From Owenia fusiformis (lineage: Eukaryota; Annelida; Polychaeta; Sabellida; Oweniidae), in NCBI GenBank assembly GCA_903813345.2, contig CAIIXF020000010.1, forward strand, positions 16,193,181-16,257,180: a stretch of DNA of 64,000 bases, given 5' to 3'. Below are positions 1 through 64,000 of this stretch, in pieces. A model generated the notes under the pieces. That model was not told the DNA's origin. It saw only the letters and a program-made list of their open reading frames with translations, and searched no databases. Each line of letters starts with the position of its first letter. Position 1 is the stretch's first letter. The position numbers were made by a program, and so were the translations under genes.

Positions 1-363
1 TAAGATATGAATTATACTAAACAGTTAGGTGGTGAAATACATTTTCAAATATTTGAGGAAGGTAGCACAATAAGTTCAACCATAATCCACATTTTCCAGA
101 TCATCCATTTACATTTTATTTAATTATAAATCATCTGTAATGACATATATAGGGTGTCTCAAAAAAGGGTACCCAAAAGTATATCAACACCATAGACAAA
201 CCAATCAATATTTTCAGACATTTTTTGCATGGTCTTGTAGATAAAAGATGAAAGTTTTTCCCCTATACACAGTTTTTAATTCATTTTTGCCTTTTTGATA
301 CTTTAACCCGTTACCGTTTACACCACATATTCTATGTAACCTCATATTTCGATGACAGTCTGC

Positions 364-560
364 ATCCTTACTACTACATTGTTCATCACATTTGATATTT
401 CTGGTGGAATATTTTGATTTCTGTTCGGATGCTGGTCTTAAGTTGTTCTAGGTCTCTTAGTTTGGGTTTAGCATAAAATGGTCCTTCAAATAGCCTCAGA
501 GAAAAAAGTATGGGCCGTAAAATATGGTGAATAGGGAGGCCCTCACAATGTCTTATAGCC
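364..560 (-). pseudogene. Mariner-type transposase C-terminus, left arm
   Basis: On the minus strand a frame reads PPYSP followed by F-T, the usual PPxSPD/LxPxDFFLWGYLK region of mariner transposases. It then shifts frame into a segment reading FYAKPKLRDLEQLKTSI, the conserved K-P-x-x-x-LEQLK-x-x-I block near the C-terminus. The expected Asp residues of the PPxSPD-type motif are replaced and the frame is broken once between the two blocks. Only about 80 residues remain of a protein usually near 340. It is the mirror copy of the right-arm fragment. Confidence 0.65.
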
Positions 561-744
561 CCCTTATACAGAGAGGTCAGAGGTTCAAGAAACTGCATTG
601 GCTGGGATTCTAGTGTAGCTTTTGTTGTGTGTATCAATTTGAGACCACTGTGTTTTCATTTGGATATCATTTGGTCTCCAGGCTAGCCTACCTAACTCTG
701 GAAGGTAACTCCTGAATCATTTGCCTATAATTGACCTGATTATC

Positions 745-946
745 TGTGTTTGTTCTGCCATCGTCATACTCAAACATCTTTCTCTGTGGCTATTTGAAGG
801 AGTGTTTTAATGTTCATTCCAAGCAAAAAGACCTAGAACAACTTAAGGGCAACATCCAAAGAGAAATCCAAAACATTCCACTGGAGTTATTATCAAATGT
901 GATGAACAATGTAGCACTAAGGAAACAGGCTGTCATCGAAATATGA
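745..946 (+). pseudogene. Mariner-type transposase C-terminus, right arm
   Basis: A 66-residue open stretch ends at a natural stop. It includes FLCGYLKECF and then KDLEQLKGNIQREIQNIP, followed by a VMNN-type segment. This matches the final 60-70 residues of mariner transposases (F-L-W-G-Y-L-K ... LK-x-x-I-x-x-E-I ... I-P ... V-M-x-N). The catalytic core is absent. It is a truncated relic facing the opposite way to the left-arm copy, with the terminal repeat directly downstream. Confidence 0.7.
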
Positions 947-1139
947 GGTTACATCGATTATGTGGTGTAAAAAGTAAAGGGTTAAAGCATCAAAAAGACA
1001 AGACTGAAATAAAAATGGTGTATTGAGGAGAAAACTTTCATGTTTGCTCAACATGACCATGCAAAAAATGTCTGAAAATATTGATTGGTTTATCTGTGCT
1101 CTTGATATATTTTTGGGTACATTTTTTTGAGACACCCTG

Positions 1140-2214
1140 TATATACCTGGCTTGTCTTGACAAGGTTTTGTCTCCATATGTGTCTTTGGTTTTCCTGACA
1201 ACAGCTTACCTTGTGTCTCCAGTTTCTATTAATTATACAATAACAATCCTTTTTAGATTCAATTTCTTGTAAAGGACACGTTTCTTGGATGTCTGTGAAT
1301 CTTAGTGTCGGACTCACTTTCTGACTTTCTGTGACTCAATATTCTAAAAAAATTCATTGGGATGTTACAAGACAATTAGCCGCTGAATTTAGAACTCACC
1401 AGCATACAAATGGACGTATGAGTCTTACTTAACAATTACATGAGCATTTTTAGACCATACAAGTGTGTTGAGTCATTAACATGAAATCAAACAGAAATGA
1501 CAAAAATATTCAATTATCATTCAAAAGTGGATTCCACCCAAGCTTTACCTAGTTACCATGGTTATGTATAGCTGAAACAATTTTAAATGCAGTTAAATAA
1601 AAATCTGTCAATTAGTAGATAGTCGTCTATTGTCTAATTAATGTCTGTGAAAAATTAGACTGATTGGGTAATGTTTAGTATGCCTATAACATTTTGTCTA
1701 TTACTCTTGAATCACCCCTCGTATGCCTTATATCTCATCTAATATATTCTACTTCTGTGTGTAAGTGTTCTTGTATCAATTAAACCAAGACTGGTCAATT
1801 TAATGCAGTATTGGGAGTTCTGAATCTTACATTAAATAACAGACTCTGTTGACATTTCCCACGATATTGAATGAAAATGTTGCCAAGGCTGTTCGTGATC
1901 AAGGTAGACAGGCCATTCATTCTCAATATCATATTAGTGTCAATATTGGAGATATTTTGATATTTTCACAAAAATCATTGAAATTTGACAGTGTAAAATC
2001 TAATCATTTTATATACCGAGGTATCTAATCTTATTCGCTCAAATAATCCTTATGGTCTTAGAAGGTCAGTGTTATAACTTGTAACCACTACACCAATGCA
2101 CTTGCCTTACAACTTTGTGTATTCTATTGATACTCTCTCTATTACCCTAAAATGTTTGTTCATTGGATTAAATTGAATTAACAATAATTAAACTAAATGA
2201 TAATTCACATTTTT
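1140..2214. other. AT-rich noncoding, no feature recognised
   Basis: No long open frame, repeat array or element end was found on either strand. Short open frames here have no coding character. Confidence 0.5.
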
Positions 2215-2530
2215 GTTGGAAGAATCTCTAAGTCCTTCCTCTTTTCCTCTAGCACTTCCTCTTCCGTCGACTCTTTCACCAAATCTTCCCCACTTCTTTC
2301 CTCAAATTTCCTCCTCTCCCCTCTCCTTCTTTTACATTTAGTCCCTCCTAATCTCACCGTCCTCCCACTCCGTCTTCCTAAATCCCCTCCCTCATCACAT
2401 TCTTCCCATCTCCTCCTCTCATTTCCTCCTCTCCTCTCTTCATAGCGTTCTTTTCTTATTATAACCTCCTCGTCTCTTTACTTCCATTACTTTTGCTCCT
2501 CCCTCCCCTTCTCTTATTACACCCCCTCCC
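2215..2530 (+). repeat. Long polypyrimidine (C/T-rich) tract
   Basis: About 300 bp is strongly strand-asymmetric, being mostly CT-rich blocks such as TTCCTCTTTTCCTC and CTCCTCCTCTCATTTCCTCC, with only scattered purines. The open frame across it (Ser/Pro/Leu-rich) is a composition artefact. Mirror-like pyrimidine blocks of this kind can adopt triplex DNA. No regulatory role can be assigned. Confidence 0.75.
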
Positions 2531-3043
2531 AAGTTCATGCTGTAATTGATTTGAATAATGCTCTGATGTATATTCATAATTCATTTCAATTTTGTACTTA
2601 GTTCCTCGAACTTTATCATTATAACTATAATTATATTGTATATTTTAGTGTCTGTTATCATCTAGAACTCTCTCGTGGTCAAGAGTCGTGGTCATGAAAT
2701 ACCGCGAAAAAATCATTCATATGTGTTAACACTTTTCATTTTAGCCCCTACCCTAAAAATCAGCTCAAGAATTGTCTTGACGTATAACTAGATCTGAGAA
2801 AATACGTTATGGCTTTAAACATGGCAAATGAATTTCAAAGCTTCAAAAGTTGACTTGACCTTCACTTTATCATCAGTTGTTGTCCAAAATGAGCAAGTCT
2901 TATTATTGGGAAGTAACCCAAGAGAAAAGCAAAATCCTCATGAGCACACAGGTAGTATATTGAACAGGCTCAAACTCTATTAAACCAAAGGTTAACTCGT
3001 CTTTTAAGATCTCATGATCTATACACCTATAAACCATATACAC
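2531..3043. other. Noncoding, nothing recognised
   Basis: AT-rich sequence with no open frame or repeat that I can support. Confidence 0.4.
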
Positions 3044-3125
3044 TCCCCTCCATACGTTTGGCAACCTTAGCTCCCTCATTGAACTACGTGTTAAAGCCTC
3101 TTTATGTTTGAATTTTTATTTACAT
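3044..3125 (+). repeat. Single diverged copy of the Tc1-type terminus found at 47.4 kb
   Basis: The segment reads TATACACTCCCCTCCATACG then TTTGGCAACC, and 50 bp later AAAGCCTCTTTATGTTTG. The element end at 47401-47480 has the same order: TATACACTCCCCTCC, TTTGGCAACC, then GAAGCCTGTTTATGTTTGG. This is one unexpanded terminal fragment of that family, without the 33-bp tandem array seen at the other site. Confidence 0.65.
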
Positions 3126-3978
3126 AATCTGTGAAGAAAATAGTCACAATATTGATGGGAATAATCATTTTAACATCATTTCAAAGGAAAAATGTTTTTA
3201 AAAAACTAAATTATTTTCCCATTTGTTCCTGAAAAAACACTGAAAATTGAAATTGTAAAAATCAATGATAATTTGAAGAGTATTTTGTAATAACGAGTCG
3301 AACTTACAGTATTGCTTGGAACTGTTAAAACCCTTTTGAGATTACCTTTCAATGTTTAATGATATAGAGTATCTAATCAAGATGACGGGGAGTGGACAGT
3401 GCTAAGTCTGCCGTGATCTACATTCTTCCCATGAGTATTGTTTCGTTTGTTATCACTTAATTCTGATATCAATTTGGTCAATGAATTCATAGCATGGGGG
3501 TTTGAAATGGACTAGGCAAATCAAAGCCAAATGGAAAAATCGTATCATTAGATATCATTCCCAGTTGCATGACAAATTAGTGAGTTATTTTATTTCGTCA
3601 ACCTGAATAGTTAAAAAGAAATAATAGTTAAATGGTCAGTACTTGCTTTAATCCAAGACCGAGGATCGTTGGGTAGAGAACAACCAACCTTGGAATTGAG
3701 GGTAATCAACTTCACAGAATCTAAATATAACAACTAATCTGTTATTAAGTATGAAATTGCAATTTATGGCCTAGAATAAGATATATCATACTTAGCTATA
3801 TGAGCATTTATTCCTAAAATACATTAAACATGATTAAACATTTTTTACAACAATTTATTCCCAGTTTCATTTCATTTGATAAACCAAGTGCATTACTTTT
3901 CCTCAATGGATTTATTCTTAATGTTTTACAATAGTTCTCAGCATTAACCTGATTTTCAATTTATAATTAGTTGGTTTC

Positions 3979-5146
3979 GATGAGGAAGATTAAACCATCG
4001 GATGTTCAACCCTAACATTGCGTTTCCAAATGAAACGACAAGTTAGAAAGATTAACCATCAAAGGTTCAACCCTAACATTGCGTTTCCAAATGAAACGAC
4101 AAGTTAGAAAGATGAACCATCGGATGTTCAACCCTAACATTGCGTTTCCAAATGAAACGACAAGTTAGAAAGATTAACCATCGAATGTTCAACCATAACA
4201 TTGCGTTTCCAAATGAAACGACAAGTTAGAAAGATTAACCATCGAATGTTCAACCCTAACATTGCGTTTCCAAGTGAAACGACAAGATAGAAAGATTAAC
4301 CATCAAATTTTCAACCCTAACATTGCGTTTCCAAATGAAACGACAAGTTAGAAAGATTAACCATCGAATGTTCAACCCTAACATTGAGTTTCCAAATGAA
4401 ACAACAAGTTAGAAAGATGAACCATCGGATCTTCAACCCTAACATTGCGTTTCCAAATGAAACGACAAGTCAGAAAGATTAACCATCGAATGTTCAACCC
4501 TAACATTGCGTTTCCAAATGAAACGACAAGTTAGAAAGATTAACCATCAAATTTTCAACCCTAACATTGCGTTTCCAAATGAAACGACAAGTTAGAAAGA
4601 TTAACCATCGAATGTTCAACCCTAACATTGCGTTTCCAAATGAAACAACAAGTTAAAAAGATGAACCATCGGATGTTCAACCCTAACATTGCGTTTCCAA
4701 ATGAAACGACAAGTTAGAAAGATTAACCATCGAATGTTCAACCATAACATTGCGTTTCCAAATGAAACGACAAGTTAGAAAGATTAACCATCGAATGTTC
4801 AACCATAACATTGCGTTTCCAAATGAAACGACACGTTAGAAAGATTAACCATCGAATGTTCAACCCTAACATTGCGTTTCCAAATGAAACGACACGTTAG
4901 AAAGATTAACCATCGAATGTTCAACCCAATATTACGTTTCCAAATGAAACGACAAGTTAGAAAGATAACCATCCAATGTTCAACCCTAACATTGCGTTTC
5001 CAAATGAAACGACAAGTTAGAAATATTAACCATGGAACGTTCAACCCTAACATTGCGTTTCCAAATCCAAATGAAACGACACGTTAGAAAGATTAACCAT
5101 CGAATGTTCAACCCTAACATTGCGTTTCCAAATGAAACGACAAGTT
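3979..5146 (+). repeat. 61-bp satellite array, about 19 units
   Basis: Units begin with CGTTTCCAAATGAAACGACA and recur every 61 bp from 4021 (4021, 4082, 4143, 4204 and so on to about 5123). A partial unit lies at 3979-4020. Each unit contains CGTTTC-CAAAT-GAAACG, a 6-bp stem with a 5-nt loop. Differences are mostly single bases (for example ATCGAATG, ATCAAATT and ATCGGATG variants). Two units near 4935-5055 are 60 bp, and one near 5056 carries a 6-bp duplication of CCAAAT. Because 61 is not a multiple of 3, open frames across it arise only where 60-bp units occur. Those frames are not genes. Confidence 0.95.
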
Positions 5147-6188
5147 ATATCACTTCTGAGACGACATGATATGTTTATTCCTTGGAACAATATTGACCTA
5201 ACTTGGTGGCGGTAATAGCATCTAGTTGTTGCTAGAATGCAATTAGGAAATTCATTTATCATTGTTATCAACGCAAAATTGTTCACCAAGAGCAATGCTT
5301 CTTCACTTTTATTGCCAACTAATTGTTTAACTGTCGCATTATTGTGAGACATGTGTTGCCTTGCGAAGCGAGCATTAAACAACTGTTGAAGATGAAACTT
5401 GGACTTGGTTCTTAGTATTAATTCTTGAACAGTCAGTAAGTGCCTTGAACGTATTGTTTCCAAAAGAGAAACTCCTTGGACTACATAGCGTGTGAAGTTT
5501 TATGGTTGATTCGATCACTACTTAGGGTTGTTTTGATCACTACTGGATGTTTCACAATGACCGCCACCCTACCAACCGCCAATCCCGATCGCGGCCACTC
5601 ATGTTAAAATTGCTAAAAAGTTTTTACAACTTGGAAACTTATCTTTACAAAAACTATACCTAACTTCTACATATTATGACTATGTACAGCATTGACAGGA
5701 GGCGGCCATAATTAAACGTCCTGTACATGTTAATCTGACCATGCAAAAATACCTGTTAAAGTGAGATCAGATATCAAAAGACAGGTGCAAATGACCCAAG
5801 GCATATTAATATGGCAAAATGTCACCATCTGGCTATAATTACAAAAGTGTGCAAAAGTTACAGACAACAAACTCAGACATCGAAAGTCGGTCACAAAAAC
5901 AGTGACAACTTCAAGGTGGTGACAAAATATCGAAATATATGACTGGGTAAAAAAGCAAGAGTAGCTACGCACATCATTTAGAAATATTGAATAAAAACAA
6001 TATTCAGACAAATATCGGTCGGATAGCGGTTTTGATGATAAACTGATAACATATTAATGAGGAGCATGCGATAAAAGACACATGTTGTTGATTAACTGCT
6101 TCCAAGTGTTCAAGGACGTGATTATTTTTCCGTTCAGAATAAATATGTTCGTCTGACTAGATAATAAACGTAGATCGATATCCTACAA
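5147..6188. other. Noncoding, 3' flank of the GPCR gene
   Basis: No supported gene or element. On the minus strand this is downstream of the GPCR stop codon. I found no clear AATAAA signal close to the stop, so the 3' end of that transcript is not placed. Confidence 0.4.
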
Positions 6189-7424
6189 TTAAAGCATCGT
6201 ATTCTTTAAGCAACCTTCATTTTTTACAACGCATTTCCCATTTGATCCGTTTAAAAGTTCGACAGTATATTCCTTAGTAGGTATGTTTTCAGCCTCCGGG
6301 CTGTCACTCAAATAAGCGACGTGTCCATTTAAAGGCCGCATCTGGTGACTACCTATTTGACATTTACTGCTTATGCCTCTACTGTTTCCAATTCTCTCCA
6401 CCAGACTTGGATCAATTGCACAAAAAATCTTCACAAAGCAGTCACGAAATGACTTAGACATTGAACAATAAAGTACAAAGTTGATACCGAAATTGATAAG
6501 GGCAACGATATCCATTATATCCCCCAAAGGAACGTAAATATTATCAAAGAACGATGGATTGAGACCGCTTATCAGCGACAGGATGCCCTGGGGAAGCTCT
6601 GTCACGAGGAACAGCACGATGACCATTATCAGCATGCGTGTAGTCCGTGTGTGGTTCCGCATGCGCCTTTTAAAGTTTTGATTTGTATTACTGTTGTTTG
6701 ATCTGCGAAGGTTACTAGTTCGTTGACCTGTATCCCTCAATGTAAGTAACAAAAGTCCTCCAAACACAGTCATAAGGGCACAAGGAATGATTTTTACCAA
6801 TAAGGCTTGAGTCCAAAAGTTTAACACTGCAATGTGCTTAAGAACGTCAGAACCGTTATGAGGGGTCTCAAGATCATAATATGTTTGATTATCTGGTGTC
6901 GTTTTGGGTAAAATCCTAAGGCATATGTAGTTCGGGATAAGAATGATTACAGCAAAAACACTTACGCAAACAGTTGTTATTCTCGCCTTATTTATACCGC
7001 ACGGAACTTTGCCAGCGTTCGACGCTTTGACGTAGACGTAACGAAATATAGACAGCAACACTCCTAACCATATTGAAATTGTGTGCGACGTTATAGTAAA
7101 CTGAGCATGAAAGAGGAAAAATTTTACCCACGGTTGGGAATTCCTTTCAGGAGAAGCTGCCGATCCCATAGGCGGACTCGGGTAAAGAATATAAAAGTGT
7201 AACGCAAACGGGATATAAGATAGCATCGTCAGCAAATCCGATACAGCTAGTCCGAGTAAAATGACGTTGGTTGGCGTTACCATATTTTTACATGACAACA
7301 CGACAACATTAAAGATGTTCGCAACGATCCCGAAGCTACAAACTGCTATACTAAGGTAGCCATGGATACCTCCGTACCAATTCGAGAACTTGACTAGGTT
7401 TGGATAAGTCATATTTCCAGTCAT
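6189..7424 (-). CDS. Class A neuropeptide GPCR, FMRFamide/myosuppressin-receptor-like (Srw-type)
   Basis: This is a complete 411-residue, single-exon seven-helix receptor that would sit in the plasma membrane and signal through G proteins in response to a small amidated peptide. Helices as read: TM1 about 20-44 with N36, TM2 51-74 with LAVSD at 59-63, TM3 107-131, TM4 149-170, TM5 203-229, TM6 262-287, TM7 299-321. Family marks are IWLGVLLSIFRYVYV at the end of TM3, TELPQG in TM6, and LGDIMDIVALIN followed by NFVLYCSMS in TM7. These fit the insect myosuppressin receptor, nematode DMSR and Srw group. DRY is replaced by FRY (127-129) and there is no Cys at the start of TM3, both usual in that group. 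N-linked sites NMT (4) and NGS (190) are extracellular. The long intracellular loop 3 is Arg/Asn-rich. The tail Cys at 335 may be lipidated. The exact ligand cannot be told from sequence. Confidence 0.93.
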   Translation of the reverse strand: MTGNMTYPNLVKFSNWYGGIHGYLSIAVCSFGIVANIFNVVVLSCKNMVTPTNVILLGLAVSDLLTMLSYIPFALHFYILYPSPPMGSAASPERNSQPWVKFFLFHAQFTITSHTISIWLGVLLSIFRYVYVKASNAGKVPCGINKARITTVCVSVFAVIILIPNYICLRILPKTTPDNQTYYDLETPHNGSDVLKHIAVLNFWTQALLVKIIPCALMTVFGGLLLLTLRDTGQRTSNLRRSNNSNTNQNFKRRMRNHTRTTRMLIMVIVLFLVTELPQGILSLISGLNPSFFDNIYVPLGDIMDIVALINFGINFVLYCSMSKSFRDCFVKIFCAIDPSLVERIGNSRGISSKCQIGSHQMRPLNGHVAYLSDSPEAENIPTKEYTVELLNGSNGKCVVKNEGCLKNTML

Positions 7425-7467
7425 CTTTCAATAGGTTTTATCCTCCTAGCACATCATCAATCAAAAC
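7425..7467 (-). other. Putative 5' leader of the GPCR with a splice acceptor
   Basis: On the minus strand, TTTCATTTTGTCAG ends 42 bp before the ATG. It is a good pyrimidine-rich acceptor and suggests that the intronless coding exon is joined to an upstream untranslated exon. This is inference only; no matching donor was identified. Confidence 0.35.
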
Positions 7468-9189
7468 TGACAAAATGAAACCCCATTAACGGCAACTTTC
7501 TAATTGGTTAAGTGAAGTAAATGTAACACGAAACAATTGCTGAAATGCGGGACTCCTAATAGATCAGTCTTGCAAAGTTCTCATATTTATGCTTAATCCA
7601 ATGGTCCTGGGGGAAGAATACGTTTTCTCGATTTGTACTAATCGTGGATATTATTTTAATAATATAAGCCACGGATTTATACAGGTTACGCTACCTGTCA
7701 TTGTTTAATGCTACATTGACGATGTTGGCAATAATTACGTTTTCAGTTCTATTGTTAATCATCATTTGTTCAGATCTCTTTATTTATTAGTTCTCATAGT
7801 AAATTATACTCCTAGTATCAAAAGTGTCTCCTGTGTTGTGTTTAGTTTGTCCCTTTGGAACTGTTCTTCTTTTCTGCTATAACTTAGTATTAGTATTTGT
7901 GCTGATCATAACCTACGGGTTGTTTGGCGTTCGAACAGGATATCTCAAAAGCGATTACCTCTCTCTGGCTTCGGTACAATTAAAAAGTCCTACCGATGTA
8001 TAATTTAAGTATATCTCAATGGTGCTCCATGGCTTGTAAGTACCTTAACGGATCTAATAACAATACCATAATCCGTATGTCTTTTGTTAATTTTCTTCTC
8101 TGATCCTGTTCCCTTTTGTTGAAGAGATTGCAAACGAGTTAGGTTCACAATAAAATTATTGTCAATGACGCTATCTTCTGCGGACGATCCGCTTATTATC
8201 CATCCATGTGATAAAATAACTAGCGCCGAGCGAAACCTCGAAGAATGCTTTTTTATATCAGTTTAAGATTTGTCGTTGTTTTATTGGTAACCGTTCTCTT
8301 AATAATGGGGTCTTTTCCCTCTGTAACCAGATAAAATATCTGCGCTGTATTTGTCCGTATGTTTTACACAAAGATGAAATCCCTGCACTTATTGAATTTC
8401 TGGTTCATTAAAACTGTCAGTAAATTACGTGATTCGATTGTATTCGCACAGAAATAATTGTCGTTTTTGGGAAACAATTCTTAGAATCCAATACCCTAAG
8501 TGGAATCTCTGATCTTTTCCTGAGTAGCATATAATTGTTACTTCGAAATGGCGAACAACTTAGATAATACAAGATTAAAACCATTAGCGCAATTCGATCT
8601 ATGGCCTTTAAATCCGTCTAGCGATTCGATTCCATTATTACTTCATTAATCATTATTCCGGTCATTCGACTTCTGGTTTATTCTGAATGTATGTACGAAG
8701 TTTCGAAGAGAAAGTCCTCTACTTGTTCCATTGACGGCAAATGACTGCAAGTGACTGTCCTTGTCGCAGTATTTATATAGACTGGATTCTCCTTACTTCA
8801 ACACGGGTATTAAATAGCTGATATGCTATGCTACAGCTCAGCTATACAGTTTAACCTGTTTATTCGAACACAGCTTAATCCGAACATCTCTCAATGTGAA
8901 CACATGCACGTTAATGCTGTTTTCATTTTCTCATGTATTTCTACAATGTTAATAAATACGTACCCTTTTAAACATACCATACAAATGGCGCTCGGTTTCT
9001 ACGTTTTATTATATTGTACTGTTGTTTTATTGTATTGTCGCTGATAAATAGACCAGCACAACTCCCCATATGCATTTAATTATGTGGATAATCAGATGCT
9101 TTTTTATTTTAATTGTTTTATCAGCTATATAAACATGTCTGACATGCGATTAAATCAATACTGGAAAACGGAAACAAATTAGCAGAGAA
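7468..9189. other. Noncoding upstream region of the GPCR
   Basis: No open frame with coding character, no array and no element end was recognised. It probably holds the receptor's 5' exon or exons and promoter, but none can be placed. Confidence 0.4.
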
Positions 9190-9364
9190 CCGGTGTAAAA
9201 GAAATTATGGTCCCCTGAGGATTATGGTCCCCTTTCCTTACGGCCCTTACTGGCCCTGACTGAGTATAAATAATAATAAGGAAAATAATTGTAATTAGGT
9301 CACCATATAAATCAATAAAGAGTGGGACCAAAGTTTGATAAAACCACCTACCCTTTTACACCTG
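9190..9364 (+). mobile_element. Small TIR element, CCGGTG family, copy 1
   Basis: A ~173-bp element with imperfect inverted ends: CCGGTGTAAAAGAAATTATG on the left, and CTACCCTTTTACACC on the right. The interior carries ATTATGGTCCCC twice and GGTCACCATATAAATCAAT. Five copies lie in this window: here, 15501, 34085, 38367 and 38871. It is non-coding and presumably mobilised by another element's enzyme. Confidence 0.8.
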
Positions 9365-10094
9365 CGATAGTTACGAATTTGAAATATTTGGGGTATGTTT
9401 TAGAGACAGCGTACGATGCATGAACACGTTTACTGTTACTTTGACATTATTTGTTCCACAGCCTTCTTACACAGGAAGTGTATGAACAAACTCTAGACAA
9501 AGATATACTTCGATGAATCAGAATGCTAGCTTAGAGCGTACAAAGTTTCAGTACAGCAAAATATTGTGATAATATGTAATAATTAAAGTTTTTTTTAAGA
9601 CAAATGACTGGTTTTATTATCAACTCTAGATTAACCTTCACAGAAAACGAATACTCTAGTAATTTGAAGTGACGTAATTTGTGATTATAGGTTCTTCTCT
9701 TGCAGTAGCATTTGACGCCGTGAATGATTGAACAGCACAGATATATGTTAAAATTACCAAATTTATTTTCTCGTTTCAATATGATTAGTAATGACATTAG
9801 AAGCATAAGGCATGCCATCCTTAAAGAAAATGAGCTTCATTACATCTAACGAAATTATATTGGGAAGAGGATATGAATATTTGATAAAAAGGTCCCGGGA
9901 AAAAGGTCTAATGTGCAATTAACTTTCATGCTTACGACATGATTGCCGTCATTTCTCGAAATAAACCACTGATTTGCTCTAAATTGGCATGAAAGGGAAA
10001 ATAGATAGTTTAATACTAAATTAATGTAAATCATTCGAAAAATCATACAAAATCATTCTTTTGAGGTCATTGCTATCTGGCCATAAATTTTATG
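9365..10094. other. Noncoding, nothing recognised
   Basis: Short open frames on the minus strand here have no coding character. Confidence 0.4.
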
Positions 10095-10400
10095 ATTAAC
10101 AGTGGGGGGGGGGGGGGGCAAAAGTTTCCACGCTTGCGCGGAAAAAACATTTTGGCCCCTGAAATGTGGACGTCGTATAATGGGGAATCCCCAAATACGG
10201 TAGAATATGGAAGAATTGTGGGAGGTACTCACTTCTGCCCTAAACCAAAAATTGGGCCCAAATTTTGAAAAATTAAGGACTATTATTTTTTTATAACCTG
10301 GACAAAAAGGCCAAATTATGCTCAAAGGGCTAAAACTTGGGGCCCAAAAAGATCTGGGCCCAATAAAGGGGGCGGGTCCCATTTGAGTGTTTGACATACC
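10095..10400. repeat. G-run repeat with GGGCCCAAA motifs
   Basis: A run of about 15 G is followed by GGCCCC and GGGCCCAAA blocks (for example CCAAAAATTGGGCCCAAAT and GATCTGGGCCCAAT). The same vocabulary occurs in the elements at 37971 and 49087, so this is probably a worn member of that family. Its ends are not clear. Confidence 0.5.
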
Positions 10401-11025
10401 GGAAGTGGTAATGATCATGCGATGTATCGATGTATTGAGCAATTGCTAGACCCCTTTAGGCAATTGGTACACGACGTTCAATTTGGCTGACGGCATGCAG
10501 CGAAAGTGAATCGCTCCTGAAAAAGCTGATATTGTGGCAACTAGAGATTGCATCAAGTCAATTAAAGCATTCAAGCAGGTGATACGTTGTGGGGCAGCAC
10601 TAGCAGAAGTTTTGCGAAACCTCCTGGAGGTTGTAGAAAGCAGAATTTACTGAGACAAAGTTCATGACAAGTTTGATGTAAGTGTTGACCTACGTTAATC
10701 ATCCGTTAGATATCTTCCAGAAGCTGAGATTTTATAGTGGAGACATCAATTTGGCGTGTGTTGGCGTTTCTGAAGCATTTGGAAGCGAGTATTACCCCCC
10801 CCCCTTGTAAGCTGTTGTATTGTGCCGTGGTCACGTGATCTGATCCCAGTAGTTACGTCAGTCAGTGATAGATCGTCTATATTAAAGGAGCAGTTCTGGG
10901 TCCATAACCCAAGGAAGCCTCCCAGGTATCAGGCTATCTTGATCATCCTTCAGAAGATACCCTGGTTTGGAGCTGGGCGAGACCGGAGTAGGAAGTGCTT
11001 CTGAAATAGTTCCCTCGATAGTGCC
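10401..11025. other. Unassigned unique sequence
   Basis: Slightly GC-richer than its surroundings, with a C-run near 10795. No long open frame and no confident family. Confidence 0.3.
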
Positions 11026-11277
11026 AGAGACCTCCTGAAGTGGAAACTGTCCTCTTGGATAAGAGAAGTGAGAATTTTCCCAGAGAGTCTGGAAACCGGA
11101 GTGAGAGTCCGGAGAAGCATAGGATAAGTTACCCAGAGTGAGAGCCTGGATGCTGGAGTGAGAGTCCGGAGAAGCAGAGGATAAATTACCCAGAGTGAGA
11201 GTCTGGAAGCCGGAGTGAGAGTCGGGAAAAGCAAAGCATAAGTTACCCAGAATGAGAGTCTGGAACCCGAGATGAGA
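11026..11277 (+). repeat. 57-bp minisatellite, about 3.5 units
   Basis: Units starting GAGAGTCTGG or GAGAGCCTGG recur at 11083, 11140, 11197 and 11254, exactly 57 bp apart. Each contains GGAGTGAGAGTCCGGAGAAG and AGTTACCCAGAGT. As 57 is divisible by 3, the minus strand stays open and gives a 19-residue repeat (SLWVTYP...LLRTLTPAS), which I regard as incidental. The array stops exactly where homology to segment B begins. Confidence 0.85.
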
Positions 11278-14200
11278 TAGTATAGACTATATTAATGCAA
11301 GTTTAGCAGCCCCGTCCCAAAGATTGGTGCCTGTGACAGCCCGGGTTATAAATCATTTCAAATCTACCACGCTGATCTCTTCTCAACCGATGGAAGGAAC
11401 TAAATACGTGCTCATTTAACTACTAGTATGCGGTGATACCAGGGGAAATAACCATATAGAAAGTCGTCTGTACGTCGACGACGAACCCTGATTGGCTCGG
11501 TGCGATCAGATATTTATTGTAAACTGAAAGAGTGAAGACGAAGCTCTCTTTTAAGAAGTGAAGTCGAACGAAAGCAAAGGGTATATTGTGTTAGCAGCTA
11601 TCGTTAACATGCCCCCCCCCCCCTACCAATATCACTTTTTGTAAATTAGTAAAATCAGATAAGAGACAAGCGGCATAAATCCCTTAGATTTAAAAGCCAC
11701 GAGCGAAGCGAGCGGCGAAAATTGTCAAGAAAATATTTGCACAAAACCTGAGAAAAAATCCTAGGGATTTCATTGCTTATTCACTAATATTCTTTTTCTG
11801 TAACGCAAGGTTTTCATCTTATCTCCGCTAGGTAATTATTTTGTAATGAGAAACCTATAGTTTATTATTGACAGGGGCAGTTTTTATATTTTTTCTTTCA
11901 TAAATATATTTGCGTTTTGAAACACAGTTAACCCCTTTAAAGGAATAAGTGATTTCTTTTAGATAAAGTGGAAAACAATATTTCCCATGTTGTTTTCCTA
12001 TGGGGAACTCATGCAATCCATTGCTTTCAGCTAGTCACCCATAATGGATATTTTTAGAACCCCTAGGAATTACTTATTCCTTAAAAGTGGTTAACTTTGT
12101 GTCAAAACAAAACATAGTGATGCAACAAAAATTAAAAAAGCAGGGGTGGAAGGGGTTTCAAATCAGAACAACATTTCAGAAAAAACATGTGGGTTGGTTG
12201 TTAGCACCTCCCCTGTCTCAGAGTCGAAATTATTTTAAATGCTTTTCCTGGAGGTAATGCATTGATCTAACATATGTACCTGTTTAAATCCTCAGAGAAT
12301 AGCCAAAATCCAACATATGACCATTCGAAATCTGTTGCACTAATTTCCCTCCTCCTTTCAAGACAGAAAATAGAGAGTAATGATCGATTTGATTTGTTGA
12401 AATAAGCTAGGTAATTGCAATTGGGCCATCATGCGAGATCCATGCCTCCTTCAGCTAGACATATTTTCTAGACATATATTGCCTGAGTATGAGAATGTAA
12501 ATAAGGTATTAAGGCTCCCTTTCCGGATCAGTTTCTCCAAGGAAGATCTTAAACATAAAGCATATTGTCGGATATCGATCACAATGGGTTGTCCTCTCAG
12601 CAACTGGGGATACGAACCTAACTACTTAGACCTCTGTTGGCCCAGACCTGGTTTGGAGTTCTAAGGGTACATGCAGTCCAAGGAGAGAACACGGTAATGG
12701 GTTTAAGTTAAGCAAACATATTGAATACGATAATCATAAAATGTCCATTTATCACAATTATTCCATTGTGGCGGTGTGTATCAAGTCCTCCTCCTTCTAA
12801 TGTAGGCCTTGAACCAAGAAGCTTTTAAATCTAAAGGAAATTAACTCACACACTCTGGAAGGACTTATTGACTGCTCTTGGGGGGGGGGGGGACTCTGAG
12901 CTTCGGGGATCTTGTCTAACGTAACTTCCCTGCGGTAATCCGGCTATGAAATTATTTGAAGATGAAAGATTAAATTGTTATGGCAACTTTAAAACTGGTG
13001 AAACTCGAGAATCCGTTCAAATCTATTGAAAGCTGAAACGTTCAGCCTTACAATAGTGTATGGGAGTATGTGGGGTAAATTACATCTCAGAAGAAAACAC
13101 AATAACTTGATCATGACACCTTAAACGTAGAAAAATTGTTTTACCAATTGTTTTGCCAATGCTCGGCGCAGTGTAATATCCTGAAGAAATCCTGCTGTAC
13201 TTAAGTTCATCAACAATTCCTTGTTGTTTGTCGCTTAACTGTTAATGAAATTGTTTGTTTACGCGTCTACTCTGCCCGTCATATTCGGTTCTAAATCTTC
13301 GTTGTTCTCTAAATAAATAGGGTTGACACGCCATCACTGGAAAAAGTTACTTTAGGCTTAGGTTACCTTAAGAGGTGATGTTTTAGTCAATTGAGGTAAG
13401 AAATTTTTTAAATCGTTGATAAACTTGTTAAACATTTTTAACAAAGATATGTACTTGACTGTAGTCTGTAGACCCACCTACATATGTTGGGCCAAAATGT
13501 AACCAGATAAAAAAAGAATATAAAAGGGCCACTTGATTGAATATAAGAGTTTTGGAAGTCAAGTCTCAAGGGTGTCCTTTATTTTTATCAAAACATCTGG
13601 GCTCCTATAACTGATCCCGGAGGTACGCCAGGATTTATATGAAAGTCAGTGAAGAAGTCTGATATACGGTCATCCACTGGGACAACATCACTCACTTGAC
13701 ATTTATTTGGTAATAAAGTTAGGGTTAAGAGTGCCAGGGATTGCAGACAGAGTGCAATCTTGAACCAAAAGTTAGAATTATGTTTGTAATGGACTAGTGG
13801 AATCCGTGGTATTACCATATCCAACATGCTTTTTTGCAGTCCTTTTTCGTTCTTGGGGTATTTTTCTTATCATGTAAGTTATTGAATACATGGTCTCTTA
13901 ATGGATGGTACTATTCGATTGGCCACTATAGAGAAATTATCATTTATCTATATCTATTAAATTTGTATCTCAATGGAGTAAAGTAGGTTGTGTTGCACCA
14001 CTGTATCCCAGACACTCCAGGTTCCTTTGTGCTGTGGTGTCCGTTCGAATGATTGTACATTCTCATATTCTAAACATTAGCGATGGAGTTCCATGACTTA
14101 AGAAGGTCCCAAGATGTGCTAATTTACCTGCAGACTCGGTTGGATAATGAGACCTGTTGTTTCAGCTAATCACGTCTTACACCCCCGGGAAGCTAAAAAT

Positions 14201-15500
14201 GCCAGGCCAATTATAACATACCATTGGATTTACCAGTTGTGATTTAATTAAACGAAAAGGCTTGCAGCTTGTACATTTTCACCCTGATAGTTCAATAACT
14301 GTCACAGAAGTAATTATAGAGTTGCGTTTCAGAGGGTTGAGCGATATATTGCTTTATTAATACTTTAGTATCACTTTAGTCATTCCATCATGTGAACTTG
14401 CAGTCAAACTTTCTTCCAGACTGTGTATATAAGCTTACACCGTGTCTATATTAATTATCTCAAGTAATGTTGCAAATTCTTGTACCCATATCAGTCTTGC
14501 TTCAAGATTGTGGACCCCCCCCTCTATCTCCTACACAACACATAGTTGTTAGGGTACATAGTCCAGGGTCTTTAAACAAGACTATACCCATGATATGATA
14601 CCAATCTCAAAATTATGTGGTGCAGGATATAAAATATCCTTTTTGATTTGGTCTCCATGACTGAAGCCAGTGGGTCCAAGCACGAAATATTTCACTATAG
14701 GTGAATTCGAACGTTATCTTTTGGTCCCATTTCTTTTTAAAAATATTTATTGTAGAATTATTGATAAAAAATGTTCATCTGTTTACAAAATCGGCAATTG
14801 AATAGTTTTGCAAATTGAGACCCTCACCCATATGGCCACTTCTTTGCTGTTACTGTACGTATACCTTTTTGCACCTGAAACCTCGAGAAATTATAATAAT
14901 TTCTCTGTAGCAAATTATTTACAAGAAACCCTGCAGGTCATAATTTCCTGTATGACTGTCCGTCCTAAAGTAATCACGATAATGACTGCGGCATTCATCT
15001 GTCGGACAGACTGTAACATATTCCGAACATTGACATCACACATACGGGACTAACCGTATAGAAATATTCCAGTGTCAGGAGATGATCCTAGATGGTAAGA
15101 AGTCAGACATGAGCAGACCATACACTCCTGGTAGATGTGACCTATAATTACTCATTGAAACGCTAACAAGCGTTTTGGTCCAGCTTTCATATCTATTAAT
15201 ATTCCTAGGAGCCGTGGTTTAGTTTAATAGAAGTCATTATTGATGGAACACAAGTAAATCTAATGAAATTAAAGAACCCCCAGGGATTTCTGATATCTAG
15301 GCCCGCTAAGTCAACATTTACCTTGGCCTCCGTTACTAATTATATTTTTTAATGCTCACATTAGGTGTAATAAAGTCCCAATAAATGAATTGAATAAGAG
15401 ACATTAAACAATGGACAATGGTCAACAAAATTCTGAATTGTCGATACTTTTGCATATGGTTGAAGAAAATTATTCCCTGTTTAAAAATGTGCTTCACGTT
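11278..15500. other. Noncoding part of segment A
   Basis: No gene is supported. It carries C- and G-runs near 11612 and 12880 that are much longer than in B (at 35845 the second is only GGAGGGG). Confidence 0.5.
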
Positions 15501-15673
15501 CCGGTGTAAAAGGGTAGAAGGTCCTATCAAATTATGGTCCTACTCTTCATTGATTTATATGGTGACCTAAATACAACTCTTTCCCTCATTATCTTATACG
15601 CAATCAGGGCCAGTAAGAGCCGTTAAGAAAGGGGACCATAATCCCTGGGGGACCATCAATTCTTTCATACCGG
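15501..15673 (-). mobile_element. CCGGTG-family element, copy 2 (reverse)
   Basis: Begins CCGGTGTAAAAGGGTAGAAG and ends TTCTTTCATACCGG, the reverse orientation of the copy at 9190. Its counterpart in segment B is at 38871-39043, so it predates the duplication. Confidence 0.85.
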
Positions 15674-16229
15674 CCATCTTGAGAACTTTACCTTCACCTT
15701 GTATTGGTTTTTCATGTAATAATCTATATACCTAGTCAAGCCGAATAAGTCTGGCATGTAAAGACTAAAACAGGAATAGCCCGGTAAGGCCGTTAAAGTC
15801 TTCAGTCGCTCGGCAGGTCAGAGAAATGTCTTTACTTTTGTTTTTCTGCGCATGATTTTTGAGCTTCTACTTCCGGAAATGATCGATGATTTATTTGCTC
15901 TAGAATCACCCCTAAATAGTCACCAATGAATACAATTTCTATAAGATACGTCTTAAGAATGAATTGAAGCATATTTTAAGCCCAAATATTTGTAAATATA
16001 TCGATCGAATCAAGTGTGGTTGGCGATCAAAAAAATATTTCGAAAAATCGAGACTTGTTTTTTATGAAGTTCGTCGATGTTTTAAGTGGAACAGAAATTA
16101 TTTTTTCACAGAAACATAGCAACAAGCCCAATGAATCAGAATAACTTGGAAAAACATCCTCATTTCAGATGGCCCGGCTATGATACGCTTTTTCCCTCGG
16201 ATATTTTATCATTTTTCGAAAAATCCAAT

Positions 16230-16286
16230 ATGGCGGCCGACGAAGAAAGTGAGAACAACCCGATTAAGAATTTTTTTCCTGAATAA
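16230..16286 (+). CDS. Possible first coding exon over an ATGGCGGC start
   Basis: CCAATATGGCGGCCGACGAAG gives a start reading MAADEESENNPIKNFFPE and then a stop. A possible donor (AAA|GTGAGA) lies after the sixth codon. AATATGGCGGC fits the YY1-type initiator often found over start codons. No downstream exon was found on this strand before a LINE fragment and the minus-strand gene, so it may be a dead promoter or chance. Confidence 0.2.
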   Translation: MAADEESENNPIKNFFPE

Positions 16287-16362
16287 CTTCTCCAATCTGC
16301 GTTTAATTTAATGATTAGAGGAACACTTTATACAGGATAGCGTACGCATTGTTATTTTAACA

Positions 16363-16475
16363 GTGGAGATAATGAAAACGCCAGAATATAGACAGTTGAA
16401 CTGTGTCGAATGCCTTCTGAAAGTCAAAGTATGCCTTGTCTTCTTTCTTCAAATCATGGGCTTTCAAGAGATTAC
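16363..16475 (-). pseudogene. LINE reverse transcriptase fragment
   Basis: On the minus strand a frame reads KAYFDFQKAFDTVQLSIFW. This is the F-x-D-x-x-K-A-F-D-x-V motif of non-LTR retrotransposon reverse transcriptases and contains the first catalytic Asp region. About 35 residues can be recognised; upstream the frame breaks. It is an isolated fossil of a LINE lying between the possible ATGGCGGC start and the terminal exon of the minus-strand gene. Confidence 0.7.
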
Positions 16476-16679
16476 AATGTATTCTTGCAGGTCTAGGATC
16501 AGAATAATATTTTCCCCAACATATTGGTTTTCAAGTCGCAGAGTAGTCCTGTTTGATCATATTGAATACTTTTTTTGTAATACTGATATGATTTTACTGC
16601 TATCGGATCTAAAATTAATTAAAATAATTATGATTATAATTTAGCGATATTTGTAACTTTTTTACAGGGCACGCAAGAA

Positions 16680-17000
16680 ATCAGCATTATCAATAAAGTA
16701 ATATTATCGCTGGTACTGATAATTTTGATAGCCTGTATTCCTATTAGCAATAAATTCGATAATTATCAATAATCGACAAGTTATCAAAATTATCTGCTAT
16801 TGTCTGATAATTCTAAATTCACTTTGTCCATTTTCTTATAAACTGAATAACTTTGGCTTCGGGCAAAATAGATTTTTTAGATTTAGACAAAATCATCAGA
16901 TTGAGTAAAACTTTTATCAATTTTGATAAAAACTCCGATTGAAATAACATTGGCTCTGGAAAATAAGGAAGTAAAAGTGACTTCCATACCAACCTCAACC
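16680..17000 (+). repeat. Diverged relative of the interior of the 4.3-kb TIR element
   Basis: Shares a run of features with 26690-27250 and 31250-31815. All three have clusters of GATAATTATCAAT, then CAGATTTAG or TTTTTTAGATTTAG, TTTTATCAATTTTGATA or its variant, GGCTCTGGAAAA or GGGGCTGGAAAA, and AAAAGTGACTTCC or AAAAGTGACTTTCC. Similarity is partial, pointing to an older insertion of the same family. Confidence 0.5.
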
Positions 17001-17526
17001 AATGAGATCTACATGAACTTTTTAGATGATCAGATATTGTCTTGTCAGAAGTTCAGAACTCCAAATGGTATTTAGCCTTGGCCCTAGACCATGGTTATTC
17101 ACAAATAATGGAAACTATAGAGGACTATACACCAACCATGTCAACAGCTAGTACTTTGTCTATCATATGGGTCATGTCTACATTCATCACTGGGCCTACA
17201 GTCCAATCTAACTAGTTTTTTCCAATGATTTATGATCAGCATAAGTTACAACACAGCAGGATTTAGTTTCAATAGAATTATAATTGTAAAAATATATTAA
17301 CAGTATAAGTTTCATGAAAAATAAATACATGGAGATATTTCCATATGCTGACGATAAATGAAAAATCTAGTCATACATTTGGGTCCCCAAAATTCAACTT
17401 AAAGATAGATTAGTTTATATAAAAAAGTAATATATTTATATTGAAACATCATTAAGTAAGTCAAATATGACTTTTAATTAAAACAGATCAATAGCATATA
17501 AAACATGAAAAAACTAAATAATTGCA
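17001..17526. other. Noncoding; 3' side of the minus-strand gene
   Basis: Lies downstream of the terminal exon on the minus strand. A possible ATTAAA poly(A) signal (TTTAAT on the plus strand) occurs near 17474, about 50 bp past the stop. Nothing else is recognised. Confidence 0.35.
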
Positions 17527-17631
17527 CTATTTAAGTTTGATAGGCTTTGTATGTGGTGAATAACAAATAATCTGTTCCAACACATCATCATTTCCCTCTC
17601 TGATATGTTCTTTGCACCAAATGTTCTCATA
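17527..17631 (-). CDS. Terminal coding exon (exon 3)
   Basis: The minus strand shows acceptor TTGCTTTAG and then 34 codons from YENIW to PIKLK, followed by TAG. The frame follows phase 0 from the previous exon's AAG|GTAAAT. The composition is clearly protein-like (charged and hydrophobic residues mixed, GC above the flanks), which is why I take it as a real exon. Confidence 0.5.
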   Translation of the reverse strand, partial: YENIWCKEHIREGNDDVLEQIICYSPHTKPIKLK

Positions 17632-20600
17632 CTAAAGCAATATTAAATTGGTTTGCTATATCAAATATCTTGATTGATCATTGAATCTACACATATTGAC
17701 CATATTCTTCACTTGCATAAATACTTTCAAGAACCCATTGCATGGATGTCATTTTGCATCTGATCCTCTAATTACTCTTACAATGATTACAAATGCAAAA
17801 TACTTCCATGTCGATAAACATATTTGTGTAGTTACACATTGTCGAAACAATTTATTGAACAAACCTATTGTAGGAGCTTACTGCAAAACTATTGCTATAA
17901 GTAAAGTAGTAGCTTCTTAATAACTTTTTCTTTAAGAATGAGTAAACAGCACCTCTCTTTTTTGTGCAATGGAATTTGGATGGGTATACAAGTAAAGAAT
18001 GATTGATATATAAACAGTTCAGTTTTTTAAAGTCCATGTCATAGTTGTAATCACTCAATTCTTATTCTGCTGTTCAGTATACTTGTTGCATCTCATTAGA
18101 CTTGTTGTCTTGCATTTCAGTAACTGGAAAAACAACATACAGATTTGGGTGATACTTGAAATGACAGAATATGCTTTAATAAGTTTTCAGGAAATGTTCT
18201 GATAAATGAATTTTATCACTGACATGCTTAATTATTCTCAAAAATATATCTGATACATAGTCTAATGGATAATATTATAGTATACAACAAAATTTAATCA
18301 AATTTATTTAGGAAACTGCATTTTTTGCTACAAAAACTATAATAGACTTTTTAGAATAAAGAAGATAAGAATAAAGACTAAAATGGAATGCTGATAGCAC
18401 AATCTTGTTTGAAGCATTCTATCATTTTGTCTCCATTTCTGTACTCCTTTCATAGAATTTCTTTAGAATTGACAAACTGACCGAAGCATATTTAATGTTC
18501 ATATTTTAACTAGCAGGCATATTCACCTTGCACTCAGCAGAGATGTTAAAAGCAGCCCCTCAGCACTCTGTACACAGCAGCTGGATCTTCAGCCCCAAAT
18601 GCAACACAGTATGCATCTCAGCAATGGTTAAAACATAGCTGAAAATGAACGCTATACTGATGAAACACCACGTGAAATAAAGCATAGTACATGGAGTAGA
18701 AGCATCATCACAGGCACAAATTCACTAGACATTGACTTATTTTGACTCGTATCTAAAATGAAACTGGGGATATGTGAAATGCCCATGAATAGTGCTTTTT
18801 CTCATTTTGCCTCACTTATTTTTGGATCCTGGCTACACCCCTGCACTTTACATCAATCGCTATGTATCACTAATTCCTATTCAATTTCAGGGGAAGACCT
18901 GTACCATTATTTAGAAAAACAGTATTCAAATTTGCAAATTTTGGGAAATTTCAATTTCACTGCCACTTTCCAGATTTCACAAATTTAACTTTCACTTTTC
19001 TCTCTTCAATGGATACAATACAAATGAAAAATCATGTAAAATAAAACCAAGTAGAAGCATCATTTGCCATTGGTACAGGCACAAGTTAAACATGTATTTT
19101 ATATTCACTGCACTAGATATTGTATTTGAAATGAAACTCTGAATACGTAAAACTTGTTTTCTAAATTTCTCTCACTATTTTTGGATCCTGGCTACACCTC
19201 TGCACTTTACATAAATCACTATGTATCACTGTTTTCCCCAGATTAGTGGTAGGTTATTTCAGAAGATCAAAAGTATTCTCCCAGTATATTTTGACGCAAT
19301 GCAATTCTGCGAATCTTGAGGAATCAAAATTTCACTGCAATGAATTTTGCAGATTTCATTAGTTGAAATTTCACTATTCTCTGAATCACAAAGATTTGTA
19401 AACCTACCTTTCGACCTTCAAATTTTAAATACTAGGATAATGGAATATTTACCTTGCACTCAGCATATATGTTCAAAGACAAGCAGCCCCTCAGCACACT
19501 GTACACAGCAACTGGATCTTGGGCTCCATAATGCAACACAGCTTGAATCCTAGCATTGGTCAAAGCATATCTGAAAATGAATACTATATCTATGAAACAT
19601 CATGTAAAATAAACCATCAGTGGAAGCATCATTTGCAGTTGGTACAGGCACATATTACATGTATTGTATATTCACTATAGACTGATAGATATTGACCTTT
19701 GAGTCAACTTGATCCTTAAAATGAAACTGAATATTTTAAAGTCTTATGAAAGTGAATTTTATTGATTTGCCTCACTTATTTTTGGATCCTGACTACACCC
19801 CTGTACTTAACATCAATCAGTGTAACACCAATTTCCATTCAATTTGAGGGAAAGTCCTGTTTCTCCCAGATCTTAGTAATAGTTGTAAGTTATTTTGGAA
19901 AAAAACGATATTGTTTTCCCGGTATACGGTATGTTTGAAGCAATTCAATGTTGCAAATTATGAGAAATCACAATTTCACTGACATAAGTTTTGCAAATTT
20001 CAAAAGCTAAAATTTGACTTGGCCTATTCTTTGAATCTTCAAGATTTTTAAACCTAAGTATCTCTTAGACTCCCTGAAGTTTTAAAAGTAATGCCTATGG
20101 CACAAGCAATAGTTCAATAATGTACAGTAATCAAATTGTATAGTACACAGTGTATAAATATTACACTGGGGCTTTATTTGGCAAATATCGCCACAATTAT
20201 CTTTTGCGATTTTTACCATTATTGGGAGTCGGGTGTAATTAATTGCATGCAAAAAAATACTGGGAGTAGAGCAACTGATTATAATGGGGTTGCCATATAG
20301 GTTTGAATCGCAATGGTCCAAATCCGATTGGCTCAAATCCCATTGGTCCATATCCCAATGGTTCAATTCTAAGTTGTCAGAATTAATGCAATTTTATACC
20401 ACCATTGGTCTTTGGGTGAAATTAAATTGCATGCAAAAATAAAAATGGTACAGCAACTGATTATAATAGGGTTGCCACATTGGTTCGAATCGCAATGGTC
20501 TGAATCTGATTGGTCCGAATCACATGGGTCCATACACCAATGGCACCAATGATCCGATTCAAGTTGTCTGAATTTCAGTTGTCGGAATTCAATCCCACAG

Positions 20601-21119
20601 GCCCAGGAACATGTATGACAAAATCAAGTCAAGTCCCCGGCTCTTTTCAAATTTTTGTACATGTCGCCCCGGGCCTAGCTATGGAATCCCATGTGTCCGA
20701 AACCCAATCGTCCAAATCCTATTCGTCCGGAATCCAGTGTCCAAATCTCAATGGTCATGATTATCACAAATCTGCTCAGGCCCGTAGCCAGGGGGGGTTT
20801 CGGGCAAACCCCCCCCCTGGCCTAAATTTCTTTCAAAATCATGCAGTTTTTCACCATTCTGACTATTTTTTGAGTGATTTTTGGCCAAATTTGCCAAAGT
20901 GAACCCCCCTAGAATTTTTTGGAAAAGTGAACCCCCCTTGGAAAATTCTGGGTACGGGCCTGCTGCTCTCACTTACACAAACAGACCAAAATGAATAACT
21001 GTGACATGATACAGGTAAGGCTTGATACAATTCAAAGAGTCTACACTGGGTGCACACATAACTACTATTGAGATTTTACAAAAAATTACCTTCAAAATGT
21101 AGTCGATATCAGTAACCAG
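17527..21119 (-). CDS. Spliced minus-strand gene of unknown function (partial model)
   Basis: Three exons fit together in phase: 21119-20977, 19570-19453 and 17631-17527, ending at a stop. All junctions are GT-AG. Exon 1 carries NCIKPYLYHVTVIHFGLF and ends with 2 nt of a codon. Exon 2 completes it and carries YALTNARIQAVLHYG, then a DPVAVYSVLRGC block and NIYAECK. Exon 3 carries YENIWCKEHIREGND and ends in TKPIKLK. The model gives about 120 residues from the acceptor at 21119, or about 100 if the in-frame ATG in exon 1 (MCAPSVDS) is used. A hydrophobic stretch (HVTVIHFGLFVYAL) spans the first junction. I do not recognise the family. The 5' end is unresolved; upstream exons may exist. The whole gene lies in the A-only block. 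Confidence 0.5.
18527..18638 (-). pseudogene. Decayed duplicate of exon 2
   Basis: 112 bp match the 118-bp exon at 19453-19570 and keep acceptor TTTTCAG and donor AAG|GTGAAT. A 1-bp loss early in the exon and a 5-bp loss near its end shift the frame between them and create a stop, though the total length change is a multiple of 3. Like exon 2 it would enter in phase 2 and leave in phase 0, so including both would break the frame. Confidence 0.65.
19453..19570 (-). CDS. Coding exon 2, intact copy
   Basis: 118 bp between acceptor ATTCATTTTCAG and donor AAG|GTAAAT, open throughout in the frame set by exon 1 (GT|A-TAT). It encodes YALTNARIQAVLHYG then AQDPVAVYSVLRGC and NIYAECK. The existence of a diverged copy nearby, with the same splice sites, supports its being a true exon. 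Confidence 0.55.
20225..20760 (+). repeat. Tandem ~190-bp repeat with AATCC-ATTGGTCC mini-units
   Basis: GCAACTGATTATAAT then GGGTTGCCA recurs about 190 bp apart (20270 and 20452). Each is followed by 12-14-bp units such as GGTCCAAATCCGATTGGCTC and GGTCCGAATCACATGGGTCC. A further run of GTCC-AATCC units continues at 20690-20760. Noncoding. Confidence 0.7.
20777..20962. mobile_element. G-run mini-element, CAGGCCCGTA family, 5-bp target duplication
   Basis: Starts CAGGCCCGTAGCCAGGGGGG and ends GGGTACGGGCCTG. It is flanked on both sides by CTGCT (20772-20776 and 20963-20967). The interior includes CATGCAGTTTTTCACCATTC and two GTGAACCCCCC blocks. Relatives lie at 34435-34595 (reverse) and 51190-52092. 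It sits just inside the intron after exon 1. Confidence 0.85.
20977..21119 (-). CDS. Coding exon 1 of the partial model
   Basis: 143 bp between acceptor GTTGACTTATAG and a strong donor GTAAGTGAG, open in one frame for 47 codons plus 2 nt. That frame joins exon 2 in phase. An internal ATG (MCAPSVDS) at about residue 21 could be the real start. An alternative reading has an early donor at GTAATTTTTT, which would make the first ten codons a separate exon. Confidence 0.45.
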
Positions 21120-21710
21120 CTATAAGTCAACATTAATCGCCCCAAGACAGTGTTACACCTAAAATAAACACAAATAAAAAAAATTATGATGGAATTCATC
21201 ATTATTTTTCATATATTTCCTAGAAATATTCGATAATTCCTGAAACCGGAAGTTGGGTTACCTCCGATTATTTGTTAAATATCGCTACATTGACCGGGGG
21301 AACATTAATTCTGTTTTAAATTACAAAAAATACGATTTATTTTGAAGAAAATCAAGTCAACATTCAGCCCCAATCTTTAATGGCCCGGTTGTGATACGCT
21401 TTTGCAGACTTACCCTAAATCTATCACTCAAAACGTACCAGCCTTCTTTGAGCCTTCTAAAAACCTATTTCCCGTCGAAGAAAAATAATGTTCGATACAC
21501 CAAAATGTCGAGAAAAGACTCGTTTTTGAAACTAAAATGGCACGACATTAGTTCCTTGTATGGGGTGGGTCATGCCTCCAAAAGAGAGAGCTCTCTCGAG
21601 AAATCTCGCGGAGTCTCGTTAGACGATTCCCCGGGAAATTCAAGCTTGATTTGAAAATTAAATTTTCTTATTTAGTGTAGCGCGCAGCTGGCCTGCGTAT
21701 CAGCTGTCTT
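21120..21710. other. Possible promoter side of the minus-strand gene
   Basis: 21540-21700 is CpG-richer than its surroundings (for example AAATCTCGCGGAGTCTCG). The minus strand has a donor-like GGGTAAGTCTG near 21408, which could end an untranslated first exon. A coding exon is not supported here. Confidence 0.25.
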
Positions 21711-23091
21711 GTATTGTAATTAACAGACGTTCTCTTATATTTTGGGAGACATTAGAAAATTCTTGACTTTTTGATTACGTTCGTGCAAACTCAATTCAAT
21801 AATGAGACATGTTGTTTCAGCTCGTCATGTCTTACACCCCTGGGAAGCTAAGAATTCCAGGCCAATTGTAGTGATTTAAACGAAAGGGCTTGCAGCTTGT
21901 TGTGATTCAACTTCCAAAGAGTAATTAGATTGTTGCGTTCCAGATAACGTCGCCTTTGTTAATAACACCAACTCGTTTATTTCCATTTATACTTGGCGAG
22001 ACTTTATTTGTTAAGAATTTTATTTCAAACATTTGTTACGGTTCAGATCTGATGGTACTTGTGTCTGGCTCGTACCGGTTCTTCTCTCGATAATATCCGT
22101 ACAGGTTTATTATGGTGAAATGTTATTCCTTCTGAAAATGTAATCAAAGTTTCATTTCAGTGAGATTTAGATTTGAGCGAAAGGATATAATCGGGACTAC
22201 ATGAGAGAAATCACGGGTAAAATCCAGTTAATCCACGCAGGAAGAGATGTGGCTTCCTGAGGGGAGAAAGAAGCATACAATCTAAGTTATATTTTGATAT
22301 GTTAAGCTGAAATAAACTAAACTTATAATCTAGCAAATAGTGAAGAAAGCTCATTTTGCTAATTGATTAGTCACGTATAAATTACGTAAAGAACCACATA
22401 AAGCCAGATTTATTGATGGATTCACAGTTTATTCTCTTAAAAAGACTTCTGGATTATGAAATAGATGTCTTTGAGCTGTTGGGAGTAATGGAGTAATTGT
22501 TATTGCTATAAAATATTCATTGTTATCGTAACTCATCTCACTAGTTTCTATTACTAGAATGAATATAGTAACTTACCAAAGGGTAAATCGCATAATCTCA
22601 ACTAGGGATGATTAAAGCCCCCCTATAAAGTTTAAACAAAAATGATTTTTTCTCAAAAGTAGTTTTTGTTCGAATTTATCCAAAATAAACTTTTTAAGGT
22701 ATGTCACATATAATTCACACCAATGGATACATTTCATCCTTCCATGTTTTTTTGCCGAAAATTGGTTCATAAATAAGCGAGAAATGAACCCATCCATGCG
22801 TAGGAATGGTTCACAGAAAAATGCATAATGTCAAAATTTTAGTTCTCAGAGACTTTGTATAAAAAAAACTCGTAAGCCTACTTCGTACCCACGTACACAC
22901 GTACGTGGGTCGTGATACAGTCTTCGAAGGGTTCAAGTTTTAAACTTTTAAAAGTTTATTCAATCTTTGTTATTGCTAACTTAGATGTATTAATGCACTC
23001 ATAGGATGTAGATGTGAAATTCGTCTCGTCAAGGATAGATCATAAGATAAAGCCAGAATTGTTAGTTTGACTTTTTTTATTGTTTGTCAAA

Positions 23092-23484
23092 AAGCGCCAT
23101 TCAAAGGCTCGTTCAAAGGGAAAATCTATGATAAAATAGTTTTGAATGTTGGGGATTTGCTAAATGGAATTATGTGTTTCATTTCATTTTTCAGCCCTGT
23201 AATTGTTTGCTTAGCGGCGGAATATGATTTGCTATCTGGTTCCAATTTGAATGATTGGGAGAGTGGAAAAACAATAAAGGTTTTAATGCAATCTAAATGT
23301 GGAAATAAAGTGACAACTTTAAGACGACTTCCTTGGATTTTACAAAAATTGATGTAACTTCCTTCAAAATTGAGCTAAAAGCTTCATTTTAAAAGCATTT
23401 TCAAGTTCTTTTCGTCTTCTATCTAATAGTTCTATTTTTATTGGTTATTGGTGCACCCCCCCCCCCCCTTGGCTACTGGCGCTT
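23092..23484. mobile_element. Small element with AAGCGCCA ends and a C-run (segment A copy)
   Basis: Starts AAGCGCCATTCAAAGG and ends CCTTGGCTACTGGCGCTT, with a run of about 14 C before the right end. The interior (TTTTACAAAAATTGATGTAA, CTTCTATCTAATAG) matches the element at 25485-25746. The B counterpart is 40736-41608, split by a later insertion. Confidence 0.65.
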
Positions 23485-24120
23485 AAAAACACAAACTCTT
23501 TTGAGAAACGGAAGTGATGAAATATGGTTGAGAAATCACGTTTTGACTTTCCAGACGATTGCGTTATCTAGTGATACGTTCTCATATGATTCTTTTCTCT
23601 AAATATGCATGGAAGTGCATTAAAAACCACCGTTGAATATTTAAACCCGTGTTTGAACTGAGGATCGCAAGTGATACATGCGTTTTTTCACCTCATAAAC
23701 CGGAAGTTAACTTTCGAGTCGAAAAGACTGTGATAATCCTCATGATACGGGAAAGTCAAAATGTTTCTTTAATTTGGAAATCATAGCTATCCTTACAATC
23801 CAAGGCTGACTAGACATTGTTATGCAATTTAACGACAATGCGCAAATATCTGAGAACACATTTTTCCCGATCTATTACAGATTTTAAATAATGTCGACTT
23901 TATTGATAAGTAAAATGTAATTGTAATGTAAATATGAAGGATTTACGAGTTATTTATCAACCGGAGCTTACATTATCATAAGCATCACAAAGACAAGGAC
24001 ATTGTGAACTTATACATTGGGAATATAAAGAGAGAAGATCACCATGTTTTCGCAATGGAATTATTGTTGTTAACGAAATCATAGTAGACACCTAATAGCC
24101 ACAATAAGATCCTATCTCGG

Positions 24121-24483
24121 TGTCTTCTCTCGTGCTAACATCTTTTGTGACTTGTACTTGTAAATTAGCAGAGAGATCGCATTATCTTAGTACGTATTGT
24201 AATTAGATAAACGTCGTGAATAATAAGAGTAAAATACAAAGATTGGTAAATGCAATCAACTAAATATGCAACTTTGAGAAACCATTTAGAAAATACCAAA
24301 ACAAGAAACAATCTAGTACCCAATATCAAAATAGTCAAAACAGCCTGCAAAGTATCTGCAGATTTTAAACTTGATATCTGCCCTTGATTAATAGTGTAAA
24401 CAACAGTAGCCTATAAATTGGGTGAGATACTATTTTTTCTCGAATAGTAAGATTTATATTGGAAATGCTCATGCTGATGAGTT
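24121..24483. repeat. 363 bp identical between segments A and B
   Basis: Identical base for base to 42181-42543, although sequences on both sides differ. It holds a 61-codon minus-strand open frame with no recognisable family; I do not call it a gene. Confidence 0.8.
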
Positions 24484-25484
24484 ATGAGTCTGTCTGTGAG
24501 TTAATATTTACTGAATTAATGTTGAGTTTATGACCTACCAACAGCTGAACATGTCAGTATTCAACCATTGCTACCTGTGTGTGTAATAATGTAGCATTTT
24601 ATCAACCGTTGTATGTTCAATGGGTGCACTCTATTGGAACATGTATATTCTAGCATTTGCGGTAAAATAGATACTATCCATTCTGATTTACAACATCAGT
24701 GTCTCTCTTTATATCCAATAAGCTTGTGATAACAAGGGATCGTGGAGACTTTGGATCCCACAACACATACTATCTCAGTGTCAAGTTTAGTCAGCCGTGT
24801 ATGATTACTAATTGATATTGGATTATATGATAACAGAAAATGATGGGACAATTGTAAGTGGAACTCCGTGTATTGACAATGAATGTGTCTACATAGTGAC
24901 AGTGAATCGTTCCTGTTGATAATAATTATTTATGACTCATTTACTCGTTTGTTGTATTTCCGGTTCCGTTGCAATTTATTTCACATATAGAATGATATTT
25001 GTAACCTAGCGCCTTGGGGGCATGTTCTAATCAGTGGACTGGCCCCAAGAAAAGATGGACTGGACTCTGGGCCATCTTTTAGACATTGCTTCACAATATT
25101 ACTAAAAAGTGGACTTAACCCTCTATACTCCCTTATGGGCCACACTTTAGGTTTTCTGTAAGTATTTTGACTAAAAGATGGCCTCAAGCAATACATATCT
25201 CAAATTGAATTTAACTTATCGATATCATTATCCCAGCAAATGAAGTTCGATAGGGATGTTAGAAGCCCTCCATTTGTCAAGTTCTTTTCCCAAGCACAAT
25301 AAAAAATATGTGGATTTTTAAATATCTTCCTTTCAAATTAAAAAGATGGAATTTAGAAGGTTTGACCACCAAGGGTCGAGCACAGACACACATAACATGA
25401 GTAGCGGGATGAGTAGACGGTGTTTATCTAAAATATAGCTTTGTTACATGAGGAAGGCATTTTAGTGTAGATTGGAGAGGAGGG

Positions 25485-25746
25485 GCGTAGCCAGCTTTCA
25501 GTCAGGGGGGTGCGATCGCCAACTTTTTTGGTTTCAGTCAAGTGGGTGGCATGATCGTGGTATAAGCAAAGCAAAACAAAAAAATAAGATCTGTTTTGGA
25601 TTTTACAAAAATTGATGCAACTTTGCTCAAAATTGAGTTAGAAGCTTAAAAAAGCATTTTAAAGCTCTTTTCTTCCACTATCTAATGGTTCTATTTTTAT
25701 TGGTTATGGAGGGGATGCGACCCATCACACCCCCCTCTGGCTATGG
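25485..25746. mobile_element. G-run mini-element nested in the large element
   Basis: Left GGGGCGTAGCCAGC with a G-run soon after; right CCCCCCTCTGGCTATGG. Present at the equivalent place in copy 2 (30125-30388), so it arrived before the two large copies separated. The interior is similar to 23092-23484. Confidence 0.65.
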
Positions 25747-26689
25747 AGAGATTGTGTTACCTGTAAGCAATTCACTCACAAGGAATGGAATATTGTTTCA
25801 TATAATATATTTGTTCTCTCATTAATATGGTACTGATCTCCAGATGGCAGGTATTTAAATTAATCCTTGTTTCTTCCATTCTAACTTATTAACAAGATCA
25901 CAAACGTGTACAATATGCCCATACCGATGGGTGGTCCTAGAGTTTTTGTCCCCTATGCCCAATTCTTTAATCAGTTGAAAATACAAGATTTTAGGTAAAA
26001 AAATCAAAATGGCAACATCAGCCAGAATGCCCCAAAACTAATCAGTTTGAGATTTTCATACAAAGAATCACATCTGAAAAGTTGAATTCGATCTTTCAGA
26101 TGGTTCATCTGTAAACGTGTAGATAAGTCTTTGCACACAAGATTCAGGATGGAAGATCCAAAATGATCACCTTACCATTTACCCAGAATGCTTAAAATCA
26201 TCCCTGAAAATTTTAAAGTTGACATGGCAGATTGATATTAAGTTAAAGTTCAGCATGTATCCAAGTTTCAGTGTGATAATTTGGATCACTAGTCGAATTA
26301 TGAAGCAAACAAGTGAATGCCTATGATCCCTGTATGTTCATGTATAACTCAGTAATACTATGTATGCCAGATAATCCATTTGAGCACCGCTATATAAAAA
26401 AAAACTTCATTAAATCCAGCAGCAGAAAAGACTGATTTTCTACATCTGTACATGCTAACTACTGAACTATATTCATCATGTCCATGTACCCATTGTGTGA
26501 ATTCAATATCAAGTCTGGTCATTTCCATAAAGATTATGAAGCATGTAAATTTGAGATTTTAGAGATAAAGTATGTAAAGGTATTATCACCACATGCAATT
26601 CAACACTTATGGATTTTCATTTAGGTGCGGAAACTGACTTTTATAAATAAGTGATAATATATAATTTCATTGTTACCAGCCAGCCCGAA

Positions 26690-27010
26690 AAAATATATAA
26701 TAAATAAAAGTTATAGTTTTGATAAAAGTTAAATTACCAAAATTAGCAATAGATTTGATAATTATTAATTGTTTTTATAAATTATCAGATAATGCTAATT
26801 TCACACGGGCCCACTTCTATGAAACATTTGCTAGAAATAGTTATCAATAAAAGTGATAGTTTTGATGTAACTAAAATTATAACTGTTAGCAATAGTTTTG
26901 ATAATTATCAATATTATCTGATATTATCAGATGAACGTTTGTCCTAACTTTCTTGATTTAGTGAAAATATGACGATTAGCGAGAGTTTTGATAATTATCT
27001 TTATTATCTA
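26690..27010. repeat. AT-rich block of GATA/TTATC half-palindromes
   Basis: Dense in TTTTGATAATTATC, TTATCTGATA and ATCAGATAATG. The same block is in copy 2 at 31260-31580 and, diverged, at 16680-16840. No function is assigned. Confidence 0.6.
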
Positions 27011-27963
27011 TTTTAACTTAGGCAACATTTGCCTAAGACCACAAAAAATGTGAGTGACAAAAAAGTGCTGGAGAAATAATTGCCATTAACGATAATACTC
27101 AGAAAATCACATGGGCTTTAGCATGTTCAAGGAAAACAGATTTTTCAGATTTAGTCTTTATGGGAATAAGCGAAACTTGTATCAATTTTTGATAGAAGCT
27201 ACCATTCAAATGACATGGGGCTGGAAAAATTAGCAAATAAAAGTGACTTTCCGCACCTACCTCCATATTTCCCTGCCATTAAGAGTCGACCCTTTTAATG
27301 GAATAATAAATAATTCTGATATAGTTACAAACGAAAAAAATGAATGGTTTTATATTGGTCATTTTACAAAAATATAATTCAACACTACGCCATATGTTTT
27401 TTTATTTTCATAAAATATATACTGAAAGATTTAAACTACTGACTGCAAACTTCTATGATATTTTCAGTAAGAGCACATTTTATATCAATTGGAATTCACA
27501 TCTGTCCTTACAAATTGATAGTTGTGGAAAAAAAGTAAGTAAATCAAATCAATTGTTTTACCATTTTACCCCCCCCCCCTCTCCAAATTAAATTGAGTTA
27601 GGGTTGGTTGTCCAACCCCGGGGTTCAACCTTATAACATGAGGAGCTTCACTTTTCAAAATATACAGTCAACATTTGTAAGGGAAACAACAAAGATATTT
27701 AGGTGGCGTGCAGATGAGTGTTAGGTAGATTGTCGGCTAGATTGTCCCCATTGAAAAGAATGTGAAGGATAATTTAAGTTTGACAAATTATGCAAATATT
27801 ATACAAGTGTGTTCATACTAAAATTATAAAGCATGTCAATTTTAGATTTTAGAGATAAAGTATGAGAGCCTTGTAATTCAGCTCTTCCAGATTTACTCTG
27901 AATTAAAACTTACAATGGAATGCTATTGATTATGATATATTTACAAAAAATGACGTAACTGTT

Positions 27964-28950
27964 GGTAGACTGTAAATCTAGTAAATCTAGTAAATCTCGT
28001 AAATCTAGTAAATCTAGTAAATCTAGTAAAATCTTGTAAAATCTTGTAAACTTTTTAGGGACCATTCATTTGATATCAATGTCAGTCTCAATGAAGAGTA
28101 TTGGCGATTATGATTCCTTTTACAACATTAGAAAAATACCTTCTCTGCATTAAAATTCAGAGTCATTCCCTTCATCAAATAATCAATATACAAATTTTTT
28201 AACAAAATTGTGAAATATTATAATAAAAAAGAATGTTTAAGGGGCTGATATGATATGGTTTTAAACTATTAATTACAAGGAATACAAGGAACATATCATA
28301 ATCAAAATGTAAATGGAAAGCATTGTAGAAATGCCATACTATACTTTATGTATAGGTAAAGCAAATAGATCAATCAGTAAGTTGTCTCACTCTTCCCCTT
28401 ACTACAGCATTTGATTGTTTTTATTATTTTTGGGGATTGGCAAAATCAATTTTGAAATTGCCATTTATCCATTCCTCTCATATTGGGTCTTCTACAAATA
28501 TTGTCAATTGAACAGCATCGCCAAAAAATGAGCAATAACTAAATTATCTGATAGGCTAAGCATTATAACATTTTGTGAGGGAAAAACAAGCCTGTGTCAT
28601 TTAGATGGTACGCATTGTCCCCTCAGTCCTTAAATATGTGGCTTAATTTGTTAATAGAGCATGCTTCTTGGGTGGGTTGTGTATGATGGTAAAATGGATG
28701 TACCATTTGATAACCATTTTGTTATCCAGTACTAACATATAGTTGTTTTGTAACTAAATATAATGAAATAAAAGGTATAATTTTTTCTACATGTTCATTT
28801 CATTCATACAAAGACATTTTCAGTGCTTTTTCGACATTTGCACTTTATATCTTAGACATTGAATAATCAGTTTTTACAAGATTTTACAAGATTTTACTAG
28901 ATTTACTAGATTTACTAGTTTTACTAGATTTACTAGATTTACAGTCTACC
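27964..28950. mobile_element. 987-bp TIR element with GTAAATCTA tandem arms, nested
   Basis: Begins GGTAGACTGTAAATCTAG and ends with the inverse, CTAGATTTACAGTCTACC. Each arm, about 80 bp, is a tandem run of the 9-mer GTAAATCTA that degrades into GTAAAATCTT. The 9-bp target GTAACTGTT is duplicated at 27955-27963 and 28951-28959. Copy 2 of the host element lacks it. The interior has no open frame. Confidence 0.92.
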
Positions 28951-29656
28951 GTAACTGTTTTTGGGTCATGTAAAGTTATGAAATCAGAGCTTCATTGTTT
29001 GTGATAATTGTTACTTTGACAAAATGATATAAAATTTTTAAGGGATACTAAGATACAATAGTTGATAGTGTCAGGTACAGATTGTATCACTTGATAAGGT
29101 TTTATGATTCTATTAGGCATGCATCTTGGGTGGGTTAGATCATTCAGTACCATCCTTTTACTTAACCCTTTATACTCCAGTTTGAAGCCACTTTTTAGTC
29201 ATTCTTCTATCAAAATACCTAAACAGTGGCCTTTGTATCAGTCCACATTTTAGTCATTTTAACCACACAATGACTAAACAATGGATAAGGCCACAGAGTC
29301 CACTAAATTGGAGCCAGTCCACTGATTAGAACATGCCCGCCTTGGGTCGTTTACCTAGAATATTTGAATTATTGTATTTACTCAGTCTAACTAAAATTCA
29401 TAAAAAGTTGTTCAAATAGGGAGTGATTTTCTGATATAACTTAAGAGAAAGGGAAAGATATAGACACATTATGCAGTTATACGTTTCATTCATTAATTTC
29501 AAGTTTACTCACGACAATATCTTTCTCGAAATATGTGACCAAAAGTGCAAAAGGGGAAAATACCAAAAAGTATTACAAAACACAATATGCACAGGGGATG
29601 TACCAAATTAAGCGTGACAGTTGAACGCACAGGGTTGGGTACAGCACGAGGGTGAT

Positions 29657-32600
29657 GGCATGTTCTAATCAGTGGACTGGCCCCAAGAAAAGATGGACTG
29701 GACTCTGGGCCATCTTTTAGACATTGCTTCACAAAATTACTAAAAAGTGGACTTAACCCTCTATACTCCATTATGGGCCACACTTTAGGTTTTCTGTAAG
29801 TAATTTGACTAAAAGATGGCCTCAAGCAATACATATCTAAAATTGAATTTAAATTATCAATATCATTATCCCAGCAAATGAAGTTCGATAGGGATGTCAC
29901 GAAGTCCTCCATTTGTCAAGTCCTTTTCCCAAGCACAATAAAAAATATGTGAATTTTTAAATATCTTCCTTTCAAATTAAAAAGATGGAATTGAGAAGGT
30001 TTGACCACCAAGGGTCGAGCACAGACACACATAACATGAGTAGCGGGATAAGTAGACGGTGTTTATCTAAAATATAGCTTTGTTACATGCAAGAGGAAGG
30101 CATTTTAGTGTAGATTGGAGAGCAGGGGCGTAGTCAGCTATCAGTTAAGGGGGTGCGATCGCCAAATTTTTGGGTTTCAGTCAAGTGGGTGGCATAATCG
30201 TGGCATAAGCAAGGCAAAACGAAAAAATAAGATCTGTTTTGGATTTTACAAAAAATTGATGTAACTTTGCTCAAAATTGAGCTAGAAGCTTAAAAAAGCA
30301 TTTTAAAGCTCTTTTCTTCCACTATCTAATGGTACTATTTTTATTGGTTATGGAGGGGATGCGACCCATCACACCCCCCTCTGGCTAGGAGAGATTGTGT
30401 TACCCGTAAGCAATTCACTCACAAGGAATGGAATATTGTTTCATATAATATATTTGTTCTCATTAATATCCTACTGATCTCCAGATGGCAGGTATTTAAA
30501 TTAATCCAGTTGTTTGTTCCATTCTAACTTATATTGTAGTGGTCCTAGAGTTTTTATCCGCGCAATGCCCAATTCTTTAATCAGTTGAAAAGACAAGATT
30601 TTAGTTAGAAAAATCAAAATGGCAATATCAGCCAGAATGCCCCAAAACTAATCAGTTTGAGATTTTCATACAAAGAATCTCATCTGAAAAGTTGAATTCG
30701 ATCTTTCAAATGGTTCATCTGTAAACGTGTAGATAAGTCTTTGCACACAAGATTCAGGATGGAAGATCCAAAATGATTGCCTTATCATTTACCCAGAATG
30801 CTTAAAATCATCCCTGAAAATTTAAAAGTTGACATGGCAGATTGATATTAAGTTAAAGTTCAGCATGTATCCAAGTTTCAGTGTGAAAATATGGATCACT
30901 AGTCGAATTATGAAGCAAACAAGTGGATGTCTATGATCCCTGTATGTTCATGTATAACTCAGTAATACTATGTATGCCAGATAATCCATTTGAGCATCGC
31001 TATATCAAAAAAACTTCATTAAATCCAGCAGCAAAGACATGCTAACTACTGAACTATATTCATCATGTCCATGTACCCATGTGAATTCAATATCAAGTGT
31101 GGTCATTTCCATAAAGATTATGAAGCATGTAAATTTGAGATTTAAGAGATAAAGTATGTAAAGGTATTATCACCACATGCAATTCAACACTTATGCATTT
31201 TCATTTAGGTGCGGAAAATGACTTTTATCAATAAGTGATAATATATAATTTTATTGTACTAGTCAGCCTGAAAAAATATATAATAAATATAAGTGATAGT
31301 TTTGATAAAAGTTAAATTTCAAAAATTAGCAATAGATTTGATAATTATCAATTGTTTTATAAATTATCAGATAATGCTAATTTCACACGGGCCCTTTTCT
31401 ATGAAAGATTTGCTAAAAATAGTTATCAATAAAAATCATAGTTTTGATGTAACTAAAATTATAACTGTTAGCAATAGATTTGATAATTATCAATATTATC
31501 TGATATTAACATTTGTCCTAACTTTCTTGATTTAGTGAAAATATGACGATTAGCGAGAGTTTTGATAATTATCTTTATTATCTATTTTAACTTAGGCAAC
31601 ATTTGCCCAAGACCACAAAAATGTTAGTAATAAAAAAGTGCTGGGGAAATAATTGCCATTAACGATAATACTCAAATCACAAGGGCTTTAGCATGTTCAA
31701 GGAAAACAGATTTTTCAGATTTAGTCTTTATAGGAATAAGCGAAACTTGTGGCAATTTTTGATAAAAGCTACCATTCAAATGACATGGGGCTGGAAAAAT
31801 TAGCAAATAAAAGTGACTCTCCGCACCTACCTCCATATTTCCCTGCCATTAAGAGTCGACCCTTTTAATGGAATGATAAATAATTCTGATATAGTTACAA
31901 AACAAAAAATGAATGGTTTTATATTGGTCATTTTACAAAGAAATAATTCAACACTACGCCATATGTTTTTTTCATTTTCATAAAATATATACTGAAGGAT
32001 TGAAACCGCTGACTGCAAACTTCTATAATATTTTCAGTAAGGGAACATTTTAATACCTCTCCAAATTAAATTGAGTTAAGATTGGTTGTCCAGCCCCAGG
32101 GTTCAACATTATAACATGAGGAGCTTCTCTTTTGAAGGATTGAAACCGCTGACTGCAAACTTCTATGATATTTTCAGTAAGGGAACATTTTAATACCTCT
32201 CCAAATTAAATTGAGTTAAGATTGGTTGTCCAGCCCAGGGGTTCAACATTATAACATGAGGAGCTTCTCTTTTCATAATATACAGTCAACATTTGTAAGG
32301 GAAACAACTAAGATATTTAGGTGGCGTGCAGATGAGTGTTAAATAGATTGTCGGCTAGATTGTCCCCATTGAAAAGAATGTGAAGGATAATTTAAGTTTG
32401 ACAAATTATGCAAATATTATACAAGTGTGGTCATACTAAATTTATAAAGCATGTCAATTTTAGATTTTAGAGATAAAGTATGAGAGCCTTGTAATTCAGC
32501 TCTTCCAGATTTACTCTGCCTTAAACTTACATATTTACAAAAATGACGTAACTTCATAATTTTCATCAACGATATAATTCAACTATATCTAGTTCTTTTA

Positions 32601-33168
32601 TTTTTGCAAATCACAGCTTAAAACTAATGATTGCAAACTCCATAATCATTTAATAGGGAAAATTCTATATCAATTGGGATACACATATACCCTTACCAAC
32701 TGCAAGTTGTGGAAAAGTTTGTAATTAATTTTTTAGCATTGTTTACCCCCACCTTTCAACATTAAGCTGTCTCGAGGCTGTTTTTTGGGTCATGTAAAGT
32801 TATGAAATCAGAGCTTCATTGTATGATAATTGTTGTTACTTTGACAAAATGATATAAAATTTTAAGGGATACTAAGATACTAAGTACAATAGTTGATGGT
32901 GTCAGGTACAAATTGTATCACTTGATAAGGTTTTATGATTCTATTAGGCATGCATCTTGGGTGGGTTGGATCACTCAGTACCATCCTTTTACTTAACCCT
33001 TTATACTCCAGTTTGAAGCCACTTTTTAGTCATTCTTCTATCAAAATACCTAAACAGTGGTATTTGTACCAGTCCACCTTTTAGTCATTTTAACCACACA
33101 ATGACTAAACAATGGATAAGGCCACAGAGTCCACTAAATTGGAGCCAGTCCACTGATTAGAACATGCC
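29657..33168 (+). mobile_element. Large non-autonomous TIR element, copy 2
   Basis: Same ends and orientation as the copy at 25019, 320 bp downstream of it. The 9-bp target GAGGGTGAT is duplicated at 29648-29656 and 33169-33177, and segment B shows the single unoccupied site at about 44734. It lacks the nested 987-bp element but keeps about 220 bp (32553-32775) that copy 1 has lost around that point. It carries its own 140-bp tandem duplication. Confidence 0.9.
31994..32273 (+). repeat. 140-bp tandem duplication inside copy 2
   Basis: GAAGGATTGAAACCGCTGAC recurs at 31994 and 32134. The two units are nearly identical, and copy 1 of the element has one, so the event is recent. Confidence 0.85.
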
Positions 33169-34084
33169 GAGGGTGATGACATTTGAGCAGACTGATGGTT
33201 TCATCGGTTCAGAAACCGATCGGTTTTTTTATGTAAATGTATGTAATAATATCCTAGACGGTGAATTTTACGGTGGATTTCATAGTTCAACCTTCACAAA
33301 CTCCGAATGTAAGTATAACGCGCAGGTAAAGGACCGCAATTTGTTTGTAAAATGAATCTGGGGTCCACTTGCGGTCCTTTACCTTACTGTATAACACAAA
33401 TTGAAATTATTCCTTGTTTTGCACCTTACCGTTACCGCGCGTTATACCGTATATTTCATTCGAGTTTGTGTAGGTTTAAATATAAAATTCACTGTCACGT
33501 TCACTGTTGGATGTTGCTTCGAAAATTTATTTGTAAAAATATCCTGAAACTAGACTAGACCTTTCTGAAATTATGAAAACATCAATTTGCTCAAATTTCA
33601 CCACCCTTGTGTTGTACATTACCCCGAGCGTTCAACTATTATGCTTAATTTGGTACACACCATGTGGCATGGAGAAAACATAAGTGAGTTACCAGTCATA
33701 TTGAAAACAGTCCCCAATATCCTCAAATGCAATATCCTAATAACATTTTTAAATCTCGCACAACTAATTTATATTTTTAAACGTATGTTCTTTATTTATT
33801 TGTTTTATTAAAGTATAATTGCTCCCATTCATCATACAATAGTAGTAGCTAATAACAATAATACACTTATTAAGAATTTATATTGATACTTTTATGACTT
33901 AGAATTTATGAGTAAAAGGTTAAAACGGAGTATGTAAACATCATAAATCACACATCCTATACCTGGTTCAACAATTCTTTACTTTATAGCAATAAGCATG
34001 ACAAACTGACTACGACAACGTTCTGGCAACAGGAGTAGTTGTTAATTGGGGGCTTTCAATCCTCGTAAATACACAACCCTATGG

Positions 34085-34248
34085 GAGGTGGTTATTGAAA
34101 TTATGGTCCTCGATGGATTATGGTCCCCTTTCTTAACAGCCCTTTCTGGCCCTTATTTTGTATAATATGATAAGAGAAAGAGGTCACCATATAAATCAAT
34201 GAAGGGTAGGACCATAATTTGATAGGACCTTCTACCCTTTTACACTGG
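34085..34248 (+). mobile_element. CCGGTG-family element, copy 3
   Basis: GAAATTATGGTCCTCGATGG, GGTCACCATATAAATCAATG and CTACCCTTTTACACTGG match the family. Its left end is worn. It lies in the spacer between segments A and B. Confidence 0.75.
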
Positions 34249-34724
34249 GAACGATCAGATGAGTCCCCTAACAATCTTCTCAACTAAGGACTCTGAGACT
34301 CCGATTGAACAAACTTCAATTTTGCCTCATGCCTCATACATGTTCATGGGCTTATGATTCCACTTCTGTACTCATCTTAAATGGATTGGATTCACCAACT
34401 GTTGAATCGATGTGGATTCACTAATAGTCCGGGCCAAAGGGGTTCATTTTTGAAAAATTCCAAGGGGGTTCATTTTAACAACTTTGTCCCCAAAAATGCC
34501 CAAAATCCCCTGAAAATGCTCAAAATGGTGAAAACTGCATGAATTTGAAGGAATTTTGGCCGGGGGGGGGGGGCTGGTACATGCCTATCATAACCAGGGT
34601 TTCACTTTCTCTTGAAAGGCCATGTAATAACCTAGTTCTCTTCCCGGGTTCTCTTATTCAGCTCATTATATATTCCCTGGTAGCCTAATTGCGCACAGAG
34701 TCTAGTTATAAACTACCCTCTGCC
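34249..34724. other. Spacer between the two segments
   Basis: Apart from the G-run element at 34435, nothing is recognised. It ends immediately before the B-segment start. Confidence 0.4.
34435..34595 (-). mobile_element. G-run mini-element, CAGGCCCGTA family, worn copy
   Basis: Relative to 20777-20962 it is reversed: GGGTTCATTTTTG, AATTCCAAGGGGGTTCATTT, AATGGTGAAAACTGCATG, then a 14-G run and GTACATGCCT. The terminal bases have diverged from CAGGCCCGTA. Confidence 0.65.
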
Positions 34725-37700
34725 TAGTATAGACTATATTACAGTAAGTTTAGCAGCCCCGTCCCAAAGATTGGTGCCAGTGACAGCCTGGGTTATAAAT
34801 CATTTCAAATCTACCACGCTGATCCCTTCTCAACCAATCAGCAAAGTGGAAGGAACTAAATACGCGCTCATTTAACTATGCGGTGATGCCAGGGGAAATA
34901 ACCATATAGAAGGTCGTCTGTATTTCGACAACGAACTCTGATTGGCTCGGTGATATCAGAGATTTATTGTAAACTGAAAGAGTGAAGACGAAGCTCTCTT
35001 TTAAGGAGTGAAGTCGAACGAATGCAAGCGAGCGGTAAAAATTGTCAAGAAAATATTTGCACAAAAAATTGGCACCCACCTGAGAAAAATCCTAGGGATT
35101 TCACTGCTTATTCACTAATATTCTTTTTCTGTAACGCAAGGTTTTCATCTTATCTCCGCTAGGTAATTATTTTGTAATGAGAAACCTATAGTTTATTATC
35201 AACAGGGGAGATTTCATCCTAACAACCAATTATCAGGAATTATCTAACCATAGTGGGACTGTATATAGGTAACAAATTGTTTTAATAATTGTTTTTCGCC
35301 GAAAAATGTTTCACTGACATAAATTTCAAGACAGAAAAAGAGAGTAATGATCGATTTGATTCGTTGAAATAAGCTAGGTAATTGCAATTGGGGCATCATC
35401 CGAGAGCCATGCCTCCTTCAGCTAGACATCTTTTCTAGACAGATATTGCCTGAGTATGAGAATGTAAATAAGGTATTAAGGCTCCCTTTCCGGATCAAGT
35501 CTCTCCAAGGAAGATCTTAAAGATAAAGCTCATTGTCGGATCTCGATTAAAATGGGTTGTCCTCTCAGCAACTGCGGATACCAACCTAACTACTTAGACC
35601 TCTGTTGGCCCTGACCTGGTTTGGAGTTCTAAGGGTACAAGTCCAAGGACAGAACACGTTAATGGGTTGTTAAGCAAATATATTGAATATGATTAATCAT
35701 AAAATGTCCATTTATCACATTAATCCCATTGCGGCAGTGTGTATAAAAAATCCTCCTTTCTTCTGATGTAGGCCTCGAACTAAGAGGCTTAAATCTAAAG
35801 GAAATTAACTCTCTCACTCTGGAAGGACTTCTTGACTGCTCTGGAGGGGAACTCTGAGCTCCGGGGATCTTGTCTAACGTAACTTCCCTACGATAATCTG
35901 GCCATGAAGTTACTTACTATTGAAAGCTGAAACGTCCATCTTTCCGATGGTGTATAGGAGTATGTGGGGTAGATTACATCACTCTCAAAAGAAAACACAA
36001 TAACTTGATCATGACACCCTAAACGTAGAAAAATCGTTTTATTATTTGTTTGCCAATGCTCGGCGCAGTGTAATTTCCTGAAGAAATCCTGATGTACTAA
36101 GTTCATCAACAATTCCTTGTTGTTTGTCGCTTAACCGTTAATGAAATTGTTTGTTTATGCGTCTACTCTACGCGTCATATTTGGTTCTAAAACATTTTTG
36201 TTCTCTTAATAATTAGGGTTGACACGCCATCACTGGAAAAAGTTACCTTAGCTTAGGTTGCCTTAAGAGGTGATGTTCTGGTCAATTGAGGCAAGAAAAA
36301 ATTAGAATCGTTATTGTTAAACCTTTTTAACAAAGATATGTACTTGACTGTAGTCTGCAGACCCACCTACATACGGTGGCCCAAAAATGGGATCAGGTGA
36401 AAAAAGAATATAAAGGGCCACTTGAATATAAGGGTTTTGGAAGTAAGAGTTTTGGAAGTCAGATATCAAGGGGTTCCTTTATTTTTATCAAAAACATGTG
36501 GGCTCCTATAACTGATCCCAGAAGTACACCAGCAGGATTTATATGAATGTCAGGGGAAAAGCCTGATATACGGTCATCTACTGGCACAAAAACACTCACT
36601 TGACATTTATTGGTAATAAAGTTAGGGTTAAGAGTGCCAGGGATTGCTGACAGAGTGCAATCTTGAACCAAAAGTTAGAATTATGTTTCTAATGGACTCG
36701 TGGATTCCGTGGTATCACCATGTCCAACATGCTTTTTACAGTCCCAGAAATCAATAGTCTCTATGGATGTAGCAATGCCTTTTTCGTGGGGTATTTTTCT
36801 TATCATGTAATTTTTGAATACATGGATGGTAGGATTCGATTGGCCGCTATCTGAGAAATTACCATTTATCTTTGTTAATTTGCATCTCAATGTAGCAAAG
36901 TAGGTTGTGTTTCACCACTGTATCCAAGACAATTCAACTTCCTTTGTGGTGTCCGTTCGAATGATTGTACATTCTCATATTCTAAACATTAGCGATGGAG
37001 TTCCATGACTTAAGAAGGTCCCAAGATGTGCTAATTTACCTGCAGACTCGGTTGGATAATGAGACCTGTTGTTTCAGCTAATCACGTCTTACACCCCCGG
37101 GAAGCTAAAAATGCCAGGCCAATTATAACATACCATTGGATTTACCAGTTGTGATTTAATTAAACGAAAAGGCTTGCAGCTTGTACATTTTCACCCTGAT
37201 AGTTCAATAACTGTCACAGAAGTAATAATTATAGTGTTGCGTTTCAGAGGGTTGAGCGATATTGCTTTATTAATACTTGAGTATCACTTTAGTCATTCCA
37301 TCATGTGAACTTGCAGTCAAACCTCCTTCACCTACATCATACCCATATGATATCAAAATATCTCAAAAATATGTGGTGCATGATATAAAAGATATTTTTA
37401 TGATTTGATCTCCATGACTGAAGCCAGTGGGTCCAAGCACGATATATTTCACTACAAGTGAATTCGTACGTTATCTTTCGGTCCCATTTCTTTTTAAAAA
37501 TATTTATTGTAGAATTATTGATAAAAATGTTCATCTGTTTACAAAATCGGCAATTGAATAGTTTTGCAAATTGAGACCCTCACCCATGTACCCACTTTTT
37601 TTTGCTGTTACTGTACGTATACCTTTTTGCACCTGAAACCTCAAGAAATTATAACAATTACTCTGGAGCAAATTATTGACAAGAAACCCTGCAGGTCATA

Positions 37701-37857
37701 ATTTCCTGTGTGGCTGTCCGTCCTAGAGTAATCACGATAATGACAGTGGCATTCATCTGTCGGACATACTGTAACATATTCCGAACATTGACATCACACA
37801 TACGGGACTAACCGTATAGAAACATTCCAGTGTCAGGAGATGATCCTAGATGGTAAG
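34725..37857. other. Noncoding part of segment B
   Basis: Counterpart of 11278-15100. No gene is supported; open frames correspond to equally unsupported frames in segment A. Confidence 0.45.
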
Positions 37858-37970
37858 ACAGAGTAACCTCAGTTCCCAGTTGAAACTACTAAAGCCTTAC
37901 CTTTCGGTATCCTTTGTGACCCTATACGCCATCAAACATAACTGAGATATTAAAATGTGACACTACTCTT

Positions 37971-38262
37971 TGGCGGATCCGGGGGGGGGGGCATGGGGCC
38001 CGCCCCCCCCCCTAAGGTTGGCCCAGAAAAAAAGTTGGGTCCAAAAGAGATTTTAGGCCAAAATAGGCTTTAATGCCCCAAAAAGTGGGCCTTTTGGTCA
38101 TTATTGGGCCTTCTAAGGCCTTATTGTTTTAATTTTAGGCAAAATTTTGAAGAAAATGGGCCTCAAATTTTCAAAATTTGGGCCCACTTTTCGGTTTTAG
38201 GGGCCCAAAATTTCTCTGACCTCAAATTTGGGCCCCCCCCCTGTTGGTTCCTGGATCCGCCA
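37971..38262. mobile_element. G-run mini-element, TGGCGGATCC family
   Basis: Ends are TGGCGGATCC and GGATCCGCCA, with a G-run inside the left end and a C-run inside the right. The interior is rich in GGGCCC-AAA motifs. It is part of a ~420-bp stretch (37858-38277) that segment A lacks. Relatives are at 49087 and, more worn, at 48152 and 10095. Confidence 0.8.
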
Positions 38263-38366
38263 CTGCTACTTTTGATAAGAAGGCAGACGTGAACAAACCA
38301 TGATCACTCCTGGTAGATGTGACCTATAATTACTCATTGAAATCGCCTTCAAGTTAAGCATTGTCA

Positions 38367-38538
38367 CCGGTGTGAAAGAAATGATGGTCCCCAGAGATTA
38401 TGGTCCCCTTTCTTAACGGCCCTTACTGGCCCTGATTGCGTATAAGATAATGAGGGAAAGAGTTGTATTTAGGTCACCATATAAATCAATCGAGATTATG
38501 ACCATAATGTGATAGGACCTCCTACCCTTTTACACCGG
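38367..38538 (+). mobile_element. CCGGTG-family element, copy 4 (B only)
   Basis: Left CACCGGTGTGAAAGAAATGA, right CTACCCTTTTACACCGGTG. Segment A at about 15160 lacks it. About 24 bp of extra sequence precede it in B, so a clean target duplication is not visible. Confidence 0.85.
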
Positions 38539-38870
38539 TGCTAACAAGCGTTTTGGTCCAGCTTTCATATCTATTAATATTCCTAGGAGCCGTGGTTTAG
38601 TTTAATAGAAGTCATTATTAATGGAACACAAGTAAATCTAATGAAATTAAAGAACCCCCAGGGATTTCTGATATCTAGGCCCGCTAAGTCAACATTTACC
38701 TTGGCCTCCGTTACTAATTATATTTTCTAATGCTCACATTAGGTGTAATAAAGTCACAACAAATGAATTGAATATTAAACAATGGACAATGGTCAACAAA
38801 ATTCTGAATTGTCGATACTTTTGCATATGGTTGAAGAAATATATCCCTGTTTAAAAATGTGCTTCACGTT

Positions 38871-39043
38871 CCGGTGTAAAAGGGTAGAAGGTCCTATCAA
38901 ATTATGGTCCTACTCTTCATTGATTTATATGGTGACCTTAATACAACTCTTTCCCTCATTATCTTATACGCAATCAGGGCCAGTAAGGGCCGTGAAGAAA
39001 GTGGACCATAATCCCTGGGGGACCATAATTTCTTTCATACCGG
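38871..39043 (-). mobile_element. CCGGTG-family element, copy 5
   Basis: Segment B counterpart of 15501-15673, nearly identical and in the same position. Confidence 0.85.
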
Positions 39044-39165
39044 CCATCTTGAGAACTTTACCTTCACCTTGTATTGGTTTTTCCTGTAATAATCTACACC
39101 TAGTCAAGCCGAATAAGTCTGGCATGTAAAGAATATAACAGGAATAGCCAGATAAGGCCGTTAAA

Positions 39166-40304
39166 GTCTTGCAACTAACAGACGTTCCCTTATATTTTGG
39201 GAGAAATTAGAAAATTCTTGACTTTTTGATTACGTTCGTGCAAACTCAATTGGTTAATGAGACCTGTTGTTTCAATTCGTCATATCTTACACCCCTGGGA
39301 AGAAGAATTCCAGGCCAATTCATCTTGCTTCATCAAGCTTCAGACCTATCCTCAGATAGAACGTTGTGATTGAGCGTGGGAACCGACAATGGCCAATTGA
39401 AGTGATTTAAACGAAAGGGCTTGCAGCTTGTTGTGATTCAACTTCCAAAGACACTTTATTTGTTAAGAATTTTATTTCAAACATTTGTTACGGTTCAGAT
39501 CTGATGGTACTTGTGTCTGGCTCGTACCGGTTCTTCTTTCGATAATGTCCGTACAGGTTTATTATGGTGAAATGTTATTCCTTCTGAAAATGTAATCAAA
39601 GTTTCATTTCAGTGAGATTTAGATTTTAGCGAAAGGATATAATCGGGACTACATGAGAGAAATCACGGGTAAAATCCAGTTAATCCACGCAGGAAGAGAT
39701 GTGGCTTCCTGAGGGGAGAAAGAAGCATACAATCTAAGTTATATTGTGATATGTTAGGCTGAAATAAACTCAACTTATAATCTAGCAAATAGTGAAGAAA
39801 GCTCATTTTGCTAATTGATTAGTCACGTATAAATAACGTAAAGAACCACATAAAGCCAGATTTATTGATGGCTTCACAGTTTATTCTCTTAAAAAGACTT
39901 CTGGATTATGAAATAGATGTCTTTGAGCTGTTGGGAGTAATGGAGTAATTGTTATTGCTATTGTAGAAAATATTCATTGTTATCGTAACTCATCTCACTA
40001 GTTTCTATTACTAGAATGAATATAGTAACTTACCAAAGGGTAAATCGCATAATCTCAACTAAGGATGGTTAAAGCCCCCCTATAAAGTTTAAACAAAAAT
40101 GATTTTTTCTCAAAAGTAGTTTTTGTTCGAATTTATCCAAAATAAACTTTTTAAGGTGTCACATATAATTCACACCAATGGATACATTTCATCCTTCCAT
40201 GTTTTTTTTCCGAAAATTGGTTCATAAATAAGCGAGAAATGAACCCATCCATGCTTAGGAATGGTTCACAGAAAAATGCATAATATCAAAATTTTAGTTC
40301 TCAG
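39166..40304. other. Noncoding part of segment B
   Basis: Aligns with 21717-22840 of A. No gene is supported. Confidence 0.45.
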
Positions 40305-40492
40305 CAAGGAGGATTGGAAGCCAGGGTTCCAACTCGATATTCTTTAATCTCCACGCATGCGTCATTTGCTATTCGTGTCTGTATAATTTGTACGACTGCA
40401 TGGAGAATGACCCGATACTCTCCAACAAAGCTATCGCTAGGTGATTGTTTTGCAGAATATCGGTGTTGCATTCTGGGAGCCAATCCTCCTTG
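40305..40492. mobile_element. 188-bp hAT-like mini-element (B only)
   Basis: Starts CAAGGAGGATTGG and ends CCAATCCTCCTTG. The 8-bp target GTTCTCAG is duplicated at 40297-40304 and 40493-40500. Segment A has the single site at about 22842. CA...TG ends plus an 8-bp duplication point to hAT. Confidence 0.92.
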
Positions 40493-40735
40493 GTTCTCAG
40501 AGACTTTGTATAAAAAAACTCGTACTTCGTACCCACGTACACACGTACGTGGGTCGTGATTCAGTCTTCGAAGGGTTCAAGTTTTAAACTTTTAAAAGTT
40601 TATTCAATCTTTGTTATTGCTAACTTAGATGTATTAATGCACTCATAGGATGTAGATGTGAAATTCGTCTCGTCAAGGATAGATCATAAGATAAAGCCAG
40701 AATTGTTAGTTTGACTTTTTTTATTGTTTGTCAAA

Positions 40736-41608
40736 AAGCGCCATTCAAAGGCTCGTTCAAAGGGAAAATCTATGTTAAAATAGTTTTGAATGTTGGGGAT
40801 TTGCTAAATGGAATTACTGTACTCCGGGTAAATTTCGACGCTATAAAATTTCGCGATTTTTCAAAATTGCAATTTCGCGGCTATTTAATTTCGCGGATTT
40901 GAGTTGATGACGTTTCGCAGATTGTACAAGTTGAATTTTTTTTCCTATTACCGTGAATCAATGCGGGCTATTTTAGCCCGTTCAGAATCCGAATAATGTT
41001 TGTATTTCCCACGTTTAGGGCATTTATTTGAATATTCTTGAATGGCTTTTTAACTTCAATTTGTAGGATATCATTGTCGTCAACAGTTCTTGCCTTTGTT
41101 GGCCTAATAAGCCAATTAAAAATGTTTTTAGACCTTCGCCCAACAACACTGGAAGAAACGTTTCACACCGAACGAAACATATCAAAAGGCCCGGGGATTT
41201 AAGACAAATTTCGCGACGATAAATGTTCGCGATTTTACTACATTCGCGAACAAAGCGAAATTAAATCGCACGCGAACATTACCCGGAGTACAGTATGTGT
41301 TTCATTTCATTTTCAGCCCTGTAATTGTTTGCTTAGCTATGGATGATGATTTGCTATCTGGTTCCAAATTGAATGATGGGGAGAGTGGAACACCCATAAA
41401 GGTTTTAATGCAAACTAAATGTGGAAATATAGTGACACCTTTAAGACGACTTTCTTGAATTTTACAAAAATGGATGCAACTTCCTTCAAAATTGAGCTAA
41501 AAGCTTCAAATTGAAAGCATTTTCAAGCTCTTTTCGTCTTCTATCTAATGATTCTAATTTTCATTGGTTATTGGTGCACCCCCCCCCCCCCCTTGGCTAC
41601 TGGCGCTT
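40736..41608. mobile_element. AAGCGCCA element, B copy, interrupted
   Basis: Counterpart of 23092-23484, enlarged by the TA-target element at 40817-41293. Confidence 0.65.
40817..41293. mobile_element. 477-bp TA-target mini-element with TTTCGCG motifs (B only)
   Basis: Starts CTGTACTCCGGGTAA and ends TTACCCGGAGTACAG, flanked by TA on both sides (40815-40816, 41294-41295). Segment A has the empty TA in GGAATTATGTG. TTTCGCG or its inverse occurs repeatedly inside both ends. TA targets suggest a Tc1/mariner-type driver. No open frame. Confidence 0.92.
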
Positions 41609-43183
41609 TAAAACATGAACTGTTTTGAGAAACGGAAGTGATGAAATAGGGTTGAAAAATCACGTTTTGACTTTCCAGACGATTGCGTTATCTAAAACTT
41701 TCTCATATGATTCTTTTCTCTAAATATGTATGGGATTGCATTAAAAAACCAAGTTGAATATTTAAAACCCATGTTTAAACTGAGGATCCGAGTGATACAT
41801 GCGTTTTTCACCTCATAAACAGGAAGTTAACTTTTGAGTCGAAAAGACTATGATAATCCTCATGATACGGGAAAGTCAAAATGTTTCTTTAATTTGGAAA
41901 ACATATATTATAGCTATCCTTACAATCCAAGGCTGACTAGACATTGTTTTATACAATTTAACGGCAATGCGCAAAATGTAATTGTAATGTAAATATGAAG
42001 GATTTACGAGTCATTTATCAACCGGAGCTTACATTATCATAGCATCACAAAGACAAGGACATTGTGAACTTATACATTGGGAATATAAAGAGAGAAGATC
42101 ACCATGTTTTCGCAATGGAATTATTGTTGTTAACGAAATTATAGTAGACACCTAATAGCCACAATAAGATTCTTTTTCGATGTCTTCTCTCGTGCTAACA
42201 TCTTTTGTGACTTGTACTTGTAAATTAGCAGAGAGATCGCATTATCTTAGTACGTATTGTAATTAGATAAACGTCGTGAATAATAAGAGTAAAATACAAA
42301 GATTGGTAAATGCAATCAACTAAATATGCAACTTTGAGAAACCATTTAGAAAATACCAAAACAAGAAACAATCTAGTACCCAATATCAAAATAGTCAAAA
42401 CAGCCTGCAAAGTATCTGCAGATTTTAAACTTGATATCTGCCCTTGATTAATAGTGTAAACAACAGTAGCCTATAAATTGGGTGAGATACTATTTTTTCT
42501 CGAATAGTAAGATTTATATTGGAAATGCTCATGCTGATGAGTTGTGAGTCTGTCTGTGAGTTAATATATACTGAATTAATGTTGAGTTTATGACCTACCA
42601 ACAGCTGAACATGTCAGTATTCAACAATTGCTACCTGTATGTGTAATAATGTAACATTTTATCATCTGTTGTATGTTCAATGGGTGCACTCTATTGGAAC
42701 TATTGCTATCCTAGCATTTGCGGTAAAATAGATACTATCCATTCTGATTTACAACATCAGAGTCTCTCTTTATACAATAAGTTTGTGATAACGAGGGATC
42801 GTGGAGACTTTGGATCCCACAACACATACTATCTCAGTGTCAGGTTTAGTCAGCCGTGTATGATTACTAATTGATATTGGATTATATGATAACAGAAAAT
42901 GATGGGACAATTGTAAGTGGAACTCCGTGTATTGACAATGAATGTGTCTACATAGTGACAGTTAATCGTTCCTGTTGATAATAACCATTTATGACTCATT
43001 TACTCGCATGTTGTATTTCCGGTTCCGTTGCAATTTATTTCACATATAGTCTAATGATATTTGTAATCTAGCGCCTTGGGTCGTTTACCTAGAATATTTG
43101 AATTATTGTATTTACTCAGTCTAACTAAAATTCATAAAAAGTTGTTCAATTAGGGGGGGGGGGGATTTTCTGATATAACTTAA

Positions 43184-44521
43184 TAGTCCATGGTATGAAT
43201 AAAGGAGCTGGTAGCACACTATAGCGCAGCGATATTTGACCTAACATAAACATACCTACATATGTTCCCTAATAATTTTTATTATTACCGTTTGATATAC
43301 TTCCGGCTTTTAGGCTGAATTATACCTGCCATTAACAGAGGTCAAAAAACTACCAAAAAATGAAATCCAAATTTTTCCCAATTTGGAGTACACAATGCGA
43401 CAGAAAGTAATACAAAATGATTTTAAATATATGATTTAAGTTTTTAAGCTATAAATTTGAGGTTATTTTTCTTATCAATACCCAAAAATTGTGTAATCAG
43501 TGTATCGACGTTTTGTATTGTTTCTCAGGTATTAATAAGATAAATGTTACAAATGATTCACTTTTATATTAGAATGACAAATGCTTAAAATATGCTAGTT
43601 TTTCACAAAATGGGTCTCAATACGTTTTGAGATATGGACATGAGATATTATCAATAAAGGAGGGCATATTGTTCTTCCTTGAAAAATTGAGTCTACAGCT
43701 AAAATTATATTTCTCGTAGTTAGATATAGCTCAGTTGCTTATAAAACAACCATCAAGACTTGGTCGAATTCATGAATGATTGAGAAAAATCGTTATCATT
43801 TTCTTCCTTAAATCTGATTGTATCCAGCGGTAAGGTCAAAAAAGAAACAGCCATCAGAAAACTTGATGATAGCCACAAGTAACGTCGAGGAAGAATTGTA
43901 AGGCGTTCGATTGCATATTACTCTAATTAATTATCAGACATGCCCTTGGAATATATGAACATTCCAATACCTCTGTAATAGTTAATTAGATATAAATCGT
44001 ACCTATTTGTTATTGTATTATGTTTAATAAAACAGGAACAATAACTTGTTGTTAGACCTCTTGCGATTATATAGAAAAATTCTGGTAATAAAATGTTTTA
44101 AATTGTAAGAAAACTAATATGTTTCCAATCATATGTTATCTAAATATTCTACACAATTCTGTTGAATCAGCTTGGCTCATATTTGTAAAATCAAACGAAA
44201 TCTGAAAAATACACTTGCGTAATTACACTAATTAAACACCGATATCTACAGTAAAATTATAGTATATTTTTTACATTATGATAATCTAGTTTTTGTTCGT
44301 ATGCTTAGAATTACGGTCTGTGTCTTATAAAATTTATAAAAGTTCGAATGAAAATATTTACGTTTTTTGACCCCTTGTTTTGAAAGACATTTTTCGACCC
44401 GAAAGCCGGAAGTTTTTTCAGCAAATGGTATTTTAAAAGAATCAAGACATTATTGCTTCAAATTTTGCTGCGCTATAGTGTGCTACGGATCCTTCATATT
44501 CGGAAGTCATACCATGGACTA
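43184..44521. mobile_element. 1338-bp TIR element with TAA target duplication (B only)
   Basis: Starts TAGTCCATGGTATGA and ends TCATACCATGGACTA, flanked by TAA at 43181-43183 and 44522-44524. Segment A has the empty ACTTAAGAG site at about 29447. Inverted similarity continues inward (GTAGCACACTATAGCGCAGC; CTTCCGGCTTT; GGTCAAAAAAC). The 3-bp TAA duplication fits the PIF/Harbinger group. No open frame survives or ever existed here. Confidence 0.9.
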
Positions 44522-44678
44522 TAAGAGAAAGGGAAAGATATAGACACATTATGCAGTTACAGTATACGTTTACTTTCATTCATTACTTTCACGTTTACTC
44601 ATGACAATATCTTTCTCGAAATATGTGACCAAAAGTGCAAAAAGGGAAAATACCCAAAATTACAAAACACAATATGCA

Positions 44679-46022
44679 CAGGGGATGTACCGAATTAAGC
44701 GTGACAGTTGAACGCACAGGGTTAGGTACAGCACGAGGGTGATGACATTTGAGCAAACTGATGTTTTCATCGGTTCAGAAATATCTGGTCTAGTTTCTAG
44801 ATATTTTTATATGTAAATTTATGTAATAATATCCTAGACGGTGAATTTAAAGGTGGATTTCATAGTTCAACCTTCACAAACTCCGAATGTAAGTATAACG
44901 CGCAGGTAAAGGACCGCGAGTTGTTTGCTGTAAAATGAATCTGGGGTCCACTTGCGGTCCTTTGCCTTACGGTATAACGCAGATTGAAATTATTCCTTGT
45001 TTTGCACCTTACCGTTACCGCGCTTTATACCGTTTATATTGGCAAAGAACTACACAATAGCAAATTAAATTACTACAATTTATTCTTCAGTATTAAACTC
45101 AAATAACCTACAAATAAACAAGTTTGGCATAGGGAATACATCCACCACGGCATTAGCTATACGAAACCGTTTGTGAGGTGAAGACAATATAATTTCTCCT
45201 CGTGATAGGCCAAAGTATACACTAAAAGTTATATAATGAATAATAAGATATAATGAACAATATAAAAGGTTAACGTATACTCCATAACTTATATATACTA
45301 CAAGGAGAACTTATAAAGTACTATAAGGAGAACTTATATATACTATAAGGAAAACTTATGTATAATATAAGCAAAATTTATATTGGCAAAGAACTACACA
45401 ATAGCAAATTAAATTACTACAATTTATTCTTCAGTATTAAACTCAAATAACCTACAAATAAACAAGTTTGGCATAGGGAATATATTCACCACGGCATTAG
45501 CTATACGAAACCGTTTGCGAGGTGAAGACAATATAATTTCTCCTCGTGATAGGCCAAAGTATACACTAAAAGTTATATAATGAATATATAAGATATAATG
45601 AACAATATAAAAGGTTAACATATACTCCATAACTTATATATACTACAAGGAGAACTTATAAAGTACTATAAGGAGAACTTATATATACTATAAGGAAAAC
45701 TTATGTATAATATAAGAATATGTATTATACAATAAAACATCACCTCTCAAACTATATGAAGTTATGTTACAAATCTTTGGGGTAAGCCCAAAAATAAAAT
45801 GCCTTATAGGTATTTGTATTCCTATATTTCATTCGAGTTTGTGTAGGTTTAAATATAAAATTCACGGTCACGTTCACTGTTGGATGTTGCTACGAAAATT
45901 CATCCTGAAACCAGACTAGACCTTTCTGTAATTATGAAAACATCAATTTGCTCAAATTTCACCAACCTTGTGGTGTATACCCCGCGCGTTCAACTATTAT
46001 GCTTAATTTGGTACACACCCTG
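44679..46022. repeat. Fold-back element, B copy
   Basis: Arms as described for 29588-33680: left 44679-44990, right 45830-46022. A ~795-bp B-only stretch sits between them. Left end CAGGGGATGTACC, right end GGTACACACCCTG. Confidence 0.65.
45030..45825. repeat. B-only insertion with a ~346-bp tandem duplication
   Basis: TTATATTGGCAAAGAACTAC starts two nearly identical units at about 45034 and 45380, each ending in repeated AAGGAGAACTTATA motifs. About 110 bp of unique sequence follow. Segment A reads straight across (ACCGTATATTTCATTC). No target duplication or inverted ends were found, so its type is unknown. Confidence 0.7.
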
Positions 46023-46457
46023 TCGCATGGAGAAAACACAAGTGAGTAACCAGTCATATTGAAAACAGTCCCCAGTATCCTTAAATGCAATATCCTAATA
46101 ACATTTTTAAATCTCGCACAACTAATTTATATTTTCAAACGTATGTTCTTTATTTGTTTGTTTTCAAGACTCGTAAGTATAATTGCTCCCATTCATCATA
46201 CAATATTAGTAGTTGAAAACAAACCGTTGCTAATAACAATAATACACTAATTAAGAATTGATACTTTAATGACTTCGAATTTATGAGTAAAAGGTTAAAA
46301 CGGAGTATGTAAACATCATAAATCACACATCCTATACCTGGTTCAACAATACTTTACTTTATAGCATGACAAACTGACTACGACAACGTTCTGGCAACAG
46401 GTTTGTCTTAAACAATTCCGATTCAGCAATCTGTACTACTGAATAAAAGTACATTAT

Positions 46458-47424
46458 ACCATAAGTTTGTACCAGAGATATACACTCCCCTCCATAAGTT
46501 TATACCAGAGATATACACTCCCCTCCATAAGTTTATACCAGAGATGTACACTCCCCTCCATAAATTTATACCAGAGATATACACTCCCCTCCATAAGTTT
46601 ATACCAGAGATGTACACTCCCCTCCATAAATTTATACTAGAGATATACACTCCCTCCATAAGTTTATACCAGAGATATACACTCCCCTCCATAAGTTTAT
46701 ACTAGAGATATACACTCCCTCCATAAGTTTATACCAGAGATATACACTCCCCTCCATAAGTTTATACTAGAGATATACACTCCCCTCCATAAGTTTATAC
46801 CAGAGATATACACTCCCCTCCATAAGTTTATACCAGAGATATACACTTCCCTCCATAAGTTTATACCAGAGATATACACTCCCCTCCATAAGTTTATACC
46901 AGAGATATACACTCCCCTCCATAAGTTTATACCAGAGATATACACTCCCCTCCCTAAGTTTATACCAGAGATATACACTCCCCTCCATAAGTTTATACCA
47001 GAGATGTACACTCCCCTCCATAAGTTTATACCAGAGATATACACTCCCCTCCATAAGTTTATACCAGAGATGTACACTCCCCTCCATAAGTTTATACCAG
47101 AGATATACACCCCCCTCCATAAGTTTATACCAGAGATGTACACTCCCCTCCCTAAGTTTATACCAGAGATATACACTCCCCTCCATAAGTTTATACCAGA
47201 GATGTACACTGCCCTCCATAAGTTTATACCAGAAATATACACTCCGCTCCATAAGTTTATACCAGAGATGTACACTCCCCTCCCTAAGTTTATACCAGAG
47301 ATATACACTCCCCTCCATAAGTTTATACCAGAGATGTACACTCCCCTCCCTAAGTTTATACCAGAGATATACACTCCCCTCTATAAGTTTATACCAGAGA
47401 TATACACTCCCCTCCATAAGTTTG
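46458..47424. repeat. 33-bp minisatellite, about 29 units
   Basis: Unit TACACTCCCCTCCATAAGTT plus TATACCAGAGATA or its GATG variant. As 33 is divisible by 3, both strands stay open for hundreds of bases (for example repeated GVYISGINLWR on minus and MYTPLHKFIPE on plus). Two 32-bp units near 46650 and 46710 switch the frame. These open frames are by-products; there is no start context or splice signal to suggest a gene. The right end runs without a break into the element at 47405. Confidence 0.95.
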
Positions 47425-47817
47425 GCAACCGGAAATCCATTTTCGAATCACATATTGAAGCCTGTTTATGTTTGGCGATTTTTTTTTAATTTAATGTATA
47501 TTTGTCAGAAATGTTTAAACTATAGTATAAACCCTCGAGTTCAAAAGGGGTATTACTTGATCTTGACTTTGATAATTAATAAAAAGGTAATTAGTTGTCC
47601 CCCGTGTATGATTTCTGCAGGACATTATTCCTATATCCCTAGGAGCAGCTACATGAAAAACCAAAAAATGAAAAATCAGACTATGGGGGCTTACCTTGTA
47701 CCCCCCCTCCCTTAGGAACTCTTTGGTTAAAGGAACGAAGTAAAGATCCAAATGATAACAGGCATTGGGTCCCTACCAAACGAAGACTCCCGGTTGCCAT
47801 ACTTAAGGAGGGGAGTG
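47405..47817. mobile_element. 413-bp Tc1/mariner-type mini-element
   Basis: Left CACTCCCCTCCATAAGTTT followed by GGCAACCGG; right CCGGTTGCCATACTTAAGG then AGGGGAGTG. TA flanks both ends (47403-47404 and 47818-47819). The first 19 bases are the same as the minisatellite unit. No transposase. Confidence 0.85.
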
Positions 47818-47819
47818 TA

Positions 47820-49086
47820 CTTGACTTGACGTCTATGTGGACGTTTATACATGAAGCATAGCAGTATGTGTCGTATCAGCTTGATTAATTGAAATCGGTG
47901 TGAAATATTGAGCTTATTCTGGAATACTAAGCGACTGATATAATTGGATTGTTACAGCAGATAAAAATAAGATGTTTCTTTACTGTAGTTCACTGAATTG
48001 CATACAAATGCAACAGTGATTAAAAAGTAACATCATAAAATAAAGTAAATCAGTTAAAGTAGACCTACATCCATAATTAAAACACTTAAAGGGTAGTAAA
48101 TAGCTCGTGTTTCTCAGTTTAATACACTATGATAAATAGTATGTTACAGGGGCAGATCTGGAAACCAACAAGGGGGGGGGATATTTCAAGACTGAAAATT
48201 TTTCCCATTTTCTTGATAATTTGGCCTGAAATTAAAAAATAAGGCCTTATAAGACCCAGTAACGCCCAAAAGGCCCACTAATTGGGGCCCTGAAGATACC
48301 ACCGACAATGGCGACAATGAAATGTGTCATACATATTATGGTAGCATTATTTATTGTTCGATCTCGGATTTATACTACGTTTAAACTTTGTGACAACACT
48401 GGCTCAATATTAAGTTGAGGTTTTCCAAGTAATCATCATGTAAAACACTTTCTGTCGTATACATTTTTTGTCAGCAATATCTTTTTTGATAGGACAAAAT
48501 TTTCAAAACATTTCAAAACACTCTCTGAATTACTCGTGTAGGTATCTTTTTAATCTTATATAACAAGGTGTAAAAGAGTTTGTTTAAGGACAAACGAAGC
48601 CTCGTAAAGTCACCGTAACACAAATAAAGGTTCATTATTATTACTTTTTCTACTCTTCATTACAAAACAAAAATTATGTCAATCCCACCGTAATTGAATT
48701 GACGAATGTCTTGCGTAAAGGCGCCGTTTTTATCCAAGTGAATTTCCTGTTCTTACTCAGCTTCGGTCACGAAGACACTCAAGACTAACAGAAGTAATTG
48801 TTTAGGTCTTGGAAATCGGAAATGTGGAGAATTAATACTTTGATACTCTAGTTCCACTTCACCACTCAAATCCTTATATAACGGTAAAAACAGTACAGTA
48901 AATCGTACATATTTGATAGCTCCTACTAGGATAACCTAGGAGTAAGTGTCTGGGGAATTGCTTAATTGATGAGCGGTGACTACATCATGGATATTGGTAA
49001 ATATAAGACATGTATACATTTTAGAAATATCTACATTGATATTCCCCATCTTTTGGAACCAAAACTGAAACTTTTGACAGGTCTCA
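47820..49086. other. Noncoding; worn G-run repeat at 48152-48290
   Basis: GGCAGATCTGGAAACCAACA followed by a G-run and GGCCTTATAAG, GGCCC motifs marks a truncated TGGCGGATCC-family copy. Nothing else is recognised. Confidence 0.45.
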
Positions 49087-49434
49087 GGAGCGGATCTAGA
49101 AACCAATAATGGGGGGGGGGCATGTTTGATTGAAGTCTGAGAAAACAAAAACATTTTGGGCCCCTAAACCAAAAAGTGGGCCCAGAAGCACAAATATTGA
49201 AAATCTCAGGCCCATTTTCTGCTAATTTGTCCTAAAATTAAGACCTCACAAGGCCTATTTTTGCCAAAAGGCCCATAAAACCCATCGTGAGATATCACAG
49301 CCTTCTCTCAGTGTCCTTCTAGAATTCTTGTGCATAGCAGAGATGGTCTGAGTATCAGAATGCAGCATAAAACCGTTTCAAAAAGATTTGGGCCCCTGCC
49401 CCCCCCCCCCCCCAGATCCGCCAGTGGGTCTAAT
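49087..49434. mobile_element. G-run mini-element, GGCGGATC family
   Basis: Left GAGCGGATCTAGAAACCAAT with a G-run; right a run of about 15 C and then AGATCCGCCAG. The interior carries TGGGCCCAGAAG and GGCCC blocks. Confidence 0.75.
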
Positions 49435-51189
49435 AAATAGTATCAAAGAAACTAAACTCTTGTAAACTTTATTCAATAACTATTACATGTAATATGACAA
49501 TTAATTGTTCCTCCTTGAGGAGTGAGTTATAACAGCTAGGAGGCCGACGGCACAAAAGCGGTGATTATTAAAAAAAAGTTAGTGGTCTTCCGCGGGACTA
49601 TATTCTATGACGGCATTCTCAAGAAAAAATTCAGTGTATACATGAAAAGTTGAACGGCTCATGCGCATTCATATTCTTGCATATCTTTATGATATTTGGT
49701 GGGATGGTAGATTATATCTAGATCTATAGAATGAATTAAATTAAATCACACATTGAAAAGAATTGGAGGTAGAAAAATCGCGCCGGCCGATAAACTTTTT
49801 TTGGACAAAAAAAATCTTATTTTTTCAACATTTTAGCAAAAACTGTAACGATCATACAGTTTTGGATATTTTTTCCTCAAACTTTCTGAATATTGACTCC
49901 CTTATGTGGTTTAATTTATGTGAAAAAATTGGGAATTTATGATCATTTCAATGTAGTTTCCGTAAATCTCAAAGTTAGGTGAGTCACTTTTTAAAAATGG
50001 CCATTTTTGAGCTTATGGCGTCATCAAAGACGTTCTCGGATAACGTAAACAAGGTATATAATTTGCTTATCTTTTACAAGTGCGTTCTCAATGAGTCTTA
50101 AATTTTCACAATTTGTAGTATTTATTCTTGGGTTTCAAATTATGCAATTTTGAGAAATAAATGTAATGAGGATATACCAAGATATTATCATTTAAATCAG
50201 GAAAGCAAATTGACTGCATTCCCTACGACGTGATTCGCTTTCATTTTTACGCCATTTTTGGTCGCGTACCTCTTTGGCTTAAAACTGTAACAATTTGTCA
50301 ATTTTTTATAGATCAATCTCAAATTTCACGTGTGGTATCCTCAATATTTTTTAAAATATTGTAGCGATTTTTTTCTAAAATAAAACGTTAATACAACTAA
50401 TAAAACTTTATTCGAAAATGATGTTTAAAATTTGTGAAAAATATTGACTCCGTTTTGACGTCGAATTTGTCATTTAAAGTAAAACTTGGTGTCATCACTT
50501 TCAACATATGTTTCTCATTATAAAACTGAAGAATGTAGACTTAAATGTATTCACAGCTGAAGATTATATTCTTATTTGGAAAAGTATTTACTTTTGTGAT
50601 GTTTGATGCTGTATTTTTAGAACAATTGACCATGACATATTGACCTCTTAAACTATACGGAGTGAGAAACCAATATTGTGCCGTTTTATACAAAACAAAC
50701 AAAGCCCTGTCAAAGTACTTGTCTATTTTGCAATTTAAACAGTATTAATTTGAATAATTTTCTTAATCTAAAACTATTTATTTTAAGAAAAATGTTTTTA
50801 ATTGTCATGAGAGCCGTTAGAATATAAATAATCAATGACAGGTTCATTGACTTACCCTGTACGTACCCGGAAGTGGAAGGGCAACTAACGTGAGTGCAAT
50901 TTTGTGGATTTTTGTTTGTTCCGGTTCTCGAAAGAAAAAAGAAAATATATTTTAGATTAGACCTAGATTCAATAAACCTCGTATATTTGATGTATATACT
51001 ACATCAGTAAATATGTAGAAACTTAAGTTACATATCCCAGACATATAGAAGTGTTCATTTCAATGTGACTACTAGGAGGCTGAAAGTGAAAGATTTAAAA
51101 ATTTAGAGTTCCAAATCGGACGGAAGGTGTTTTTAGAATTATGCTGAGTTGTTATAAAAAGTAAGCTTGACAGTTGATTGTTTGGGATA
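49435..51189. other. AT-rich noncoding, nothing recognised
   Basis: Long T- and A-runs, no coding frame and no element end that I can support. Confidence 0.4.
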
Positions 51190-52092
51190 TGCAGGCCTGT
51201 AGACACTTTTTACCAATGGGAGTGGTTTTACCAAGGGGGAGCTTTTGTCAAGGGGGGAGACCCTATCTGTTGCAAGACTAACGCCTGGCATAACCGTCAC
51301 CATGTTATTCGGTGTTTTTTAAGTAGCGCAAGGATCCTGTCATGACCGTGGTAATGTTATCGTGAAAGCCTGGTATAACCGCGACAATGCTGTATTATAT
51401 TAAAATGCCTGCCATGACCGTGGTAGTGTAATCGTGTAAGCCTGGCGCGACCGCAACCTTTATATGACATTAATGACCTTCATGTTTCGCCCATTGCTGT
51501 TGGTATTTTTTATGGATAAATCTTATTAATTGATCATTATAGAAAGTATATGCTTTCGAATCAAAGCTCCTTGAATGAGAGTAGAGATATAGTTTGTTCA
51601 CAAATTATTTATGAGTAAAAATTAGGTTTTCGTTGTGAAATTAATACACATTTTTAGTAGTCTTTATTTACATATTTAAGGTAGTTAAACACGAAGAAAA
51701 ATTGTCATTACAGTGTTCTCAAGCTACTTTAAATACAACCACGGTCATGAGAGGCCTTGCAATATAATATAGCATTGTCACGGTTATGACAGGCCTTGCA
51801 AGCATTGTAACGGTCATATCAGGCTTTAACATTACCACGGTCATGACAGGCCTTATAAGCATTGTCACGGTCATATTAGGCTTTAACATTACCACGGTCA
51901 TGACAGGATCCTTGCGCTACTTAAAAAACACCGAATAACATGGTGACGGTTACACCAGGCGTTAGTCTTGCAATAGATAGCATGTGCAAGGGGGAGCTTT
52001 TTGACAGTTTTGGTTAAAATTTCATGCAAAAGGTGCTTGAACTGGTGAAAACTGCATAATTTTGAAAGAGGGGCCTTGCTACGGGCCTGATA
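51190..52092. mobile_element. G-run mini-element split by a nested long-TIR element
   Basis: Left GCAGGCCTGTAGACAC and right GCTACGGGCCTGATAAG are the family's ends, and GGTGAAAACTGCATAATTTTG near the right end is its signature. 51263-51980 is a later insertion. Confidence 0.7.
51263..51980. mobile_element. 718-bp long-TIR element with GACCGTGG mini-repeats
   Basis: Left CTATCTGTTGCAAGACTAAC and its inverse GTTAGTCTTGCAATAGATAG at the right. The first ~97 bp of the two arms differ at only a few positions. Inside, both arms consist of spaced units around TCATGACCGTGGTAATGTTA and ATATGACCGTTACAATGC. No open frame and no clear target duplication. Confidence 0.85.
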
Positions 52093-52137
52093 AGGTACAG
52101 CATGAACATAGGCCCAGGTCAAAGTTTAGTATAAGTA

Positions 52138-52498
52138 CCGGATTTTCTCGCATATAAGCCCTGGGCGTATAACTGAAAGAAGGGGCAATTTCGTCTGTTA
52201 TTTTACCTCTTATTTTTCGCCCATGGGCGTATAAGTGTACTACTTTCGATTTTTGGCCCAGTGGGCGTAAAGGTGAGAAGAGCTGATGAATACAATGGAA
52301 TGTTAAGTTGTTAATGAATGTTAATACAATGAAACAAAGTACGACAGAACGATCTGCCAGTGACAAAATACTCTTGAATTTATTGAAAAAATCAATAAAT
52401 AGTCATTTTTTATAGGCCCATGGGCGTATAAGCGTACTATATTCGATTTTTGGCCCATGGGCCTAAGTTTAGGGGGGCGTATATGCGAGAAAATCCGG
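52138..52498. mobile_element. 361-bp TA-target mini-element
   Basis: Starts CCGGATTTTCTCGCATATAA and ends TATATGCGAGAAAATCCGG, flanked by TA at 52136-52137 and 52499-52500. The interior repeats GGCCCATGGGCGTATAAG. The minus-strand open frame across it is incidental. Confidence 0.9.
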
Positions 52499-52805
52499 TA
52501 AGTCCAATATAATATTCACAGGTGCCCCACTTCAATCGAAATATTTAAAAATCTCGCAGTCTCAGGTACGAGTTCTCCTAACTGGTATCAAATTGTACAT
52601 GTATTCCCAAATCTGTCCAAAATCTTCTTCAAAGTGGTTCTATGTAAGTTCATCTCTCTGGTTTATATATTATATAAAAGACTAGGGGATACTAGTCGAA
52701 AGTCTCAATGGGATAAATATTCTCTGAAGTAATGAATAAACTTACTTAAACATTCTTCAAAGTGTTTTCAAACTTTTGCATATAATATTCGACTTACTAA
52801 TACTT

Positions 52806-53095
52806 TAACCTGGGCCTATGAACATGAGAGTGATGAAATTTGAGCAAACTGATATTTTCATTGTTTCAGAAAGATTTGGTCTAGCTTCTTGATATTTTTA
52901 TTTGTAAATGTTAGAGATATCATAGGACGAAAATAAGAAAATTCTAGTCTATATTATATTCACCATGCATTTTGGAAGTTTAGGGTCATATGCAAGCGTC
53001 AGATGTAGTATATGGTATAAGGCGCAGGTAAATTTCACTGAGATAAAACACGAATTCAAATTCATTGTGTTGTACCTAACCCATTGCCATTTGGG
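52806..53095 (+). repeat. Single arm of the fold-back family
   Basis: GAGTGATGAAATTTGAGCAA, TTTTCATTGTTTCAGAAAG, GGTCTAGCTTCTTGATATTT, then GGTATAAGGCGCAGGTAAA and GTGTTGTACCTAACCC follow the order of the arm at 44720-44960. Only one arm is present. Confidence 0.65.
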
Positions 53096-54429
53096 TTAAA
53101 AAGATAAACATTTTCAACTCTGATTAAAAATTGTGTAGAAATAGACTATTAATCATCATTCTTGTCTCATAACTTCTTATTCTAGCTAATACATAGATTG
53201 AATCTTCTCTGCTGCTGTAACATAAATGTTCTCTCTTTTCCTTGCTTAAAATGATCATATATTTTATAATAGAATTTTTGGATTCCATTCCGAACTTTAA
53301 AATTATGTATTATTTAATATTTGTATAATAATTTTCAGTTTCAGGAATGAATTGGTACTGTGGCTGTTAGAAGACAATGGATTTCACAATAACTTTTTAT
53401 GCAGGCCTTCATAATATCAGGTAAATAATTTCTGTTTTAACCTTCATTAGCACATTCTATTTTACAACCTAAATGGTATTTTGGGGTAATGGAAATGATA
53501 CCCCAGATCTAAATGCTGACTAATTGATTTTCTATGCAATATCTCATCTTGGTGCATTATGGTCAACAACCTCCAGAATGAATGCTTTGGCTCAATGGAA
53601 ATGCCATTGAGCACACTGATAAGGTGACAGGACCAAATCTTTCAAAAAACAATTGAAAAAGGCAATCACACCAAAACTGTTAATCATATTGAAGGTGCTG
53701 TGCATGTTTGTTTTGTTGTGATGGCCTTTTCCTGAATCATTTCCACTCGATAGATCTAAGCAGAAAGATTCAAACTGTAAAATTGCAGACTTCTGATACT
53801 TGACTACTCATTTTTCAGATTTTGTAAAAGCAACAACTGAATGGCCTATTGAAAGGATGTTTTGATGACAGCATACTTTGACTTCGGAGCAAGAGGGTCA
53901 AACAGTATCCTGTGGGATCAGCTGGACTTCTGTTGCTGTCTAGAAATTTCTTAACATTGATTATGAATACAACAGTCTTCCTACTCCCCTCCTGTGTCAG
54001 CTTCAACAGTCTAAACCAACCATATGACAGTAGTGTTGGGACAGTTAACTTAATTCCAACAAACAAGGTTTGGTAGGGATATAGTGAGCCCCCAGTTCAT
54101 CCATTGAACAACTCAGATACTAGTGGATGGATTTTTTTCACATTGGGTGGAAAGATGTGTATTGGTAATTGTTTTAAGCAAAACAAACAATTTTCGAGAT
54201 GGCAACCACTTTAAAATGTCAGGATTTTTTGTGAAAATCTAAAATTTTTAAGCAAAGTGGTGAATATTTCTGTTTGAAATTTTGGAAGTAAATTCACAAA
54301 ATACATCTATTTCACCTATATTACGTGTTTTTCAGCCTGACCCCTAGGTATGTGTATGGGGTCGGGAATACTGGAATTTTTGTTTGTTTTGAGATCTTTT
54401 TCAGTACATGTATAGCTCTGTAATGCTAA
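53096..54429. other. Noncoding with weak exon-like traces
   Basis: A 75-bp stretch at 53346-53420 has acceptor and donor signals, and a plus-strand frame near 53870 reads like an Ig-domain fragment (EQEGQTVSCGISW), but stops interrupt it. No gene is called. Confidence 0.3.
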
Positions 54430-54760
54430 AATGAAAGATTAGTTCAAACAGATTTCAAGTTCAGTATTGTTTTTCCGATTTAGATTTAAGAACATTCAAA
54501 GGGGCTGTCTAAATTGGGATTTCACAATTTCCCGACCACTTCCAAAAATAAGTCTATACGGCTATATTACACTCAAATTGAAGGCATTGCAGAGTAGATC
54601 ACAATAATGGTATTGTTTTTCTGATTTGATCCTCAGAAAATTCAAAATGGCCACCTAATAGGGAATTTCACAATATTTCACCCATCTCTTCAAAGTAGAC
54701 TATTTTTATACTCAAATTGAAGGAATTTTAGAGTAGATCACAATTATTATATTGTTTTCT
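54430..54760 (+). repeat. Diverged ~140-bp tandem pair
   Basis: CACTCAAATTGAAGGCATTG, CAGAGTAGATCACAATAAT and TATTGTTTTTCTGAT recur about 135-145 bp later as ACTCAAATTGAAGGAATTTT, AGAGTAGATCACAATTATT and TATTGTTTTCTGAT. Confidence 0.65.
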
Positions 54761-55292
54761 GATTCTTCCCTCAAACTGGCTGCCTAAAGTATGGACACAT
54801 TATATAACATTAGATCTCAAATAAATGTAATGTGTTGTCTTTATGATCTCTGAAATAAACAATCATATGTGTATAAGGTATTATTGGAAAGATTATTCAA
54901 TTCCCAGTATTTTGAGCTTACTTTTAAGTATATTGAACCATTATTAATGAAGAAATTCATTTTATAAGAACACAAGGATTTATCGTTTCAAGTCAAAACT
55001 ACTGAAAATTTGGGCATGTCAGTAACTTTAACAAGCTCAACTTTTCTCCTAGGTGGGTTAAAGGAACATTTTTTGCTAAAACATGCCTCATGAAATTTAA
55101 AAAAAATTATTTGACCTTGTACACTACCATGGTGTTTTGTCACTCTATAAACAGGTCCTTTTTACTCGATTTTTGTATGATAAAAAATTATGTTTGGGTC
55201 TGTTATAAAGGACCAGGTACAGTATGGCAAGTGATTTTGGACAGTCATATCTTAATCCATTAGTACTTTCTTGCCAAAGGGCAGTGGTTTTT

Positions 55293-57597
55293 AGCTCACA
55301 TGGTGAGCTTTTGCAATCACTCACTTGTCTGTCTGTGCGTCCGTGCGTGCGTCCATCCGTCGGTCTGTCCATCAACAATAGTGGCACATTTTTAAAACCT
55401 CTGTAGATAGGATTCTCGTTTTGAGTTATTTTTGTTCAACATCATTACAGAAAACTCCCCTCCGACTCCTGGTTCTAAAGCTCACCCATTTTCAAGATGG
55501 CTGCCATTTTTGTCTCGTGAAATTCATTTTGACCCATTTCCTAGCTTTACAAATAATGTCAGGTGTCCTGCATTGTAAATATCCATGTCAATGTGAAGAG
55601 TAGTTATATGAAATAATTTTGTTACAAAAAATCAGTAAAAAATTGTATCCGTTTTTTTTATTTTCAGCCATTTTAGTTAACATGGATTTGTCCATCTGTC
55701 TGGCGAAATCCACTTTTGGACCATTTGCCTGAAAACCTCTGTCGATAAGATTCCCGTTTTAAGTTATTTATGTTCAACATAAATACAGAAAACTCCCCTA
55801 TGACTCCTGGTTAAAAAGCTCGCCTATTTTCAAAATGGCCCCCATTTTTGTCTCGCGAAATTCACTTTCAAACCCATTTCCTAGCTTTCAAAATAATTTC
55901 AGGTGTTGTAAAATCCATGTCAATGTAAAGAGTAGTTGTATGAAATAATTTTGTAACAAAAAATCGGCAAAAAATCATATCCGATTTTTTTTTTCAGCCA
56001 TTTTAGTTAACATTTATTTGTCCATCTGTCTTTCAGTCAGTCCAAGATAGTGGCAAGTTTAAAAACCAATGTCTGTCAACACTTGGCTCTTTTTAAATCC
56101 TCTGTAGATAGGATTGATTCCTGTTTTAGAATATTTTTGTTCAGCATCAATAAAGAAAAAACCCCTGTGACACACTACCCTACCTCGATCACGCATGCGC
56201 GAATTTTTTGGCTTTCAATCAGGTCGCTTTTGAGTATATCGACTGCTTACTCAAAAGGTTAATACGTTTGGTGCTCGGAGTGAGTCAATATTGCTATTCA
56301 CTACACTTCAGTGGTGCAATAGTGAAGTCGATGTTCCAAGTTATATGATAGTTATAGAAAGAATGAAAATAATATCGTTTTAAATTTTAAAATATTTGAT
56401 ATGTCATAGTACACGGTACACAATTGCAAAAGTTGATCAATACAGGGTACAAGGAATGTAAATTGTTCAATAGTACAGGGAGCGAGAAAGTAAGCTGATT
56501 ATACAGACATACGATGTTCCGACCTCATGTACATTTACGCTGCAAACAGTGAAAGTAATGCTAAAAAGGTCGCCTGTTGATGCTTTAGGGTGTCATCAAT
56601 TGTTATTTAATCCAAATAAAGTAAACATTATTTTGTAGATTTAGACACAGGCTTTCAGGTCGTATGCATTTTAGTCATAAAATAAACAAGAACGCTAGAT
56701 TATACGTGTTACTAGGGTATTAAATTGAAATAAAATAACAAAATTAAATGTTAAGACGTTAATGATAATTATATAAATGACTATCCGCTATCAGTATTAA
56801 TGGCTTATCCGCTACTCAGAATAATTAAAATTGCCTGAACTACATGTGAAGAATCGTTCTATATAACCCCTTGAATGGTATAATTCACTACCGTCCTCAA
56901 AAACCGATCATTTAGAATGTTTTGTTCAAATTCACAAAAATACAGTTGAATAACATTCTAGAAAACGTATCCACCTATAACACGATGACACGCAGTTGAA
57001 ATAATAGTTCACTGTTTTTTTTTGTTACATATCAATGTAACATTTTCGAAGGGAAACTTACATGCTCCCTGTACGTTGACAGATTTACTGAAATGTATCG
57101 TGTATTGTGTTGAGATTTGCTTCACTGCGCCCACTATTATCTATCTTTGCCTATAGGGTTTTTTTGCCAACAATATTCTACAAACTGCTTGATGAATCAA
57201 TTCTATGTCTGGTAGAACACTAGAAATAAATGTAAATGTAAAATGTATTTTACGTTCAGAAATATGGAATTAAACCCACGTCCTCCATTTGCAACTTAGC
57301 TGTACCCTGTTTCCATTTTAAACGTGGTCACGTGGTAGGGTAGTGTGTGTGACTTCTGCTTCAAAAGCTCGCCTATTTTCAAAACGGCCACCATTTTTGT
57401 CTTGTGAAATTCACTTTTGGCCCATTTCCTAGCTTTACGAATAATTCCAGATGTCCTACATTGTAAAAGCCATGTCTTTGTAAAGAGTAGTTGTATGAAA
57501 TAATTTTGTTACAAAAAATCAGCAAAAACATCATATCCATTTTTTTATTTTCTGTCATTTTAGCCATCATTCACTTTTGAGCAACACCATGTGAGCC
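55293..57597 (+). repeat. Long interspersed repeat with AGCTCACATGGTGAGC ends
   Basis: Starts AGCTCACATGGTGAGCTTTTG, then TCACTTGTCTGTCTGTGCGT and a run of CCATCCGTCGGTC. It ends CACCATGTGAGC, the inverse of its start. The body is three units of ~340-370 bp sharing CCTCTGTAGATAGGATT, ACAGAAAACTCCCCT, AAGCTCGCC, CCATTTTTGTCTCG and CCATTTCCTAGCTTT. The third unit is split by 56171-57347. Noncoding. Confidence 0.8.
56171..57347. mobile_element. 1177-bp TIR element, about 5-bp target duplication
   Basis: Starts CACACTACCCTACC and ends GGTAGGGTAGTGTG. TGTGA is on both sides (56166-56170 and 57348-57352). The sequence outside rejoins as CCCCTGTGACTTCTG, matching CCCCTATGACTCCTGG of the neighbouring unit, which confirms an insertion. 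No open frame; superfamily not assigned. Confidence 0.85.
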
Positions 57598-57619
57598 CAG
57601 TACCCACGGTACTAATTTT

Positions 57620-58125
57620 TATTTAAAACAATGTAGGCACACATGTAAAAAGGGTATAATTGTAAATTATTGCGCTTGAGTGTGCAGAAATTATTGTTCA
57701 CCCAGATGGCACGATGACATCATAAACTATCAATCCGAGTAAGATATTTATTCAGTGATGTCTAGGCATACATGCAAAATAAGGTGTAATGGTAAATTAT
57801 TGCGTTTGAGTGTGCAGAAATTATTGTTCAGCCAGATTAGCAAATTAAAATATGATGTCTAGGCATACATGCAAAATAAGGTGTAATGGTAAATTATTGC
57901 GTTTGAGTGTGCAGAAATTATTGTTCAGCCAGATTAGCAAATTAAAATATGATGTCTAGGCATACATGCAAAAAAAGGTATAATTGTAAATTATTGCGCT
58001 TGAGTGTGCAGAAATTATTGTTCACCCAGATGGCACGATGACATCATAAACTATCAATCCGAGTAAGATATTTATTCAGTGCAAAAGGCCAGAGATAGCA
58101 AATTAAAATATGATGTCTGATAAAT
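57620..58125 (+). repeat. Tandem array of ~97- and ~130-bp units
   Basis: GGCATACATGCAAAATAAGG, TAATGGTAAATTATTGCG and GAGTGTGCAGAAATTATTG recur four times. The outer two units carry an extra GATGGCACGATGACATCATA segment; the inner two (starting 57760 and 57857, 97 bp apart) do not. Confidence 0.9.
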
Positions 58126-58690
58126 CAGATATCGTTGTACCATATTAAAGTGTGTGCGAATCTTTATAGAGAACTATTAATAGGGCTCAACCAAAGTTTG
58201 GATAGACAGATAGGTGTGAAAGGATATAATCCACATCTTTTCAAGTCTAGCTTTGAAACATATTCTATATTTCAAATACGTACTCAAGGTGTTACTTGTA
58301 AGGTATACTTTCATGTATTGATAGTTTTGAGTATATATTTTGGATAAATATTCAAAACGTGTACATATCTTACTCTTACTCTTACATATCAAACGTTATG
58401 GTGGCATATTTTGTACCATTCGATGAACAATACCCTGAGCAAAGATCTTATTTATTCAACTTCTGATGGTAAACAGTTATTTGCTTGATTAAAGCTCCAC
58501 AGTTTAGATCGAACGAATCTGAAGTTGACATTTGAATTAAGCATAATCACGAATTAAAGTAGTATTCATGTGAAAACGTCAATCTTTCTGTTAAAGTAGT
58601 AGATCCCCGGATAAAGGAAAATGATGACAATGACATGCTGACATAAAACAACATCATAGAATATGATATCATAATCAGTATCGTTCTTAC

Positions 58691-58871
58691 ATGCCTCAGA
58701 TCCAAATCCTTTTAGATCAAGAAATATTTTATCATAACTTTGTAATACAATTGAGAAGGATATCTTAACAGATGGCAGAACCAAGCGATTGACAGATATT
58801 TCGGGCGAGTTTAAGACGCTAGTATCATGTAACTCTCCGACACATTCCATCTGTTGCTGTGCTTTTCCCAT
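58691..58871 (-). CDS. Possible first coding exon, unknown protein
   Basis: The minus strand opens with ATG in context GGAAATGGG, reads MGKAQQQMECVGELHDTSVL and continues to a GSEA segment that meets a good donor (GGCAT|GTAAGAAC). The composition is protein-like and the stretch has several CpGs in otherwise AT-rich DNA. No family is recognised and no following exon was found downstream on the minus strand, so it remains a candidate. Confidence 0.3.
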
Positions 58872-60115
58872 TTCCACTTAGGTGCATACACATTTTGTAA
58901 TTTCAGAATTCCGACTTTTTATTTGTAAAACAGTATAATATCTAGTAAAAAGAATACATATTTATAATTGTCACTGCAATGCATTCGATTCATTGTTTAC
59001 ATGATTGCCGACATTTCTCAAAGAAACATGCATTCTATCGAATTTTGATAGATTTGTTATAAGCAATCAATTCATGTTCAACCATATGCAATATTTTTAA
59101 TCTCAGACGGTATTACTCAATGAAGAGCAAGGGATCCCCCTTTATTGGCAATTGACCCCTGAATACGACCGTCCATATCAAAAAATGTATTACAACTAAT
59201 TTGGTGAAAAACTAACATATTATAACCATATGTTATTCATAATAAAATGTTAAAACATTGATTTTGTATATATACGGTATTTTAAGGAACACATACCGCA
59301 AAATTATAGCCAAGAAACTTAATGTATATATTAAAAATATTTTCATATGATTTTCTTTTAATGTTTGTACTTTAAATTGTGAAAAAATACGAAATAGTTT
59401 TTACATGTTTTTTTAACCCTGCTAATGACATGCATTACTCGGCCTAAAAGCCCGCCGTATTTATCACGGCTATACAAAAATAAATAACGCGCGACATATA
59501 ATAAAGCTAGACGTCCTAGAAATTTCATGCCATGGACTACACCCTTCAAAACGAATAAACCCTTCTAATCGGAAAATGTAAACACATACATTTAGGAAAT
59601 GGAAAATACGAATTATGAGTTAGCATTAGGCAGACTTCCTTAAGACGCATGATCTGTCTTACTACAATACCAATTACAGTGATGAATGGACAGTTAAATG
59701 TTAGTCATGTAATTACGAGAACCCATTAATGAATACACCCAGGGTTTAAGAGTCATGATAAATCGCAGTGGTTCGTGTGTCTTAACAATTTGAATAAGTT
59801 AAAATAAATAAGTTAAATTTAGAGGCGAGCACGAAGTTGATTTGCTGTCAGGTCTTGATGATACGGCAGATGGAAATGTCCCTCAAAGTTAACAGGGATG
59901 CTTATCTCAAAGGAAATCGAATAGATCATCAAATGTTTACCATGGATGTTATATTTTGCTTTATTTTAATGAACGTGACATTGGCTAATTACCATCGGTT
60001 GGGTTAAGGGCATTGTTATTCCTATGGGAAAGAAATGATTTGGAAAATCCATATTTTGTAATTAAAGGGATATGTTACAGGTAATTTCTAAATATAATAG
60101 TGAAACATGTCTATC
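58872..60115. other. Noncoding, nothing recognised
   Basis: AT-rich; no repeat or coding frame supported. Confidence 0.4.
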
Positions 60116-60660
60116 AGTTGCTGGAATTACACCAGAAGCCAAAAAACACTTTAGTGGAAAGCGCTTTACCAAATCGCCATCCTGATTACACCAACATTTC
60201 TAAAGCGAATTTTATTTTGGAATTGCACCTGTCATTTCTAAAACGCCTTTCATACACTTTTAACGATGTAGCTATCCAGGAGAATATCCAGCAGATGTAC
60301 ATCTAGAATAAATGTATTTTTTTAGCATCTAAGAGAAAACGTAACCGAAACTTTTGCCAGTGATGTGAACTTACTTTCAATTTTTGAGATATAATTTGAT
60401 GACCTATTGCATTTTTGGGTCCCATCCATCATTTCTTGTATTTTTTCGATGGCCCAAGTGTAACTTTTTATATGGAATCCGATTTGAAATCGGGAATAAA
60501 AGATACATACATACATACACTACATTCCTAAAGCGCCTATGGTCCTGGGAGTTTTGGAAAAGCGCTTTTGTAAAACCGCAATATTAATCGTGATTACACC
60601 TATTTTTCAAAACGGGTTGAAAAGCGCCTTCTTAAAAGGCATGGTGTAATTCCTGCGACA
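60116..60660. mobile_element. Small TIR element with AAAGCGC motifs
   Basis: Left TTGCTGGAATTACACCAG and right GGTGTAATTCCTGCGA are inverted. AAAGCGC or AAAACGCC recurs near both ends, and a CATACATA run lies at 60506-60520. The plus-strand open frame at 60100-60306 is within it and not a gene. Exact limits are uncertain. Confidence 0.6.
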
Positions 60661-61363
60661 AACCCCCGCAAATAATGTTGCTTATTCAGAAACATTGCTC
60701 TGCTCACACTAAAATCATAACAATCGTTGGTAGCTGTCTTTTTCTTAACGATCTCAATATCAATGCCGATAATCTAAGCTATTAAGAATCAACGAAACAT
60801 CAATACTTTTTAAAATAAACGTCCTACGAAAATACTCTTCGCGTTTCGACCGACTGGGGTTTATCGTATTTTATTTTTCGAGAATGAAATAAAAACAATA
60901 AAAAGTGTATAGAAGATACTTCGAGACCATATACAATGACCATATAACAGTGGTGCGATTAGCTTTAATTCATAATATGGAGGAAAATAAGGTCGAAGGC
61001 ATCGCAACTTTATATTTGTTGAATTGTCCCCAGATTCACGTCAAACTTTGATGTGAGGTACTTCATCAACCCTTGAGTGGAACTCATTATCTTGATGAAT
61101 TGAATGACTCCATATGGGATATTTAAGGCTCTCGGAATTAATTTTGCAAATAATTTACTGAAACAAATCACAGTGAATTATCTTTCAAGAAATAACGATG
61201 TTACGATGCCCTTATCTATCATGTCACTTGCAATCTCCCGCCGAATGTTATCATGTAAGGTCGTGCTGAATCTCATTTGACAGACTAATTTCTTTTGCAG
61301 GATATCATATTTTGCACTGGAGAACAAATGGATTCTGAGGATTTATTAAATTGTATGGTTATC
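60661..61363. other. Noncoding, nothing recognised
   Basis: No supported feature. Confidence 0.4.
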
Positions 61364-61468
61364 GCAAATAATGCATCTCATAGTTTAATGCAAATAATGC
61401 ATCTCATAGTTTAATGCAAATAATGCATCTCATAGTTTAATGCAAATAATGCATCTTATATTTTAATG
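61364..61468 (+). repeat. 26-bp tandem repeat, 4 units, with POU octamer
   Basis: GCAAATAATGCATCTCATAG plus TTTAAT repeats at 61364, 61390, 61416 and 61442. Three junctions create ATGCAAAT, the POU-factor octamer, followed by AATGCAT. Confidence 0.9.
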
Positions 61469-62228
61469 ATGCAAAAGTATTAACTAGATATAGTAAACAA
61501 AGATAGCTGCTTTTTGAAGAGCATTGGAATATTTACCAGGTCACTGATACAGCGAATTGAATTTTATTCTCAAATCTGCCACTTTTTTCAATAATACACC
61601 TTTCTACTTTTTCAAAACACACTCACGTCGTAGCAATCCAAAGTAGTTCTTCAGTCGAATGTAAATCACATCCTCTTAGATTGTTTTTCGCCGATGTAAT
61701 TAAACTCATTATTTACTACTGTAGGCCTAGTCTATTTTATTGAATTTCTAAGACTGTCAGATGATGTAATGATATTTATGTCTGAGTGAGCGAGTTTATG
61801 CTTACATTTTTATTCATCCTTAAAATAGGTATAAAATACTTCAGGATTTAAAGCCCAGAAAATTAAATTGACTTGTATTGTGGATGATTTTAAACACGAG
61901 AGTTTTGTATAATACTTTCGATGAGTGTGGGAGTGACCTTTTTGGTAATTCATCATGATACTGCATTTTTTTAAACTCAAATGCCAACTTACATCGATCT
62001 TATCTGATTTTAAGAACAGCCGCTCACATGTTGTGAAATAAACATTATTATTTTCATGTTATACTATATACTGTGTCCTGATTGGCTGGAATATGATAAT
62101 CATGTCTAGCTTTATGGGAATATTATTTTCTAATCGAATTTCATAAATGGATTATTAAATAGCAACATTTTGTTTTTTAAATGACAGCCATTGTAGACCT
62201 GCGACGAGGTGAACGACACATTATATCT
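61469..62228. other. Noncoding, nothing recognised
   Basis: No supported feature. Confidence 0.4.
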
Positions 62229-62426
62229 TTAATGGAGACATTTCAGTATGTACATATTTAAAGGAAATTGAACCTGAACAGTAAATGGGACAAATGGGGC
62301 AATCACATCCGTCGATAATAGCAGGATAACGTTTATAAGTAAGTTATTTCTATGGCTAGAAGACGGAGAGTTGCCACAATGATGGTGTTTTGTTCCCGAC
62401 CCGTGGGGCAGGTCGTTACAGTTCAT
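62229..62426 (-). CDS. Weak coding candidate, 65 codons
   Basis: Minus-strand frame beginning MNCNDLPHGSGTKHHHCGN, with a hydrophobic stretch (LLINVILLLSTDVIAPFVPF). Its first half is GC-richer than its surroundings. No family or splice partner was found, and it may be chance. Confidence 0.15.
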   Translation of the reverse strand: MNCNDLPHGSGTKHHHCGNSPSSSHRNNLLINVILLLSTDVIAPFVPFTVQVQFPLNMYILKCLH

Positions 62427-62847
62427 TTTCGCCTAAGTTATTCTATTTCCGCTATTCCCGGGGATTTTCGACCAATCTGAGGGTATCACAGTAAAAACAT
62501 CCAATTTTCACATACACTTTAATTTCGCAATCACTGTACACTTTGCGAAAACGCGAAAATTAGAGGCAGGAAAAATAAAAGTGTTATACAGTATATCGAC
62601 AATTACATTGACCTTTTCGGTGACAATAGCATTTACATTTCCGTTATTAAGTTAGTGTAGCTCACGATACCCATAGTCAGACAAACTCTATTATCGTTAC
62701 CATAATTGGCTAATTTCAAGGCTTTTGTAGTATTTGACAACTTGACTGATTCCTTCCTATGTTAGAAGCAGGATAAGTAGTTAAGTGCCGTGAAATTGAT
62801 TGAATTCGTCAATCTTCCCAAATTCCACGGTGAGCAACCATACCGCA

Positions 62848-62885
62848 CCGGGGATCGACCCCGGTGCGTTACACTTAAATTGTAA
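62848..62885. other. GC-rich hairpin CGCACCGGGG-loop-CCCCGGTGCG
   Basis: A 10-bp perfect stem with loop ATCGA, followed by GTTACAC...GTAACGC. A related TAACGCACCGGT and GCACCGGTGC lie at 63186-63232. The stem resembles a tRNA T-arm, but no A-box is placed correctly, so it is not called a tRNA. Confidence 0.5.
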
Positions 62886-63712
62886 CGCTCCGGAGTGATA
62901 AGGAACGAAGAACTCCTATGTACCATTCAAAGTACAATATATTAAGGAATGATCCAGATCGATTAGATCAGTGATAACTAGCCTATATAATGCAAACAAG
63001 ATGTAAAAGCACAAGCAACATTAAAATATTTTGATGTTTTTTATTATTTTTATGAAATATACAGAGTATTCCTAGATTGTGCGAGAATATATCTTATCAA
63101 CATGATCCTTATGGTTGCATGCAAAATTGTGTCAGTTTAGGAGTTAAATGGTGGTCAGTTTTATGAGATATCACTAAATCTAGTTGTAACGCACCGGTCA
63201 TATTAGGCCAATATTTGGAAACGCACCGGTGCTTTATTCATTTGTTAATATTCCCCTATATTATAGGTCATACTGATAACATAAGAACAATAATATTTCC
63301 AGATGTTCGGTATCGTACCTCTAGATCCCCCCCTGGATGATGTACTGGTAGGTGGAAACACTTCGAATACGACGCCACCATATATTCAAATCTATAAATT
63401 TTAAAATGAGAATGGGAAAGGGTATATCTATGGAACTAGGGGCAAGACGGATTTTTTGACACACCCATTCACAAATGCATTGAGTGTAGTTCTACCCTAC
63501 GAAACAATAACGCTTTCAATCGATTGGTACTGATGTTCAAAGTATACAATATTTTATTCATTTGGAAATGTACGGTTTAGTTTTTACGTTGATAATTGTG
63601 AAATAATTTTATAACATTTGCTGCAGGGTATAAGAACGGATACACACGAAATGTTATCAAAGTCACTGGTCAGTATCAAGATGCGGTAGCGGCCGTTACC
63701 TTCTCATCTAAG

Positions 63713-63760
63713 ATGGCGGATGGTAAATGTCGATTTCGATATATTTTGTTTTCATCGAAT
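63713..63760 (+). CDS. Possible first coding exon at the right edge (ATGGCGGA start)
   Basis: TAAGATGGCGGATG is followed by GTAAATG, a usable donor, after ten coding bases (M-A-D-). AAGATGGCGG is the YY1-type start context seen in many animal promoters, and GC content rises locally (GCGGTAGCGGCCGTTACC). Without splicing the frame stops after 16 codons (63713-63763). Any further exons lie beyond the window. Confidence 0.3.
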
Positions 63761-63850
63761 TAAACTACTTTATAGTTGACGTAATGCTTTGATATTTGAA
63801 CTTGATAAATCTGAGATATCATGGAAACTTATGAGTATGACCATTTATTC

Positions 63851-64000
63851 TTAAATCATACGTGGACGCCATAATTCAACTGTATGTTACACCGCTTAAG
63901 GGAAGGTAAATGGAAGTGAATTTTGCAAAATCAAACTTCAGTTACCTTCCCTTAAGCGGTGTAACATATAATTGAATTATGGCGCCCGTGTATGATTTAA
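63851..64000. mobile_element. 150-bp fold-back mini-element with TTAA ends
   Basis: Left arm TTAAATCATACGTGGACGCC and onward through ACACCGCTTAAGGGAAGGTA is mirrored by the right arm ending GTATGATTTAA. Arms are about 65 bp with a few mismatches and a loop of about 20 bp. TTAA at both ends fits a TTAA target (piggyBac or Kolobok type). The right TTAA is the last bases of the window. Confidence 0.85.

Follow-up and report, generated by a model that had tools for sequence, protein, structure and literature searches.

Two diverged direct copies of an apparently non-coding locus in Owenia fusiformis, with a Polinton/Maverick-type end at the edge of one copy

The window analysed here is a stretch of 64,000 nucleotides (C10:16193181-16257180) of the Owenia fusiformis assembly, which comprises 498 Mb in 525 contigs. 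Self-comparison with chaining of the alignments places two direct copies in it, termed A and B, on either side of a short spacer:

11278..34033, plus strand: copy A, 22.8 kb, of which about 8 kb is common with B
34034..34724, plus strand: spacer between A and B, 691 bp, composed of pieces of repeats and ∼92 bp of other sequence
34034..34097, plus strand: putative Polinton/Maverick-type element, first 64 bp, cut off; four other matches, all on C4
34097..34253, unstranded: dispersed short repeat, SINE- or MITE-like, about 150 bp
34247..34595, unstranded: repeat fragment, 74% to C2:14483835-14484186
34690..34783, unstranded: multicopy repeat that begins in the spacer and crosses B's left edge into B
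34725..46401, plus strand: copy B, 11.7 kb

The chained BLAST alignments form 17 collinear blocks of uniform order and orientation, the outermost of which pair 11278-11577 with 34725-35027 and 33450-34033 with 45823-46401, so the ends that an earlier note had given for the two copies hold to the base. A dispersed-repeat pair lying outside A and B (9201-9361/34097-34245) was also joined to the chain and is excluded from the 17. All 16 gaps between blocks measure at least 65 bp on one side, and 11 of the 16 at least 150 bp, in keeping with the 'at least nine' large insertions or deletions counted earlier. Copy-specific DNA makes up ∼65% of A and ∼30% of B, the private stretches of A including 5.9, 4.3 and 3.5 kb. 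B also carries an internal tandem duplication of ∼345 bp at 45033-45725 (97.7%).

Direct reading of the gap edges identifies at least five gaps as insertions of transposons, as had been proposed from the letters, each bounded by a target-site duplication and matched by an empty site in the opposite copy. These, together with the longest private stretch, are:

15803..21710, unstranded: private 5.9-kb stretch in A whose ends are unclear
25019..29337, unstranded: private insertion in A, inverted ends GGCATGTTCTAATCAGTGGACTGGC, 9-bp target duplication CGCCTTGGG, B site empty
29657..33168, unstranded: private insertion in A, inverted ends, 9-bp target duplication GAGGGTGAT, B site empty
40305..40492, unstranded: private insertion in B, 8-bp target duplication GTTCTCAG, hAT-like, A site empty
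40817..41293, unstranded: private insertion in B, TA target duplication, inverted ends CTGTACTCCGGGTAA, A site empty
43184..44521, unstranded: private insertion in B, probable TAA target duplication (Harbinger-like), inverted ends TAGTCCATGGTATGA, A site empty

The insertions at 25019-29337 and 29657-33168 belong to one family (92.6% over ∼2.4 kb). The superfamily names used for the insertions (Mutator-like, hAT-like, Tc1/mariner-like and Harbinger-like) are presumptive, each being assigned from the length of the target duplication alone.

Within the blocks A and B differ at 414 of 7,973 compared columns (5.19%), a count in which some neighbouring blocks overlap by a few bases; from the BLAST alignments the figures are 382 of 7,968 (4.8%) without the outside repeat pair and 408 mismatches in 8,117 columns with it. 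Divergence per block ranges from 1.6% to 8.8%, and the uneven spread of mismatches and the 363-bp identical stretch that had been noticed earlier are both present beyond chance: over 39 bins of 200 sites the index of dispersion is 4.94, whereas 2,000 shuffles of the mismatches never exceeded 2.10, and the identical run, which lies inside block 23912-25018/41973-43080, exceeds the longest shuffled run (at most 271 bp, 2,000 shuffles). The log-likelihood improves from -1628 to -1568 when two rates are fitted, ∼1.3% and ∼9.1%. Low-divergence tracts contain at least two of the private insertions (A 23171 and 25019), which for that reason look recent. The mosaic itself could have been caused by gene conversion, by haplotypes of varying age or by constraint.

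The likeness of A and B extends to DNA between the repeats. Searched against the 498-Mb assembly, probe 21711-25018 has long matches to itself and to B only, the remaining listed matches all lying within query positions 1133-1630 (40 of 3,415 candidates scored), while probe 12356-15802, outside a repeat stretch, matches only A and B, its other listed matches all falling within query positions 3124-3327, a dispersed repeat of ∼173 bp (40 of 1,784 candidates scored). Among the candidates scored for the two probes there was no further copy of the probed DNA, on an unplaced contig or elsewhere, which is strong but not absolute evidence that it is restricted to A and B. The window is rich in repeats, and homology confined to dispersed repeats was what the earlier note had said would undo its claim; instead, the non-repeat DNA of both probes is common to the two copies and, among the candidates scored, is found nowhere else. 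For these probes the whole-assembly searches rule out repeat-only homology, and we regard it as extremely improbable that dispersed repeats were inserted in the same order at both places by coincidence.

The locus appears to be non-coding. B is without a Pfam domain in six frames at E 0.01, and a gene family was accordingly rejected as the cause of the A/B likeness; no Pfam domain was found in the 5.9-kb stretch 15803-21710 in six frames or in the 4.3-kb insertion of A in the four of six frames scanned, and the rest of A was judged by its likeness to B. The window gave no Rfam match at the gathering score and no tRNA, and a phage search returned no match. Left of A, the flank 5600-9100 is single-copy except for short repeat pieces (40 of 90 candidates scored). 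It contains on the minus strand, at 6189-7427, a 412-residue open frame for a seven-transmembrane GPCR (Pfam 7TM_GPCR_Srw 1.9e-31, 7tm_1 4.7e-17), which we take to be peptide-receptor-like; no second copy of this frame occurred among the same 40 of 90 candidates scored for the flank.

The A/B homology ends abruptly on both sides. A's left edge abuts a minisatellite with a 57-bp unit (11083-11277); larger minisatellites lie at 3986-5147 (61-bp unit, 19 repeats) and 46459-47423 (33-bp unit, 29 repeats). The multicopy repeat that spans B's left edge is present in A only from 11278 and is there 35 bp shorter, and the sole match of B's right edge (46394-46461) is itself. The spacer is unlike the outer flanks in the window apart from the dispersed repeat and a single match of 36 bp (83%), and its ∼92-bp part at 34596-34687 had no match among 40 of 150 candidates scored.

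The 63-64 bp immediately right of A recur at four other places, all on C4 and at 97% (5 of 5 candidates scored). The four C4 matches appear to be the inverted termini of two elements, 9.9 kb and 28.9 kb in span, both of which begin with AG, end with CT and are bounded by 6-bp target duplications, GACCTT and TATAAT. We take inverted AG...CT ends with a 6-bp target duplication as the signature of Polinton/Maverick elements, and name the element at 34034 on that basis. Judged from these terminal sequences, A's right edge is the exact start of a Polinton/Maverick-type element and not a duplication breakpoint, a point that is new here. The C4 copies resemble known Polintons in their AG start, CT end and inverted termini with 6-bp duplications, whereas the window holds a single 64-bp end, identified from ends alone, after which the sequence passes into the dispersed 150-bp repeat; its partner end was not found in the 264 kb around the locus. 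At 46401/46402 B lacks both the Polinton and a doubled AACAGG, and looks like the empty site. Since AACAGG is not doubled, the element was more probably never in B, its traceless excision from that copy being the less likely course.

The surroundings of A and B were compared in the same 264 kb, which contain no N bases, using three control pairs picked by eye from the strongest 70. One is a second local direct duplication, C10:16264914-16273242/16274165-16282791, ∼25 kb away, made partly of unique DNA and ∼1.5% diverged (83 of 5,418 columns). It is more complex than a simple direct pair: its spacer holds an inverted copy at 99%, and 2.8 kb of each direct copy is unshared. Because of this duplication and its inverted copy, the stretch around A and B seems prone to local rearrangement. 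A further local pair lies at C10:16293820/16302808. The pair C10:16094592/16099298 was rejected as a local duplication, being a dispersed repeat with many copies elsewhere; its two 4.2-kb direct copies (C10:16094592-16103621) differ by 0.5% mismatches and stand 459 bp apart. For 8 kb of the unplaced contig C208, no allelic partner was found among 40 of 7,664 and 40 of 1,701 candidates scored.

What the earlier note had described as two diverged direct copies with private transposons stands; the choice it left between a duplication and two haplotypes set end to end is one that a single assembly cannot separate, and the weights we give to the readings are judgements, not computed values. By a narrow balance, we consider that ∼11 kb of apparently non-coding DNA was duplicated locally and in direct orientation, A and B both being physically present on one chromosome, an origin from two alleles included, and so weakly favour a real duplication over a false haplotypic one. 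It is an explanation consistent with 264 kb of sequence free of N, although a gapless mis-join would also leave none; with probed DNA that, among the candidates scored, lies at A and B only and on no unplaced contig; and with the second, partly inverted local duplication nearby, since an inverted copy would not readily be given by the misplacement of a haplotype. The mosaic of ∼1.3% and ∼9.1% tracts fits conversion between neighbours, but mosaic divergence and private insertions would be expected equally of two haplotypes, among which coalescence times vary. The single-copy left flank likewise serves both readings, being what would be expected of haplotypes if the rest was purged or collapsed. 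For alleles, a mean of 5.2% would be high, as would the 9.1% of the diverged tracts.

That A and B are instead two haplotypes of one locus, placed end to end by the assembler (a false, or heterotype, duplication), is a serious contender to which we give somewhat less than an even chance. The assembler would have left one haplotype inside the Polinton and entered the other in repeat-rich DNA to the left of the unit, and the edges of the unit do lie in copy-specific DNA, the Polinton being in A only and the left-edge repeat being longer in B. One join would suffice here, against a duplication, an insertion and a deletion: had a haplotype already bearing the Polinton been duplicated, the element should stand right of B too, and because B's right edge looks empty, a real duplication needs both the later insertion and an extra deletion that cut the A-private Polinton after 64 bp. 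With ∼65% of A and ∼30% of B private, a join made at random would often hit private sequence; as such DNA is common in both copies, the argument from the Polinton edge is only a modest one. According to PMC9516828, false copies on one scaffold are usually, though not obligatorily, separated by an assembly gap, and are sometimes joined through wrong gap filling. A and B resemble the heterotype duplications described there in being allele-like, side by side on one scaffold and next to a single-copy flank where this was examined, and differ from them in that no assembly gap lies between the copies. An unlikely variant of the real duplication is a tandem of two alleles, in which unequal exchange between strongly diverged homologues, only one of them bearing the Polinton to the right of the unit, would have set both haplotypes in series with the join in repeat DNA. 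It would explain at once why the sequence is gapless, why the junction takes a single step and why the differences look allelic, and heterogeneous duplications joining two alleles are described for ace-1 of mosquitoes (PMC6121789, PMC5137868). Against it, the spacer pieces are different repeats and no shared sequence that could have mediated the exchange was identified at the junction.

In a real local duplication, the copies would have arisen first and then drifted apart, while some patches stayed similar, or became so again, through gene conversion or constraint. Transposons would have landed independently in each copy, including the Polinton at A's right end, and a later deletion may have removed both the original junction and most of this element; the 691-bp spacer of repeat fragments would be what was left. 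A and B are, as in a tandem segmental duplication, two adjacent collinear direct copies of non-repeat, unique DNA with private transposon insertions. They differ from the usual case in that the original A/B junction cannot be seen, in the repeat-fragment spacer that separates them and in being known from one assembly.

An old local duplication and misplaced parental versions of a locus are both ordinary. If A and B are haplotypes, pairs like them would inflate counts of duplicates, which calls for caution. Two of the visible edges of the unit, one the start of a transposon and the other a cut repeat, would be misread in studies of breakpoints. Should the pair be a real tandem of two alleles, it would offer a clean example of unequal exchange storing allelic differences on one chromosome, and what appears to be an assembly error would be the natural copy of one.
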